A stretch of 64,000 nucleotides of DNA, from positions 1-64,000 of the forward strand of contig NZ_JAUVVF010000004.1 in the NCBI RefSeq assembly GCF_030604785.1, given 5' to 3'. A program made the translations under genes and the position numbers. Origin of the DNA: Paracoccus sp. (in: a-proteobacteria). GTDB lineage: Bacteria > Pseudomonadota > Alphaproteobacteria > Rhodobacterales > Rhodobacteraceae. The notes beneath the pieces were generated by a model that saw only the letters and a list, made by a program, of their open reading frames with translations, was not told the origin of the DNA and did no database searches. How positions within the stretch are numbered: position 1 is the stretch's first letter; each line of letters begins with the position of its first letter. Positions 1 to 64,000 of the stretch are shown here, piece after piece.

Positions 1-65
1 AAGGTGAAGCTGACGGGCTTGGCGGGATCGACCCGGCCCATGCCGGGGATGCGGTAACGGCTCAT
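1..65 (-). CDS. soxA: Sarcosine oxidase alpha subunit, 5' end only
   Basis: Only the first 21 codons lie in the window. The reverse strand reads ATG at 65-63 and then MSRYRIPGMGRVDPAKPV, which is the conserved N-terminus of the large alpha subunit of heterotetrameric sarcosine oxidase (the NAD- and folate-binding subunit). The start codon overlaps the soxD stop in an ATGA junction, so the two are translationally coupled. The gene continues beyond position 1, and soxG would be expected after it. Confidence 0.85.
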   Translation of the reverse strand, partial: MSRYRIPGMGRVDPAKPVSFT

Positions 66-361
66 TCCGCGGCCTCCAGTTTGGCGGGGGCCGGGCGTTC
101 CTCGCCGGCCTTGTAGGTCATCAGGAAACGGTCGCTGACCGTGTCGCGGCAGGCGTTGAAGAAGCGCCCGCAGCCATGGATGTGGCGCCAGCGCTCGTAA
201 TGCGGGCCGCGCGCGTTGGTGCGGATGAAGAGGAAATCACGCCATTCCTCGTCCGACAGGGCCATGGGATCGGCCGGGCGCGAGATATGCGCCTCGCCGG
301 CATAGGCGAACTCGGCCTCGGGCAGGGTCTCGTCGCAATAGGGGCAGTGGATCAGAAGCAT
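62..361 (-). CDS. soxD: Sarcosine oxidase delta subunit
   Basis: This 99-residue protein has the usual size of SoxD, the small zinc-binding subunit of the cytoplasmic heterotetrameric sarcosine oxidase. The complex oxidises sarcosine to glycine and passes the methyl group to tetrahydrofolate. The metal-ligand pattern is visible: Cys6 and Cys9 in HCPYCDE, then His60/His62 and Cys64 in RHIHGCGRFFNAC. The motif WRDFLFIRTNARGPHYERW is typical of the family. It lies 24 bp downstream of soxB and overlaps soxA by four bases, giving the standard soxBDA order. Confidence 0.95.
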   Translation of the reverse strand: MLLIHCPYCDETLPEAEFAYAGEAHISRPADPMALSDEEWRDFLFIRTNARGPHYERWRHIHGCGRFFNACRDTVSDRFLMTYKAGEERPAPAKLEAAE

Positions 362-385
362 GGTGAACCTCTCAGTGCGCGCAGA

Positions 386-1639
386 CTAGTGGGCAACTGC
401 GGCGGCGGCGGCTTCGTCGATCAGCCGGCCGGTGGTGAAGCGTTCAAGCGTGAAGGGCGCGTTGATCGGGTGCGGCTCGTCCTTGGCGACGGTCCAGGCC
501 AGCGTGTGCGCCGCGCCGGGGGTGGCCTTGAAGCCGCCGGTGCCCCAACCGCAGTTGACGTAGAGCCCCTTGACCGGCGTCTTGCCGAGGATCGCCGAGC
601 GGTCGGGCGTCACGTCCACGATCCCGCCCCATTTGCGCAGCATCCGCATGCGGTTGAAGATCGGGAAGACCTCGCAGATGGCGGCAACCGTGTGCTCGAT
701 CAGCGGCAGGCCGCCGCGCTGGCTGTAGCTGGTGTACTGGTCGGTGCCCGAGCCGATCACCAGCTCGCCCTTGTCGGACTGGCTGATATAGGCGTGAACG
801 GTGTTCGACATCACGACGCAGGGGAAGATAGGCTTGACCGGCTCGCTGACCAGCGCCTGCAGCGGGAAGCTTTCCAGCGGCATCCGCACGCCCGCGCTGT
901 CCATGACCACGCTGGTGTTGCCCGCGGCGGAAACCGCGACCTTCTTGGCCTTGATGAAGCCTTTCGCGGTATCGACGCCCTGCACCGAACCGTCGGGCCC
1001 GCGCCGGATCGCGATGACCGGGCAGTTCTGGATGATGTCGACGCCCCGCGCCGCCGCCGCCCGCGCATAGCCCCAGGCCACCGCGTCGTGCCGCGCCGTA
1101 CCCGCCCGCATCTGGAGGGCGGCGCCCATCACCGGGTAGCGCGCGTCAGGGCTGATGTTCAGCGGCGGGCAGAAGGCCTTGGCCTCCTCCTTCGTCAGCC
1201 AGCGGTTGTCGACGCCGTTCAGGCGGTTCGCGTGGATGTGGCGCTGGAAGGACTGCACGTCATGGACGTTGTGCGCCAGCATCATCACGCCGCGCTTGGA
1301 GTACATGACGTTGTAGTTCAGCTCCTGGCTGAGGTTCTCCCACAGGTCCAGCGCGTGATCGTAGAGCCGCGCGCTTTCGTCGTAGAGATAGTTCGAGCGG
1401 ATGATGGTCGTGTTCCGGCCCGTGTTGCCGCCGCCCAGCCAGCCCTTGTCGATCACCGCGACATTGGTGATGCCGTGCTCTTTCGCGAGGTAATACGCCG
1501 CGCCCAGGCCGTGGCCGCCCGCGCCGACGATGACGACGTCGTATTCGGCCTTGGGCTGGCTGTCGGGCCACTGCTCGCGCCAGTTCTTGTGGCCCGTCAG
1601 CGCATTCTTCAGCAGGGACATGGCAGAGAAACGTTGCAT
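386..1639 (-). CDS. soxB: Sarcosine oxidase beta subunit
   Basis: SoxB is the flavin subunit that carries the sarcosine oxidation site. The chosen ATG at 1639 gives [20 protein letters not shown], the usual family start; an in-frame ATG at 1657 would add six residues. The FAD-binding Rossmann motif [18 protein letters not shown] lies near residues 34-51. The segment [16 protein letters not shown] places a His near residue 184, where the family carries its covalent FMN. It is the first gene of soxBDA and is divergent from the regulator gene at 1736 across a gap of about 96 bp. It catalyses the last demethylation of betaine breakdown. Confidence 0.95.
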
Positions 1640-1735
1640 GGCGGGGGCCCTCTTCATCGCATCTGATTGTCACATTATGGTTTCATCGGTGCGGCTGGTT
1701 GTAGATTTGCGCCAGCCGTCGTGTAGGATCGCGTC

Positions 1736-2731
1736 ATGAGCCCGATACCCGCCACAACCCGTCTGCGAGTCGCCTTTCTGCTGGCCGATCAGTTCACGCT
1801 GTCGGCCTTTGCGAACTTCGTGGACGTGCTGCGGCTGGCCGCCGACGACGCGGACAAGTCGCGCCCGATTCTCTGCGACTGGACGGTTCTGGCCGAGCGG
1901 ATGGACCCGATCCGGTCCAGTTGCGGGGTGCGCGTGCAGCCCGACACGCCGCTGCGCCGGGCGGGGGTCTTCGACTATCTGGTGGTGGTCGGCGGCCTCA
2001 TCAGCGACCGCGCGGCCTTTGGCCCGCAGGCGCTGGACTTCATGCGCGAGACGGCAGCGCGGGGGGTGCCGCTGGTCGGGCTCTGCACCGGGGTCTTCAC
2101 GCTTCAGGCGGCGGGCCTGCTGCAAGGCTATCGCTGCTGCGTCAGCTGGTTCCACCACCAGGATTTCATCGACCGGTTCGAGCACGAGACGCCCGTATCG
2201 GACCAGATCTTCGTGGTGGACCGCGACCGGCTGACATGCTCGGGCGGGCACGGGGCGGCGCATCTGGCGGCCTTCCTGGTTCAGCGCCATGTCGGGCAAT
2301 CGGCGGCGACCAAAAGCCTGAACATCATGATGATCGAGGATGCGCTGAGCGGTCAGCGCGCCCAGCCCGGCCAGATGCTGGCCCGGCAGGCGCGGGACGA
2401 ACTGGTCAAGCGCGCGGTGCTGAAGATGCAGCAGAACATCGAACAACCGCTGAGCGTGGACGAGATCGCCGCCGCCCTCGGCACGGCGCGGCGCACGCTG
2501 GAACGGCGGTTCCAGGCGGATCTGGGCCAGTCACCCCGCCGGATCTATCTGGAGATCCGGCTGGACCGCGCCACGACGCGGCTGCGCCAGACCGAGCAAT
2601 CGGTGACGGATATCGCGCTGGCCTGCGGCTTTTGCGACGCGCCGCATCTGGCGCGATCGCTCAAGGCCGAGCGCGGCCTGACTCCCGGCGAAATCCGCAG
2701 CGCGCGGTCTGAGGCTACGCCTCCAGCGTGA
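1736..2731 (+). CDS. GlxA/GbdR-type AraC-family regulator (copy 1)
   Basis: This 331-residue protein has a DJ-1/PfpI-like N-terminal domain (about 10-190, with the elbow GLCTGVF) and a C-terminal AraC helix-turn-helix pair (about 225-325, including LSVDEIAAALGTARRTLERRF and ITDIALACGF-like DIALACGFCDAPHLARS). This architecture is that of GbdR, the glycine betaine/dimethylglycine-responsive activator of betaine catabolism in Pseudomonas. Its position, divergent from soxBDA and convergent with gbcB (17 bp overlap), supports that role by context. A paralogue sits at 11566. It was assigned from architecture and neighbours; the ligand is inferred. Confidence 0.88.
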   Translation: MSPIPATTRLRVAFLLADQFTLSAFANFVDVLRLAADDADKSRPILCDWTVLAERMDPIRSSCGVRVQPDTPLRRAGVFDYLVVVGGLISDRAAFGPQALDFMRETAARGVPLVGLCTGVFTLQAAGLLQGYRCCVSWFHHQDFIDRFEHETPVSDQIFVVDRDRLTCSGGHGAAHLAAFLVQRHVGQSAATKSLNIMMIEDALSGQRAQPGQMLARQARDELVKRAVLKMQQNIEQPLSVDEIAAALGTARRTLERRFQADLGQSPRRIYLEIRLDRATTRLRQTEQSVTDIALACGFCDAPHLARSLKAERGLTPGEIRSARSEATPPA

Positions 2732-3782
2732 CAAGCCCGCGCGGATGCGAGCAGCAGGCGAGGATGTAGCCCTCTTCGACCTCGTCGTCGCTGATGCCGC
2801 CGTTATGGACCATGTGCACCTCGCCGGACAGCTTTCGGATGCGGCAGCTGCCGCAGACGCCCATGCTGCAACCATAGGGAATGGCGACCCCGGCCGCGCG
2901 GGCGGCCTGCAGCACCGTGTCCGTCGGGGTGCAGGTATGGGTGATGCCCGAATCCTGGAACACCAGCTGCGCGCCTTCAGCAGGGGTGGCCTCGGCATCG
3001 CCGGTCTCGACCGGCGGCGGATCGGCCGCTTCGGGCGCACCGAAGCTTTCCTGGTGGTAATGCGCCATGTCGAAGCCAAGGCCCGCCAGCGCCTCGCTGA
3101 CCGATTGCATGAAGCCCGCCGGGCCGCAGCAGAAGACCTCGCGTTCAAGATAGTCGGGCGCCATCAGCCCCAGCATCAGCTGGTTGAACCGGCCCTTGTA
3201 GCCGGTCCAGGGCTGGTAGATGTCGGCCTGCTGCACGACCCATTTCAGGTCCAGCCCCTCGATCCGGGTGGCCATATGCTCGAGACGCCGCTTGAAGATG
3301 ATCTCGGACGGGCGCTGCGCGCAATTGACAAAGACGATGTCGCAATGACGGCCCAGATCATAGATCTCGGTCGTCATCGACATCATCGGCGTGATCCCCG
3401 ATCCGGCCGAGATGAAAAGGTATTTCCGCGCCGGAAAATGGGTCGAGGTGAAGCGCCCGGCAGGGCCGCGCGCCTTCAGCTGCATGCCGGGGCGCAGATT
3501 GTCGATGATCCAGCGCGTCCCGATCGAGCCGGGCTGCGCCTTGATCGTGATCGTCAGCGATTTCGGCCGCGTGGGCGAGGACGAGATCGTGTAGGTGCGG
3601 TGGATCGTGCCACCCGGCAGGGGCAGTTCCAGCGTCAGGAACTGGCCGGCCAGAAACTCGAAGGGCCGGCCGGACGGCGCCTGAAAGCACACCGTCACGA
3701 CGTTGGGGGATTCGGGCAGGATCGAGACGCATTCCAGCGGTTCGTCATCGGTCCATTTCGCTGTCTGCCGGGCGTCGAGCAT
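2715..3782 (-). CDS. gbcB: Glycine betaine monooxygenase, reductase component
   Basis: The 355-residue protein is a hybrid-cluster-type NAD(P)H reductase that feeds electrons to the Rieske oxygenase GbcA. In order it has a FAD-binding domain (RTYTISSSP near 63-71), a NAD-binding domain (AGSGITPMMSM near 124-134, CCGPAGFM near 220) and a C-terminal plant-type [2Fe-2S] domain with PYGCSMGVCGSC and a fourth Cys in ILACCS. It starts 4 bp after gbcA, so the two form an operon. The gene ends inside the 3' end of the convergent regulator gene. This is the usual partner gene of gbcA in betaine demethylation clusters. Confidence 0.92.
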   Translation of the reverse strand: MLDARQTAKWTDDEPLECVSILPESPNVVTVCFQAPSGRPFEFLAGQFLTLELPLPGGTIHRTYTISSSPTRPKSLTITIKAQPGSIGTRWIIDNLRPGMQLKARGPAGRFTSTHFPARKYLFISAGSGITPMMSMTTEIYDLGRHCDIVFVNCAQRPSEIIFKRRLEHMATRIEGLDLKWVVQQADIYQPWTGYKGRFNQLMLGLMAPDYLEREVFCCGPAGFMQSVSEALAGLGFDMAHYHQESFGAPEAADPPPVETGDAEATPAEGAQLVFQDSGITHTCTPTDTVLQAARAAGVAIPYGCSMGVCGSCRIRKLSGEVHMVHNGGISDDEVEEGYILACCSHPRGLVTLEA

Positions 3783-3786
3783 CGGT

Positions 3787-5139
<1,353 letters not shown>

Positions 5140-5176
5140 TCATCGCAGCGACCCTTCCCCTGCCGGATGCGACATC

Positions 5177-6082
5177 ATGCCCAAGCCCTATAACCTGCCC
5201 CCGCTTGGCGACCTGGCCTGTTTCGAGGTCGCGGCCCGGCATCTCAGCTTCAAGCGAGCCGCGTCGGAACTGAACGTGACGCCCGCCGCCGTCAGCCACC
5301 GCATCAAGGCGCTGGAGCTGGAACTGGGCCAGCCCTTGTTCTTGCGGCATTATCGCGGGGTCGAGCTGACCGAGGCAGGCGCGCTGCTGTTCGTCGCGCT
5401 GCAACGCGGGCTGGAGGGCATCGCCGAAAGCGTCGGGCGCATCCGCAACCGCTCGGTCCGGTCGGGCGTGTCGATCGCCGCCACCACCGCCGTCAGCACG
5501 CTGTGGCTGATGCCGCGGCTGGCGGGCTTTCTGGCCCTGCATCCCGAGATCACGCTGTCGCAGCTGGTGCAGGACGGACCGGCGCCAGAAGGCGTCGATC
5601 TGAGCATCCATTACGGCGATCCGTCCGAGGTTCCGGACGAAACCGTGGTGCTGATGCAGGACCGCATCCTTGCGCTTGGCACACGCCGATTCGCCGAACG
5701 TCACGCCATTCGCGATCTGGCCGATCTGGCGCGGGCGCCCTTGATCCATACGCGCTCGGACGAGCCGGAATGGACCACCTGGCCCGATTGGTTCCGCGCG
5801 ATGGCGGGGGTCGAGCCGACCGGCCCCGGCTTTGCGCTGAACAATCACCTCGTCTCGTTGCAGGCGGCCGAGGATCATATCGGAGCCGTTCTCGGCTGGG
5901 AGGCCCTGCTGCACCCGCATCTGTCCAGCGGCAGGCTGGTGCCGCTGGTTCCGCAGGCGTTGCCATCGCCCTGGCCGTTCTATCTGCGGATCCACGGCCG
6001 ACCGTCCTCGAATGCCCGCCAGCTGGCCGATTGGCTGGAGGCGCAACGCGATGTCGCGGCCGATCCTCCGGCCGCGACTTGA
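5177..6082 (+). CDS. GcvA-like LysR-family transcriptional regulator
   Basis: The protein is about 301 residues from the ATG at 5177 (an upstream in-frame start at 5117 is possible). The N-terminal winged helix is clear in PLGDLACFEVAARHLSFKRAA and LNVTPAAVSHRIKALE, followed by a LysR substrate-binding domain. Members with this type of N-terminus (GcvA group) often control glycine cleavage or amino acid genes. It is divergent from gbcAB and convergent with the dimethylglycine dehydrogenase gene, so a role in betaine or glycine metabolism is likely by context. The effector is unknown. Confidence 0.88.
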   Translation: MPKPYNLPPLGDLACFEVAARHLSFKRAASELNVTPAAVSHRIKALELELGQPLFLRHYRGVELTEAGALLFVALQRGLEGIAESVGRIRNRSVRSGVSIAATTAVSTLWLMPRLAGFLALHPEITLSQLVQDGPAPEGVDLSIHYGDPSEVPDETVVLMQDRILALGTRRFAERHAIRDLADLARAPLIHTRSDEPEWTTWPDWFRAMAGVEPTGPGFALNNHLVSLQAAEDHIGAVLGWEALLHPHLSSGRLVPLVPQALPSPWPFYLRIHGRPSSNARQLADWLEAQRDVAADPPAAT

Positions 6083-6083
6083 T

Positions 6084-6096
6084 TTAGTTTAACTAA
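6084..6096. promoter_or_regulatory. 13-bp perfect palindrome TTAGTTTAACTAA
   Basis: An AT-rich palindrome (arms TTAGTT and AACTAA around one T) sits two bases after the lysR stop and ten bases before the end of the convergent flavoprotein gene. It contains the CTAA/TTAG core seen in GcvA-type LysR sites, but its position between two converging genes is odd for an operator. There is no GC-rich stem, so it does not look like a normal terminator. Confidence 0.3.
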
Positions 6097-6106
6097 CCGC
6101 TTCGCC

Positions 6107-8677
6107 TCAGCTGCGCGGCTTCGTGTTCTCCGGGTCGTAGAGCGGCGCGTAGCCGATGCCCGCGACCTCGACCGGGTAGAGTTCGTCGAAATAGCTGACC
6201 TGCAGCTTGCGGCCCATCTGGCAGTATTCCCAGGGCAGGTAAGCCAGCGCGATGTTCTTGCCCACGGTCGGGCCGTAGGCGATCGAGGTCGTGTAGGAAC
6301 GCCGCCCGAGGCTGTCGATCAGCACGGCGCCCGTGTCCGGATCGATCACCGGCAGCGTGCCGACCGGATAGCGGGCGACGCCCGAGGCATCGAAGTTGTC
6401 GGTCATCACCAGCGTGCAGAGCATCGCCGGCTGGTGATCGCGCGCGCGGTATTCGAGGTGCTTTTCCTTGCCGCAGAAGTCCGCCTCCTTGACCTTGGGG
6501 CGGGCGAGGTCGGCCTCGAGCAGGTTGTACTGCGTCAGAAGGTCCGCGTTCTGCAGGCGCAGCGACTTTTCCAGACGGCGCGAGTTGGCGTAGGTCTCGA
6601 TCCCCACCGCCATGACCCCGGCGCCGCGCAGCGCGTCCCAGACCGCGAGGCCGTCGGAATAGGGCATGTGCAGCTCCCAGCCCCGCTCGCCGACATAGGA
6701 GATGCGGAAGGCCATCACCTTGCGGCCCGCGATCTCGATCTCGCGGATCGCGGCGAAGGGGAAGTTCGCCGCGTCCAGCGCGTCCGGGTCCGCGACCACC
6801 GTCTTCAGCCGCTCGCGCGCGTTCGGGCCCCAGATGCCGATCGTGGTGTAGTCCTCGGTCACGTCGGTGATCGTCACGTCGAGGCCGCGGTCCTGCGCCA
6901 CGCGGCGCATGTGGATCGGATCCCGCGGGCCGGCGTCCGCCCCGTTCACCAGCCGGCAGCGGTCCGCCATGCGGAAGACGGTGAAGTCGGCGCGGACCAT
7001 CCCCTGATCGTCCAGCATGTGGGTGTAGATGCCCTTGCCGATGTTGGCGTCCCCGCCGATCTTCGCGGCACACAGCCACTCCATCAGCGCCACATGGTCC
7101 GGCCCCGAGATGTCGGTCATGTGGAAATGCGAGAGGTTGATGATGCCGCAGTCGACGCTCATCTCCAGCTGCTCGGCGTTGGACACGCGCCAGAAGTGGC
7201 GGCTGTCCCATTCATTCAGGCGCTCGGGGACCTGACCCGCGTATTTCTCCAGCAGGTGCTCGTTGGCGGCATAGCCATGCGCGCGCTCCCAGCCCCCCAG
7301 CTCCATGAAGTAGCCGCCCAGCTCCTTCTCGCGCTCGTGGAAGGGCGAGCGGCGGATGCCGCGGCCGTTCGCGAAGGGCTCGCGCGGGTGGACCGGCGGG
7401 TTGTAGATCTTGGCCGCCGTCTCCTCGCAGCGGCCGGCGATGAAGTCCTCGGTCAGCTGGAAGTCGCTGAAGCGGGCATAGTCGATCCGGTTGTGGTCGA
7501 TCTCGGTCCGGCCGGTGGTCATCCAGTCGGCGATCAGCTTGCCCATGCCGGGCCCGTCCTTGACCCAGATCGCGACGGCGTACCACAGGCCCCGCAGCTT
7601 GCGGCTTTCGCCCATGGACGGGCCGCCATCGGTCGTCGTCTGCAGAAGCCCGTTGAACGAGTGGCTCTCGTTGAAGCCCAGCTCGGCCAGGATCGGCGTC
7701 AGCTCCATCGCCCGCTCGAGCGGTTCGATCACGTCGTCCAGCACCAGGTCGCGCTGCGAGGGCGAGAGCCGCGCCTCGTGCTTTTCCAGCAGGTCACGCG
7801 GATGGACCATCCGCACGTCCTTCTCGTAGTAATAGCCCCACTCGATCTGGCCGCCCTCGGTCGTGGTCGGATCGCCGGTGTCGCGCAGGTAGGCCGAGTT
7901 GCCCTGGTCGCGCAGCAGCGGGCGCCCGATCTCGAGCCCGGTGCCGGCGAACTCCTCGTAGGGGCCGAAGAAGGTCAGCGGGTGATCGACCGGCATCACC
8001 GGCAGGTCCTCGCCCGCCATCTCGGCGATCAGCCGCCCCCAGAGGCCCGCGCAGACCACCACGTGATCGGCCATGATCGTCCCGCGGGTGGTCCGAACGC
8101 CGGTGATGCGGCCGTTCTCGTGCAGCAGCTCCAGCGCCGGCGTGTTGGCGAAAGCCTTCAGCTTGCCCGCGGCCTCGGCCATGTCGACCAGCTTGCCCGC
8201 GACCGTCTGCGAGCGCGGCACCACGAGGCCCGCATCGGGGTCCCACAGTGCGCCCTGGATCTGGTCTTCCTCGAGCAGCGGGAACTTCGCCTTGGCCTCG
8301 GCCGCCGAGATGATGGAAACGTTGGTGCCGAACGCCTTGCCGCTGTCCACCCGCCGCTTCAGCTCGGCCATGCGGGCGTCGTCACCGACCCGCGCGACCT
8401 CAAGGCCCCCAATGCGTTTGTAATGGCCGAGCTTCTCGTAGAAATCCATGGAATACATGGTCGTCCAGCAGGACAGAAGATCGTGGCTGGTCGCGTAGCA
8501 GAAGTCCGAGGCATGCGCGGTCGAGCCGATATCGGTCGGGATGCCGGACTTGTCGATGCCGACGATATCGTCCCAGCCGTTCTCGATCAGGTGATGCGCG
8601 ACCGAGGCACCGACGATGCCGCCGAGGCCGACAATGACGACGCGGGCGCGAGAGGGAAAGCTGGACATCTTGCTCAT
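6107..8677 (-). CDS. Dimethylglycine dehydrogenase-like FAD/GcvT flavoprotein
   Basis: The 856-residue protein joins a DAO-type FAD domain (about 10-400, VVIVGLGGIVGASVAHHL) to a linker domain and a GcvT-type folate-binding half (about 470-850). This is the layout of dimethylglycine and sarcosine dehydrogenases, which oxidise an N-methyl group and load it onto tetrahydrofolate. The His in IGSTAHASDF lies where the family attaches FAD covalently. Between betaine monooxygenase and sarcosine oxidase genes, dimethylglycine is the expected substrate. It is last in the operon etfB-etfA-folD-dmgdh; ETF is the likely electron acceptor. A second ATG at 8668 has better spacing from AAGGA and may be the true start. 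Confidence 0.87.
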   Translation of the reverse strand: MSKMSSFPSRARVVIVGLGGIVGASVAHHLIENGWDDIVGIDKSGIPTDIGSTAHASDFCYATSHDLLSCWTTMYSMDFYEKLGHYKRIGGLEVARVGDDARMAELKRRVDSGKAFGTNVSIISAAEAKAKFPLLEEDQIQGALWDPDAGLVVPRSQTVAGKLVDMAEAAGKLKAFANTPALELLHENGRITGVRTTRGTIMADHVVVCAGLWGRLIAEMAGEDLPVMPVDHPLTFFGPYEEFAGTGLEIGRPLLRDQGNSAYLRDTGDPTTTEGGQIEWGYYYEKDVRMVHPRDLLEKHEARLSPSQRDLVLDDVIEPLERAMELTPILAELGFNESHSFNGLLQTTTDGGPSMGESRKLRGLWYAVAIWVKDGPGMGKLIADWMTTGRTEIDHNRIDYARFSDFQLTEDFIAGRCEETAAKIYNPPVHPREPFANGRGIRRSPFHEREKELGGYFMELGGWERAHGYAANEHLLEKYAGQVPERLNEWDSRHFWRVSNAEQLEMSVDCGIINLSHFHMTDISGPDHVALMEWLCAAKIGGDANIGKGIYTHMLDDQGMVRADFTVFRMADRCRLVNGADAGPRDPIHMRRVAQDRGLDVTITDVTEDYTTIGIWGPNARERLKTVVADPDALDAANFPFAAIREIEIAGRKVMAFRISYVGERGWELHMPYSDGLAVWDALRGAGVMAVGIETYANSRRLEKSLRLQNADLLTQYNLLEADLARPKVKEADFCGKEKHLEYRARDHQPAMLCTLVMTDNFDASGVARYPVGTLPVIDPDTGAVLIDSLGRRSYTTSIAYGPTVGKNIALAYLPWEYCQMGRKLQVSYFDELYPVEVAGIGYAPLYDPENTKPRS

Positions 8678-8747
8678 CCTTGAACGTTGTGGCGAGGCGG
8701 CGGGGCCGCTGGTGGTTACTATGCCGCATCACACGGCGGGCGATCCG

Positions 8748-9653
8748 TCAATCGATCTTCGGGGCAGAGAGCCCGGTGCGACGATAAGCAGCGATCAGGG
8801 TATTGTGCATCAGCGTCATGATGGTCATCGGGCCGACCCCGCCCGGCACCGGCGTGATGGCGCGGGCGCGCTGGCTGGCGCCTGCGAAATCCACGTCGCC
8901 GACGAGACATGTGCGGCCGTCGCGGATGACGCGGCTGGTGCCCACATCGATCACCGTCGCGCCCGGCTTGATCCATTCGCCGCGGATCATCTCGGCCGAT
9001 CCGACGGCGGCCACGACGATATCGGCACGGCCCACCTTGGCGGCCAGATCGCGCGTGCGCGAATGCGCCATCGTCACGGTGCAATTCGCGCCCAGCAGAA
9101 GCTGCGCCATCGGCTTGCCCACCAGGATCGAGCGGCCGACGACAATCGCATCCAGCCCCGACAGATCGCCCAGGCTGTCCTGAAGCAGCATCAGGCAGCC
9201 AAGCGGCGTGCACGAGACCAGCCCCGGCAGACCCGAGGCCAGATAACCCGCGTTGACGGGGTGAAGGCCATCGACATCCTTGGAGGGGTCGATGGCCTCG
9301 ATCACGGCAAGGCTGTCCAGATCGCCGGGCAGCGGCAGCTGCACGAGGATGCCGTCCACGGCCTCGTCAGCATTCAGGCGCGCGACAAGCGCCATCAGCT
9401 CGGCCTGCGAGACGCTTGCCGGCAGGACATGCTCGAAGCTCTCCATGCCCAGCTTGCGCGCCATGCGGCCCTTGGAACGCACATAGATCTCGCTGGCGGG
9501 GTCGGTGCCGACCAGAACAACGGCCAGTCCCGGCGCGCGGCCGGTCTGCGCGGCGAAGTCGCCGACCTGCCGCGCGATCCGCTCGCCCAAAGTATCGGCA
9601 AAGGCCCTGCCGTCGATGATGGCGGCCTCGGCCGCGCGGGCCTCGGCGATCAC
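8748..9653 (-). CDS. folD: Methylene-THF dehydrogenase / methenyl-THF cyclohydrolase
   Basis: This bifunctional cytoplasmic enzyme converts 5,10-methylene-THF to 10-formyl-THF. At 301 residues it has family length. The motifs present are [13 protein letters not shown] with the catalytic Lys, [24 protein letters not shown], the dinucleotide-binding [11 protein letters not shown] and the C-terminal PGGVGPMTI. Its start overlaps the etfA stop (ATGA) and it lies 70 bp before the flavoprotein gene. In this operon it would oxidise the one-carbon units released from dimethylglycine and sarcosine; the product is a substrate of PurU at 14772. Confidence 0.96.
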
Positions 9654-10582
9654 AGGGCGCGCTCCATCTCGGGGAGGACGTCGAAGATGTCGCCGACGAT
9701 GCCATAATCCGCGACCTGGAAGATCGGCGCTTCGGAATCGTTGTTGATGGCGACGATGATGCGGCTGTCCTTCATGCCCGCCAGATGCTGGATCGCACCC
9801 GAGATCCCGCAGGCGATGTAGAGATCCGGCGCCACGACCTTGCCGGTCTGGCCCACTTGGAAGTCGTTCGCGGCATAGCCCGCATCGACCGCGGCGCGGG
9901 ACGCGCCCACGGCGGCGCCCAGCTTGTCGGCAAGGGGGTTGATGACCTGTTCGAACCGTTCCTTCGAGCCAAGCGCGCGCCCGCCCGAGACGACGATCCG
10001 GGCCGAGGACAGATCCGGGCGGTCATTGGCCGAAAGCAGGTTCTCGCGGAAGCGCGAGGGGGTCGGCAGATCGGCGCCCTCGACGGCCGTCACCGGCGCC
10101 GTGGCGCTGCCGGCCGCGGCGGGGGCGAAGCTTGCGCTGCGGATGGTCAGCACGCGCACGGGCTCGGCCGACTGGACGACCTCGATCGCGTTGCCGGCAT
10201 AGATCGGGCGCTTGAACGTGTCGGAGGCCACGACCTCGATCACCTCCGAGACCTGCATCACGTCCAGAAGCGCGGCCACGCGGGGCATCACGTTCTTGCC
10301 GCTGCTGGTGGCGGGGGCGACGATCGTGTCATACCCCGCCGCAAGCGAGACGATCAGCGCGGCGCAAGGCTCGGCCAGACGCTCGGCCAGCGCGTCGCCT
10401 TGGGCCAGAAGGACGCGGCGCACGCCCTCCAGCCGGGCGGCGGCCTCTGCGGCGGGTGCGGCGCCCTGCCCCGCGATCAGGATGTCCACATCGGCGCCGA
10501 TCCGGCGCGCGGCGGTCAGCGCGCGCGCGCTGTGCTCGGACAGTGAGGCATTGTCGTGGTCGGCAAAGAGAAGGATGGCCAT
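9650..10582 (-). CDS. etfA: Electron transfer flavoprotein alpha subunit
   Basis: The 310-residue protein starts at ATG 10582 (MAILLFADH). It has the N-terminal ETF domain and the C-terminal FAD-binding domain: [37 protein letters not shown] and [23 protein letters not shown] are standard EtfA motifs. ETF is a soluble FAD/AMP heterodimer that carries electrons from dehydrogenases to ETF-quinone oxidoreductase. Lying with etfB in the dimethylglycine dehydrogenase operon, it is probably a copy dedicated to N-methyl oxidation. The open frame runs on to 11545 only as a shadow of etfB. Confidence 0.95.
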
Positions 10583-10599
10583 GGCGATGTCTTTCCCAA

Positions 10600-11349
10600 T
10601 CAGAGGACGGCGGCTTCGGATTTCAGCCGGTCGAGAAGCTCGGCGACGCTGCCGACCCTGATGCCGCTGGCGCGGGAGGCGGGCTCTTCGACGCGGATGA
10701 CGTTCAGGCGGGGCGCGACCGAGACACCCAGCTCTTCGGGCGTCTGCTGGACCAGCGGCTTCTTCTTGGCCTTCATGATGTTGGGAAGGCTGGCATAGCG
10801 CGGCTCGTTCAGGCGCAGGTCGGCGGTGATGACGGCAGGCAGGCTGACCTCGATCTGCTGCAGGCCGCCATCGATCTCGCGCGTGACCAAGGCGCGATCG
10901 CCCGCCAGTTCCACGGCCGAGGCAAAGGTCGCCTGGCTCCAGCCCAGCAGCGCGGACAGCATCTGGCCGGTCTGGTTGCAATCGTCGTCGATCGCCTGCT
11001 TGCCCAGAATCACCAGCCCGGCCTCTTCGGCCTGGGCCACGCGCTGCAAGATCTTTGCGACAGCCAGGGGCTCGATCCGGCCCTCGGCGGCGATCAGGAT
11101 GGCGCGGTCGGCACCCATGGCCAAAGCGGTCCGCAGCACGTCCTGCGCCTGGGCAGGACCGACCGAGACAACCACGACCTCGGTCGCATCGCCGGCTTCC
11201 TTCATGCGGACGGCCTGTTCGACGGCGATCTCGTCGAACGGGTTCATCGACATCTTGGCATTGGCCAGTTCTACGCCAGAACCGTCTGTTTTCACGCGGA
11301 TCTTCACGTTGTAATCGACCACCCGCTTCACCGGGACCAGGATCTTCAT
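10600..11349 (-). CDS. etfB: Electron transfer flavoprotein beta subunit
   Basis: The 249-residue EtfB begins [19 protein letters not shown] at ATG 11349, with AGGAG seven bases upstream. The family motifs are [34 protein letters not shown] and [12 protein letters not shown]. It is the first gene of the operon etfB-etfA-folD-dimethylglycine dehydrogenase and lies 17 bp before etfA. It is divergent from the second GlxA/GbdR-like regulator, which fits control of the operon by that protein. With EtfA it forms the AMP/FAD electron carrier. Confidence 0.95.
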
Positions 11350-11565
11350 GACGGCTCCTCTCTGTCGATGGCCCCGCAGCGGGGGCTTTTGCCCGTGCCG
11401 CCCCTGCCTTGCGCGGGATCGTCGGGAAACGACCCTGTCGTGGCAGAGCGCGGCCTCTGTTGTCGCCAACATTGCCGTTTCGCGGCCCCCCGCGACAGGA
11501 CGTTTGCGTCATCGCGGTATTAGAGCTACGACATGGCACCGTCACAATCAGCCCGAGGCCGCGCC
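11350..11565. promoter_or_regulatory. Divergent control region between etfB and regulator copy 2
   Basis: This 216-bp gap must hold the promoters of the etfB operon and of the regulator at 11566. I see two nested inverted repeats: CCTGTCG at 11434-11440 with CGACAGG at 11493-11499, and TGTCGC at 11461-11466 with GCGACA at 11492-11497. They could be sites for the AraC-type regulators. No convincing -35/-10 pair was recognised. Confidence 0.35.
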
Positions 11566-12588
11566 ATGAGCCTTGCCGCCACCCCCGCCCGCCCCGGCAT
11601 CGCCCGCCCGCTGCGCCGCCAGCAGGGCGATACCCGCCTGTCCGTGGGTTTCATCCTCGCCAAGCGATTCACCCTGTGCGCCTTCGCGAATTTCGTTGAT
11701 GTTCTGCGACTTGCCGCGGACGAGGGCGACCGCAGCCGCCCCATCCTGTGCAACTGGACCGTCCTGTCCGAGACGATGGAACCCGTCACGTCAAGCTGCG
11801 GGATCAGCGTCCAGCCCAAGGAACGGCTGGGCGATCCGGCCCGATTCGACTATATCGCCGTAATCGGCGGCCTGATGGAGGACGAGGCCGTCCTGCAGCC
11901 CGGTTATCATCGTTTCCTGCACGATGCGGCCGCGATGGGCGTTCCGTTGATCGGCGTCTGCACCGGCGCGTTCCTGCTGCACCAGGCGGGGTTGCTGCAG
12001 GGCTATCGCTGCTGCGTCAGCTGGTTCCACCATGCCGACTTTCTGGAACAGTTCGAGGGGCTGAACCCGGTCACCGACCAGATCTTCGTCGTGGACCGCG
12101 ACCGGCTGACCTGCTCGGGCGGGGCCAGTTCCGCGCATCTGGCGGCCTATCTGGTGGACAAGCATGTCGGCCGCGCCCAGGCCAGCAAGAGCCTGCACAT
12201 CATGATCATCGACGAGGCGCTGCAGGCCGACAAGCCCCAGCCCGGCATCACGATGGATTTCAAGACGCGCGATCCGATGGTGCTGCGCGCGCTGCTGTTG
12301 ATGCAGCAGAACATCGAGCAGCCCTTCACCGTGGCCGAGATCGCCGAACGCATCGGCCACAGCAAGCGCCAGCTGGAACGGCACTTCCAGACCGCGCTCG
12401 GCACCTCGCCGCAGGCGGCGTTTCTGGACATGCGGCTGTCGCTCGCACATCACCTGATCGTCACGGGCGAGCGGCCGATCTCTCAGATCGCGCTGGAATG
12501 CGGCTTTTGCGACAGTTCGCATCTGAGCCGCATGTTCCGCCGCCGCTACGGCCAGACCCCGCAAGCCGTGCGGCAGGCCCACGCATGA
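11566..12588 (+). CDS. GlxA/GbdR-type AraC-family regulator (copy 2)
   Basis: This 340-residue paralogue of the regulator at 1736 has the same layout: a DJ-1/PfpI-like domain (VCTGAFLLHQAGLLQGYRCC) and a C-terminal AraC pair (FTVAEIAERIGHSKRQLERHF, IALECGFCDSSHLSRMF). The two proteins share long stretches, for example FANFVDVLRLA and GYRCCVSWFHH. I chose ATG 11566 because GAGG lies seven bases upstream; an in-frame ATG at 11533 lacks a ribosome site. It is divergent from etfBA-folD and ends at a bidirectional terminator shared with the BCCT transporter gene. A betaine or dimethylglycine sensor role is inferred from context. Confidence 0.88.
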   Translation: MSLAATPARPGIARPLRRQQGDTRLSVGFILAKRFTLCAFANFVDVLRLAADEGDRSRPILCNWTVLSETMEPVTSSCGISVQPKERLGDPARFDYIAVIGGLMEDEAVLQPGYHRFLHDAAAMGVPLIGVCTGAFLLHQAGLLQGYRCCVSWFHHADFLEQFEGLNPVTDQIFVVDRDRLTCSGGASSAHLAAYLVDKHVGRAQASKSLHIMIIDEALQADKPQPGITMDFKTRDPMVLRALLLMQQNIEQPFTVAEIAERIGHSKRQLERHFQTALGTSPQAAFLDMRLSLAHHLIVTGERPISQIALECGFCDSSHLSRMFRRRYGQTPQAVRQAHA

Positions 12589-12592
12589 GAAA

Positions 12593-12617
12593 GGCCCCCG
12601 CAGCGGATGCGGGGGCC
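12593..12617. terminator. Bidirectional rho-independent-type hairpin
   Basis: A perfect 10-bp stem (ggcccccgca / tgcgggggcc) closes a 5-base loop in the 48-bp gap between the converging regulator and transporter genes. A T-rich stretch (gttcgttttc) follows on the plus strand. Confidence 0.85.
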
Positions 12618-12636
12618 CGAGTTCGTTTTCAAGGGG

Positions 12637-14283
12637 TCAGCGCGGCTCGCTGGCCAGACCCTTCCAGATCGCGACGCACATCAGAAGCAGCAGCACCGTA
12701 AAGGGCAGCCCGGTCGAGATGACCATCGATTGCAGCGCCCCCAGACCGCCCGCCGACAGCAGCAGGACGACCGCGATCACGGCCTCGAAGACGCACCAGA
12801 AGACGCGCTGCGGGACCGGGGCATCGACCTTGCCGCCCGAGGTGATCGTGTCGATCACCAGCGATCCCGAATCCGACGAGGTGACGAAGAACACGATCAC
12901 CAGCACGATCCCCACGAAGGACGTGATCTGCGTCAGCGGCAGCCCGTCCAGCATGGCGAACAGCTGCAGCGGCAGGTCGGCATCGCGGACCACGCCGTAG
13001 CCCTCGCGGACCACCTGGCTGATCGCCTCGCCGCCGAAGATCGACATCCAGATCACGCAGACCAGCGACGGGATCAGCAGCACGCTGATGATGAATTCAC
13101 GCACGGTCCGGCCACGCGAGACGCGGGCGATGAACATGCCGACAAAGGGCGACCAGCTGATCCACCACGCCCAGTAGAACGAGGTCCAGCCCTGCATGAA
13201 GTTCACGTCATCGCGCCCGACCGGGTTCGACAGCGCCGGCAGATATTGCACATAGGCCATCAGGAAGTTGCCCATGTCGGTGATCAGCAGCAGCGTCGGC
13301 CCCGCGAACAGCACGAACATCAGCAGGCCGAAGGCCAGCACCATGTTGATCTCGGACATGCGCTTGACGCCGGCTTCCAGCCCGCGGATCACCGAATAGA
13401 GCGCGATGGCCGTGATGCCGATGATCAGGATCGTCTGCGAGGTCTCGTTGATCGGCATGCCGAACAGCTTGTTGAAGCCGGCATTGGCCTGCACCGCGCC
13501 GAGGCCAAGCGAGGTCGCCAGACCGAACAGCGTCGCAAAGACCGCGAGGATGTCGATGATGTGGCCCGGCCAGCCCCAGACGCGTTCACCGAAGATCGGG
13601 TAGAAGGCCGAGCGGATCGTCAGCGGCAGGCCCTTGTTGTAGCTGAACAGCGCAAGGCTCAGGCCCACCACCGCATAGATCGCCCAGGGGTGCAGCGCCC
13701 AGTGGAAGATCGAGGCCGCCATGCCCAGCCGGATCGCCTCGGCCTCGGTCGCGGCGGCGCCAAGGGGCGCCCAATCCGTCCGGACCCCGTCGGCGCCGAC
13801 CGCGATGCCGCCCGCCGACGACGTGAAATGGCTCAGCGGTTCGCTGACACCGTAGAACATCAGGCCGATGCCCATGCCCGCCGCGAACAGCATCGAGAAC
13901 CAGCTGACATAGCCGAAATCGGGCTTGGCCGCCGCGCCGCCCAGGCGGATCTTGCCGTAGGGGCTGACCACCAGGACCAGGCACAGGATCACGAACACGT
14001 CCGCAGCGGCGATGAAGAACCAGTCAAAGCCCTTGGTCGCCCCTGAGAAAAGCGCGCTGAAAAGATTTCCCGCCGCCTCCGGCAGCGCCAGCGTGAAGGC
14101 CACGAAGGCCACGACGCACAGGGCCGAGATCAGGAAGACCGGGTTGTGGACGCTGTAGGGCATGGCCCCCAGCTGACCCTCGATATTGTCCTGACCGACC
14201 TGGTAATCGGTCTGGATCACGCTTTCGGGCGGAGGCGCGTCGGTCCGGTCCCCGGCCTCGCCCTCCTTCGTCACATAGGTCAC
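12637..14283 (-). CDS. BCCT-family betaine/choline-type transporter
   Basis: This inner-membrane secondary transporter has about 12 membrane segments. The BCCT signature is complete in FYWAWWISWSPFVGMFIARV, and MGIGLMFYGVSEP and the periplasmic-cytoplasmic motif SRGRTVREF are also typical. I place the start at GTG 14283 because AGGAGG lies eight bases upstream, giving 548 residues, the usual BCCT length. The open frame to 14493 would add an arginine-rich, non-family leader. It imports a quaternary amine, most likely glycine betaine, for the catabolic enzymes of this cluster; the exact substrate cannot be read from sequence. Confidence 0.88.
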   Translation of the reverse strand: MTYVTKEGEAGDRTDAPPPESVIQTDYQVGQDNIEGQLGAMPYSVHNPVFLISALCVVAFVAFTLALPEAAGNLFSALFSGATKGFDWFFIAAADVFVILCLVLVVSPYGKIRLGGAAAKPDFGYVSWFSMLFAAGMGIGLMFYGVSEPLSHFTSSAGGIAVGADGVRTDWAPLGAAATEAEAIRLGMAASIFHWALHPWAIYAVVGLSLALFSYNKGLPLTIRSAFYPIFGERVWGWPGHIIDILAVFATLFGLATSLGLGAVQANAGFNKLFGMPINETSQTILIIGITAIALYSVIRGLEAGVKRMSEINMVLAFGLLMFVLFAGPTLLLITDMGNFLMAYVQYLPALSNPVGRDDVNFMQGWTSFYWAWWISWSPFVGMFIARVSRGRTVREFIISVLLIPSLVCVIWMSIFGGEAISQVVREGYGVVRDADLPLQLFAMLDGLPLTQITSFVGIVLVIVFFVTSSDSGSLVIDTITSGGKVDAPVPQRVFWCVFEAVIAVVLLLSAGGLGALQSMVISTGLPFTVLLLLMCVAIWKGLASEPR

Positions 14284-14771
14284 GCTTACGTCCTCCTGAG
14301 TTGGCACCGTGCCTGCCTGAAGGGTTTCCCGCCGATTGGCGCCGTCTTGCTTTTGGCGTGGAAGCACGAGCATCCCCCGGCCGGGTCGCGACGCAACCCG
14401 ATCCCGCAGGACATGTCCTGCCGACGTTCCATTTCCATGCGATGTGCGGCTGACCCGGCAGCGAGACGAGACAAGCAACTTGAAGTCTGACATTTATGTG
14501 TCGAAGTGCCGCAGCGTCGCAGAACGGGCGCGACATTCCGGCGGTAGCATTGCGTCCGCGCCGACATCCCGTCCCGGCCGCGAAACGCGCATCCGGCATG
14601 CCGCGGCGCAGCATCGGCGGGCTGGCGCAAAGCTGCTGGCACCGCGTCGCAAATCTTCACGCCGCCCGGATGCCGACCCGCTACCCATGAGACAGGCCAG
14701 ACCCGCCCCGGCCCCGTGCCGCCGGGCAGATGCATGCCATCCCCCCACGCCACCATCACGAGGACATCGCC
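14284..14771. other. 488-bp intergenic region, BCCT transporter / purU
   Basis: No convincing gene is present. The open frames here have no family features and no ribosome sites. The region holds the transporter promoter and the purU promoter in divergent orientation. The sequence TCTGACATTTA at 14486-14496 repeats nine bases of the gbcA/lysR gap (5105-5115). It is part of an imperfect dyad, GACA-N6-TGTC, at 14489-14502. Confidence 0.5.
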
Positions 14772-15656
14772 ATGCCCCAGCTCATCCTGACCGTCTCCTG
14801 CCCTGTCCGGACCGGGATCGTCGCAACGATTTCCTCATTCCTGGCGCAGGCCGGCTGCAACATCCATGACAGCTCGCAGTTCACCGACCTGCAGAACGAC
14901 CGCTTCTTCATGCGCCTCAGTTTCATGTCCGAACAGGGCAAGACCCGCGAGGAACTGGATCAGGCCTTCCGCGCCGCGATCGAGGGCACCGACATCGTCC
15001 ATGCCTTCCACGATCCCTGCGAAAAGATGAAGGTGGTGATCATGGTCAGCCGCTTCGGGCATTGCCTGAACGACCTGCTCTATCGCTGGCGGATCGGCGC
15101 GCTGCCCATCGACATCGTGGCCGTGATCTCGAACCACATGGATTACCAGAAGGTCGTCGTGAACCACGACCTGCCCTTCCATTGCATCAAGGTCACGAAA
15201 GAGAACAAGGCCGAGGCCGAGGCCGAACAGATGCGCATCGTGCGCGAGACCGGTGCGGAACTCATCGTGCTGGCGCGCTACATGCAGGTCCTGTCCGACG
15301 AGATGTGCCAGCAGATGTCGGGGCGGATCATCAACATCCACCATTCTTTCCTGCCCAGCTTCAAGGGCGCCAATCCCTACAAGCAGGCCTTCGACCGGGG
15401 CGTGAAGCTGATCGGCGCGACCAGCCACTATGTCACCGCCGATCTGGACGAGGGTCCGATCATCGAACAGGACACGGTCCGCGTGACCCATGCGCAAAGC
15501 GCGGGCGATTATGTCAGCCTTGGCCGCGACGTGGAAAGCCAGGTTCTGGCGCGGGCGATCCACGCCCATATCCACCGCCGGGTGTTCATCAGCGGCGCCA
15601 AGACGGTGGTGTTCCCGGCCAGCCCCAACGAATACGCCTCGGAACGGATGGGCTGA
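14772..15656 (+). CDS. purU: Formyltetrahydrofolate deformylase
   Basis: PurU hydrolyses 10-formyl-THF to formate and THF. At 294 residues it has family length. It has an N-terminal ACT domain (about 1-80, LTVSCPVRTGIVATISSFLAQ) and a formyltransferase-fold domain (about 85-290) with VSRFGHCLNDLL, the catalytic-loop HHSFLPSFKGANPY and GATSHYVTADLDEGPIIEQD. The start at ATG 14772 has GAGGA ten bases upstream. Next to betaine demethylation genes it recycles THF and disposes of methyl carbons as formate after FolD. Confidence 0.96.
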   Translation: MPQLILTVSCPVRTGIVATISSFLAQAGCNIHDSSQFTDLQNDRFFMRLSFMSEQGKTREELDQAFRAAIEGTDIVHAFHDPCEKMKVVIMVSRFGHCLNDLLYRWRIGALPIDIVAVISNHMDYQKVVVNHDLPFHCIKVTKENKAEAEAEQMRIVRETGAELIVLARYMQVLSDEMCQQMSGRIINIHHSFLPSFKGANPYKQAFDRGVKLIGATSHYVTADLDEGPIIEQDTVRVTHAQSAGDYVSLGRDVESQVLARAIHAHIHRRVFISGAKTVVFPASPNEYASERMG

Positions 15657-15669
15657 GCAGCGGCTTCGA

Positions 15670-15697
15670 CGCCCGCGACCTTTGCCGGTCGCGGGCG
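15670..15697. terminator. Hairpin after purU
   Basis: A perfect 11-bp GC-rich stem (cgcccgcgacc / ggtcgcgggcg) with a 6-base loop lies 14 bp after purU and 26 bp before the end of the converging ABC transporter operon. It has no long T-run, so efficiency is uncertain. Confidence 0.7.
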
Positions 15698-15722
15698 CTT
15701 GGCTGGTCGCCCCTGCGCCCGC

Positions 15723-17237
15723 TCAGGCGCCTGAAACCTCTGCCGCGACGCGGGTGCCGAAACCGGGCTTGTCCGCGGGGCGGTATCCGGTCTGCGCCGC
15801 AGGATCGCGGACAAGATCCGCTCCGGTCGGGCTACCTTCATGGTCGCCCAGCCGGATCACCCGGTCCGCCGCGCCGGCCAGCAGGTCGGGATCGTGGCTC
15901 ACGATCAACAGGGCCATCCCGGTCTCGCGCGCGGTCTCAACCAGCAGCTCGGTGACTTCCGCCTGCGTGATCAGATCCAGCCGCGAGGTCGGCTCGTCGG
16001 CGAACAGGAAGACCGGATCCAGCAGCAGCAGGCGCAGCAACGCAAGGCGTTGAAGTTCTCCGCCCGAAACCGCGTCCGGGCGGCGGCCCAGCAGGACGGG
16101 GTCAAGTCGCAGGCGGGCCATCAGCCCCCCAATGCGCCCCCGGTCCAGCCCGTGAAGCCGGACAAGATCCTCCAGCGCGCGCCCAAGGGGCAGGTGCCGG
16201 GGAAAGGCGCTTGGCGGGTCCTGATAAAGCTTCTGAAAGCGCCGGGCCGCGATGCCCTCGCCCCGGATCACCTTTCCCTGCTCGGGGCGGCACAGGCCCA
16301 GCAGCACATCCCCAAGCGTGGATTTGCCGCAACCGCTCGGCCCCTCGATGCCGATGATCTGGCCTGGATGCAGATCGAGACCCAGATCCCGGAAAAGGCG
16401 CCTTCCGCCGCGCCGGACCGACAAGCCCTCGGCCCGCAGGACGGGCTTGCCCACCGGCTGGCGCGGCACGCGCCGGGGCCAGCTGGCGGGGTCCGCCGCG
16501 ACAAGGCGGCGGGTATAGTCGTGGCGCGGCTGCGACAGGACCTGGTCGGCGGGGCCGCGCTCGATCACCCGACCTTTCAGCATGACGATCAGTTCACCGC
16601 CCATCCGGCGGGCCAGGGTCAGGTCGTGCGTGATGGTCAGCAGCGCGCCGCCCTGCACGACCTCGCGCATCAGCAGCGCGATCACGTCGTCGCGGCGCGC
16701 GATGTCCAGCCCCTTGGTCGGCTCGTCCGCCACGACGATCCGCGCGCCGCCGGCACGGGCCGCCGCAAGGGCCAGCCGCTGCGCCATACCCCCCGAAAGC
16801 TGGTCGGGCCGCGACGCGCTCGCCTCAGCAAGCCCCAGCCCGGCCAGGTCGCGGTCGGCTGCCTGCCCGGCCTCGGCCCGGTTCAGGCCGCGGACCAGGG
16901 CGTGCCCCTCGGCCACCTGCGCGCGGGCGCGCATCAGCGGGTCCAGCGACAGCCAGGGCTCTTGCGGCAGGACTGCGATGACGCGGCCCCACAGATCGCG
17001 CAGCGCGCGAGGATGCGCCAGATCGAGGCTGCAGCCTTCGACATCGACCTGCCCGCCGGCACGCAGCCCCGCCGGCAGCGTGCCGATGATGGCCTGGGCC
17101 AGAAGGCTCTTGCCCGACCCGGTCTCGCCCAGAATCGTGACGGGCCGACCTGCCGCCAGCGTCAGAGAGACGGGCTCGACCAGTTGCGACAATCCCGCCC
17201 GGACCGAAACGGCCGTGGCCTTCAGCAGATCGCTCAT
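15723..17237 (-). CDS. ABC transporter ATP-binding protein, two fused ATPase domains (Nik/Dpp/Opp type)
   Basis: The 504-residue protein carries two complete ABC cassettes, equivalent to NikD plus NikE or DppD plus DppF. The first has Walker A GETGSGKSLLAQ, signature LSGGMAQRLAL and Walker B IVVADEPTKGLD. The second has GPSGCGKSTLGD, VSGGELQRLAL and FLFADEPTSRLD. The first half contains LSLDPLMRARAQVAEGH, usual in D-type subunits. It energises import through the two permeases encoded just upstream, with which it overlaps by ATGA. It is the last gene of the operon binding protein - permease - permease - ATPase. Confidence 0.92.
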   Translation of the reverse strand: MSDLLKATAVSVRAGLSQLVEPVSLTLAAGRPVTILGETGSGKSLLAQAIIGTLPAGLRAGGQVDVEGCSLDLAHPRALRDLWGRVIAVLPQEPWLSLDPLMRARAQVAEGHALVRGLNRAEAGQAADRDLAGLGLAEASASRPDQLSGGMAQRLALAAARAGGARIVVADEPTKGLDIARRDDVIALLMREVVQGGALLTITHDLTLARRMGGELIVMLKGRVIERGPADQVLSQPRHDYTRRLVAADPASWPRRVPRQPVGKPVLRAEGLSVRRGGRRLFRDLGLDLHPGQIIGIEGPSGCGKSTLGDVLLGLCRPEQGKVIRGEGIAARRFQKLYQDPPSAFPRHLPLGRALEDLVRLHGLDRGRIGGLMARLRLDPVLLGRRPDAVSGGELQRLALLRLLLLDPVFLFADEPTSRLDLITQAEVTELLVETARETGMALLIVSHDPDLLAGAADRVIRLGDHEGSPTGADLVRDPAAQTGYRPADKPGFGTRVAAEVSGA

Positions 17238-18055
17238 GTGCGGCGCCCTCCGGCAACAAGGTTCAGCCCCAGCAGCGTCAGGAAGGTCGCAAGGACAGGC
17301 ACCAGCAGGGCCATCGGCGCCTCGCGGTAATAGGGCAGCAGCTCGACCATCATCAGGCCCAGTTCCGGCGTGGGCGGACGCATCCCCACGCTGACGAAGC
17401 CGAGAGCCGCGATCATCATGATCGCCGTCGCCGCACCAAAGGCGCCGAGCGTCAGCAGAACCGGCGCCAGTTCGGGCCAGAGATGACGGCGGAAGACATA
17501 GAGCGGGCCGAAGCCCAGCAGGCGCGAGGCCTCGATGGCGGGCGCGGCCATAAGGCGGCTGACGGTGGCGCGGGTCAGGCGGAAATACTCGATCCAGAGA
17601 ACCAGCGTCAGCCCGATCCAGAAGGCCATCGGCGTGACCGGAACGATGGCCGACACGATCAGCACCAGCAAAAGCCCCGGCAGCGCGAGAAAAGCATCCG
17701 CGATCAGGCTGACGGCGCGGTCCACCCAGCCGCCGCGCCAGGCCGCCAGCACGCCCGCCGCAACGCCCAGCAGCGCCGCGCTGGCCACCGCCGCCGCCGC
17801 GATCGCCAGCGACAGCCGCAGTGCCGCCGCCAGCCGTGCCGTCAGCGACCGGCCCAGATGATCATAGCCAAGAGGCGAAGCCGCGTCGGGCGCGGCCAGG
17901 ATGTGGCGCAGGCTCTGGCGCAGCGGATCGGCGGGAAAGACCAGCGGCGCCAGCAGCGCAAAGCCAAGGACCAGCGCCAGCAACGCCGCCCCGGCCAGCC
18001 GCGACCATGGCCGCGCGGATGCCTGCAGCGGGATGTCGGTCGGGATCACGCTCAT
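17234..18055 (-). CDS. ABC transporter permease (NikC/DppC type)
   Basis: The 273-residue inner-membrane permease has an N-terminal membrane segment and a BPD_transp_1 domain with about five more helices. The coupling motif region is EASRLLGFGPLYVFRRHLWPELAP. The features PLGYDHLGRSLTARLA and GVAAGVLAAWRGGWVDR are standard for the C-type subunit. Its start overlaps the stop of the upstream permease by one base (TGATG). It forms the channel with the protein encoded at 18055-19011. Confidence 0.9.
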   Translation of the reverse strand: MSVIPTDIPLQASARPWSRLAGAALLALVLGFALLAPLVFPADPLRQSLRHILAAPDAASPLGYDHLGRSLTARLAAALRLSLAIAAAAVASAALLGVAAGVLAAWRGGWVDRAVSLIADAFLALPGLLLVLIVSAIVPVTPMAFWIGLTLVLWIEYFRLTRATVSRLMAAPAIEASRLLGFGPLYVFRRHLWPELAPVLLTLGAFGAATAIMMIAALGFVSVGMRPPTPELGLMMVELLPYYREAPMALLVPVLATFLTLLGLNLVAGGRRT

Positions 18056-19011
18056 CAGCCCTGCCTCCGGCTGTCAGGGTTACGCGGGTCGATCCAGCGC
18101 GCGGTCAGATCGATCATCGCGTTCAGCGCCACGAAGCCCAGACCCAGCAGCAGGGCGGTGCCCTGCACCATCGGCACGTCGCGGCCGAAGATCGCATGGA
18201 CCAGCGCATGGCCGATGCCGGGCCAGCCGAAGATCGATTCGATCACCACGACACCTTCGACAAGCATCGCGAATTGCAGTCCCAGATAGGTGACCATGGC
18301 CACCCCGATATTGCGAAGACCGTGGCGGCGCAGCAATTGCCATTCGGACAGGCCCTTCCAGCGGCCGAATGCGTAATGCGGACTGGCCGCCACAGCCGCC
18401 ATCGCGTCGCGCGCGATCCGCGCCGAAACCGCCGCCAGGCCAAGCGCCAGCGTCAGGGCGGGCAGGATGAAATGCTCGGCCCGCCCGTATCCCGCTGCCG
18501 GAAGCCAGCCAAGCTGGATCGAGACCAGCACGATCAGGATCAGGCCCATCAGGAATTGCGGCACCGAACGCAGCGCGGTCGAGACGACCAGCAGCGCCCG
18601 GTCCAGCCAGCCCCCTGCCCTCAGCCCGGCCAGGATCCCGAGCGGCGGGCCGATCAGCAGCGACAGCGCCAGCGCCGCCAGCGCCAGTTGCAGGCTGGCG
18701 CCCAGCTGGTGGCGGATCTCGTCCATCACCGGCGCGCCGGAAATGACCGAGGTGCCGAAATCCAGCCGCATCAGGTCCAGAAACCACGCCCCGAACGCCT
18801 CCAGGGCCGGGCGGTCCAGTCCCAATTCCAGACGGACGGCCTCGGCCGCCTGGGCGTTCACCGCATCATAGCCGTAGCGGCCGGCCGCGATCCGGAACGC
18901 CATGTCGCCAGGCAGCGACTGCATCATCAGGAAGGTCAGCACCCCGACCAGCAGCGCGACCAGCAAGGCCTGCGCCGCCCGGTAGAGGATCGCCCGCAGG
19001 ACAGGGTGCAT
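18055..19011 (-). CDS. ABC transporter permease (NikB/DppB type)
   Basis: The protein is about 318 residues from ATG 19011, which overlaps the stop of the binding-protein gene by one base (TGATG); an in-frame GTG at 19023 is the alternative. It shows the B-type pattern: N-terminal helix, periplasmic segment with LGLDRPALEAFGAWFLDLMRLDFGTS, then about five helices with the coupling loop AASPHYAFGRWKGLSEWQLLRRH and IFGWPGIGHALVHAIFGRD. It is the second gene of the importer operon. Confidence 0.9.
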   Translation of the reverse strand: MHPVLRAILYRAAQALLVALLVGVLTFLMMQSLPGDMAFRIAAGRYGYDAVNAQAAEAVRLELGLDRPALEAFGAWFLDLMRLDFGTSVISGAPVMDEIRHQLGASLQLALAALALSLLIGPPLGILAGLRAGGWLDRALLVVSTALRSVPQFLMGLILIVLVSIQLGWLPAAGYGRAEHFILPALTLALGLAAVSARIARDAMAAVAASPHYAFGRWKGLSEWQLLRRHGLRNIGVAMVTYLGLQFAMLVEGVVVIESIFGWPGIGHALVHAIFGRDVPMVQGTALLLGLGFVALNAMIDLTARWIDPRNPDSRRQG

Positions 19012-20522
19012 CACTCTGCCCACCGGATCTGCCGCAGGCCGATCGTGCGTTCGTAGGGGTCGACCACCGCGCCGGTGATCCCGGCCGAGACCGCCGCGGT
19101 CTGCTGATACCAGGCCACGGGAATGACCGGCAGTTCGGTCTGGAGGATGTCGATGGCGCGGTCGCGTTCCGCCTGACCGCCCTCGCCCCGGGCAAGGCCC
19201 CGGATCAGGTCGGCGAATTCGGCGCTGTCCCAGTTCATCGCGCCCCAGTCGCCGGTCGGGGCGTAGTCGGTCAGGAAGGTGCCGACCGGATCGGGGACCA
19301 GCGCGAAATTCCGCGCGATCAGCGCGATGTCCAAAGTGCCGTCGCCATGCCGCACGGGGATTTCCGACGAGTTCGTCGAATCGATGACCACCTCGACGCC
19401 GATATCGGCGAACATCTGCTGCAGCACCGCCGCAGACAGGGGCAGTTCGGGCCGGTCGGGATAGGTCGTCAGGGTCAGGCTGAAACGCTCGCCGTCGCGG
19501 GTCAGGATGCCGTCCGGTCCCTCGGCCCAGCCCAGTTCCGCCAGCAGGTTGCGCGCCGCCTGCGGGTCATGGGCCAGCGGCTCGACCGTGTCCGAATGCC
19601 AGTCCGAGACCGAGGGCGGCAGGATCTGGTCCGCTGCAGCGGGATAGCGCAGGATCGCCTCGGCCAGCCCTGCGCGGTCGATGGCCAGCGACAGGGCGCG
19701 CCGGGCCTCGGGCTCGGACAGGGCGGGATGGCCGGCATTCACCTTGATGAGCAGCGAGCGCGGCACCGACACCGACAGGACGCTGACATCGTCGCGACCC
19801 GACAGCCGTGCGACCGAGGCCGGATCGAGGTTGAAGACGTAATCCGCATCGCCGCTTTCGGCCAGCAGGGCGCGCGTCTCGGCCCGGCCGACGGCCTGAT
19901 AGGTCGCCCGCTCGATGGCGGGGGCGCCATCCCAGTGGTCGGCGAAGGCCTCGGCCTCCAGCCGCAGCGGCGCCTCCAGCCGCGTGACGCGATAGGCGCC
20001 GGTGCCGATGACCTCGGAGACGCTGCCATCCTCGGCATAGGCCGCGGGCGCATAGATCAGCGACCGATATTCCGACAGGAAGGCTGGCAGGGGCGCGAAG
20101 GGCTCGGACAGGCGGATGACCAGCGCGCCATCCTCGGCGGCGATCTCCGTGATCGGCGCGGTTTCCAGCAGGCCCGGCTTGGCCCGCGCCACATCCAGCG
20201 CGCGGGCGGCGGCCTCGGCGGTGAAGGGCGTGCCATCATGGAACAGCACATCATCGCGCAGGCGGAAGCGCCATTCCAGACCGTCATCCGTGGGCTGCCA
20301 GTCCAGCGCCAGACCGGGGATCAGCCGCCCTTCGGCATCGGCATTCACCAGCGTCTCGGCGATGTCCATCTTGATGAAGATGCTGCCCGAGGCGACGGGA
20401 TCGGCGCCCTTGATCTCGAACGGGGCGACCACGTCCAGAACGCCATCACCGGCGTGAAGGGCAGCGGGCAGGACAGGGGAAAGAAGCGCGGCAAGGGCCG
20501 CAGGGGCAAGCAATCTTTGCAT
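19011..20522 (-). CDS. Periplasmic substrate-binding protein, SBP_bac_5 family
   Basis: The 503-residue protein begins with a Sec signal peptide (MQRLLAPAALAALLSPVLPAALHA). It has the cluster C binding-protein fold of NikA, DppA and OppA: LDWQPTDDGLEWRFRLRDDV, FHDGTPFTAEAAA, GTGAYRVTRLE and ARRALSLAIDRAGLAEAIL. It is the first gene of the importer operon, with CAGGAG nine bases before the ATG. The substrate cannot be told from sequence; oligopeptides, nickel or a metal-chelate are possible. A Zur-box-like palindrome 26 bp upstream favours a metal or metallophore. Confidence 0.9.
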   Translation of the reverse strand: MQRLLAPAALAALLSPVLPAALHAGDGVLDVVAPFEIKGADPVASGSIFIKMDIAETLVNADAEGRLIPGLALDWQPTDDGLEWRFRLRDDVLFHDGTPFTAEAAARALDVARAKPGLLETAPITEIAAEDGALVIRLSEPFAPLPAFLSEYRSLIYAPAAYAEDGSVSEVIGTGAYRVTRLEAPLRLEAEAFADHWDGAPAIERATYQAVGRAETRALLAESGDADYVFNLDPASVARLSGRDDVSVLSVSVPRSLLIKVNAGHPALSEPEARRALSLAIDRAGLAEAILRYPAAADQILPPSVSDWHSDTVEPLAHDPQAARNLLAELGWAEGPDGILTRDGERFSLTLTTYPDRPELPLSAAVLQQMFADIGVEVVIDSTNSSEIPVRHGDGTLDIALIARNFALVPDPVGTFLTDYAPTGDWGAMNWDSAEFADLIRGLARGEGGQAERDRAIDILQTELPVIPVAWYQQTAAVSAGITGAVVDPYERTIGLRQIRWAE

Positions 20523-20547
20523 CGGGTCCGACTCCTGAGATTGCTAG

Positions 20548-20567
20548 CGTTATTATATCACATAACG
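20548..20567. promoter_or_regulatory. Zur-box-like operator before the ABC importer
   Basis: The 20-bp element has perfect 6-bp arms, CGTTAT and ATAACG, around TATATCAC. It stands out as AT-rich in GC-rich DNA and lies 26-45 bp upstream of the binding-protein start, a place where a repressor would block transcription. The inner run GTTAT...ATATCACA resembles the enterobacterial znu Zur box as I recall it. The regulator is inferred, not shown. Confidence 0.5.
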
Positions 20568-20620
20568 ACGACCGCAAGCCCGAAGGCGTCCCATGGATCA
20601 GATTGCGCGGCCGACCCGGC

Positions 20621-20642
20621 GGGCGGGCCTGTTCGCCCGCCC
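20621..20642. terminator. GC-rich hairpin after the anti-sigma gene
   Basis: An 8-bp perfect stem (gggcgggc / gcccgccc) with a 6-base loop lies 43 bp beyond the end of the sigma/anti-sigma operon. It lacks a T-run, so it is a weak terminator candidate. Confidence 0.4.
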
Positions 20643-20685
20643 CATCTCCTGGCCGTGCCTGCGCGCCGCCGGTCAGGCCGCGCGA

Positions 20686-21498
20686 TCAGCGCCCGCCCTG
20701 AGCGCGGATCGAGGCGATCAGGGGCAGCATCCCGTCCGCGTCCACCGAGGCGATGACGACGTAATCCAGCGCGTCATCGGTCCAGTAGGCAATGCTGCCA
20801 AAGGCAGCGGGCTCGACCTTCAAATCGTAATCGGGCCGGTCCGGCGGGTGGCGTTCGACGGCAAGCGTGGCCTGACGACCGGCCTCGTCGCGATAGGTGA
20901 AGAACGCCGCCGGGCCGGACGCGTAGCGGGTGTAGCGAACCGCGTCGATGCGGTGGCCGGGCAATTCGAACGCGGCCTCGCGGAAGCGATATTCGAATTC
21001 GTCCGAGATCAGCTGGACTGCCAGGTGAATCTCGTCGGCGGCGAACTGGCGCGTTTCTGCGGTGCTGTCGGCATAGACGAGATGCCCGCCCAAGGCGCGT
21101 TCGACCGGTGCGGGATAGGCCAGCGCGCCGATCGGGGGCTGGTCGGTCAATGCGTGCACGCCCCAGCCGGCGGCAAAGATCATTACGCCAGCCGCCGCGC
21201 TGCGCAGATGCGGGCCCGTCAGCAGGCCGCGCAGCCGCCGCGCGCGCAACCGGCGCGCAAGCTGGCGCTCCAGTCCGGCGATGGCCAGGTTCGCGGGCAG
21301 GCCGTCCGCACGCGCTGCAGCCTCGCGGATCAGCGCGGCGTGGTCGCGCCAGGCCTCGACGGCGTCGCGTGCTTCGGGATCCTGGGCCAAGGCCGCCGCG
21401 ACATCCTGCATGCGTTCGGCGGGCAGCATCCTGTCGGCATAGGCCAGCAATTCGGCATCCTGGCCGGGATCGGGGATTTTGTCTTTCGCTTGTCTCAA
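20686..21498 (-). CDS. Membrane anti-sigma factor
   Basis: This 270-residue protein starts at TTG 21498, whose bases overlap the sigma factor stop as TTGA, with AAGGA upstream; this coupling decides the start. The N-terminal cytoplasmic part (DAELLAYADRMLPAERMQDVAAAL) resembles the sigma-binding domain of anti-sigma factors, and one membrane helix follows near residues 110-130 (SAAAGVMIFAAGWGVHAL). A periplasmic sensor-like domain of about 135 residues ends the protein. No His-Cys-Cys zinc motif is present, so it is not a ZAS-type redox sensor. It probably holds the ECF factor inactive until an envelope signal arrives. Confidence 0.85.
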   Translation of the reverse strand: MRQAKDKIPDPGQDAELLAYADRMLPAERMQDVAAALAQDPEARDAVEAWRDHAALIREAAARADGLPANLAIAGLERQLARRLRARRLRGLLTGPHLRSAAAGVMIFAAGWGVHALTDQPPIGALAYPAPVERALGGHLVYADSTAETRQFAADEIHLAVQLISDEFEYRFREAAFELPGHRIDAVRYTRYASGPAAFFTYRDEAGRQATLAVERHPPDRPDYDLKVEPAAFGSIAYWTDDALDYVVIASVDADGMLPLIASIRAQGGR

Positions 21499-22025
21499 GG
21501 TCGTCCTTCCTTTCGGGTCTCGCCGGGCAGCGGACCGTTCTTGCGCGCCGAAGCGCACCGCCCGCCCACCAGCCGCCTGAGGGCCTCGCGGCCGCGGCCA
21601 AGCCGCGACATGAAGGTGCCAAGCGGCACTTCCAGCGCGCGGGCGGCCTCGGCATAGCTCATCTCGCGCAGGGCGATCAGCACGATGGGCCTTCGCTGCG
21701 CCTCGGGCAGGCTGTCCAGCGCCTGCAGCACCTGGCGCAGTTCGACGCGGTCATGCTGCGTCTCGGGCGTCACGGGCCGGGGCAGGTCGGGGGCGGCATC
21801 GTTGCGGGTCCGGGTGCGGCGCAGATCGCTGACATGGGCGTTGTGCATGATGCGGAACAGCCACGGCCTGAGATCGCTGCCCGGCTGCCAGGTATCCGCC
21901 CGCGCGATGGCGCGGGTCAGCGTCTCCTGCACCAGGTCATCGGCCGAGACCGCGTCGCGTGTCAGCACCAGCGCATAACGGCGCAGGCTCTTCACGTGTC
22001 TGTTCAGCTCGGACCCGATCCCCAC
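21495..22025 (-). CDS. ECF-family RNA polymerase sigma factor
   Basis: The 176-residue protein starts at GTG 22025 with GGAGGTGA upstream. Region 2 is LVQETLTRAIARADTW and LRPWLFRIMHNAHVSDLRR; region 4 is LDSLPEAQRRPIVLIALREMSYAEAARALEVPLGTFMSRLGRGREAL. It has no long inserts or C-terminal extension. It is transcribed with its anti-sigma gene from a promoter (22061-22086) of the same type as those found before several neighbouring units, which suggests autoregulation and a local regulon. I cannot place it in a numbered ECF group by eye. Confidence 0.93.
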   Translation of the reverse strand: MGIGSELNRHVKSLRRYALVLTRDAVSADDLVQETLTRAIARADTWQPGSDLRPWLFRIMHNAHVSDLRRTRTRNDAAPDLPRPVTPETQHDRVELRQVLQALDSLPEAQRRPIVLIALREMSYAEAARALEVPLGTFMSRLGRGREALRRLVGGRCASARKNGPLPGETRKEGRP

Positions 22026-22060
22026 CCCGTCACCTCCGTTTCAACCGCTGCGGTCCCACA

Positions 22061-22086
22061 CATACGCCCCGCCCGCCCCTTTCATC
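22061..22086 (-). promoter_or_regulatory. ECF-type promoter of the sigma/anti-sigma operon
   Basis: On the minus strand the elements read GGGATGAA (core GATGAA at 22086-22081) and CGTATGTG (core CGTATG at 22066-22061) with exactly 14 bases between the cores. It ends about 35 bp upstream of the sigma GTG start. The same pair with the same spacing occurs at 22133, 23760 and 33847. Confidence 0.75.
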
Positions 22087-22132
22087 CCCGCCTGACGCAT
22101 TTTTTTCGGCATCCGGCGGCGGGACGGGCGCG

Positions 22133-22158
22133 GATGATTCATCCCCTCCATGCGTATG
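22133..22158 (+). promoter_or_regulatory. ECF-type promoter of the DUF2333-like gene
   Basis: The elements are GGATGATT (core GATGAT at 22133-22138) and CGTATGTG (core at 22153-22158), again 14 bases apart. The pair lies 53 bp upstream of the ATG at 22212 and about 45 bp from the divergent sigma operon promoter. Confidence 0.75.
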
Positions 22159-22211
22159 TGAGCAGAGGCGACCGCATTGCGGCAAGCCGCCCCGGACAGC
22201 AGGAGGAGCCC

Positions 22212-23207
22212 ATGGATAAGGCCCGCAGCATCGACAGCGCGACGGTCCGGCCGCCCCGGCAGGGATTGCTGCGGCGGTTCCTTGCGTCGGGACCGCGCGT
22301 CGCGCTTCGCCGTCTGGCGCTTGCCCTGCTGCTGGTGGGGGTGCTGTTCTACGGGGTGATCGGCAGTCTTCTCAGCACGGTCGATGCGGATGTGGACTTC
22401 ATGCCCCCCTCGCCCGTCGCGGGGGGCAGCCATGCGGTGAACATGGCCGAGGCACTGATCCTGCGCGAGGTGCAGACCAACCGTTGGGCGCCGAACGACC
22501 CGCCATTCTTTCCGACCGCGATGCATGACAACATGGCCAATTTCCAGCGCGGGATGATGCGCGCGATCGGCCGCTTCACCCTGCAACTCGAAATTCAGGT
22601 CGGTCGGCTGCGCGGCTCTTCGGCCATCGACGAGGATCTCAAGCGCGCCAGCGGCCTGCTGCAATTTCCGACCGATGTCTGGTTGTTCGACTTCAACCAG
22701 TCGCTGCTGCCGGTCCAGCCCGCCGAGGTGCAATACGAGGCCGCCGCGCGCGCCCTGCGCAATTACAACCTGCGCATTGCCGGCAACACCGCCATCTTCG
22801 AGACACGCGCCGACGCTCTGGCGCTGACGGTCGAGCAGATGGCCGACGAACTGGGCGCGCGGGCGGCACTGATCGACGCCCATATCGCCGCCGGGCATTT
22901 CGTCATCAACACGCAGTCCGACGACATCTTCTATGCCAACAAGGGCATGGCTTATGCCAGCTATCTGCTGCTGCGCGAACTGGGGCGCGACTTCGACCGG
23001 GTGATCCAGTCGCAGGGACTGGGCAAGGTCTGGTTCCAGTCGCTGGAAAGCCTGCGCCACGCGGCCGAGCAGCGCCCGGCGGTCGTGCTGAACGGTCGCG
23101 GCGTGAACAGCCTGATCGCCAATCACCTGCAGATCCAGGGCTTCTACCTAAAGCGCGCCATTCTGCAACTGGACGAGGTCGCCCGCGTCATCCGCGCCGG
23201 ACGCTGA
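22212..23207 (+). CDS. DUF2333-like membrane-anchored protein
   Basis: The 331-residue protein has one membrane segment near residues 35-57 (LALALLLVGVLFYGVIGSLL) and a long periplasmic domain. It keeps conserved-looking stretches such as PVAGGSHAVNMAEALILREVQTNRW, FPTAMHDNMANFQRGMMRAIGRF and DDIFYANKGMAYASYLLLRELG. I recognise it as DUF2333-like; no function is known to me. ATG 22212 has GGAGGAG upstream. It stands alone between an ECF-type promoter and a strong terminator, divergent from the sigma operon, so it is probably a direct sigma target. Confidence 0.7.
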   Translation: MDKARSIDSATVRPPRQGLLRRFLASGPRVALRRLALALLLVGVLFYGVIGSLLSTVDADVDFMPPSPVAGGSHAVNMAEALILREVQTNRWAPNDPPFFPTAMHDNMANFQRGMMRAIGRFTLQLEIQVGRLRGSSAIDEDLKRASGLLQFPTDVWLFDFNQSLLPVQPAEVQYEAAARALRNYNLRIAGNTAIFETRADALALTVEQMADELGARAALIDAHIAAGHFVINTQSDDIFYANKGMAYASYLLLRELGRDFDRVIQSQGLGKVWFQSLESLRHAAEQRPAVVLNGRGVNSLIANHLQIQGFYLKRAILQLDEVARVIRAGR

Positions 23208-23220
23208 TCCCGGAAAGGCA

Positions 23221-23246
23221 AAACCCGGACCAAAAGGTCCGGGTTT
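23221..23246. terminator. Bidirectional terminator
   Basis: A perfect 11-bp stem (aaacccggacc / ggtccgggttt) with an AAAA loop lies 13 bp after the DUF2333-like gene and 31 bp before the end of the converging small gene. Confidence 0.85.
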
Positions 23247-23277
23247 GCTTGGTCGGGCCGGCGATGGCGCGGGCTTC

Positions 23278-23646
23278 CTATTCGGCAGCGATGCGGTTGC
23301 GCGCGGCCGCCTCATGGCCGACAGGCTCGACCTCGTCCAGATCGGTGCCGCCCACCAGTTCCAGCGCCTCGCGGCCCAGCCTCTGCATGTGCTCGACATT
23401 CAGCATCAGCATCTGCACGTCCAGCGCCAGCGTGGCGCGCGTCATGCCGATCCGCTTGAGCTGGCGGTCCTGAAGGCGCAGCAGCGCGGCGATGATCAGC
23501 GTGCTGTCGCGCTCACGCAGCCATGCCTCATAGGCGGCGGTGTCCCGGTGGCGCAGCCGGCCCCAGATCAGGGCGATCCGGTCCAGGCTCCAGCGATCAT
23601 GCTTGCGGTCAGTCGCGCCGAACTCGGCAGTCATCGTGTGGGTCAT
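23278..23646 (-). CDS. Hypothetical 122-residue cytoplasmic protein
   Basis: I do not recognise this protein. It is hydrophilic and probably helical, rich in Arg, Leu and Glu, without signal peptide or membrane helix (for example LRERDSTLIIAALLRLQDRQLKRIG). The start at ATG 23646 is well supported by AGGAGG six bases upstream. It has its own terminator side at 23221-23246. Upstream, the weak match GGACGAG-N14-CGTAAT suggests it may belong to the same ECF regulon as its neighbours. Confidence 0.7.
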   Translation of the reverse strand: MTHTMTAEFGATDRKHDRWSLDRIALIWGRLRHRDTAAYEAWLRERDSTLIIAALLRLQDRQLKRIGMTRATLALDVQMLMLNVEHMQRLGREALELVGGTDLDEVEPVGHEAAARNRIAAE

Positions 23647-23672
23647 GCTGTCCTCCTGTGCGTTGCATCCCG

Positions 23673-23698
23673 ATTACGCGCGGGCGGGCGAACTCGTC
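23673..23698 (-). promoter_or_regulatory. Weak ECF-type promoter match before the hypothetical gene
   Basis: On the minus strand GACGAG (23698-23693) and CGTAAT (23678-23673) are separated by 14 bases, matching the spacing of the strong sites but with changes in both boxes. It lies 27 bp before the start codon. Confidence 0.35.
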
Positions 23699-23759
23699 CG
23701 CGCCTCACGCGGTCGTGACCCGGCAGACCGGCCCGGCCGCAATTTTCGCAAAGGGCCGG

Positions 23760-23785
23760 GATGAAAGCGCGCGCATGGGCGTATG
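23760..23785 (+). promoter_or_regulatory. ECF-type promoter of the Mrp antiporter operon
   Basis: The elements are GGGATGAA (core GATGAA at 23760-23765) and CGTATGTG (core at 23780-23785), 14 bases apart. The pair lies about 110 bp upstream of the mrpE start at 23896 and rules out the longer reading of mrpE that would begin at 23761. Confidence 0.75.
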
Positions 23786-23895
23786 TGCCGCGAGAACGCC
23801 GCAGAGGATCGACGCCGACCGGGCCAGCACCGGCCGGCGGATCAAGCTGCGCCCCCACCGAAGCACAAGACCTTGCGACCGACAGGAGGACACGG

Positions 23896-24507
23896 GTGAC
23901 GACCTCGCCACGCCCCGCTGATGCGGCCCGGACAGCCATCACCACCACGACGCAATTGCGCGCGATCCAGCCATCGCCCCCTGTCGGGCCGGTCGAGCGC
24001 GCCGGGTTGCGCGACCGCCTGCGCGGGCTGATCCTGCCCGTCGCCCTGTTGGCGCTGATCTGGTCGCTGCTGACGGATTGGCGGCTGGATGCGTGGGTGT
24101 TCGGCCTGCCCGCGCTGGCCATCGCCGCCGGGCTGCTGCTGGCGATGCCGCATCCGCGCCGCTGGCGGCTGGCCCCGGTGCCGACGCTGCTTTTCGCGCT
24201 GTGGTTTGCTGTGCAGGCCGTGCGCGGCGCGGTCGATGTCGCGCTGCGCGCCGTCGCGCCCCGAATGCCGCTGCGGCCCGGCTTCCGGTCCTGGCGCACT
24301 GCCCTGCCCGAGGGTGCCCCCCGCATCGTTCTGGCCAATGCGGTCACGCTTCTGCCCGGCACGCTCAGCGCCGAGCTCGAGGGCCAGCGGCTTGTCATCC
24401 ACGTTCTGGATGCCGGGCTTGACCACGACCGCGCGCTTGGCGATCTCGAGTCGCGGATCGCGGCAATCTTCGCCGCCCCCCTCCCGGGCCGCGAGGTGGC
24501 GGCATGA
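23896..24507 (+). CDS. mrpE: Mrp-type cation/proton antiporter subunit E
   Basis: The protein is about 203 residues from GTG 23896, which has AGGAGG six bases upstream. It has about 60 residues before or within the first helix, then the MnhE/MrpE pattern of two to three helices and a conserved cytoplasmic end: LFALWFAVQAVRGAVDVALRAV, LANAVTLLPGTLSAEL and LVIHVLD. MrpE is a structural subunit of the membrane antiporter complex that exchanges Na+ or K+ for protons. It is the first gene of an eight-subunit operon with order E-F-G-B-C-D-D-D, overlapping mrpF by ATGA. Confidence 0.9.
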   Translation: MTTSPRPADAARTAITTTTQLRAIQPSPPVGPVERAGLRDRLRGLILPVALLALIWSLLTDWRLDAWVFGLPALAIAAGLLLAMPHPRRWRLAPVPTLLFALWFAVQAVRGAVDVALRAVAPRMPLRPGFRSWRTALPEGAPRIVLANAVTLLPGTLSAELEGQRLVIHVLDAGLDHDRALGDLESRIAAIFAAPLPGREVAA

Positions 24508-24767
24508 ACACCTATCTCGGCCTTGTCGCGCTTGTCCTGCTGGCCAGCCTGCTGGCGGGTCTGGTGCGCGTGATCCGCGGCCCGGCCCCCGAGGCGCGGC
24601 TGATGGCGGGGCAGCTTCTGGGCACAACCGCCGTCGCGATCCTTCTGGTCCTGTGGGGCCTGACCGGGCAATCGGCCTTTCTGGACGTGGCGATGGTCTT
24701 TGCCATCCTGGCCGCCGTCGCGCTGATCGCCTTCGTCGCGCTGTCGAACCAGGGGGCGGGGCGATGA
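24504..24767 (+). CDS. mrpF: Mrp-type antiporter subunit F
   Basis: This 87-residue protein has three membrane helices and the MnhF/MrpF pattern LVRVIRGPAPEARLMAGQLLGTTAVAILL with the conserved RGP turn. It is a small subunit of the cation/proton antiporter. Its ends overlap mrpE and mrpG by four bases each (ATGA). Confidence 0.9.
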   Translation: MNTYLGLVALVLLASLLAGLVRVIRGPAPEARLMAGQLLGTTAVAILLVLWGLTGQSAFLDVAMVFAILAAVALIAFVALSNQGAGR

Positions 24768-25057
24768 TCTCGATGGTTGCCATGGTGCTGATCGGCGCGG
24801 GGGCGCTGTTCTTTCTGGCCGGGACGATCGGTCTGCTGCGCTTTCCGGACCTTCACTGCCAGCTTCACGCGCTGACCAAGGCCGACGGGCTGGGCCTGAC
24901 GCTGATCGGGCTGGGCGCGGCGCTGCTGGCCGGGTCCGTGGGCGATATCGCGCGCATCGCGCTGATCTGCGCCTTCGCCGCCCTGTCGGGGGCCACTTGC
25001 GGCCACCTGATCGCCCGCCATGCGCGGCGCGGCGATGCGGAGGGCCGGGATGTCTGA
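24764..25057 (+). CDS. mrpG: Mrp-type antiporter subunit G
   Basis: The 97-residue protein starts at ATG 24764 and has three membrane helices. The MnhG signature GTIGLLRFPDLHCQLHALTKADGLGLTLI is present (RFPD and H-A-x-TKAD). It overlaps mrpF by four bases and the following gene by eight. Confidence 0.92.
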   Translation: MISMVAMVLIGAGALFFLAGTIGLLRFPDLHCQLHALTKADGLGLTLIGLGAALLAGSVGDIARIALICAFAALSGATCGHLIARHARRGDAEGRDV

Positions 25058-26018
25058 GCCCCTGTTTCTCTTTGACCTGCTGCTGGCGCTGGCGGTGGTG
25101 GCGATCGCGGCTGCTGCGCTGCTTGTGCGGGACGCATTCGCAATGATCGTGCTGTTCGTCGTCTTCGGCCTGCTGTCGGCTCTGGCCTGGGTGCGGCTGG
25201 CCGCGCCGGACGTCGCGCTGGCCGAGGCCGCCATCGGCACCGGCCTGACCGGCGCGCTGCTGTTGAAGACGCTGCATCACCTGCGCGCGCGCGGCATGGC
25301 CGGCTGGGAACCGGGCGCCGCGGCCCCACGCCCGGTGCCGCGGGCCGTTGCCTCGCTGAATGCGGGCCTGACGCTGGCAGTCGTGGCGGGGCTGGGCGTC
25401 GCCATCCTCGGCTCGCCGCTGCGCGTCACGGGGCTGGAGATCGCCGTGGCCGAGGCCATGCCCCTAAGCGGCGTCGACAACCCGGTGACGGCGGTGCTGC
25501 TGAACTTCCGCGCCTATGACACCCTGATGGAGGTCGTGGTGCTGCTGGCCGCAATCATCGTCGTCTGGCAGGTCGAGCGTGGCGCGGACGCCGCACCCGC
25601 GCCCTCTCTCGGCCCGATCTGGCAGGGCTTTGCGCGCCTGACGCTGCCTGCGGCGGCGATCGTCGGAGTCTACCTGCTCTGGGCCGGGGCCGAGGCGCCG
25701 GGCGGAGCCTTTCAGGGCGGCGCCATGCTGGCGGCCATCGGCCTGATGCTGCTGCTGACCGGGCTCTACCGGCCCCATCCGGACCACCGTGCGACGGCGC
25801 GACTGCTGTTCGTTCTGGGTACCGTCGCCTTTGCCGCCGTCGCGCTGCTGGTGGCGGGCGCGGGGCGCGCCAGCTTCGAATATCCGCAAGGCCACGCCAA
25901 GACGCTGATCCTACTGATCGAGGGTCTGGTGACGATCTCCATCGCCGTCACCCTGACCGCCCTGTTCCACGGCCGCGAACCGGCCGCGCTGAAAGGAGAG
26001 CTTCGCCATGACCCCTGA
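25050..26018 (+). CDS. Mrp/Mbh-type subunit: DUF4040 domain fused to MrpB domain
   Basis: The protein is about 322 residues from ATG 25050. The N-terminal third (about 1-85, VRDAFAMIVLFVVFGLLSALAWVRLAAPDVALAEAAIGTG) is the DUF4040/MbhD-like part normally found at the C-terminus of MrpA. The rest is an MnhB/MrpB membrane domain (NPVTAVLLNFRAYDTLMEVVVLL, WAGAEAPGGAFQGGAMLAA). The fusion explains in part why no mrpA gene is present in the operon. The conserved PDVALAEAAIGTG and GGAFQGG loops are intact. About nine to ten helices are expected. Confidence 0.87.
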   Translation: MSEPLFLFDLLLALAVVAIAAAALLVRDAFAMIVLFVVFGLLSALAWVRLAAPDVALAEAAIGTGLTGALLLKTLHHLRARGMAGWEPGAAAPRPVPRAVASLNAGLTLAVVAGLGVAILGSPLRVTGLEIAVAEAMPLSGVDNPVTAVLLNFRAYDTLMEVVVLLAAIIVVWQVERGADAAPAPSLGPIWQGFARLTLPAAAIVGVYLLWAGAEAPGGAFQGGAMLAAIGLMLLLTGLYRPHPDHRATARLLFVLGTVAFAAVALLVAGAGRASFEYPQGHAKTLILLIEGLVTISIAVTLTALFHGREPAALKGELRHDP

Positions 26019-26301
26019 CCTGATCTACGGCGCGGCCGGTCTGGCCGTCTTCGGCATCGGCCTGTGGGGCGCCATCGCGCTGCAGGACCGGATGCGGCGG
26101 CTCTTGGGGCTGAAGCTCTGCTCGGTCGGGGCGGGGTTCGTGCTGATCGTGGGCGCCTGGCGCGAACCGCCCGCCGCGCCCGATCCGGTGCCGCATGCGC
26201 TGGTCATCACCGGCATCGTCGTCATGCTCAGTGCGACCGCCGCCGCGCTGGCCCTGATCCGCCGCCTGCACGATCTGGAGGCCGCCGATGACCGGGCCTG
26301 A
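26008..26301 (+). CDS. mrpC: Mrp-type antiporter subunit C (NuoK-like)
   Basis: This 97-residue, three-helix protein is the NuoK/MnhC homologue of the antiporter. It has the typical FGIGLWGAIALQDRMRRLLGLKL start and HALVITGIVVMLSATAAALALI in the last helix. AAAGGAGAG precedes the ATG, and it overlaps both neighbours (11 and 14 bp). The common acidic residue of NuoK helix 2 is not obvious here. Confidence 0.87.
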   Translation: MTPDLIYGAAGLAVFGIGLWGAIALQDRMRRLLGLKLCSVGAGFVLIVGAWREPPAAPDPVPHALVITGIVVMLSATAAALALIRRLHDLEAADDRA

Positions 26302-27742
26302 CTGGCTGACCCTGTCCATCATGCTGCCGCTTTTCGGAGCGGTTGCCGCCTTCATCCTGCCGCGCGCGGCGGCGGGGCTGGGCCTGGCCACGGTCGCGGC
26401 CACGACGCTTTGCGTGCTGATGATGGCCGACCGGGTGGCGGCCTTCGGCGCGGTGACGGTGCCGCTTGGCGGCTGGGGCGCGCCCTTGGGGATCGAGCTG
26501 CGCGCCGACGGGCTGTCGGTGGCGATGCTGGCCCTGACCGGGATGGTGGGCCTGCTGGTCAGCGTCAGCGCGATCGACGCCTTTGCGGGCGATCGCACCG
26601 CCCGCCAGCGGCACTATTTCTGGCCGCTCTGGCTGCTGCTGCTCAGCGGGCTGAACGGGGTCTATCTGGGAACCGACCTCTTCAACCTCTATGTCATGAT
26701 CGAGATCATCGCCCTGGCCGCCGTCGGCCTGACCGTCTTGGGCGGCACGCGAGAGGCGCTGAGGGCGGGGCTGGACTACGTCTATGCCAGCATCCTGGGC
26801 GCGCTGCTGTTCCTGCTGGGCGTCGGGCTGATCTATCTGCAACTGGGCCGGCTGGACTTTGCCGGCGTTATTGCCGCGCCCCCTTCGGCCGCGATGACGG
26901 CGGCGCTGGCGGTGATGTTCGTGGGGCTTGCGCTGAAGACGGCGCTGTTTCCGCTGCATGTCTGGCTGCCTGCCGCCCATGCCAATGCCGCCGCCCCCGC
27001 CAGCGCGCTGCTGTCGGGGCTTGTGGTCAAGGGCGCGCTTTACATCGTGCTGCGGCTGGCCGGCTACATGCCCGCCCTGACCGAGGACATCCTGACCCTG
27101 ATCGGCCTGATGGGCGCGGGCGCCGTCATCTGGGGCGGCATCCAGGCGCTGCGGGCCGACCGGCTGAAGCTGCTCGTCGCCTGGTCCACCGTCGCGCAGA
27201 TCGGCCTGATATTCGTCGCGCTGGCACGGGCGGGGGAACGGGGCCTCTCTGACAGCTGGAAGGCCGCCGCGCTGCTGATCCTCGCCCACGGGATCGCCAA
27301 GGCCGCGATGTTCCTGGCTGCCGGGCGCATCAAGGACGAGGTCGGCCATGACCGCATCCGCGATCTGGACCGCAGTCCGATCCGCCCGACTCTGGCGCAG
27401 GTCACCTTCGCGCTGGCCGCGATCAACCTGATCGGTCTGCCGCCCAGCCTTGGCTTCATCGGCAAGTGGCAGCTGATGGAGGGCGCGATGATGGCCGGTT
27501 ACTGGCACTGGGTGGCGATCACCATGATCGGCACGCTGTTCTCGGTCGCCTATTTCAGCCGCGTTCTGGCGGGCTTCCTGCGCTTTGACCGCGTGCGGGG
27601 CGGGCCTCTGGCGGAACATCACGGCTGGTCGGGGGCGGATGCCGCGCCGCTGATCCTTGCCGGCGCGGCGGTGCTGCTGGGTCTGGCCGCCGGTCCGATC
27701 ATTGCCTTCATCGACCTTGGCGCAGGGGGGGCCATGCCATGA
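26288..27742 (+). CDS. mrpD: Mrp-type antiporter subunit D (proton-translocating, NuoN/M-like), copy 1
   Basis: The 484-residue protein has about 14 membrane helices of the proton-antiporter family shared with complex I subunits. The residues of the proton path are all visible: Glu139 in YVMIEII, Lys217 in LKTALFPLHVWLP, Lys248 in VVKGALY and Lys393 in GFIGKWQL. It is therefore likely active. It overlaps mrpC and the next antiporter-like gene. Confidence 0.9.
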   Translation: MTGPDWLTLSIMLPLFGAVAAFILPRAAAGLGLATVAATTLCVLMMADRVAAFGAVTVPLGGWGAPLGIELRADGLSVAMLALTGMVGLLVSVSAIDAFAGDRTARQRHYFWPLWLLLLSGLNGVYLGTDLFNLYVMIEIIALAAVGLTVLGGTREALRAGLDYVYASILGALLFLLGVGLIYLQLGRLDFAGVIAAPPSAAMTAALAVMFVGLALKTALFPLHVWLPAAHANAAAPASALLSGLVVKGALYIVLRLAGYMPALTEDILTLIGLMGAGAVIWGGIQALRADRLKLLVAWSTVAQIGLIFVALARAGERGLSDSWKAAALLILAHGIAKAAMFLAAGRIKDEVGHDRIRDLDRSPIRPTLAQVTFALAAINLIGLPPSLGFIGKWQLMEGAMMAGYWHWVAITMIGTLFSVAYFSRVLAGFLRFDRVRGGPLAEHHGWSGADAAPLILAGAAVLLGLAAGPIIAFIDLGAGGAMP

Positions 27743-29220
27743 CCGAATCCGCGACCCTTCTGATCCTAATCCTGCTGACCTCGCTCGGCGCGGCGCCGGT
27801 CATCTTCGCCCTGCCCGAGCGGGCGGCGCGCCTGCGGACGGCGATCAACCTGACCATGGCGGCGATCAAGGTCGCGCTAGTCGGCTGGCTGGCGCTGGAG
27901 GTCGGCCAGGGCGCCCGCCACGGCCTGTCCTTCGCGATCCTGCCGGGGCTGGAATTCCGCCTGCAGGCCGACCCCTTGGCGATCCTGTTCATCGCGCTGT
28001 CGGCCGTCCTGTGGCTGATCACCACCATCTATTCGGTTGGGTATCTCGAGCGCGGGCCGCACCGGGCGCGGTTCTTCGGCTTCTTCAGCCTGTGCGTCGG
28101 CGCGACCGTTGGCGTCGCGCTGGCGGGCAACCTGTTTACCTTCCTCGTCTTCTACGAGCTGCTGACGCTGGCCACCTATCCGCTGGTGATCCATCGCGGC
28201 ACGGCCGAGGCGCTGCGGGCGGGGCGGATCTACCTGATCTACACGCTGGCCGGCGGTCTGGTGCTGCTTCTGGGTACGCTTGGCCTGTGGGTTCTGGCGG
28301 GCACGACCGATTTCGTTGCGGGCGGGATCATGGCGGACGTGGCAGCCGCCCAGCCCCTTGCGGCGCAGGCGCTGTTCGTGGTCCTGATCCTGGCGCTCGG
28401 GGTCAAGGCGGCGCTGGTGCCGCTGCATCGCTGGCTGCCCATCGCCATGGTCGCCCCCGCCCCCGTCTCGGCGCTGCTGCACGCGGTCGCTGTGGTCAAG
28501 GCCGGAGCCTTCGGCATCATCCGCGTCGTCTTCGAGGTTTTCGGGATCGAAACCGTCCGCGAGCTTGGCCTTACCATGCCTCTGGCCGCGCTGGCGGCGG
28601 TGACGATCCTCTACGGCTCGGTCCGGGCGATGACGCAGGACGACATCAAGAAGCGGCTAGCCTATTCCACCGTCAGCCAGGTCAGCTACATCACGCTTGG
28701 CGTGGCGCTGGCCGGGCCGGTGGCGGCGGTGGGGGCGCTGGCGCATCTGATCCATCAGGGCCTGATGAAGATCACCATGTTCATGGCCGCCGGAAACCTG
28801 GCCGAGGCCCTGGGTGTCAAACGCGTCAGCCAGATGGACGGGGCGGGCCGCGCCCTGCCGGGCACGATGCTGGCCTTCACGCTGGCGGCGCTGGCGATGA
28901 TCGGGCTGCCGCCCTTGGCGGGCTTCGTCAGCAAGTGGTATCTGGCGCAGGGCGGTCTGGCCGTCGGGCAGGACTGGGTGATCCCGCTGCTTCTTGGATC
29001 GAGCCTGCTGAACGCACTCTATTTCCTGCCCATGCTGCACCGCGCCTGGTTCCGCGATGCGCCCGAAGCCGAAGCCCCGCGCCCGCGCATCGGCTGGATG
29101 CTGGCCGCGCCGCCCTTGGTGACGGCGGCGCTGGTGCTGGCGGCGGGGCTGATGGCCAACGCGCCCTTCAGCCCGCTGGAATGGACCCGCTTCATCGTCG
29201 AACTGGAATACCGGGAGTAA
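27739..29220 (+). CDS. Mrp-type antiporter-like subunit D, copy 2
   Basis: The 493-residue protein is a second proton-antiporter-family subunit. It keeps the key charged residues: Glu140 in VFYELLTLATYP, Lys223 in GVKAALVPLHRWLP, Lys254 in VVKAGAFGI and Lys399 in FVSKWYLAQ. The pattern HAVAVVKAGAF is closest to MrpA/NuoL or MbhH-type subunits. It probably takes the place of the antiporter half of MrpA. It overlaps copy 1 by ATGA. Confidence 0.87.
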   Translation: MTESATLLILILLTSLGAAPVIFALPERAARLRTAINLTMAAIKVALVGWLALEVGQGARHGLSFAILPGLEFRLQADPLAILFIALSAVLWLITTIYSVGYLERGPHRARFFGFFSLCVGATVGVALAGNLFTFLVFYELLTLATYPLVIHRGTAEALRAGRIYLIYTLAGGLVLLLGTLGLWVLAGTTDFVAGGIMADVAAAQPLAAQALFVVLILALGVKAALVPLHRWLPIAMVAPAPVSALLHAVAVVKAGAFGIIRVVFEVFGIETVRELGLTMPLAALAAVTILYGSVRAMTQDDIKKRLAYSTVSQVSYITLGVALAGPVAAVGALAHLIHQGLMKITMFMAAGNLAEALGVKRVSQMDGAGRALPGTMLAFTLAALAMIGLPPLAGFVSKWYLAQGGLAVGQDWVIPLLLGSSLLNALYFLPMLHRAWFRDAPEAEAPRPRIGWMLAAPPLVTAALVLAAGLMANAPFSPLEWTRFIVELEYRE

Positions 29221-29223
29221 CGC

Positions 29224-30969
29224 ATGACCGGCCTGTCGCTTGCCCTTGTCCTGATCCTGCCCGGCATGCTGGCCGTGGCCCTTGCCTCGCCCGCCCTGCG
29301 CGCGGCGGCCTGGCGGCTGGTGCCGCTGGCCCCCATGCCCGCGCTGGCACTGGCCCTGATGACCGCGCCCGATTCCGCGCCGGTCCTGCGGGGCGACTGG
29401 CTGATTCTGGGGACAGAACTCGGCCTCGACCCCGTCTCGCGGCTGTTTCTGGCCTTCACGTCGGTCCTGTGGATCGCGGCCGGCTCCGCCGCGCGGCACT
29501 GGATGCGCGACGATCCGCGCGCGGCGGCCTTCGGCATCTGCTTCCTGATGGCGATGACGGGCAATCTGGGCCTGATCCTCGCCCGCGACGCCGCCAGCTT
29601 CTACGCCTTCTTCGCGCTGATGAGCTTTTCGTCCTACGGGCTGGTCCTGCACGAGCGGAGCGACAAGGCGCGATCGGCTGCGCGCCTTTACATCGGCTTT
29701 GTCATCGCGGGCGAGCTGGCGCTGTTCGCAGGGCTGGCCCTGGCGGCGGCGCAGGCCGGATCGCTGCTTCTGGCCGATCTGCGCGCATCCGCGGCGGACG
29801 GGCTGGCCGCGTTGCTGCTGTTGGCCGGGTTCGGGGTCAAGCTGGGGCTGGTGCCGCTGCATTTCTGGCTGCCGCCGGCGCATGGCGCAGCGCCGGTCCC
29901 GGCCAGCGCGGTCCTGTCGGGCGCGATGATCAAGGCGGGGCTGTTTGGAATGATCGCCACGCTGCCCCTTGGCGTGACCGCTTTCGACGATCTGGGACCC
30001 TTGGTCATGTCGGCAGGGCTGGTCACGATCTTCGCCGCGCTGCTTCTTGGCGTCCAGCAGACGAACCCGAAGGCCGTTCTGGGCTATTCCAGCGTCAGTC
30101 AGATGGGGATCATCGCGCTCGGCCTTGGTGCGGGCCTGCTGGCGCCCGAGGCCTGGCCCGCGATCCTGCCGGCGCTGGTCTTTCTGGCGGCGCATCATGC
30201 GCTGGCCAAGGGGGCGCTGTTCCTCGGCGTCGGCGCGGTGGCGGCGCAGCCGCTCGGCAGGGGGCGCTGGCTGATGCTGGCGGCGCTGGCCCTGCCCGCG
30301 CTGGTGCTGGCGGGCCTGCCCGCCACCTCGGGCGCCCTGGGAAAAGAGACGCTGAAGACCGCACTGGCCGCAGGCTCGGCCGTGTGGCTTCCTTGGCTGG
30401 TGGTGGCGCTGACACTGTCGGGGATCGCAACGACGCTGCTGATGGCGCGCCACCTGTTCCTGCTGGCCCGCCAGTCTCCGAGCGCGCCGCAGGCCGTGGC
30501 GCCCGAGGCCATCGCCCTGCCCTTCCTCGGGCTGGCCCTAGGCGCGGTCATGCTGCCCGCGCTCTGGCCTTGGCTGGCCGGTCCCGCCGGCGCGCCCCTT
30601 GCCCAAGCCAGCGCCGGGCCGCTCTGGCCCGTGGCAGCGGGGCTGGCCATCGCGCTTGGCGCAGGGCTGGAGGCTCATGCACGGCGGATCGGGCCGGCAG
30701 TCTTTGCCGCGCAGCTTCTGACGCCTTTCCGCGCCGCGCGCGCCCGGCTGACGCGCGTGGTGGCGGTCCGGCAGCGCGGGCTGCGCCGCCTGTCGGTGCA
30801 GGTGCCCCGCCAGATTGCCGCGCGGGCCCTCGACTGGCGGCTGGCCCAGACCGCGATCCTCATCCTCATTGCGCTGGTCATGGCGCTTCATCTGGCTTCG
30901 GGGCCGCGCGCCAGCGTGATCCCCGATCCGTCGGGCACATCGGGTGCCGCAACCGAAGGAAACCTCTGA
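29224..30969 (+). CDS. Mrp-type antiporter-like subunit D, copy 3, lacking the helix-5 Glu
   Basis: The 581-residue protein is a third antiporter-family subunit, with a C-terminal amphipathic stretch and extra helix (about 490-580). Lysines are kept: Lys206 in GVKLGLVPLHFWLP, Lys237 in MIKAGLFGM and Lys374 in ALGKETL. By eye, the helix-5 segment FYAFFALMSFSSYGLVLHE aligns with FLVFYELLTLATYPLVIHR of copy 2, so the essential Glu is Ala131. A Glu appears later in IAGELAL. It may be a structural or altered-coupling subunit. It starts 3 bp after copy 2. Confidence 0.82.
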   Translation: MTGLSLALVLILPGMLAVALASPALRAAAWRLVPLAPMPALALALMTAPDSAPVLRGDWLILGTELGLDPVSRLFLAFTSVLWIAAGSAARHWMRDDPRAAAFGICFLMAMTGNLGLILARDAASFYAFFALMSFSSYGLVLHERSDKARSAARLYIGFVIAGELALFAGLALAAAQAGSLLLADLRASAADGLAALLLLAGFGVKLGLVPLHFWLPPAHGAAPVPASAVLSGAMIKAGLFGMIATLPLGVTAFDDLGPLVMSAGLVTIFAALLLGVQQTNPKAVLGYSSVSQMGIIALGLGAGLLAPEAWPAILPALVFLAAHHALAKGALFLGVGAVAAQPLGRGRWLMLAALALPALVLAGLPATSGALGKETLKTALAAGSAVWLPWLVVALTLSGIATTLLMARHLFLLARQSPSAPQAVAPEAIALPFLGLALGAVMLPALWPWLAGPAGAPLAQASAGPLWPVAAGLAIALGAGLEAHARRIGPAVFAAQLLTPFRAARARLTRVVAVRQRGLRRLSVQVPRQIAARALDWRLAQTAILILIALVMALHLASGPRASVIPDPSGTSGAATEGNL

Positions 30970-30990
30970 CATCACGAAAGGCAGGAGAAC

Positions 30991-33210
30991 ATGCGCCATG
31001 AAAGCAATTTCCCCCGGCAGGACGCCATGACGGACCGGTCGGTGCGACCCGAACCGACGGGCCTGACGCTGCTGCGATACCGGGTCAGCAATTTCCGCTC
31101 GGTCGCGGATTCGGGATGGCTTTCGGCGGATCACGTCACCGCTCTGATCGGCGTGAACGAATCCGGCAAGACGAACCTGCTGCTGCCCCTGTGGAAGCTG
31201 AACCCGGCCAGCGGGGGCGAGCTTCAGCCGACCTCGGATTATCCCAAATCGCTCTTTGCCGCGATCAGGGCGGCGCCGGGGCAGTTCCCGTTTGTCACGG
31301 CAGAATTCGACACCGGCGCGCAGGCCGGGGCGCTGGCCGCGCTTGCGGGCATTCCGGTCGAGCAGGCGCGCCGGGTCAGCGTCTCGCGCTGCCATGACGG
31401 CAGCTATCAGACGGCCCTGCCCGCCGCGCTGCGCGATGAGGGCAAGGCGCTGCGCACCGCCCTGGACGCCCTGCGCGAGGCGCATGCCGCGCTGCGGGCC
31501 GTCCCGGCCGGGACGGATCTGCGGGACGAGGCGCTGCAGCTTGTCGCCCGGCTTCTGACCGAGAGTGACGGTCCCGCGCGCGTCACCGGCAACGACCTGC
31601 GCCTGGCGCGCAACGCGGTCGGCGCGCTGATCCCGGCCATGCCGCCCGCCAGCAGTCTGGTCATTCCCGTCCTGCGCTCGCTGCAGAAGACGCTTGGCCA
31701 GCAGATGGCCGCGATGATGTCGCCCGACCCGGCCAGCCGTGACGAGGTGCGCCAGTGGATCATCGACCACCTGCCGCGCTTCGTCTATTATTCGAATTAC
31801 GGCAATCTCGACAGCGAGATCTACCTGCCCCATGTCGTCGAGAACATGGGCCGCGCCGATCTGGGCGCGAAGGAGGGCGCCAAGGCGCGCACGCTGCGGG
31901 TGCTGTTCGACTTCGTCGGCCTGCAGGCCTCCGAGATCCTGGAACTGGGCCGTGATTTCCGCGACCTGCGCGAGGAAGCCGAACGCCGCCAGATCGCCGA
32001 AGAGGGTCACAAGGCGCGGATCCGCACGCTGTGGCAGCGGGCCAGGGGCGAGGACGAGATCCCCGATGCCGACCTTCTGGCACGGATCGCCGAGGCCAAG
32101 CGCACGCGCTCGATCCTGCTGCAATCGGCGGGGACCAAGCTGACCGAGCGCTTTGGCGAATGGTGGCTGCAGGGCGATTACCGCTTTCGGTTCGAGGCGG
32201 ATGGAAATCATTTCCGGATCTGGGTCTCGGACAGCCGCCGCCCGCAAGAGGTCGAGCTGGAGCACCGCTCGACCGGGCTTCAGTGGTTTCTCAGCTTCTT
32301 TCTGGTCTTCCTGCACGAGGCGCGCGGCCGGCACGAGAACTGCGTCCTGCTGCTGGACGAGCCGGGCCATTCGCTGCACCCGCTGGCACAGCGCGACCTT
32401 TCGGCCTTTTTCGAGGCTTTGGCGGAACGCAACCAGATCCTCTACACGACGCATTCGCCGTTTCTCATCGACGCGGACAGGCTGGCGCGGGCGCGCAAGG
32501 TCTTTGTGGACCGCGACGGCTCCACCCGCGCCAGCGGCGACCTGCTGGAGGGCGAGGGGCGCGACAGCCAGCGCGGGGCGGCCTTTGTGGTGCGCGCCGC
32601 GCTGAACCTTGCCGTGGCCGAGGCCACGCTTGGAGGCGCGCAGCCGGTGCTGGTGCAGGGACAGGTGGAACAGACCTATCTGTCGCTGATCCGCACGCTC
32701 TGCATAGCCTCGGGGCGGTTCCGGCCCCGGCGGGATCTGATCTTTGCGCCGGTCTGCGGGCTGGGGGTCATGCCGGTTCTGGCGCGGATGCTGGGCGGGG
32801 CGGATGCGCGCCCGCCCAGCCTTGTCGTGGACGGCACGGCGGCAGGCGCCGAGCTGGCGGCGGCGATGGCTGTCGCCGATGCCGACCGGCTGGTGCGGCT
32901 TGACGGCCTGTCGGGCCGTGAGGTCGAGACGATCGAGGACCTGCTGCCCAAGGCGCGGCTGGCCGCCCTGCTGGACCGGATCGAGCGCCGCCCCGAGCGC
33001 ATGTTCTCGGACGTGCTGATCGAGTGGCGGCCCTTCATGCCCCAGGTTCTGGAATGGGCGCGCGACGAGGGGATCACCCTGGCCCCCGACTGGCGCCTCA
33101 GGCTGGCCGAAAGGCTGCGGACACACTTGCTGGACGGCGCGGCCAGCGATGAGACGCAGCCGCTGCTTGAGCCGTGGCTGGACCTGATGACCCGGCTTCA
33201 GGAGGGCTGA
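30991..33210 (+). CDS. OLD-like AAA ATPase with a degenerate TOPRIM region
   Basis: The 739-residue protein begins with an ABC/AAA15-type ATPase. Walker A is IGVNESGKTN (Lys60), the segment ELEHRSTGLQWFLSFFLVF is signature-like, Walker B is VLLLDEPGHSLHP (Asp456/Glu457), and the switch His is in YTTHSPFLID. The C-terminal third matches the place of the OLD TOPRIM nuclease, but the first motif is VLVQGQVE instead of the usual VEGxxE, giving Gln556 for Glu. The second acidic motif reads VVDGTAAG (Asp614). Nuclease activity is therefore doubtful. It starts 21 bp after the antiporter operon with AGGAG upstream, and a terminator follows. Confidence 0.8.
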   Translation: MRHESNFPRQDAMTDRSVRPEPTGLTLLRYRVSNFRSVADSGWLSADHVTALIGVNESGKTNLLLPLWKLNPASGGELQPTSDYPKSLFAAIRAAPGQFPFVTAEFDTGAQAGALAALAGIPVEQARRVSVSRCHDGSYQTALPAALRDEGKALRTALDALREAHAALRAVPAGTDLRDEALQLVARLLTESDGPARVTGNDLRLARNAVGALIPAMPPASSLVIPVLRSLQKTLGQQMAAMMSPDPASRDEVRQWIIDHLPRFVYYSNYGNLDSEIYLPHVVENMGRADLGAKEGAKARTLRVLFDFVGLQASEILELGRDFRDLREEAERRQIAEEGHKARIRTLWQRARGEDEIPDADLLARIAEAKRTRSILLQSAGTKLTERFGEWWLQGDYRFRFEADGNHFRIWVSDSRRPQEVELEHRSTGLQWFLSFFLVFLHEARGRHENCVLLLDEPGHSLHPLAQRDLSAFFEALAERNQILYTTHSPFLIDADRLARARKVFVDRDGSTRASGDLLEGEGRDSQRGAAFVVRAALNLAVAEATLGGAQPVLVQGQVEQTYLSLIRTLCIASGRFRPRRDLIFAPVCGLGVMPVLARMLGGADARPPSLVVDGTAAGAELAAAMAVADADRLVRLDGLSGREVETIEDLLPKARLAALLDRIERRPERMFSDVLIEWRPFMPQVLEWARDEGITLAPDWRLRLAERLRTHLLDGAASDETQPLLEPWLDLMTRLQEG

Positions 33211-33227
33211 GCCTGTCCCTGAACCAT

Positions 33228-33256
33228 GCCTGCGGGTTTCTGCCCGCAGGCTTTTT
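33228..33256 (+). terminator. Rho-independent terminator of the Mrp/ATPase operon
   Basis: A perfect 9-bp stem (gcctgcggg / cccgcaggc) with a 6-base loop is followed by TTTTT, 18 bp after the ATPase stop. Confidence 0.92.
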
Positions 33257-33281
33257 CATGGCCTCTTCCTCACATGAAAAA

Positions 33282-33307
33282 AAAGGCCGCCCCGAAGGGC
33301 GGCCTTT
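33282..33307 (-). terminator. Rho-independent terminator of the small membrane protein gene
   Basis: A perfect 11-bp stem (aaaggccgccc / gggcggccttt) with a 4-base loop. Read on the minus strand it is followed by a run of T (eight A on the plus strand, 33277-33284), 21 bp past the end of the membrane protein gene. Confidence 0.92.
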
Positions 33308-33327
33308 AGGGTCGGGCGTGCAGCGCG

Positions 33328-33675
33328 TCAGGACGTGCCGAGCGTATTCCCACCGGTCGACCGATCAGCGGCACGCAGCCACAGCCCCGCGCCCAGGATC
33401 GCCGCAGCGCCAGGCAGCAGCAGCCACATCGCGGCGCCGCCCGTGATGACCGCGAACAGGGCGGCCACTCCTCCGGCGCCGATCATCAGCAGGGAATCGA
33501 CGGCCGAGGGACGCAAGAGCACCTTGGCCGCCACCAGGACGCCCGCCAGTCCCAGCACGAAGGCGAGGCGCGCGCCACCGCCATAGAGGCTGGACACCCA
33601 CGGGCTGATCACGATGAGCAGCGCGCCGAACGAGGCGATGGCTCCGGCGAGGGTGGATTTCGAGATAGCTTTCAT
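33328..33675 (-). CDS. Small four-helix membrane protein of unknown function
   Basis: This 115-residue protein has about four hydrophobic segments (ASFGALLIVISPWVSSLYGGG, LAFVLGLAGVLVAAKVLL, SLLMIGAGGVAALFAVITGG, AAMWLLLPGAAAILGAGLWL). I do not recognise a family. ATG 33675 has GGAAAGGAAAG upstream. It is a single-gene unit with its own terminator. A probable ECF-type promoter (33771-33797) precedes it, divergent from that of the isocitrate dehydrogenase gene. Confidence 0.75.
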   Translation of the reverse strand: MKAISKSTLAGAIASFGALLIVISPWVSSLYGGGARLAFVLGLAGVLVAAKVLLRPSAVDSLLMIGAGGVAALFAVITGGAAMWLLLPGAAAILGAGLWLRAADRSTGGNTLGTS

Positions 33676-33770
33676 CAGTCTTTCCTTTCCTGCGCTTTGG
33701 GGGCCGGATCCTGTCGGCATTGCGGTGGGGCGCTGCCGCTGCCCCGGCCGGGTTCGGGGTTCGTATCGGA

Positions 33771-33797
33771 CATACGCGCCGCACCGCCCGGTTAATC
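33771..33797 (-). promoter_or_regulatory. Probable ECF-type promoter of the small membrane protein
   Basis: On the minus strand GGGGATTAA (core GATTAA at 33797-33792) and CGTATGTC (core CGTATG at 33776-33771) are 15 bases apart. The -10 box is exact, the -35 box differs at one or two bases, and the spacing is one longer than in the strong sites. Confidence 0.5.
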
Positions 33798-33846
33798 CCC
33801 TGAACGGAAACGATTTCGCGCCGACGGATTTTTTTCGCACGCCGCG

Positions 33847-33872
33847 GATGAGACCCGCCCGTCGGGCGTATG
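33847..33872 (+). promoter_or_regulatory. ECF-type promoter of the isocitrate dehydrogenase gene
   Basis: The elements are CGGATGAG (core GATGAG at 33847-33852) and CGTATGTG (core at 33867-33872) with 14 bases between. The next coding start is at 33994. Confidence 0.7.
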
Positions 33873-33993
33873 TGTCGTCGGAGATGCCGGAGAGGACGGC
33901 TCCGTTCCGGCAGGCCTTCGCTGCCTGGAGCCAGCCGGGGCGGCCCGCCCCTTCCATCTCCACCCTGACCTGATCCCATTCCAAGAGGCCTCA

Positions 33994-35481
33994 ATGAACC
34001 AGCTATTCGTTCCCACAGAGCCCTCGGCCCGCGACGACGCGCAGCAGGCCGCGCCCGTCACGGTAGCCCATGGCGACGGCATCGGCCCCGAGATCATGGA
34101 GGCCTGCCTGCGCGTCCTGACGGCGGCCGGCGCCCGTCTGGCCATCGAACGCATCGAGGTCGGGCAAGACGTCTACAAGGCCGGCCACGGCGCTGGCATC
34201 GCCCCCGAGGCCTGGGACAGCCTGCGCCGGACGCGGGTTCTCTACAAGGCGCCCATCACCACGCCCCAGGGCGGCGGCTACAAGAGCCTGAACGTCACCA
34301 TCCGCAAGACTCTGGGGCTTTACGCCAATGTGCGCCCGGTCAGCGCCTACGCGCCCTTTGTCGAGACGCGCCATCCCGACATGGACGTGGTCATCATCCG
34401 CGAGAACGAAGAGGACCTCTATGCCGGTATCGAGCACCGGCAGACCGACGAGGTCTATCAATGCCTGAAACTGATCACGCGCCCCGGCTGCGAGCGCATC
34501 GTTCGCCATGCCTTCGCATATGCCCGCGCGCATGGCCGCAGGAAGGTCACCTGCTTCACCAAGGACAACATCATGAAGCTGACCGACGGCCTGTTCCACC
34601 GGGTCTTCGACGAGATTGCGGAGGATTATCCCGACATCGAGACCGAGCACATGATCGTGGATATCGGGGCCGCGATGCTGGCCGACACGCCCCATGCCTT
34701 TGACGTGATCGTCGTGCCAAACCTCTATGGCGACATCATCAGCGACATCGCGGCGCAGATCTCGGGATCGGTGGGGCTGGCGCCCTCGGCCAATCTGGGC
34801 ACGGATTTCGCCATGTTCGAGGCGGTCCATGGCAGCGCCCCGCGGCTGGCCGGGCTGGACATGGCCAATCCGTCGGGCCTGCTTCTGGCGGGCGCGATGA
34901 TGATGGCGCATCTGGGCCAGATCCGCGTGGCCGAGCGGGTGCGCAACGCCTGGGCGCGCACGATCGAGGACGGCGTTCATACCTTCGACATCTACCGCGA
35001 AGGGCGCTCGCGCCGCGCCGTCGGCACCGCCGATTTCGCCCAGGCCGTCATCGACCGCATGGGCCACCGCCCCAGAAGCCTGCCCGTGGCCCGCTACGCC
35101 GCCGCGCCCGCGATGCCCGCGCCGCCGCCGCGCAACCGGCAGCCCGCGCGCAAGGAACTGGTCGGGATCGATGTCTTTGTCCAGCATGTCGGCACGACCG
35201 AGGCCCTGGCCGACATGCTGCGCCCCCTGGGCCGCGGCCGCCTGTCGCTCGGGATGATCAGCAATCGCGGCGTGAAGGTGTGGCCCGACGGCATGCCCGA
35301 GACGTTCTGCACCGATCACTGGCGCTGCCGCTTCACGGCGGCCGGGCGGGCCTCGATCCGCAAGGCGGACATCATCGACCTGCTGTCCGAACTGGCCCTG
35401 CACGGGGTCGATTTCATCAAGACGGAACATCTTTACACCTTCGATGGCACGCCCGGCTTCTCGGTCGGACAGGGCCAGTAA
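33994..35481 (+). CDS. icd: Isocitrate dehydrogenase, long (Rickettsia/Thermus-like) type
   Basis: The 495-residue protein is a beta-decarboxylating dehydrogenase with a C-terminal extension of about 110 residues (from ELVGIDVFVQHVGTTEALAD), the layout of Rickettsia- and Thermus-type isocitrate dehydrogenases. Motifs are VAHGDGIGPEIMEA, the substrate loop YKSLNVTIRKTLGLYANVRP, IIRENEEDLYAGIEH and the metal/cofactor region PNLYGDIISDIAAQ and EAVHGSAP. AAGAGG precedes ATG 33994. Converting isocitrate to 2-oxoglutarate yields NAD(P)H; the cofactor was not assigned. Being behind an ECF-type promoter suggests a stress-induced isoform beside a housekeeping enzyme elsewhere. Confidence 0.85.
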   Translation: MNQLFVPTEPSARDDAQQAAPVTVAHGDGIGPEIMEACLRVLTAAGARLAIERIEVGQDVYKAGHGAGIAPEAWDSLRRTRVLYKAPITTPQGGGYKSLNVTIRKTLGLYANVRPVSAYAPFVETRHPDMDVVIIRENEEDLYAGIEHRQTDEVYQCLKLITRPGCERIVRHAFAYARAHGRRKVTCFTKDNIMKLTDGLFHRVFDEIAEDYPDIETEHMIVDIGAAMLADTPHAFDVIVVPNLYGDIISDIAAQISGSVGLAPSANLGTDFAMFEAVHGSAPRLAGLDMANPSGLLLAGAMMMAHLGQIRVAERVRNAWARTIEDGVHTFDIYREGRSRRAVGTADFAQAVIDRMGHRPRSLPVARYAAAPAMPAPPPRNRQPARKELVGIDVFVQHVGTTEALADMLRPLGRGRLSLGMISNRGVKVWPDGMPETFCTDHWRCRFTAAGRASIRKADIIDLLSELALHGVDFIKTEHLYTFDGTPGFSVGQGQ

Positions 35482-35489
35482 CCCGCGTC

Positions 35490-35513
35490 GGGAGGCATGC
35501 TCCGTTGCCTCCC
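35490..35513 (+). terminator. Hairpin after icd
   Basis: A perfect 8-bp stem (gggaggca / tgcctccc) with an 8-base loop lies 9 bp after the icd stop. There is no T-run, so it may be an attenuating or mRNA-stabilising hairpin rather than a full stop. Confidence 0.55.
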
Positions 35514-35557
35514 CCCGCACCCCAACCGCAACGTCAACAGCAACAGGAGAACGGAAG

Positions 35558-35818
35558 ATGAAGAAACTCGCCTGCATTCTCGGTGCCGCATCGATGCTTG
35601 CCCTCGGCTCGGCCGCCTTCGCCTATGCCGAGATGGACTCGGACCTGCGCGCGCAACTGATCGAGCTTGGCCTCGACGAGGAAGCGGTCGCGGCGATCGA
35701 CGCCGATCAGGCCGCCGAGGTCCAGGAAATCCTGGCCTCCGAGGCCGAGGAGGACACGATGCGCGACCAGATCCTTGCCCTGATTGCCGCCGAGGAGGCC
35801 GACGAGACCGACGGCTGA
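35558..35818 (+). CDS. Small exported acidic protein, 86 residues
   Basis: From ATG 35558 (AGGAGAACGGAAG upstream) the protein has a clear Sec signal peptide (MKKLACILGAASMLALGSAAFAYA). A mature part of about 62 residues follows with some 24 acidic residues and almost no basic ones (EMDSDLRAQLIELGLDEEAV, EILASEAEEDTMRDQ). It is probably periplasmic and helical. No family is recognised; a cation-binding or EF-hand-free acidic buffer role is only a guess. Hairpins flank it on both sides. An upstream in-frame ATG at 35444 lies inside icd and is not credible. Confidence 0.78.
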   Translation: MKKLACILGAASMLALGSAAFAYAEMDSDLRAQLIELGLDEEAVAAIDADQAAEVQEILASEAEEDTMRDQILALIAAEEADETDG

Positions 35819-35826
35819 GAAGCCCT

Positions 35827-35854
35827 CTCCTCCCGGTTTTCCGACCGGGAGGAG
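35827..35854. terminator. Strong hairpin after the small acidic protein gene
   Basis: A perfect 11-bp stem (ctcctcccggt / accgggaggag) with a 6-base loop starts 8 bp after the stop codon. It separates the icd unit from the glgE operon. Confidence 0.75.
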
Positions 35855-35910
35855 ACCCCTTAGGGTCGCACTGCGATCCTTCGACCAACAAAGATCAGCC
35901 CCCGGGTTCA

Positions 35911-35935
35911 GGAACATCATCCCGTTCCGCAGGTT
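35911..35935 (+). promoter_or_regulatory. Candidate general-stress (EcfG-type) promoter before glgE
   Basis: GGAAC at 35911-35915 and GTT at 35933-35935 are separated by 17 bases, the spacing of alphaproteobacterial EcfG promoters (GGAAC-N16/17-cGTT). It is 32 bp before the glgE start. The usual C before GTT is G here, and GGAAC also forms a small dyad with GTTCC at 35924-35928, so this is tentative. Confidence 0.4.
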
Positions 35936-35967
35936 CCTCGCGCCTTGCAATCCGAGGGGGCCAGCCA

Positions 35968-38012
<2,045 letters not shown>

Positions 38013-38016
<4 letters not shown>

Positions 38017-41000
38017 ACCGGCCCCTGTCCGGGCGCGACGGCGCCAGCTTCGCGGTGAAGGGCGGCATCGACCGGTCGCAGGCCGACTGGTATAAGGACG
38101 CCGTCATCTACCAGCTTCATATCAAGGCGTTCATGGATTCGAACGGCGACGGCATCGGCGATTTCGCCGGGCTGATGCAGCGGCTGGATTACGTTCAGGA
38201 ACTGGGCGTCACGGCGATCTGGCTCTTGCCCTTCTACCCTTCGCCTCTGCGCGATGACGGCTACGACATCTCGGATTACCGCTCGATCAATCCGTCCTAC
38301 GGGACAATGAAGGACTTCAAGGCCTTCGTGACCGAGGCGCACAGGCGCGGCATCCGCGTCATCACCGAACTGGTGATCAACCACACATCGGACCAGCATC
38401 CCTGGTTCCAGCGGGCGCGGCGAGCAAAGCCTGGCTCTGCCGCCCGCGACTGGTATGTCTGGTCCGACACGGATGAGAAATGGCCCGAAACGCGGATCAT
38501 CTTTCTGGATACCGAAAAATCCAACTGGACCTGGGACCCTGTCGCGGGCGCCTATTACTGGCACCGCTTCTATTCGCACCAGCCCGACCTGAATTTCGAC
38601 AATCCGCGCGTTCTGGCCGAGGTGCTGAAGGTCATGCGGATGTGGCTGGACATGGGCGTCGACGGCCTGCGGCTGGACGCTATTCCCTATCTGGTCGAAC
38701 GCGACGGCACCAACAACGAGAACCTGCCCGAGACGCATGACGTCCTCAAGGCGATCCGTGCGGACCTCGACGCGCACTTCCCCGATCGGATGCTGCTGGC
38801 CGAGGCGAACCAGTGGCCCGAGGACACGCGCCCCTATTTCGGCGACGGGGACGAGTGCCACATGGGCTTTCACTTCCCCCTGATGCCACGCATGTACATG
38901 GCGCTGGCGCAGGCGGACCGGCACCCGATCACCGACATCATCCGCCAGACGCCCGAAATCCCCGAGAATTGCCAATGGGGCATCTTCCTGCGCAACCATG
39001 ACGAGCTGACGCTGGAAATGGTGACGTCGGAAGAGCGGGACTATCTGTGGCAGACCTACGCCACCGATACCCGCGCGCGCATCAATCTGGGCATCCGCCG
39101 CAGGCTGGCGCCCCTGATGCAGAACGACCGCCGCAAGATCGAGCTGCTCAATTCGCTGCTGCTGTCCATGCCCGGCACGCCGATCATCTATTACGGCGAC
39201 GAGATCGGCATGGGCGACAATTACTATCTGGGCGACCGCGACGGCGTGCGCACGCCGATGCAATGGTCGGGCGACCGCAATGCGGGCTTTTCCACCGCCA
39301 AGCCGCAGCAGCTTTACCTGCCCGCCATCATCGACGCCGTCTATGGCCATCAGGTCATCAATGTCGAGGCGCAGGCCGAGGACCCGTCCTCGCTGCTGAA
39401 CTGGATGCGGCGGATGATCACCGTGCGCCGCCAGCACCCCGCCTTTGGCCGGGGCGAGATGACGCTGCTTTACCCCGGCAACCGCAAGATCCTGGCCTAT
39501 CTGCGCCAGCACGAGGGGCGCGCCTATCTCTGCGTGGCGAACCTGTCGGATGCCGCCCAGGCGGTGGAACTGGACCTCGCGCGCCATCGCGGGCGGGTGC
39601 CGGTGGAACTGACGGGGCGCTCGGCCTTTCCGCCGATCGGCGATCTGCCCTACATGCTGACGCTGCCAGCCTACGGCTTCTACTGGTTCGCCCTGTCGGG
39701 CCCCGAGGAGATGCCGTCCTGGCACGACCAGTTGCCCGAGATCCTGCCCGAATTCATCACCCTGACCACGCGGGACGGCACCGTCGCCACCGCGTTGGCG
39801 GGGCGCGAGGGTGCCCAGTTCCGCCACGAGGTGCTGCCGCAATGGCTGCCCCTGCAACGCTGGTTCGCGGCCAAGGATCAGGCCGCGCCCGACCGCGTCG
39901 GGCTGGACCATCTTGGCGATCTGGGACAAGGCGAACACGCGCTGGTCTCGATCCGCACCGCCGATGGCGCGGACGCGCCGCGCTACTTCCTGCCGCTGTC
40001 GGCCCGGTGGGGCGACGACCATCTGCGGCCGGGCGCGCCCAAACTGTCCTGGACCTTGGCCAAGATCCGCCACACCGCGCGCGTGGGCGCGCTGATCGAC
40101 GGGGCCTTCGACGAAAGGCTGCCGGTCCTGATGCTGGACGCGATGAAGGCCGACAACCGTCAAGGCGCGCTGCATTATCACGGCACAGATGCCCTGCGCG
40201 CCATCGCCGATCCCGGCGCGCTGCGTCAGCTGGGGGTGGAACAGTCAAACCTGTCGGTCGCCTTCTCGGACCAGATCATCCTCAAGCTCTACCGCAGGCT
40301 GCGGGCGGGGCGGCAACCCGATGTCGAGGTCGCGCACTTCCTGACCGAGGTCGCCGGCTACGCGCATACGCCGCGCTATCTGGGTCATCTGGCGCATGTG
40401 GCCGAGGACGAGACCGTGCTAGCCGCCGCATTCGCCTTTGTCCCCAATCGCGGGGATGCCTGGTCGGGCGTGATCGACGCGCTGTCGCTGGAACTGAACG
40501 ATCACGAGACCTGGTCGCTGACCGCCGACGATCCTGCGCCGCCGCATGGCTTCGACTTTCCCCTGTCGATCGGCGCGCTTCTGGGGCAGCGGACGGCTGA
40601 GCTGCATCTGGCGCTGGCGACCCCGAGCGATGACCCGGCCTTTGCGGCCGAGCCGATGACTGCGGGGCATCTGTCGCACTGGGCCGCCGAAGCCGAGGCC
40701 GAGGCCACAAAGCTTCTGGACAGGCTGGAGGCCGCGGACCTTCCCGAGGACGCCGCGCCGCTTGCCGCCAGACTGATCGAGAACCGGGCGCTGCTGTTGG
40801 ACCGTCTGCGCGGGATCGGTCAGATGCAGCCCTCTGCCAGCCTGACGCGGATCCATGGCGATTTTCATCTGGGGCAGGTTCTGCTGGCCCAGAACGACAT
40901 CGCCATCATCGATTTCGAGGGCGAACCCTCGCGCAGCCTGGCCGAGAGGCGGGCGAAGACCTCGCCCCTGCGCGATGTGGCGGGGATGCTGCGCTCGTTC

Positions 41001-41299
41001 GACTATGCCGCGCAGACAGCCGCCGCGCGCCATCGCACCAGCTTTGGCGGCTCGGCGGAACGCGCCCTCGAACGGATCGGGGAATGGCGCGCAACGGCCA
41101 GTGACGCCTTCCTGACGGCCTATCGCCACCAGATGCAGGGCGCCCCGAACATGCCCGCCGAGCCCTTGGCCGGGGCGCTCCTGGACCTCTTCCTGCTACA
41201 GAAGGCGGTCTACGAGGCAGGCTACGAACTGGGCAACCGCCCTGCCTGGATCGGCATTCCGCTGGCCGGCATCCTTGATCTGCTGAACCGAGAGGCCCC

Positions 41300-41303
<4 letters not shown>
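38013..41303 (+). CDS. treS: Trehalose synthase fused to maltokinase
   Basis: The 1096-residue fusion channels trehalose to maltose-1-phosphate. Residues about 15-560 are a GH13 trehalose synthase ([19 protein letters not shown], nucleophile Asp222 in LRLDAIPYL, Glu264 in [11 protein letters not shown], Asp330 in [12 protein letters not shown]). Residues about 590-1096 are a maltokinase (Pep2) with an aminoglycoside-kinase-like core: [13 protein letters not shown] near 945 and [20 protein letters not shown] near 965. The product feeds GlgE, whose gene overlaps its start. Such fusions are known in several proteobacteria. Confidence 0.95.
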
Positions 41304-43476
<2,173 letters not shown>

Positions 43477-43480
<4 letters not shown>

Positions 43481-45558
43481 GCAAGAACGACCTTATCGTC
43501 CATCCGGGCAGCCCGGCCTCTCTGGGCGCGACCTGGGACGGATCGGGAACGAATTTCGCCATCTTCTCGGCCCACGCCACCAAGGTCGAGCTGTGCCTGT
43601 TCGACAGACGCGGCAAGCGCGAGACCGACCGCATCCCGCTGCCTGAATACACCGACGAGGTCTGGCACGGCTATCTGCCTCAGGTGCGGCCCGGCCAGCT
43701 TTACGGCTACCGGGTCCACGGCCCCTATGACCCCGCGAACGGGCATCGCTTCAATCCCAACAAGCTGCTGCTGGACCCCTACGCGTTGGAGCTTCAGGGC
43801 GATATCCGGTGGCATGACGCGCTGTTCGGCTATCGGATCGGGCATGGCCGCGAGGATCTGTCCTTCGACCGGCGCGACAGCGCCTTTGTCATGCCCAAAT
43901 GCGTCGTCGTCGATCCGGCCGTCACATGGGGCCCGGACCTGCGCCCGAACCGTCCCTGGGCCGAAACGGTCATCTACGAGGCGCATGTCAAGGGCATGAC
44001 CGCTCGCCATCCCGGCATCCCTGAAAAGCTGCGCGGCAGTTTTGGCGGGCTGGCCGATCCGCGCGTGATCGAGCATCTGACCGATCTGGGCGTCACCGCG
44101 ATCGAGCTGATGCCCGCCCAGGCCTTCTTCGACGACCGCTACCTGATCGAGAAGGGCCTGACGAATTACTGGGGCTACAACACGGCGGGCTTCTTCGCGC
44201 CGGCCATGCGCTACATCTCCCCCGGGGCGAACCTGCACGAATTCAAGCTGATGGTCCGCCGCCTGCACGAGGCCGGGATCGAGGTGATCCTGGACGTGGT
44301 CTACAACCACACGGCCGAGGGCAACCATATGGGCCCGACCCTCAGCTTTCGCGGCATCGACAATGCCAGCTATTACATCCAGGCCGACGATCCGCGCTAT
44401 TACTTCGACACGACGGGCTGCGGCAACACGCTGGACCTGACCCATCCGCGCGTGCTGCAGATGGTGATGGACAGCCTGCGCTACTGGGTGCAGGACTGCC
44501 ATGTCGACGGCTTCCGCTTTGATCTGGCTTCGTCTCTCGGGCGCGACCGCGATCAGTTCAGCCCCTCGGCCACGTTCCTCGACACGGTGCGGCAGGACCC
44601 GGTCCTGTCGGGCGTCAAGCTGATCGCAGAGCCCTGGGATACGGGCGCGAACGGCTATCAGCTGGGGAATTTCCCGCCCGGCTGGGCCGAATGGAATGAC
44701 CAGTATCGCGACACCGTGCGGTCCTACTGGAAGGGCGATCAGGCGATGCTGCCCGCCCTGGCATCCTGCCTGACCGGCTCGGCCGACCGTTTCGACAAGC
44801 GCGGCCGCCGCCCCTGGGCCAGCGTGAACTTCGTCACCGCCCATGACGGTTTCACGCTGATGGACACGGTCAGCTACAACGACAAGCACAACGAGGCGAA
44901 CAAGGAAGACAACCGCGACGGCCATTCCGACAATCGCAGCTGGAATTGCGGGGTCGAGGGGCCGACCGGGGACGAGGACATCCTCGATCTGCGCGACGGG
45001 CTGCGCCGGGCGATGATGACCACACTGATGCTGTCGCAGGGCACGCCGATGATCCTGATGGGCGACGAGATCGGCCGCAGCCAGGGCGGCAACAACAACG
45101 CCTATTGCCAGGACAATGCCATGAACTGGCTGGACTGGGATGACCCCGCCCCGCGCGAAGGCGCGTTCCGCGACTATCTGCGCGGCCTGATCGCGCTGCG
45201 CCGCTCGCGTCCGCTTCTGTCGCTGCCGTCCTTTCTCAGCAGCGACCGGCTGCGGGTGCGGGTCGAGTGGCTGCGCCCGGACGGCCAGCCGATGGAGGAC
45301 GAGAACTGGCACGACCCCGACGCCCGCAGCGTCGGCATGTGGCTGCGCAACGACGGCGAAAGCCTGCTGGTGCTGTTCAACGCCCATTTCGAGCCCGTCC
45401 CCATGACCCTGCCGCCGCCGGACCATGCCAGCGCGTGGACCTGCCTTCTGGACAGCGACAGCGGCGCCCTGCATTTGCGCGACGCCCCGGTCCAGTCGAA
45501 CCACAATCCCGCCCTTGCCCCCCGCAGCATCATGGTCCTGGAGGATCGCCCCTCATGA
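43477..45558 (+). CDS. glgX: Glycogen debranching enzyme (isoamylase type)
   Basis: The 693-residue protein starts at ATG 43477, overlapping the glgB stop (ATGA). It has the N-terminal CBM48 ([28 protein letters not shown]) and a GH13 barrel with the nucleophile Asp349 in [13 protein letters not shown], the acid Glu385 in LIAEPWDTG and [20 protein letters not shown]. It removes alpha-1,6 branches, giving linear maltodextrins that TreY can use. In this operon it links glycogen breakdown to trehalose formation. Confidence 0.95.
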
Positions 45559-47297
45559 GTCGCAACTATGCCTGGGGACCCCAGCCGGTCGAGGGCGGGA
45601 CCCGCTTCCGCCTCTGGGCGCCGGGTCAGGACCATCTGTCGCTGCGATGCGGCGGGCTGGATCACCCGATGCAGCCCGAAGAAGGGGGCTGGTTCGCGCT
45701 GACGCTGGAGGGTGTGGCTCCGGGCGCGGAATACGGCTTTCTGCTGACCGACGGCCGTGTAGTGCCGGACCCCGCCTCGCGCATGCAGGCCGGGTCGGTC
45801 CACGGCCTGTCGCGGCTGGCCGTTCCGGGCCGGTTCGACTGGCATCCATGGACCCCGCGCCCCTGGGAAGAGGCGGTGATCCTGGAACTGCATGTCGGCA
45901 CATTCACCCCGGAAGGCACGTTCCGCGCGGTGATCGACCGCCTGCCCCATCTGGTCGCCACCGGGATCACCGCGATCGAGATCATGCCCGTCGCACAATT
46001 CGCCGGCAATCGCGGCTGGGGCTATGATGGCGTGCTGCCCTATGCCCCCCATCCCGCCTATGGAACGCCCGACGACCTCAGGGCCTTGGTCGATGCCTGC
46101 CACAGGCATGGGCTGATGGCACTGCTGGACGTCGTCTACAATCATTTCGGACCCGAGGGAAATTACCTCGCGGCCTATGCGCCTGACTTCTTCGACCCTG
46201 ACCGACTGACGCCCTGGGGCAAGGCCATCGCCTATGACCGCCAACCCGTGCGGCGCTTCTTCATCGAGAACGCGCTTTACTGGCTGGATGAATTCCGGTT
46301 CGACGGGTTGCGTCTGGACGCGGTCGATCACCTGCGCGACGCCAGCGACCCCGAAATCCTGGTCGAGATCGCGCAAGAGATCCGCGCCCACTTCCCCCAC
46401 GCCCATCTGACGACCGAGGACAACCGCAACATCACCGCCCTGCACGAACGCGGTCCCGACGGCGGCGTGCCGCTCTATACGGCCGAATGGAACGACGATT
46501 TCCACAACGTGGCCCATGTGATCGCCACCGGCGAGGCCGAGGGCTATTACGCCGATTTCGCCACCGACCCCTGGCCGAAATTCGGCCGCGCGCTGGCCGA
46601 GGGCTTTGTCTGGCAGGGCGAAGGCGGGCACGGCGCGCCCTCGACCCATCTGCCGCCGACGGCCTTTGTCGATTTCCTGCAGAACCACGACCAGACCGGC
46701 AATCGCGCCTTCGGCGAGCGGCTGCTGACGCTGGCGCCCGAGCCCATGGTCCGGGCGCTGATGACCATCCACCTGCTGTCGCCGCATGTGCCTCTGATGT
46801 TCATGGGCGAGGAATGGGGCGAGACCCGGCCCTTCGCCTTTTTCACCGATTTCGACGGCGATCTTGCCCGGATCGTGCGCGAAGGGAGGCGCCGCGAATT
46901 CGCGGGCTTTGCCGCCTTCGAGGCCGAGGCGACCCGCGACGCCATTCCCGATCCCAATGCCCCTCAGACCTTCGAGGCCTCGCGCATCGACTGGAACCGC
47001 GCCGCCTCGCCCGAGGGACGGGACTGGCTGGCCTTTGTGCGGGGGCTGCTGGACCTGCGGCGGGACTGGGTCCTGCCGCATCTGAAGGGGGCGCCGGGCC
47101 GTTCGGGCCGGGTGATCCGGGCCGAGGACGGCCTGATCGCGGTCGACTGGACGCTGAATGGCGCACGGCTGGGCCTGCGGGCCAACCTGTCCGAGGCCGA
47201 GGCCGACTTGCCGCCCGGCGCGGGTCTCTGCATCCACGGCCTGCCCGGTGCACTGCCGCCGTCTCAGGTCGCCTGGTGGCACGAGGTCGCCGAATGA
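45555..47297 (+). CDS. treZ: Malto-oligosyltrehalose trehalohydrolase
   Basis: TreZ releases trehalose from maltooligosyltrehalose. The 580-residue protein starts at ATG 45555 (ATGA overlap with glgX). The N-terminal domain is YAWGPQPVEGGTRFRLWAP. The barrel has the nucleophile Asp255 in DGLRLDAVDHL, the acid Glu288 in HLTTEDNRN and the transition-state Asp in FLQNHDQTGNRAFGERL. The motif NHFGPEGNYL is typical of TreZ. It lies directly before treY and completes the two-step glucan-to-trehalose route. Confidence 0.95.
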   Translation: MSRNYAWGPQPVEGGTRFRLWAPGQDHLSLRCGGLDHPMQPEEGGWFALTLEGVAPGAEYGFLLTDGRVVPDPASRMQAGSVHGLSRLAVPGRFDWHPWTPRPWEEAVILELHVGTFTPEGTFRAVIDRLPHLVATGITAIEIMPVAQFAGNRGWGYDGVLPYAPHPAYGTPDDLRALVDACHRHGLMALLDVVYNHFGPEGNYLAAYAPDFFDPDRLTPWGKAIAYDRQPVRRFFIENALYWLDEFRFDGLRLDAVDHLRDASDPEILVEIAQEIRAHFPHAHLTTEDNRNITALHERGPDGGVPLYTAEWNDDFHNVAHVIATGEAEGYYADFATDPWPKFGRALAEGFVWQGEGGHGAPSTHLPPTAFVDFLQNHDQTGNRAFGERLLTLAPEPMVRALMTIHLLSPHVPLMFMGEEWGETRPFAFFTDFDGDLARIVREGRRREFAGFAAFEAEATRDAIPDPNAPQTFEASRIDWNRAASPEGRDWLAFVRGLLDLRRDWVLPHLKGAPGRSGRVIRAEDGLIAVDWTLNGARLGLRANLSEAEADLPPGAGLCIHGLPGALPPSQVAWWHEVAE

Positions 47298-49870
47298 TCC
47301 CCCTGCGCGCGACATACCGCCTGCAATTCAGTGCCGATTTCCGCTTTGTCGATGCCGCTGCGCTGGTGCCGTGGCTGGCCTCGATGGGAATCAGCCATGT
47401 CTATGCCTCGCCCATCTTCGCCGCCCGCCCCGGCAGCACGCACGGCTATGACGTCACCGATTACAACCGCCTCAACCCCGCCTTGGGCACGCGCGCCGAT
47501 TTCGATGCGATGGTCGCGACCCTCGACGATCACGATATGGGGCTGATCCTCGACTTCGTGCCGAATCACATGGGCATCGGGGGCGATGCGAATGCCTGCT
47601 GGGACAGCGTGATGGAATGGGGTCCGCACAGCCCCTATGCCCATTGGTTCGACATCGACTGGGACCGGCTGGAGGGCAAGCTGCTGTTTCCCTTTCTGGG
47701 CGCCGCCTATGGCACCGTGCTGGAAGAGGGCGGCTTGCGGCTGCAACTGGAACAGGACGGACGTCTTGCCGTGCGCGCCCATGACAGCCACCGCCTGCCG
47801 ATCAACCCGCTGGATTATGCCGAAATCCTCGACTGTGCGGGATCGCCACTGGCACCCGCCTTTGCCGCGATGGCAGGTGCGGGGCCGACGCATCCCGGCT
47901 GGGCGGACCTGTTCGCGCAGCTGGCCGAGGCCGGGGCCGATCTGTCACCTTATGAGGACACGGCGCGGCTGGATGCATTGATCGTACGCCAGCATTGGCG
48001 GGCAGCCAGCTTCACGCTGGACGCAGACGCGATAAACTACCGGCGCTTCTTCACGATCAGCGATCTGGCCGGGGTCCGGGTCGAGGATCCGCGCGTCTTC
48101 GACGAGACACACGCTTTGGTCCTGTCGCTTCTGCGCGAAGGCTCGGCCAGCGGCATCCGCATCGACCATATCGACGGCCTGCGCGACCCGCGCGGCTATT
48201 GCCGCAGGCTGCGCCAGGCGGTCGGCAAACCCTTCTGGCTGTTCGTGGAGAAGATCCTCGGACCTGACGAGGCCCTACCGGCCGATTGGGACACGGACGG
48301 GACGACGGGCTACGAATTCGCCAATCAGGTCGTGACCCTCATGGCGGACCCGGCCGGCAAGGCCGCGCTGGACCGAATCTATGCCGAGACGACCGGCCAG
48401 AGCCAACCGCCCGACGAGATCGTGCACGAGGGCAAGCTGGCGGTCATGTCCGGTCCCATGCGCGCCGAGGCCGAGGCCCTGACCGACGCGCTGGCCGCGA
48501 TCGCCGCAGAGACGCCGCAATGGGCCGATCTGGGCCGCGGGGCGATCCGCGAGGCTCTGATGCAGCTGATCGCGGCGCTGGACGTCTATCGCACCTATGG
48601 CGACGCGCAGGGAATGCCCGCCGAAAGCCGCGCCCGGATCGAGGCGGCGCTGGACCGCGCCCGCGCCCGTGCGCCCGATCCCGACCCGGTGGTGTGGGAC
48701 ATGCTGGCCGCGACGCTGACGCTGGACGCGCTTGGAACCCTGCCTGATCAGCGCGAGGCAATCATGGCGGCCGTGACGCGTTTCCAGCAGCTTTCGGGAC
48801 CGGTCATGGCCAAGGGGCTCGAGGATCGCGCCCTCTATCGCTTCAACCGGCTGATCGCCCTGAACGAGGTCGGCTCTCATCCAGGCGATACGGAATTGTC
48901 GGTGGCCGAATTCCACGCGGCTCAGTCGGCGCGGCTGGAACAGACGCCCCGGAACATGCTGTGCACCGCCTCCCATGACACGAAGCGCGGCGAGGATGCG
49001 CGGATGCGGATCGTCGCGATCAGCAGCAACACCGCCCTGTGGGAGACGCGGCTGGCCGATTGGAGCATGCTGCTGGGCGATGCCGCCTCGGGCGTCGATC
49101 CGAACGAGCTCTATTTCTTCTACCAGCTGCTTCTGGGCCTCTGGCCTGACGATGGCGTCGTGGACGACGATCTGGCCGCACGGGTGCGTGACGGCATGCT
49201 CAAATCCGTGCGCGAGGCCGCGGCCAATACGCGCTGGATCAACCCGGACGAAGCCTACGAAGCGGCCTTGGACCGGCTGATCACGGCGGCGCTGACCCAG
49301 CCGGGCTTCCGCGAATCCTTCACCGGCTTCCTGTCCGCCCTGCGCCCGGATGCCGAGGCCGCCAGCCTGATCCAGACGGTCCTGAAGCTGACCGTGCCGG
49401 GCGTGCCCGACATCTATCAGGGCGCCGAGGCAGGAGACCATTCGCTGGTCGATCCCGACAATCGCCGACCCGTCGATTTCGCGCTGCGCCGCGAGATGCT
49501 GGATGCATGGGATGGCGGTCCGCCCCTGTCGGGTTCGGGCGGCTTCGCCGCGCAGAAGCTGCGCCTGACGGCCGCGCTGCTGCGCCTGCGGGCCGCAAGG
49601 CCCGACCTGTTCGCCAAGGGGCTTTATCGTCCCCTGCCCGCCTCGGGCCCCGGTGCGGCGTCGGTTCTGGCGTTCCTGCGCGAGGACGGGACGGATTCGC
49701 TGATGGTGGCGGTCGCGCTGCATCCGCGCCCCGATTGGGCGAATGTGGTTCTGCCGCATCCCGGCAGCCCGGACCGCTGGCGCGACATCCTGGACGAGCG
49801 GCTGGTCGCACCGGATGATGCTGCGGACCTTTTCTCACGGCGTCGGGTGGCGGTCCTGCGCCCGGATTGA
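47294..49870 (+). CDS. treY: Maltooligosyltrehalose synthase
   Basis: TreY rearranges the reducing end of maltodextrins to a trehalosyl unit. The 858-residue protein starts at ATG 47294 (MIPLRATYRLQFSADFRF), overlapping the treZ stop. Family motifs are GISHVYASPIFAARPGSTHGYDV, DFVPNHMGIGG, the nucleophile Asp291 in GIRIDHIDGLRDP, the acid Glu319 in FVEKILGPDE and TASHDTKRGEDAR. The length is within the range of the family. It is the last gene of the six-gene operon; no clear terminator follows. Confidence 0.95.
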   Translation: MIPLRATYRLQFSADFRFVDAAALVPWLASMGISHVYASPIFAARPGSTHGYDVTDYNRLNPALGTRADFDAMVATLDDHDMGLILDFVPNHMGIGGDANACWDSVMEWGPHSPYAHWFDIDWDRLEGKLLFPFLGAAYGTVLEEGGLRLQLEQDGRLAVRAHDSHRLPINPLDYAEILDCAGSPLAPAFAAMAGAGPTHPGWADLFAQLAEAGADLSPYEDTARLDALIVRQHWRAASFTLDADAINYRRFFTISDLAGVRVEDPRVFDETHALVLSLLREGSASGIRIDHIDGLRDPRGYCRRLRQAVGKPFWLFVEKILGPDEALPADWDTDGTTGYEFANQVVTLMADPAGKAALDRIYAETTGQSQPPDEIVHEGKLAVMSGPMRAEAEALTDALAAIAAETPQWADLGRGAIREALMQLIAALDVYRTYGDAQGMPAESRARIEAALDRARARAPDPDPVVWDMLAATLTLDALGTLPDQREAIMAAVTRFQQLSGPVMAKGLEDRALYRFNRLIALNEVGSHPGDTELSVAEFHAAQSARLEQTPRNMLCTASHDTKRGEDARMRIVAISSNTALWETRLADWSMLLGDAASGVDPNELYFFYQLLLGLWPDDGVVDDDLAARVRDGMLKSVREAAANTRWINPDEAYEAALDRLITAALTQPGFRESFTGFLSALRPDAEAASLIQTVLKLTVPGVPDIYQGAEAGDHSLVDPDNRRPVDFALRREMLDAWDGGPPLSGSGGFAAQKLRLTAALLRLRAARPDLFAKGLYRPLPASGPGAASVLAFLREDGTDSLMVAVALHPRPDWANVVLPHPGSPDRWRDILDERLVAPDDAADLFSRRRVAVLRPD

Positions 49871-49949
49871 TCAAGGCTGGCGTGGTCCGGCCTCATGGGC
49901 CGCCCGGAATTTGAACAAGGTGCAATACTTGCATCCACACAATTGAAGA

Positions 49950-49978
49950 TTGTTCGATTAAACCGTTCCGTATATTAT
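49950..49978 (+). promoter_or_regulatory. Candidate sigma-70-type promoter of the sensor kinase gene
   Basis: TTGTTC (49950-49955) and TATTAT (49973-49978) are 17 bases apart in a short AT-rich stretch (about 49915-50010) that contrasts with the GC-rich surroundings. The kinase start is about 55 bp downstream. Confidence 0.5.
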
Positions 49979-50032
49979 CGCGTTGCATCTATCCAAGACC
50001 AGCCGTTCGACGAGGTTAACCGGTCGACCAGC

Positions 50033-53000
50033 ATGCATTTGAAAAAAAGGCATAGAAAGCAGAACGCTATCGCCTTGGTCATCGTCGCCGCGACGGCCAC
50101 TCTGATGCTGGCGCTGTTTCTTGTCGGCAGCCAGCTTCTTCGATTGCGGACGGGCGAGGTTCAGGATGCCTCGATGACGCAGGCGGCGCAGGTCCGGACA
50201 AACGGCGCCGCGCTGGCCTTTGCACATGCCCTGTCCGAGAACTGGCGCCAGGTCGTCTGGCTGTCCCGCGCCATCGAAGAGGGCGACGAGGTCGATATTG
50301 CCGAGACGCTCGGCGCGCTTGTTCAGGACCACCGCAGGATCAGCTGGGCGGGTTTCGTCTCGCCCGAGGGGACGGTTTTGGCGGCCTCGCGCAACCTGCT
50401 GCTGGGGGCCGATGTCTCGGCCCGGCCCTGGTTTCAGGCGGGGCTGCGCGGCGATCACGCGGGCGACGTGCACGAGGCGGTCCTTCTGAACGACCTGCTG
50501 GGCGGCTCGCAGGAAGAGCCGCTGCGCTTTCTGGACTTTGCCCGCCCCGTCATCGACCCCGACGGCACGCTTCTGGGCGTTGTCGCCGTCCATATCGATG
50601 CGGCCTGGGCACAGGCCTACCTGAACGAGATCGCCGACAGCCTCCAGGTCGAGCTGTTCATCGTCGATGATGCGCTTCAGGTGAAATTCGCGACAGATCC
50701 GCTGCTGGATGGCGCGCTCAATCTCTGGGCGCTTGAACAGGTGGGCACCGTGTTTTCGGGCGGGCTCGAAGTCTGGCCGGACGGGCGCCGGTATCATTCG
50801 GCGGTGGTCCGCGATCTGCATCAGGGGCTGATGCCCGATTTCGGCTGGCGGCTGGTGGGCCGTCTCGATCCGATGTCCTACAGCGGGATCGTGGGGCGCA
50901 TCCCCTCCGATGTGGAGGCCATGCTGTCGCGGGAAGGCGCGGCACGGATGCTGCGTGGCGTGCTTGGGGCGCTGGCGCTTGGCGTGGTGGGGCTGACGGC
51001 GCTGGCGATCTTCCTGCGGCAGTCGCTGGACCGCGAAGCCGGGCGGGCGCAATCCGTAGGCCACCAGCTCGCGCGCAGCCAGAGACGCTTTTCCGTCATT
51101 GCCGAAAGCGCGGCCCTGCCCATCGCGACGCTGCGCGACGGCATCTATCACTCGGCCAATCCCGCGGCGGTCCGGCTGCTGGGCTACGAACGCGAGACCG
51201 AGCTGACCGGCCGTGCATTTCTGGATGTCTCGCCGGCCGGCGAGAGCCAGGACGATGGCGGCCTGCAGGAGTGGAGCGATTTCGAGGACGCGCTGCACAG
51301 CGCACAGACCTTGCGGATCGGATGGCAGCACGAGCGGCCGGACGGACAGGTGGCGCATCTGGACGTGCTGCTCTGCGAGGTGCCGACCGAAGCCGGGACC
51401 GAGGTGATCGCGATCATGCAGGACATGACCTCGCGGCACGCGGCCGATGCGCTGCTGCGCGATTACCAGAGCCATCTTGAACGCGCCGTCGCCGAGCGCA
51501 CCGAACAGCTTGAGCAGAAGCGGATGGAGCAGCAGGCCATCCTGAATGCGGCGATGGTCGGGATCGCGGTGCTGCGCGACGGCGTGATCGTGCAGACCAA
51601 CCCCCCGCTTCTGCGCAAATTCGCGTTGAACCAGCCGGCGAACGACGCCAATGTGCAATGGCACCTGCTCAAGGCGCTGATCCTGCCGGGCGACCGGGCC
51701 GCGGCCGCCGCCGACGCCTTCGCCCGCAGCGAGGCCTATCATTTCGAGGATACGCTGGAACGCCAGGACGGCACGCATTTCCGCGCCCGCGTCACCGTGG
51801 CGCCGCTCTACCCGTCCGATCCCGCCGCGGGGGCGGTCTGGGTCGTCCGCGACGTGACCGACGAACGCGAGGCTGAGCTTGCGACCCGCCAGAGCAAGGA
51901 CATCGCGGACCAGGCGGGCCAGCTCAAGATGCAGTTCCTGGCGACCATCAGCCACGAGATCCGCACGCCCCTGAACGCGGTTCTGGGGTTCATGGATCTT
52001 GCCGCCGAGGAAAGCGACCCCGCCGAGCGGCTTCGGCATATCGACAAGGCGCGCCGGTCGGGTCGGCAGGTGGCGGGTCTGCTCAACGACCTGCTGGATC
52101 TGTCGCGGGCGGAATCGGGACGGATGGAGATCGAATCGATCCGTTTCGATCTGGCCGAACTGGCCCATGAATGTCTTGAATCGGTCGCGCCCCTGATCGG
52201 CTCGAAAGAGGTCGAGCTGGTTCTGGACATTGCGCCCGATCTTCCGGCCGAATTGCTAGGCGATCCGCTGCGGCTGCGGCAGATCCTGGGCAATTACCTG
52301 TCGAACGCCGCCAAGTTCACCGCCTCTGGCGAGATCGTCCTGTCGGTCACGGGCCAGCATGTCGAGGGTGACGAATGGCGCCTTCGGCTGGCCGTGGCCG
52401 ATACGGGCATCGGGCTTTCGGACGAACAGACGGCGGTGCTGTTCTCCAGCTTCACCCAAGCCGACAAGTCCACCGCGCGGCTTTATGGCGGCACCGGGCT
52501 TGGCCTTGCCATCTGCAAGCAGCTCGCAGGGTTGATGGGCGGCAGCGTCGGTGTCCAGTCGGTGCGGGGCAAGGGCAGCGTGTTCTGGATCGAACTGCCC
52601 CTGATCGCGGCAGGCACCGCGCCCATCGCCCCGCCGGACGAGGAACAGGGCGCGGCCTATCTGGCCGTCACCTGTCCGCGCCTGGCCGACAGTCTTGCGC
52701 GCGCGCTGCAAAGCGTCGGCCTGATGCTTGTCGACGAACCGCGAGCCGATGCCGTGACGATCATGGACGACCGCGAGATCGAGGCCAGGGGCCTGTCGCC
52801 CGAGACCTTTGCCTCCGGCCCCGGCATCTTCCTGTCACGCAGCATGGCCGAAACTGTCAGCCCCCGGACGATCATGCTGCGAAAGCCGGTCAGCCCCTGG
52901 GTGCTGGTCAACCGCGCGCAGTTCATGCTGCAGCAACCCACCGGCACCGTCTTTTCACAACAGAACCAGCCGGTCGAGGCGTTCCACGACCGGCCTTGGG

Positions 53001-53383
53001 CACTGGTCGCCGACGATTCTCCGATGCTGCGCGACCTCTCCGAGCAGCTTCTGAACCGGCTGGGGTTCCAGGTGACGACGGTCGAGAACGGCGCAGCGGC
53101 GGTGCAGGCGGTGCTGGACAACGCCTTTGACGTGGTCTTCATGGACCATCAGATGCCCGTCGTGGACGGGATCGAGGCGACCAGACGCATCCGCGCGCTT
53201 GGCACCAGCCGCGCAAGCGTGCCCATCATCGGCGTCAGCGGGACCGACTCGCCGGAATTGCGGCGCCTGTGCCTGGCGGTGGGGATGGACGAGTTCCTGC
53301 TGAAGCCCATCGCCCGCAAGGACGTGCAGCGCGTGCTGAGAGACGGCCCGCTGAGCCGCGTTTCCTCGCGGAAAGGCCCCTAA
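50033..53383 (+). CDS. Membrane hybrid sensor histidine kinase
   Basis: The protein is about 1116 residues from ATG 50033; no good ribosome site decides the start. It has a membrane helix near 14-35, a periplasmic Cache-like sensor (about 45-295), a second helix near 305-325, two PAS-like domains (about 345-460 and 500-615) joined by a coiled coil, then HisKA with phospho-His641 in TISHEIRTPLN. The ATPase domain follows (NYLSNAAKF, ADTGIGLSD, GTGLGLAICKQL), then a degenerate receiver-like part (about 875-965) and a true receiver with Asp1038 in VFMDHQMPVVDG. The partner regulator is not in the window. Its 3' end overlaps the converging ATP-grasp gene by four bases. Confidence 0.9.
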   Translation: MHLKKRHRKQNAIALVIVAATATLMLALFLVGSQLLRLRTGEVQDASMTQAAQVRTNGAALAFAHALSENWRQVVWLSRAIEEGDEVDIAETLGALVQDHRRISWAGFVSPEGTVLAASRNLLLGADVSARPWFQAGLRGDHAGDVHEAVLLNDLLGGSQEEPLRFLDFARPVIDPDGTLLGVVAVHIDAAWAQAYLNEIADSLQVELFIVDDALQVKFATDPLLDGALNLWALEQVGTVFSGGLEVWPDGRRYHSAVVRDLHQGLMPDFGWRLVGRLDPMSYSGIVGRIPSDVEAMLSREGAARMLRGVLGALALGVVGLTALAIFLRQSLDREAGRAQSVGHQLARSQRRFSVIAESAALPIATLRDGIYHSANPAAVRLLGYERETELTGRAFLDVSPAGESQDDGGLQEWSDFEDALHSAQTLRIGWQHERPDGQVAHLDVLLCEVPTEAGTEVIAIMQDMTSRHAADALLRDYQSHLERAVAERTEQLEQKRMEQQAILNAAMVGIAVLRDGVIVQTNPPLLRKFALNQPANDANVQWHLLKALILPGDRAAAAADAFARSEAYHFEDTLERQDGTHFRARVTVAPLYPSDPAAGAVWVVRDVTDEREAELATRQSKDIADQAGQLKMQFLATISHEIRTPLNAVLGFMDLAAEESDPAERLRHIDKARRSGRQVAGLLNDLLDLSRAESGRMEIESIRFDLAELAHECLESVAPLIGSKEVELVLDIAPDLPAELLGDPLRLRQILGNYLSNAAKFTASGEIVLSVTGQHVEGDEWRLRLAVADTGIGLSDEQTAVLFSSFTQADKSTARLYGGTGLGLAICKQLAGLMGGSVGVQSVRGKGSVFWIELPLIAAGTAPIAPPDEEQGAAYLAVTCPRLADSLARALQSVGLMLVDEPRADAVTIMDDREIEARGLSPETFASGPGIFLSRSMAETVSPRTIMLRKPVSPWVLVNRAQFMLQQPTGTVFSQQNQPVEAFHDRPWALVADDSPMLRDLSEQLLNRLGFQVTTVENGAAAVQAVLDNAFDVVFMDHQMPVVDGIEATRRIRALGTSRASVPIIGVSGTDSPELRRLCLAVGMDEFLLKPIARKDVQRVLRDGPLSRVSSRKGP

Positions 53384-55203
53384 CGCGGAGCCTTCCAGAG
53401 ATAGGCGAAGCCGGGCGTCATCAATCGCGACACGACCACGCTGGCGATATCGACCGAGCCGAGATGCAGCGTCGGATCCCAGAACATGTTGCCTTCCAGA
53501 ATGACCGGACCCTCGGGGCCGATGGCGACATCCCAGCCGATGGTGATCGGGGCCGGGCCGATCATCTCGTGCAATTGCAGGCAGTGGCGGACCGCCTCGT
53601 CGTAATGCGGGATGCTGTAGCCCTCGAGGGTGTCCAGACCCAGTGGCGCGGCGGAAAGCTGCGCGCCCGCCTTGCTGCGCGGTATCGCGCAGAGCCCGCC
53701 CGAGGCTTGATCGACGCCAGCGCAGTAACCCCCGCCGCTGAGATTGTCGACGATATTGCCCGCAGCGCCGATCCGGATGGCGGTCGCCAAGGACACCGCC
53801 TCGGGGCAGTTGCGACCCAGCATCGTCACGACGCGCAGGCTGTTGATGCTGGACGGATTGAGCGCCGCCATCCTGTCATGCTGGACGAGACGCTTCTGGA
53901 TCAGCGCGGGATAGGTCAGGGACCGCAGCTTGGCGATGATCTCGTCGCGCGTGGCGGGCTTGCCGTTGAGGCTGCACTCGGCCTCAGAGACGTTCACCAG
54001 AAAAGCGCCCTCGCCTCCATGGCCCTCGCGGTCCTTGATGAACAGGTCGCCCTGATGGCGGGAGAGGAATGTCGGCAGGTCGGTTTTCTGCTGCGTCGCG
54101 ACATCATAGACGACGCTCCGCCGCAGCAGGGCCAGCGTCTCGGGGGTGTCGAAGCCCGCATTGCGGACCCACCCGTCAAAGACCAGCTTGTCGCGGAACA
54201 CATGAAGCCGCTGCGTGCGCCGGTTCAGCGCATAGACGACGTGATGGAACCTGCTGCGCCAGTTCCCGCCCTTCGGGGTCTCGTTCTCTGCGAGGCTCAG
54301 CCGCGCGCGCCCGACCGCCTCGACGAAGCGGGGTCCCAGACCATCCTCGGCGGTCGGGGCGGGCGCCTGAACCGGAACGGAGGGCCTGACGGTATCCATC
54401 ATCTGGCACATCAGCCGGTCGCCATAGGGCGTGAACGCCTCTCCGGCCGAAGGGTACGAAGTGAACTCGCCAAAGACCGGACCGCGCGTGGTCATGTAGA
54501 AATCCAGCCGGTAGAACTCGTCGATATTGGCCGAGATGCGTTCAGCCATCGCGATCATCACTTCAAGATCGCCGGGGCGTGCATAGGCTGGACCCATGTG
54601 ATAGTTCGTCTTGATGGGGCGGTCGATATAGGACCAGTCGCGCGTAAAGAAGGAGTTGGTGCGCAACTTCTTTTCCGGATTGCGGTCGATTACCTGGATC
54701 AAGCCACATCTCCCCTTTGCCGCAAAGACCTTGAAGTCGCGGGGAATCGCAAAGGCGGGATCGTAATCCTGCAGAAATTCTTCGGCGATAACCCTTGTTC
54801 CGGATTTTTCGAGGATCTTGTCAGCTGCCCAGACCTCGCGGACATAGCGCGCCCGGTCATGCAGAGGCACTCGGTCGCCGTTCATGCGGTTGATCTCGCC
54901 GTCCAGCAGGATTACGCCCTTGCTGTCAGCGCCGTTATTGGGCTTGATCACGACGCGCGGCGGAAGGGCATCAAAAGCCAGCTGATCCAGCGACGCAACC
55001 TCGGCATGGATCTGTGGAAGCGGCAATGCCAAGCGGCTGATATAGTCGGTCATGACCGACTTGTTCACCAGCGAGGCCAAGAACAGCCTCCGCGCCTGAA
55101 GCGCCGGATCCGGGTCAGGGTTCTTACGGTGATACCATTCGGAGAGGCGCTGATTCATGCGCTGCTTGAAGGTCGGGTTGGGTCGCTTCTCGTCCAGCAT
55201 CAA
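53380..55203 (-). CDS. Double ATP-grasp protein (TupA-like plus sugar-transfer-associated type)
   Basis: The 607-residue protein appears to hold two ATP-grasp modules. The first (about 50-280) resembles TupA-like teichuronopeptide ligases: LPPRVVIKPNNGADSKGVILL, VIAEEFLQ, DFKVFAAKGRCGLIQVIDR and YRLDFYMT. The second (about 310-600) resembles the sugar-transfer-associated ATP-grasp family: KDREGHGGEGAFLVN, ALIQKRLVQHD, SINSLRVVTML, DNLSGGGYCAGVD and the terminal GPVILEGNMFWDP. Such proteins occur in polysaccharide gene clusters and may ligate amino or acyl groups to sugars. It is the last of three same-strand genes after the glycosyltransferase and the coiled-coil gene. The substrate is unknown. 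Confidence 0.75.
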   Translation of the reverse strand: MMLDEKRPNPTFKQRMNQRLSEWYHRKNPDPDPALQARRLFLASLVNKSVMTDYISRLALPLPQIHAEVASLDQLAFDALPPRVVIKPNNGADSKGVILLDGEINRMNGDRVPLHDRARYVREVWAADKILEKSGTRVIAEEFLQDYDPAFAIPRDFKVFAAKGRCGLIQVIDRNPEKKLRTNSFFTRDWSYIDRPIKTNYHMGPAYARPGDLEVMIAMAERISANIDEFYRLDFYMTTRGPVFGEFTSYPSAGEAFTPYGDRLMCQMMDTVRPSVPVQAPAPTAEDGLGPRFVEAVGRARLSLAENETPKGGNWRSRFHHVVYALNRRTQRLHVFRDKLVFDGWVRNAGFDTPETLALLRRSVVYDVATQQKTDLPTFLSRHQGDLFIKDREGHGGEGAFLVNVSEAECSLNGKPATRDEIIAKLRSLTYPALIQKRLVQHDRMAALNPSSINSLRVVTMLGRNCPEAVSLATAIRIGAAGNIVDNLSGGGYCAGVDQASGGLCAIPRSKAGAQLSAAPLGLDTLEGYSIPHYDEAVRHCLQLHEMIGPAPITIGWDVAIGPEGPVILEGNMFWDPTLHLGSVDIASVVVSRLMTPGFAYLWKAPR

Positions 55204-55281
55204 CTTGCCGCCTTTACTGGTTCGGCTGTCTTGCGCCGCCGATACTTAACATGTGCGCGGGCGGTTGCCTGACGGCGCGGA

Positions 55282-56247
55282 TCAGCGAGATTCATCCTGG
55301 GGCGCACCCTTCCCTTCGTCGACCGGGGGCGCAGCTCGCAAGAGCCTCATGCTGAGCGCACGCAGCGGCCTCGTGATCCTCCACGAGCGCGAGGACAAGA
55401 CGGCTGCCAGTGTCTCGGCCGTCTGTGCGTGTCGCATCACGGCCCTGTCGCGCTGTTCCTCGGCCTGTTTGCGCCGTGACCTTTCCTGACGAAGCTCGGC
55501 AAACATCTGGTGCAATTCCGCCGTGACCCGCGCCAGTCTGCCTGGCGCAGCGTTTGCCGAAGCACTCTCAGCGTCGGAAAATGCCAGCTGCTGAAGCAAC
55601 AGCTGTTCGCGCATCAGCCTTGCGGCGCTCGCACTGTCCAGAAGGGCCGCGTAATGCGAGGCGGCCTGGGTCAGCGGCGCGGATTGGGCGAGGCCAAGGC
55701 TTGCGTCGTCCAATGCCGCCAGCGTGTCGTAAGTGGCACGGTCGCTTGCCAGAACGCCCATCGCCAATAGAACTGCCAGCGGATCCGCCGCACTGCGGAC
55801 GCCCGTCGATTGCAGACCTGCCCCGCCACCCGCCTGGAAGCGATGCAGAGCCAGAGACGCAGCGTCCCCGGCCTCCAGCCGCGCAGCTGCGATCAACACG
55901 CAGCCGTCAGGATTGACCCGGTGTAGGTCCAAGAGCGTTTTTGCCCGATTCTGCCACTCGCGAGCGACAGGTGCAGGGTCGCACCCCTCTGCGAAGGCAG
56001 CGCCTATCGCGGTCGATGGCGGAGCCCAAAGGATAGCAACCGCCTCGGCCCGCGCGATGCACGATAGATCGGCGATGATCTCGATCTTCGCGCCCTGCTC
56101 CGACATCGCGCGGAGAAGAGCCGGATCCACATCGACGGTCGCCAGAAGGCGCCGTGAGGCCACGGTGTCCTGCGCCAAGCCTGACTTGATGGGCCTCCCC
56201 GACGCAAACTCCATCGTCACGTTCGGACCGGCTGGGGAATCAGACAT
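55282..56247 (-). CDS. Hypothetical coiled-coil protein of a glycan cluster
   Basis: I do not recognise the N-terminal 200 residues of this 321-residue protein. The C-terminal part has a coiled coil (about 240-290, LHQMFAELRQERSRRKQAEEQRDRAV). It ends with SSRSWRITRPLRALSMRLLR, a motif (SxSWRxTxPLR) that often ends coiled coils in bacterial glycosyltransferases and linked proteins. Its start overlaps the glycosyltransferase gene by eight bases, so a shared role in surface glycan assembly is likely. It may be a chain-length or scaffold partner; this is inference only. Confidence 0.65.
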   Translation of the reverse strand: MSDSPAGPNVTMEFASGRPIKSGLAQDTVASRRLLATVDVDPALLRAMSEQGAKIEIIADLSCIARAEAVAILWAPPSTAIGAAFAEGCDPAPVAREWQNRAKTLLDLHRVNPDGCVLIAAARLEAGDAASLALHRFQAGGGAGLQSTGVRSAADPLAVLLAMGVLASDRATYDTLAALDDASLGLAQSAPLTQAASHYAALLDSASAARLMREQLLLQQLAFSDAESASANAAPGRLARVTAELHQMFAELRQERSRRKQAEEQRDRAVMRHAQTAETLAAVLSSRSWRITRPLRALSMRLLRAAPPVDEGKGAPQDESR

Positions 56248-59200
56248 GGCACATCACCTCGGTCACCAGAGCGTCGGCGATACGCGCACGTTCAGCCTCT
56301 ACGATCCGGAAATCGCCGAAGAGGGCGGAAAGCCGGCGAGCCGAGTCCAGCCACGCCTCGGCCATCTCGGCATCGGGCGAAAAGTCCTTCAAGTGCAAGG
56401 CGGCTTCTTCGACCTCCTTGCCGTATGTGTTCACCATCGCGGCCTGCGGGATTAGTTCGAAAAGCCGATGACGCGGCCCTGCGAAACAAACCGGGATCGC
56501 CCCGCAAGCAAAGGCATCAAACGGTTTTTCAGAGATATAGCCATTCAGGTGGATATTCTCCTGGGCCCCCATAAGCAGACAGCGATCATGCAGTCTGGCA
56601 AGCTTGTCAAGATGCCAGTCGAACAGCTCCTGCCGGCGCGCCTCATGCCCCCAGCCCTTCCCCAAGCACAGGGCACCATGCGGCAGCATGCGCTTGGCCA
56701 ATTCGGTGCGATAGGCGCTGAGGCGGACGATATCGCCCATGGGGCCCTCGTGGCGATATCTGGCCTCGGTGCGATACTCGGCGATAAACGCTGCGGGGAG
56801 CGAAGCGTCGCGCCAGTGGGCCAGCAGTTCAGCAGGGCTCCGTTTGGCCTGCCGTTCGATCAGGCTGGCATAGCGCATGACGAAGCTGTCATCAGTCATG
56901 GGATAATAGGGTAGTATCTCGAAGTCGAAGATTTCCGAGTTGCCATGCGCCAGATGAGCGTATTCCAGTGTGATGCCGGCCTGAGTCAGGTCATTGCGGC
57001 GACCCTGCGGCGCTCCGCTCCAGGTGATGTCCCAAAGCGGCTCTTCCGAGATCACCGCAAGGCGCGTGCCCTTCGCGGCAAGGGCGGCAATGCGCGAGGC
57101 ATGCTCGCGGAAATCCAGGTCGAACCCGGTCACGACCAGATCGGCCTGTTCGGGTTCCGAAACCAGTCGAATGCGTTCGCCAATATGACGCCGCAGCGGC
57201 TGGTAGGACAAGGGGGTCCGGCAGGCGTGACGCCCGAAGAGACAAAGACGAGGCGCGGCGACGCGCTGGATCGCGGGGACATGCAGCGCCAGCCGCTCTG
57301 GCGACAGTCCGGGAAGGTCCCGCCGGGTAACCTGCAGGGCGCGACGCAGCACCGCATCGAAATGCTCGCCAATGCGTTGTTCGACTATCCGCGCGCGCTC
57401 GCCTGCGAGCGTCGCGACGAGTTCGCCCGAGGCTTCAATCTCGTCAAGGGCCGCGGCAGGATCTACCAGCAGCCGTCCACTCCAATCCACCAGCAGCGCC
57501 TCGGCGGCGCCGAAAGGCTGTGCATCCGCAGCCGTGGTAGCATTTGACAGGATGAAATTCAGCAGGTCGGTGACGAAGGTCGGCGCGCCGTAGAGAAGCC
57601 AGATCTGGCGCATGGCGTGACGCATGGCGGCGATGCGCTGCGGTTCGGCGGCGATCTGGCCCAGCTGGTCCGGTAGCGCCGCGATGGCCTCGGGGGTCTC
57701 AGGGCAGAAGATCGCTGCCTGTTCCCAGAGCCGTCGATCACCAGGAGGCGCCCAGTCATCTGCAAGGATCACCGGGATCGTTCCCGCGGCCAGCGATTCC
57801 CACAAGCGGATAGAGTTCGGCCCCGTCCCCGACGGACATAGCGCGAAGACCGATCCGGTCAGGGCATCGCGGAACTCCTCGGACGCGGCAGCGTCTATCA
57901 GCGCCTCGGGCTGCTCCAAGGCATTTTTCAGGATTTGCCCGTCATAGACGACGCGCTGATAATGCCAGCCGTCGCGACCGCGGACATTCCCCCTCGGATC
58001 GTCGCCCAGAAGGTCGAGGATCCAGTTCCGCGACTGCGTCAGATACCACGAATTCGCTCGGGCGCCGATGAAGGAATAAAGATGCGGGCGCGGCGCACCG
58101 TCTGCCTCGGCCGAGGCCGCGGGCAAGGCGTCGGGCGTTTGAACCGGAAAGAGCGGAAAGGGATGAAACCGTATGTCCGTTCCGTGGGGCGTGTCGTCCC
58201 GAAGGTCCGTCAGCGTGGTGTGCGGCCAGAACACGTCCGCAATGCCGGCTTTGTCGAAGAGATACTGGTATTTCCGGGCGAAGATGTGCTGGCAGACTGT
58301 AAACTTGCGCCGCCCCTGCGTCGGGATGTTGCAGACACGCTCCAGCTCAGCCATGAGATCGTCCGCATCGGCGGCGCGAGTCTGCAGCTTGTCGATCAGC
58401 GTGGCCCAGGGAAAGGCCACATAGACCGGCGCGTGTGGCAGGTCCAGCCCTCTCGCCGCCAGGCAGCGGAAGGCGTGCTGTTCGGTGACAGCGGGGAATT
58501 GCCATTCCGCGTCCAGCCCAATGATGCCCGGCATCCTGATCAGCGGCCGCTGTGCGTCCGGCATCGGCGCGGAAGTTTCGGGTACGACGCCGGTCTTGAC
58601 ATGGGCGCGCGGTCGGGGCGCCTCGCCTTCGAACTTGGGCGGGGCTTCGCCGAAGCAGCTTCGATGGCGCGACACAGCCTCGTGTCGAGTGGATTCGTCA
58701 AAGAGGCTTAGCACGCCCTCCGGATAGCTGCTGCAGATCGTCCGCCGGATCACATCCTGTCCGGTCGCCAGCGCGCGCAAAGCCTCTTCACGGTCGGCAA
58801 CGGAAACGACGCGCGCGATTTCGGCAAGATAGCTGTCGCGCTGACTAGCCGAAAGCTGCCCCTGCCTCAGACGGAAGGCGCCCAAGGGAATGTGCGCCTG
58901 GACCAGCAAAGCGTGTCCGGCAAAACGCTGCCACAACGCCCAATCTCCCGCCAGCCGGAAGGTCGGCAACAGCCTCTGTCCATCCACCTCATCCCAGAGC
59001 CAGCGGCGGAAGAACGTGCCCTCCTGCTGCACGAAGGGCCAATGCCGCCCATCGCACAAACCCGCAGCGACAGCCTTGGTGGGCAAGGGCCGGTCATGCG
59101 ACTTTATGATCATGTCGTCCTGCATGATCGCCACGGCGCCGCCGAGCCACGAGACCCATTCGGACGAGAATTGGCGCTCGACATTGGCGACGAAGGCCAG

Positions 59201-59542
59201 TGCGCCGGTCAGCAGCAGGTCATCGGCATTGATCCAGGTCATGAACTGCTCGGGCGTGCCTTCGAGACGGCTGAGACCCTTTGCAAGCGCGTCATACATG
59301 CCCTCATCGCCCTCGGAGGACCATGTGAAGCTCACCTCGCGGCACTGGATCGGAAAGTCGCGGCGGCGCAGGCGCTGCTGCCAGCGTTTCAAAAGCTCAA
59401 CCGTGCCGTCGGTCGAGCCGCCGTCCTGCACATGAAACCTTAGCGAGAAGTTTCCCGCTTGAGACACCACGCTCAGGATCGTCCGGTCGATGGTGTCGGC
59501 CGCGTTGTAGGAGGGGGTCACAACCGCGATTTCCACCGACAT
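56240..59542 (-). CDS. Three-module glycosyltransferase (GT2 + exostosin-like + GT10-like)
   Basis: The 1100-residue protein starts at ATG 59542 (AGGAAGG upstream). Residues about 1-230 are a GT2 domain: IAVVTPSYNAADTIDRTILS, DGGSTDGTVELL and the DxD-like INADD near 100. Residues about 350-660 are exostosin-like (GT47): HLYSFIGARANSW and CPSGTGPNSIRLWESLAAGT near 577. Residues about 760-1060 resemble GT10 fucosyltransferases, with GYISEKPFDAFACGAIPVCF near 1004. Three catalytic-type modules in one chain could add successive sugars to a surface glycan. It starts 28 bp after the RND permease stop without a terminator. Confidence 0.8.
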   Translation of the reverse strand: MSVEIAVVTPSYNAADTIDRTILSVVSQAGNFSLRFHVQDGGSTDGTVELLKRWQQRLRRRDFPIQCREVSFTWSSEGDEGMYDALAKGLSRLEGTPEQFMTWINADDLLLTGALAFVANVERQFSSEWVSWLGGAVAIMQDDMIIKSHDRPLPTKAVAAGLCDGRHWPFVQQEGTFFRRWLWDEVDGQRLLPTFRLAGDWALWQRFAGHALLVQAHIPLGAFRLRQGQLSASQRDSYLAEIARVVSVADREEALRALATGQDVIRRTICSSYPEGVLSLFDESTRHEAVSRHRSCFGEAPPKFEGEAPRPRAHVKTGVVPETSAPMPDAQRPLIRMPGIIGLDAEWQFPAVTEQHAFRCLAARGLDLPHAPVYVAFPWATLIDKLQTRAADADDLMAELERVCNIPTQGRRKFTVCQHIFARKYQYLFDKAGIADVFWPHTTLTDLRDDTPHGTDIRFHPFPLFPVQTPDALPAASAEADGAPRPHLYSFIGARANSWYLTQSRNWILDLLGDDPRGNVRGRDGWHYQRVVYDGQILKNALEQPEALIDAAASEEFRDALTGSVFALCPSGTGPNSIRLWESLAAGTIPVILADDWAPPGDRRLWEQAAIFCPETPEAIAALPDQLGQIAAEPQRIAAMRHAMRQIWLLYGAPTFVTDLLNFILSNATTAADAQPFGAAEALLVDWSGRLLVDPAAALDEIEASGELVATLAGERARIVEQRIGEHFDAVLRRALQVTRRDLPGLSPERLALHVPAIQRVAAPRLCLFGRHACRTPLSYQPLRRHIGERIRLVSEPEQADLVVTGFDLDFREHASRIAALAAKGTRLAVISEEPLWDITWSGAPQGRRNDLTQAGITLEYAHLAHGNSEIFDFEILPYYPMTDDSFVMRYASLIERQAKRSPAELLAHWRDASLPAAFIAEYRTEARYRHEGPMGDIVRLSAYRTELAKRMLPHGALCLGKGWGHEARRQELFDWHLDKLARLHDRCLLMGAQENIHLNGYISEKPFDAFACGAIPVCFAGPRHRLFELIPQAAMVNTYGKEVEEAALHLKDFSPDAEMAEAWLDSARRLSALFGDFRIVEAERARIADALVTEVMCHV

Positions 59543-59570
59543 TTTCGCCCTTCCTGTACGATCGACTAGT

Positions 59571-62500
59571 CTAGGGATCACTAAATTGATCCACTGCCCT
59601 CCGCCTAGGCCATATACTCTCCCTCTGCAAGTTGACCGGCCTGTCGGAGTGAGCAAGGATCTCCCGCGCCTTGCGCGACAAGGTCAGCGCGAACATCTGC
59701 GGCGTGAAGGCGAAGGCCAGTGTTACCGACAGCGCGACGCCCCCGGCGACCGACATCGCGAAGGGCGGCCAAAATCCGCCTCCGCCAAGGATCAGCGGCA
59801 GGAATCCACCGACGGTCGTGATCGTGGTCGAGACGATGTGGCGGACCGATCCGGCGACCACATCGACCATCGCAGCCCGGTCGCCCGAGGCGGCACGGGG
59901 ATCCTGCTGCAGGTCCGACAGCACGATCAGGGCGGCGTTCACCGACACGCCGATCGAGCCGATCACCCCGATGATCGCGTTGATCCCGAAGGGATAATCG
60001 AAAACCGCAAGGGCCAGCATCGACAGCCCCGCCGACAGGCCCGCCACGGTAAAGGCGATGGCCGTCAGCCTGAACGAGTTGAAGGTCAGCACGACCACCG
60101 CGATCGACAGCGTGATGATCAGCCCAAGCGGCGCGACCAGCGCCTGAACCGTGCTGTTGCGGGCGTCGGTATCGCCGCCGGTTTCCAGCCGGATGCCCTG
60201 GGGTGGGGCATAGCCTGCGGCCCGCAGCACCTCCATCGCCTGGGCCAGAGCGGTTGCGGGCAGCACGCCCGGCATCAGAAAGGCCTGCACATTGTTCACC
60301 CGTTCGCCGTTGCGGCGGGTGATCGTGCTTTCCGACGGCTCGAGCCGCAGCGCGCCAAGCGTCGAAAGAGGCACGGCGGGAAACTGGCCCGACGCCGCCA
60401 GACCGGCCGCGCCCGGCGGCTGGATCGGCATGTCGCCGACCGCCACCGGATCGCCCCGAAGACCCGCACCGAAGCGCACGCGCACGGGCAGTTCCTCTGT
60501 GCCCTCCAGCAGCGATCCGCCGGTCACGCCCTCGAGCCCCGCCTCCATCTGCCGCGCGATCTGGCCCAGATCGAGGCCCAGAAGCCGCGCGCGCGCCTCG
60601 TCGACCTCAAGGGTCAGCTTGGGGGCTCCGCCCGCGATACCGGTGCGGACCAGCGCGAACTGGGGCACCTGTGCCAGCAGGCTGCGCAATTCCTCGCCCG
60701 CACGGCGCAGGGCGTCGGTATCCTGCCCGACCAGACGCAGCTCGATCGCCGCGTCGACGGGCGGCCCCTGGGTCAGGCCCCGGATCACGAAGCGCGCCTG
60801 CGCAAAGGCGGGCGGCAGATCGGTCTGCAGCTCAAGCAGCAGCCGCTCGGTCGCGGCGGCGGACTCGGTGCGGATCAGCGCCTGGGCGAAAGCCGGGGCC
60901 TGATCGCGGTTGCCGACCATGTTGTAATAGAAGGCCGGCGCCGAGCGGCCGACCACCCAGGCGATATCGGAGATTCCTTCCCGGGCCGCAAGCGAGGCGT
61001 CGATCCGGCGAACGACGCGCAGCGTCTCGTCTATGCCGGTGCCGGGGGGCAGATCGACCTCGACATGGAACTGGTCACGGTCGACGCCGGGGAAGAATTG
61101 CGGCGTCAGGCCGGGCAGCGACAGGAAGCCCAGCACGGGCAGGACCAGCGCCAGCGTCACGCTGCGCCAGGGATTGGCCAGCGACAGCGACAGCGCGGCC
61201 CGCATCAGCCGCATCGCCACCCCGTCGCGCGCAGGCAGCCCGTCGCCGGCGCGCAACCAGTAGCCGGCCAGAGCGGGGGTGATGGTAACGGCAACGACCA
61301 GCGACCAGGCCAGCATCACGATGACCGAAATCGCAATCGAACCGACGAAATCCCCCGCAGGCCCCGGCAGCAGCAAAAGCGGCATGAAGGACAGGATCGT
61401 CGTCAGCGTCGAGGCCGCAAGCGGCATCGTCAGGCGCCGCACCGAGACGGACACCGCCTCCAGCCGGGACAGGCCCGCTCGCAGAAACTTGCCGATCTCG
61501 TCGGTCATGACGATCGCGGCATCCACCAGCAGGCCAAGTGCGACGATCAGCCCGGTGACGCTCATCTGGTGGATGGGCACGGCCAGCGCGTTCAGCGTGG
61601 CGACCGAGGCCAGCGAAACAACCGGCAACACCATCGCCACGATCAGCGCCGCGCGCGCCCCGAGCGTGACGAACAGCACCCCGACCACCAGCGCCACGCC
61701 AAGGGCCATGTTCATCCCGACTTCGGCCAGACGCTCGGTCGTGTAGCGGCTCTGGTCGAAGACCGTTTCCAGCGACAGACCCCATGGCAGGCCCTCGGCC
61801 TGGGCGGCGGTCGCCGCGCGGATGTCGGCCATCCAGCGATCCACCTGCAGCCCCTCGGCCAGCCGGGCCGAGATCAGGATCGCGGGCCGTCCCCTGTGCA
61901 GCGCAGCCTCGGCCAGCGGCAGGCGCGGGCCGCGGTTGATCTGCGCCACATCGCCCAGCAACGTCACGCGGCCTTGGGCATCCTCGCGCAGCACCACGGC
62001 GCGCAGCCGGTCCAGCGAGGTGATCTCGCCCGTCAGGCCCAGCACCAGATCGGCCCGCTCGCCCCGCAGCCGGCCCGCCTGCACCTTGGCATCGGCCGCA
62101 CGGATCGCGGCCGAGACGGCGTCGGCCGTCAGCCCGAGGGCGGCGGTGCGGTCGGCGTCCAGCGTGACCAGCACCTCTTCCTCGGGCAGGCCATGCAGAT
62201 CGACAAGGCTGGTCCCCGGCACCCGGCGCAGCCGGTCCGCCAGGGCCTCGGCCTCGCGCGCCGCGCGGGCCAGGGCAAATCCCTCGGGCATCGTCAGCGC
62301 GAAGATCGCGGCATAGCCCCCGGCGCTGTCGCTGTCGAATTCGGGCTCCAGTGCGCCGGCCGGGAAATCCCGGCGCGCATCGGCCACAGCGTCGCGCACC
62401 AGGCTCCAGACCTGTTCGATCGTGGCGGGGGGAACGGTCTCCTCAAGTTCGACGGCGACGACCGAGATGCCGGTGGCCGAGGTCGATTCGATCGTGGCGA

Positions 62501-62732
62501 TCTCGGGAATGGTGCGCAGTTCGGTTTCGATCTTGGCGGTGACGAGCGCCTCGACCCGCGCGGGATCGGCACCGGGAAAAACCGTGGTGATCGTGGCGAA
62601 GATGTTGGTGATGGTGGGGTCTTCCTGCCGCCCGATGGACCACAAGGCCGAGGCCCCGGCGGACAGGATGACCAGAAGCGCCAGCATGACGAGGCGCGGC
62701 TGACGGAAGAACAGCGTGTCCATCGGGGTCAT
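59571..62732 (-). CDS. RND-family efflux permease
   Basis: The 1053-residue inner-membrane protein has the RND layout: an N-terminal helix, two large periplasmic loops and two six-helix bundles. The opening SIGRQEDPTITNIFATITTVFPG is typical of proteobacterial exporters partnered by HlyD-like adaptors. In helix 4 the motif is GLLVDAAIVMTDE: the first Asp of the usual VDD pair is kept (near residue 403) and the second is Ala, as in metal-efflux-type members. The start overlaps the adaptor stop (ATGA); an ATG at 62723 is an alternative. The drug or metal substrate is unknown, and no outer-membrane channel gene is nearby. Confidence 0.9.
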   Translation of the reverse strand: MTPMDTLFFRQPRLVMLALLVILSAGASALWSIGRQEDPTITNIFATITTVFPGADPARVEALVTAKIETELRTIPEIATIESTSATGISVVAVELEETVPPATIEQVWSLVRDAVADARRDFPAGALEPEFDSDSAGGYAAIFALTMPEGFALARAAREAEALADRLRRVPGTSLVDLHGLPEEEVLVTLDADRTAALGLTADAVSAAIRAADAKVQAGRLRGERADLVLGLTGEITSLDRLRAVVLREDAQGRVTLLGDVAQINRGPRLPLAEAALHRGRPAILISARLAEGLQVDRWMADIRAATAAQAEGLPWGLSLETVFDQSRYTTERLAEVGMNMALGVALVVGVLFVTLGARAALIVAMVLPVVSLASVATLNALAVPIHQMSVTGLIVALGLLVDAAIVMTDEIGKFLRAGLSRLEAVSVSVRRLTMPLAASTLTTILSFMPLLLLPGPAGDFVGSIAISVIVMLAWSLVVAVTITPALAGYWLRAGDGLPARDGVAMRLMRAALSLSLANPWRSVTLALVLPVLGFLSLPGLTPQFFPGVDRDQFHVEVDLPPGTGIDETLRVVRRIDASLAAREGISDIAWVVGRSAPAFYYNMVGNRDQAPAFAQALIRTESAAATERLLLELQTDLPPAFAQARFVIRGLTQGPPVDAAIELRLVGQDTDALRRAGEELRSLLAQVPQFALVRTGIAGGAPKLTLEVDEARARLLGLDLGQIARQMEAGLEGVTGGSLLEGTEELPVRVRFGAGLRGDPVAVGDMPIQPPGAAGLAASGQFPAVPLSTLGALRLEPSESTITRRNGERVNNVQAFLMPGVLPATALAQAMEVLRAAGYAPPQGIRLETGGDTDARNSTVQALVAPLGLIITLSIAVVVLTFNSFRLTAIAFTVAGLSAGLSMLALAVFDYPFGINAIIGVIGSIGVSVNAALIVLSDLQQDPRAASGDRAAMVDVVAGSVRHIVSTTITTVGGFLPLILGGGGFWPPFAMSVAGGVALSVTLAFAFTPQMFALTLSRKAREILAHSDRPVNLQRESIWPRRRAVDQFSDP

Positions 62733-63880
62733 TCCTCTGCGCGGGCAAGCTGGTCCAGGACAAGCTGTCCCGGCGCGACGCGGTCCGGCGCCTCGGCGAC
62801 GATGCGTGCACCCGGCGGCAGGTCGCCGCGGAGAAAGACGCGCGCGCCCTCGCCGTGGATCACCTCGACCGCAGCGGGCTGAACCCGATCACCCTCGGGC
62901 GCGGGCCTCAGCGCCATGACGGACCAACTGCCCTGCGCGCCGTCGCGCAAGGCGGCAAGGGGCGCCCAGAAGCCCGGCGTCTGGATCCTCTGCTCAAGGA
63001 TCACCGAGACGGTTTCGCCCAGAACGGGGGCCGCCTCTTGCAGGGTCAGCACGACAGGGCGGCTCCGGGTCAGCGGGTCGAGATCGGGCCGCAGATGCAG
63101 GACCGTGGCAGCCCGGACGACGCCGCCAAGCTCGAGCGCCACGGGATCGCCCGGTTGCAGCGTCGCGGCCAGATCCGGGGGCAGGCCCACCCGCGCGCGC
63201 GCCGGGCCCGCCTCGAAGAGGACCAGCACCGGCTGTCCGGCCGCCACGGTCTGCCCGGCATCAATCTGGCGCGCACCGATCCGGGCCGCGAAGGGCGCCC
63301 GCAGGATCGATTTTTCCAGCCGCACATCGACACCGGCGATCCGCGCGGCCGTGGCGGCCATGCCGGCTTCGATCCGGGCCAGACCAAGGCGCGCCTCGTC
63401 CTGCGCCGCGACCGCGCGGAACCCGCGCTCGGTCAGCGCGTCCTGGCGCGCCAGCGTCAGCCGGGCAAGTTCGGCATCGGCCTGCAACGCGGCCAGCTCG
63501 GCCTCCAGCGCAGCGCGTTCCGGGATCAGCGCGCTGGTATCCAGCCGCGCCAGAACCGCCCCCTGGGCGACGACATCGCCCTCGGCGACCAGCAATTCGG
63601 CAAGCCGCCCGCCCAGTTCGAAGCCCAGATCGACCCGCGCGGCGGCCTCGATCTGGCCCGTGAAGCGGCGCGTGACAGCGTGGTCGTGCGTCGGGCGCAC
63701 CTCGATCACGCGCACGCTGGTCAGCGGCGCGGCGGGTCCGGGCTCGGTGGCGCTTGCGGAAAGCAGGGCGTGTCCCGCCAGAACCGCCGCGCCAGCTGCC
63801 GCGGCGACCGCAAGCGTCAGGATCAGGGTCGCGGTGCGACGCAGGACCTTGGGGATGAAGCCGTCTGCACGCTTGATCAT
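62729..63880 (-). CDS. RND efflux periplasmic adaptor (membrane fusion protein)
   Basis: The protein is about 383 residues from ATG 63880, chosen because GGAGG lies seven bases upstream; a GTG at 63886 is too close to it. It has an N-terminal anchor helix (about 15-40), the biotinyl-lipoyl half-motifs (RRFTGQIEAAARVDLGFELGGRLAELLV and ILRAPFAARIGARQIDAGQTV), a helical hairpin (about 110-160) and beta-barrel parts. It links the permease encoded downstream to an outer-membrane channel. The promoter region carries palindromes that suggest repression by a TetR-type protein. Confidence 0.9.
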   Translation of the reverse strand: MIKRADGFIPKVLRRTATLILTLAVAAAAGAAVLAGHALLSASATEPGPAAPLTSVRVIEVRPTHDHAVTRRFTGQIEAAARVDLGFELGGRLAELLVAEGDVVAQGAVLARLDTSALIPERAALEAELAALQADAELARLTLARQDALTERGFRAVAAQDEARLGLARIEAGMAATAARIAGVDVRLEKSILRAPFAARIGARQIDAGQTVAAGQPVLVLFEAGPARARVGLPPDLAATLQPGDPVALELGGVVRAATVLHLRPDLDPLTRSRPVVLTLQEAAPVLGETVSVILEQRIQTPGFWAPLAALRDGAQGSWSVMALRPAPEGDRVQPAAVEVIHGEGARVFLRGDLPPGARIVAEAPDRVAPGQLVLDQLARAEE

Positions 63881-63897
63881 GGGCACGCCTCCGTGAA

Positions 63898-63912
63898 GTA
63901 AGCGTTACTTAC
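63898..63912. promoter_or_regulatory. Operator palindrome at the RND operon promoter
   Basis: GTAAG-CGTTA-CTTAC is a 15-bp inverted repeat. On the minus strand a promoter-like pair TTGCCA (63939-63934) and TTATGT (63916-63911) with 17-base spacing ends inside it, so a bound repressor would block transcription. It lies 18 bp before the adaptor start. Confidence 0.55.
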
Positions 63913-63944
63913 ATAAGTTAGAATCACTCACTTTGGCAAGCTGG

Positions 63945-63965
63945 AATGTAAGACACGTTTACATT
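63945..63965. promoter_or_regulatory. Second operator-like palindrome
   Basis: AATGTAA-N7-TTACATT has perfect 7-bp arms and lies just upstream of the -35 box of the RND promoter. It shares the GTAA/TTAC core with the element at 63898, and another ATGTAAG half-site lies at 63993-63999. A divergent regulator gene probably begins beyond the window. Confidence 0.5.
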
Positions 63966-64000
63966 TCACCGCCCGACCTGCCTTGTCGTCCGATGTAAGC

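What the first reader, a model, noticed from the sequence alone, without database searches (positions are those of the whole stretch)
20686..35818. A compact ECF sigma regulon written into its own neighbourhood
Four places share GGATG-N16-CGTATG with identical spacing: before the sigma operon (22061-22086, minus), a DUF2333-like gene (22133-22158), the Mrp operon (23760-23785) and icd (33847-33872). Two weaker copies precede the small genes at 33675 and 23646. All lie in intergenic DNA, point at the next gene and sit within about 15 kb of the sigma gene. So one ECF factor probably drives a cation antiporter, an ATPase, a TCA enzyme and several small membrane or periplasmic proteins. I do not know this combination as a described system.
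Basis: partly seen in the sequence, partly recalled or inferred. Interest (0 to 1): 0.85.

Follow-up and report, generated by a model that had tools for sequence, protein, structure and literature searches.

The report
Sigma factor regulon for sodium antiporter
A stress-type sigma factor sits beside the genes it most likely switches on, chiefly a large sodium/proton pump, and much the same arrangement with the same promoter code recurs in related bacteria, many of them from soda lakes, so it looks like a real and so far undescribed salt or alkali response circuit.

Summary
GGATG-N16-CGTATG occurs exactly four times in the 3.14 Mb genome, all within 12 kb beside the sigma gene, facing the sigma operon, a DUF2333 gene, the Mrp operon and icd. 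Both weaker copies have support in relatives. In 32 loci (window, 30 named genomes, one unnamed) a refined core, GGAT[G/T]AA-N14-CGT, precedes sigma in 30 of 32, DUF2333 in 27 of 31, mnhE in 22 of 22 and a small DUF1127-like gene in 16 of 25, but 0 of 121 internal gene starts. Six related Mrp operons in genomes without this sigma lack it near mnhE. So this ECF factor very probably drives itself, DUF2333, the small gene and Mrp-AAA; at least three relatives lack Mrp near sigma. The isocitrate dehydrogenase is a private second isozyme, absent from the nearest relative. The anti-sigma has a periplasmic domain modestly resembling the small domain of RseB/MucB. Thirteen of 30 ortholog titles carry soda-lake sample codes, so salt or alkali is the likely stimulus; that is inference. 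No expression data exist. It is a new member of a known kind.

The parts
21495..22025 (-). ECF sigma factor (GTG start)
   Evidence: Sigma70_r2, Sigma70_r4_2 and PhyR_sigma2 in Pfam; 30 orthologs at 63-93% identity
20686..21498 (-). anti-sigma factor, overlapping the sigma stop (TTG start assumed; a longer GTG start at 21558 is possible): cytoplasmic anti-sigma domain, one membrane helix, periplasmic RseB-small-domain-like domain
   Evidence: alignment; zf-HC2 in 20 of 27 aligned proteins, none in the window's own copy; model and fold comparison
22061..22087 (-). sigma-operon promoter GGATGAAAGGGGCGGGCGGGGCGTATG
   Evidence: core present in 30 of 32 loci
22132..22158 (+). DUF2333 promoter GGATGATTCATCCCCTCCATGCGTATG
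   Evidence: core in 27 of 31 loci, the window among the four with a variant
22212..23207 (+). DUF2333 protein, one predicted membrane helix plus helical domain
   Evidence: PF10095; model
23278..23646 (-). small DUF1127-like gene (s122)
   Evidence: 3 of 20 family members weakly match DUF1127, window copy none; alignment
23673..23699 (-). weak promoter of s122, GGACGAG-N14-CGTAAT
   Evidence: core in 16 of 25 orthologous sites, the window not among them
23759..23785 (+). Mrp operon promoter GGATGAAAGCGCGCGCATGGGCGTATG
   Evidence: core in 22 of 22 loci
23896..30969 (+). Mrp Na+/H+ antiporter operon: E 23896-24507, F 24504-24767, G 24764-25057, fused MbhD-MbhE-MnhB 25020-26018, C 26008-26301, three antiporter-like D subunits 26288-27742, 27739-29220, 29224-30969
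   Evidence: Pfam
30991..33210 (+). AAA (OLD/RecF-like) ATPase, last gene of the Mrp operon
   Evidence: PF13304, PF13175; broad AAA hits in PADLOC
33328..33675 (-). small hydrophobic protein (s115)
   Evidence: no Pfam family; 94% identical in P. bogoriensis, 60% in P. tibetensis
33771..33798 (-). weak promoter of s115, GGATTAA-N15-CGTATG
   Evidence: P. tibetensis counterpart
33846..33872 (+). icd promoter GGATGAGACCCGCCCGTCGGGCGTATG
   Evidence: not conserved in P. bogoriensis
33994..35481 (+). second isocitrate dehydrogenase (TIGR02924 type)
   Evidence: paralogue check
35558..35818 (+). small acidic protein with a signal-peptide-like start (my reading), possibly co-transcribed with icd
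   Evidence: ORF; no Pfam family; placement only

Best explanation
This is a self-contained ECF sigma regulon. The sigma factor is held at the membrane by the anti-sigma encoded next to it. A change in the envelope or periplasm, most likely linked to high sodium or high pH, is sensed through the anti-sigma's periplasmic domain and frees the sigma. Sigma then reads GGAT[G/T]AA-N14-CGT promoters (often CGTATG), which raise its own operon, DUF2333, the DUF1127-like gene and the long Mrp-AAA operon; Mrp expels sodium and takes up protons (general knowledge of the family). In this species the small gene at 33675 and a second isocitrate dehydrogenase have joined. Promoter conservation and linkage are shown by comparison; transcription, release from the anti-sigma and the stimulus are inferred.
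For: Four exact sites in the genome, all at the locus. Of 30 sigma-ortholog loci 24 hold a strict site and 30 a core site; of the 32 loci of more distant sigma factors 0 and 3 do. In sigma-bearing genomes 30 of 40 exact hits lie on the sigma contig, and 50 of 77 refined hits lie within 15 kb of sigma. Core before sigma 30/32, DUF2333 27/31, mnhE 22/22, s122 16/25; before anti-sigma 0/31, mnhB 0/20, mnhC 0/18, mnhD1 0/17, mnhD2 0/18, mnhD3 0/17; shuffles average 0.04 or less per set. Bases that were not selected for (A6, A7, G21, T28) are also conserved, while much of the spacer varies. Six related Mrp operons in five genomes without the sigma have no core near mnhE. In samples of 290-295 family genomes, sigma and DUF2333 occur in the same three genomes. 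In Roseivivax and Pseudoponticoccus the AAA gene lies far from sigma with its own motif copy. Thirteen of 30 ortholog titles bear sample codes of soda-lake studies (PMC6704655 and PMC6146748, passages).
Against: No expression or binding data. The refined core was derived from the same loci in which it was counted, although controls and shuffles used the same pattern. The 32 loci fall into 22 clusters at 90% sigma identity, so they are not all independent. s122 lacks the core in 9 of 25 loci. Mrp is not always beside sigma: some Mrp gene was found in 22 of the 30 named loci; L074, L077 and L079 have about 10 kb on both sides of sigma without one, and L084 about 8 kb on the s122 side, so the Mrp link is not universal. 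G127 has a second Mrp operon without the motif. The icd site is not found in relatives. The stimulus rests on habitat and on what Mrp does; some carriers are not obviously from soda lakes.
Confidence: 0.87

Rival explanations
1. The promoters are read by another ECF factor, such as the general stress sigma EcfG or one of the ECF paralogues in the genome, and the adjacent sigma is only one more target.
For: The sigma resembles the PhyR/EcfG region-2 family and paralogues at 37-38% identity exist. ECF factors of one group can overlap in promoter use (PMC3511301, passages).
Against: The motif near mnhE is absent in related Mrp operons of genomes in which this sigma was not found. 181 of 290 family genomes hold at least one refined hit somewhere, but that is background and partly one repeated sequence. 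The GGAAC-type EcfG motif (recalled) differs at the -35.
Confidence: 0.07
2. The repeat is a binding site for a regulator other than sigma, for example a dimeric activator encoded nearby.
For: Most of the conserved sites lie in two divergent intergenic regions, a common place for regulators.
Against: The two halves are not inverted or direct repeats of each other. They show a fixed spacing of 14 bases between GGAT[G/T]AA and CGT, point one way, and lie 23-43 bases before sigma starts in 30 of the 31 loci read (L084, at 87, is the exception), as ECF -35/-10 elements do.
Confidence: 0.03
3. The core regulon is real, but the icd site (and perhaps the s115 site) is a chance match or a recent decay product without function.
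For: No icd of this kind was found in P. bogoriensis, and its site gives way there to sequence that I read as IS66-like. The -35 at icd is GGATGAG rather than GGATGAA.
Against: It is an exact match to the strict motif in non-coding DNA, 121 bases before the gene and on the right strand, in a genome with only four such matches.
Confidence: 0.3

Closest known systems
Sigma-E / RseA / RseB envelope stress system
   Same: ECF sigma with a single-pass membrane anti-sigma and a periplasmic fold like the RseB/MucB small domain
   Different: Here the RseB-like domain is part of the anti-sigma itself; the regulon is local and centred on an Mrp antiporter
Sigma-W of Bacillus subtilis
   Same: ECF sigma whose regulon is induced by alkaline shock and salt shock (PMC3498285, passages)
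   Different: Larger regulon (recalled); the word mrp does not occur in that paper's main text; anti-sigma RsiW lacks an RseB-like domain as far as I recall
ECF26 and EcfG (ECF15)-type sigma factors of Alphaproteobacteria
   Same: Region 2 of the PhyR/EcfG type; GGA and CGT elements (recalled for EcfG)
   Different: -35 GGAT[G/T]AA; ECF group not assignable with the tools here; S. meliloti RpoE1/RpoE4 of ECF26 respond to sulfite (PMC3511301, passages)
Mrp (Mnh/Pha) Na+/H+ antiporters
   Same: E, F, G, B, C and D subunits
   Different: MbhD-MbhE-MnhB fused in one protein and three antiporter-like subunits; under a sigma factor's own promoter type

Membership tests
ECF sigma factors (sigma-70 group 4) | Regions 2 and 4 only, about 180 residues | tested here: met
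   176 residues, Sigma70_r2 and Sigma70_r4_2 above cut-off
ECF sigma factors (sigma-70 group 4) | Promoter of its own type before its own gene, with GGA -35 and CGT -10 | tested here: met
   core in 30 of 32 sigma upstream regions; autoregulation itself not tested
ECF sigma factors (sigma-70 group 4) | Cognate anti-sigma in the same operon | tested here: met
   overlapping gene, with relatives beside sigma in the orthologous loci; binding not tested
Class I (zinc or zinc-less) anti-sigma factors | N-terminal anti-sigma domain | tested here: inconclusive
   zf-HC2 matches in 20 of 27 aligned proteins at E up to 0.1, none for the window copy; PDB profile hit 2m0n_A at E 0.0013
RseB/MucB family | LolA-like large domain plus small domain | tested here: not met
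   only the small-domain-like part is seen: 2p4b_A Z 9.5, 95 residues, rmsd 2.6; the part after the membrane helix is about 150 residues, too short for both domains
ECF26 / EcfG groups | Group-specific sequence model | not testable with these tools
   no ECF group library; best NCBIfam PRK12511 below its cut-off, 155 of 185 bits
Mrp antiporter | MnhE, F, G, B, C and D-type subunits in one operon | tested here: met
   Pfam families above cut-off for each
DUF1127 family (s122) | DUF1127 domain | tested here: inconclusive
   3 of 20 members at best E 0.0022, window copy none

The most novel reading that the evidence does not exclude
A distinct ECF group dedicated to sodium and alkali homeostasis, with a membrane anti-sigma that has swallowed an RseB-like sensor domain, a private promoter code, and modular recruits (dynamin-like GTPase with a free anti-sigma-like domain in marine relatives, a second isocitrate dehydrogenase here), carried by bacteria of soda and salt lakes.
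Probability: 0.43. Interest if true: 0.72.

Novelty: new member of a known kind. Interest (0 to 1): 0.6.

Why it matters
It would give a simple answer to how some soda-lake alphaproteobacteria switch on an Mrp sodium pump, with a promoter code clear enough to find targets by eye, and it ties two uncharacterised families (DUF2333 and a DUF1127-like protein) to a testable stress. It also offers a natural sigma/promoter pair apparently separate from the common alphaproteobacterial ones.

Tried and rejected
Chance: rejected. A large dispersed regulon: in the own genome neither the refined core nor the one-mismatch sites gave a convincing site between genes outside the locus; the sites I read as before rsfS and at guaB look accidental. 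In sigma-bearing genomes 27 of 77 refined hits are off the locus (the sigma positions used there were entered by hand from earlier calls). Two of these are the same locus on another contig, three belong to a second cluster in Roseivivax and Pseudoponticoccus, and the other 22 were not followed; 181 of 290 family genomes hold at least one hit as background, part of it one repeated sequence (match list cut).

Rows dropped: of 62 loci, the 32 with sigma identity of 53% or less were treated as other sigma factors and left out; two of them (L089, L090) were.

DUF2333 fold: the helical model resembles imelysin/EfeM-like proteins at Z 9.4 and 8.7, too weak for a helical bundle; no conclusion. Anti-sigma fold: no Foldseek match at E 0.001 or better. 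The absence of other families in the fold lists is not taken as evidence. ECF group assignment: the reclassification paper is not held; passages of PMC10880074 on ECF26 gave no matching motif (GGAT and CGTATG do not occur in its main text). Literature: no paper coupling an ECF factor to Mrp as a target was seen in the listings (0 papers; 1; 2; 0; 12 of 62 listed). PMC4265319 names MnhE in a table of a screen for genes that affect the S. aureus ECF gene sigS, the other direction (passage). One search listed one paper holding DUF2333 and two on anti-sigma and RseB words; not read. Only the held open library was searched.

Full report
What is there. The window lies in a 3.14 Mb genome (contig C34); the nearest named match of its sigma is Paracoccus bogoriensis at 93%. 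The sigma gene (21495-22025, minus) and its overlapping anti-sigma (20686-21498, minus) stand back to back with a DUF2333 gene (22212-23207). Next come a small gene, s122 (23278-23646, minus), and back to back with it the Mrp operon (23896-30969), ending in an AAA ATPase (30991-33210). Then follow a small hydrophobic protein, s115 (33328-33675, minus), and back to back with it an isocitrate dehydrogenase (33994-35481).

The motif. Four exact GGATG-N16-CGTATG sites occur in the whole genome and all are here. A simple coding call places the sigma, Mrp and icd sites between genes with the next gene downstream on the same strand. The same script called the DUF2333 start too early (22134, overlapping the site); I take it as 22212, the ATG where the P. 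bogoriensis protein also begins. In the orthologous loci the motif resolves into GGAT[G/T]AA-N14-CGT, most often CGTATG before sigma and looser at the other genes. Bases outside the original search string are also conserved (A6, A7, G21 and T28 at 83-95% of 34 exact sites), although the sites were selected only on the other positions; part of this may be shared descent.

Comparison. Thirty loci with sigma at 63-93% identity were found in named genomes, Rhodobacteraceae by title or by recalled genus; the other 32 matches, at 53% or less, I treat as other sigma factors. A strict site occurs in 24 of the 30 loci and a core site in all 30, against 0 and 3 of the 32 others. DUF2333 lies beside sigma in 29 of 30 (not in L086, whose genome has it elsewhere). 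Some Mrp gene lies in 22 of 30 loci, on the DUF2333 side in most and on the other side of sigma in L075, L080, L082, L083 and L085-L088. Several of the rest are short contigs, and for L076 the missing piece with both divergent motif copies was found on another contig. But L074, L077 and L079 have about 10 kb on both sides without Mrp, and L084 about 8 kb on one side. Counting 32 loci (window, the 30, and G127), the core precedes sigma in 30 of 32, DUF2333 in 27 of 31, mnhE in 22 of 22 and s122 in 16 of 25. It precedes none of 31 anti-sigma, 20 mnhB, 18 mnhC, 17 mnhD1, 18 mnhD2 and 17 mnhD3 starts (121 in all), and 1 of 11 AAA starts, the one (L082) being a locus where AAA stands apart from Mrp. 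Loci without the core mostly hold a near variant. High opposite-strand counts reflect the divergent neighbour. The 32 sigma proteins make 22 clusters at 90% identity.

Specificity. In 30 sigma-bearing genomes 30 of 40 exact hits lie on the sigma contig; with the refined form 50 of 77 lie within 15 kb of sigma in 31 genomes. In a family sample 3 of 295 genomes have the sigma at E 1e-40 and 3 of 290 have the DUF2333 protein at E 1e-30: the same three. The fused MnhB protein is in 8 of 290, those three and five others. That the five were in the sample follows from their handle numbers, as its list of genomes without a match was cut. In these five, six Mrp operons were read with about 3 kb before mnhE; none has the core near mnhE (one hit lies about 2.4 kb upstream). 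Their MnhB is 42-47% identical to the window's, about as distant as that of the sigma-linked Roseivivax-type operons. Against the simple picture, G127 has a second Mrp operon without motif, though it carries sigma and has both divergent copies at its first Mrp operon.

The second cluster. In Roseivivax jejudonensis (same contig, about 145 kb from sigma) and Pseudoponticoccus marisrubri (another contig) a second cluster holds an s122 paralogue, a dynamin-like GTPase (PF00350 in the Roseivivax copy), a short protein that looks like a free anti-sigma domain (my reading; no Pfam match for the Roseivivax copy), and the AAA gene, with three core sites in the first and two in the second. The short gene and AAA each follow a core site in both, the s122 paralogue in the first. 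This supports AAA as a regulon member in its own right.

icd. For its type (TIGR02924) the own genome shows only one further match, at 34% identity, and P. bogoriensis none at E 1e-30. The genome also has pieces of the usual PRK08299-type enzyme at the ends of two contigs, together covering 402 of 403 model positions, probably one gene cut by the assembly. So the enzyme under the motif is an extra isozyme. In P. bogoriensis the s115 promoter is conserved, but the sequence where the icd promoter would lie gives way to a reading frame that I recognise as IS66-like (recalled) at the contig end. Membership of icd therefore rests on an exact site in one genome.

Mechanism. The anti-sigma model (mean pLDDT 80, pTM 0.55) has an N-terminal helical domain, one hydrophobic helix and a periplasmic domain whose best comparisons are the small domains of RseB and MucB: 2p4b_A Z 9.5, 95 residues, rmsd 2.6, 10% identity; best Foldseek match 2v42_A, also RseB, at E 0.004, none at 0.001. 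This is a modest likeness of fold, not proof of function. Salt or alkali as stimulus is inferred from the Mrp target and from habitat: 13 of 30 ortholog titles carry the sample codes CSSed, CSBr, T3Sed10 or B1Sed10, used for soda-lake samples in PMC6704655 and PMC6146748 (passages). That other carriers come from soda or salt lakes is recalled for P. bogoriensis, Roseinatronobacter and Rhodobaculum. Soda-lake metagenomes may be over-represented in the collection, so part of this may be sampling. An ECF factor induced by alkaline and salt shock is known in B. subtilis, sigma-W (PMC3498285, passages).

Verdict. It is an ECF sigma with a compact, conserved, self-adjacent regulon, of a known kind, with contents I did not find described in the held library (the last listing was cut at 12 of 62).

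Noticed in passing
25020-30969: The Mrp operon has a fused MbhD-MbhE-MnhB subunit and three antiporter-like subunits, with no separate large MnhA seen.
   Followed up: partly
L204:476-5936; L205:6-5497: Second cluster in Roseivivax and Pseudoponticoccus: s122 paralogue, dynamin-like GTPase, a short free anti-sigma-like protein and the AAA ATPase; the last two follow copies of the motif in both.
   Followed up: partly
35968-43480: GlgE, a TreS-maltokinase fusion and GlgB follow the locus, a trehalose/alpha-glucan set that may also serve osmotic protection; no exact motif before it.
   Followed up: no
L062:3-3074 (-): In P. tibetensis a DabA-type inorganic-carbon transporter (PF10070) with an MnhD-like partner lies near the s115 gene.
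   Followed up: no
G000 C44:4-696 and C9:2-637: The usual isocitrate dehydrogenase appears cut over two contig ends, with about 40 shared residues.
   Followed up: no
L203:1-240: IS66-like reading frame (recalled) at the contig end in P. bogoriensis, where the window has the icd promoter.
   Followed up: no
L074, L077, L079, L084: Sigma, DUF2333 and s122 present with core motifs before sigma, but no Mrp genes found in the flank held.
   Followed up: no
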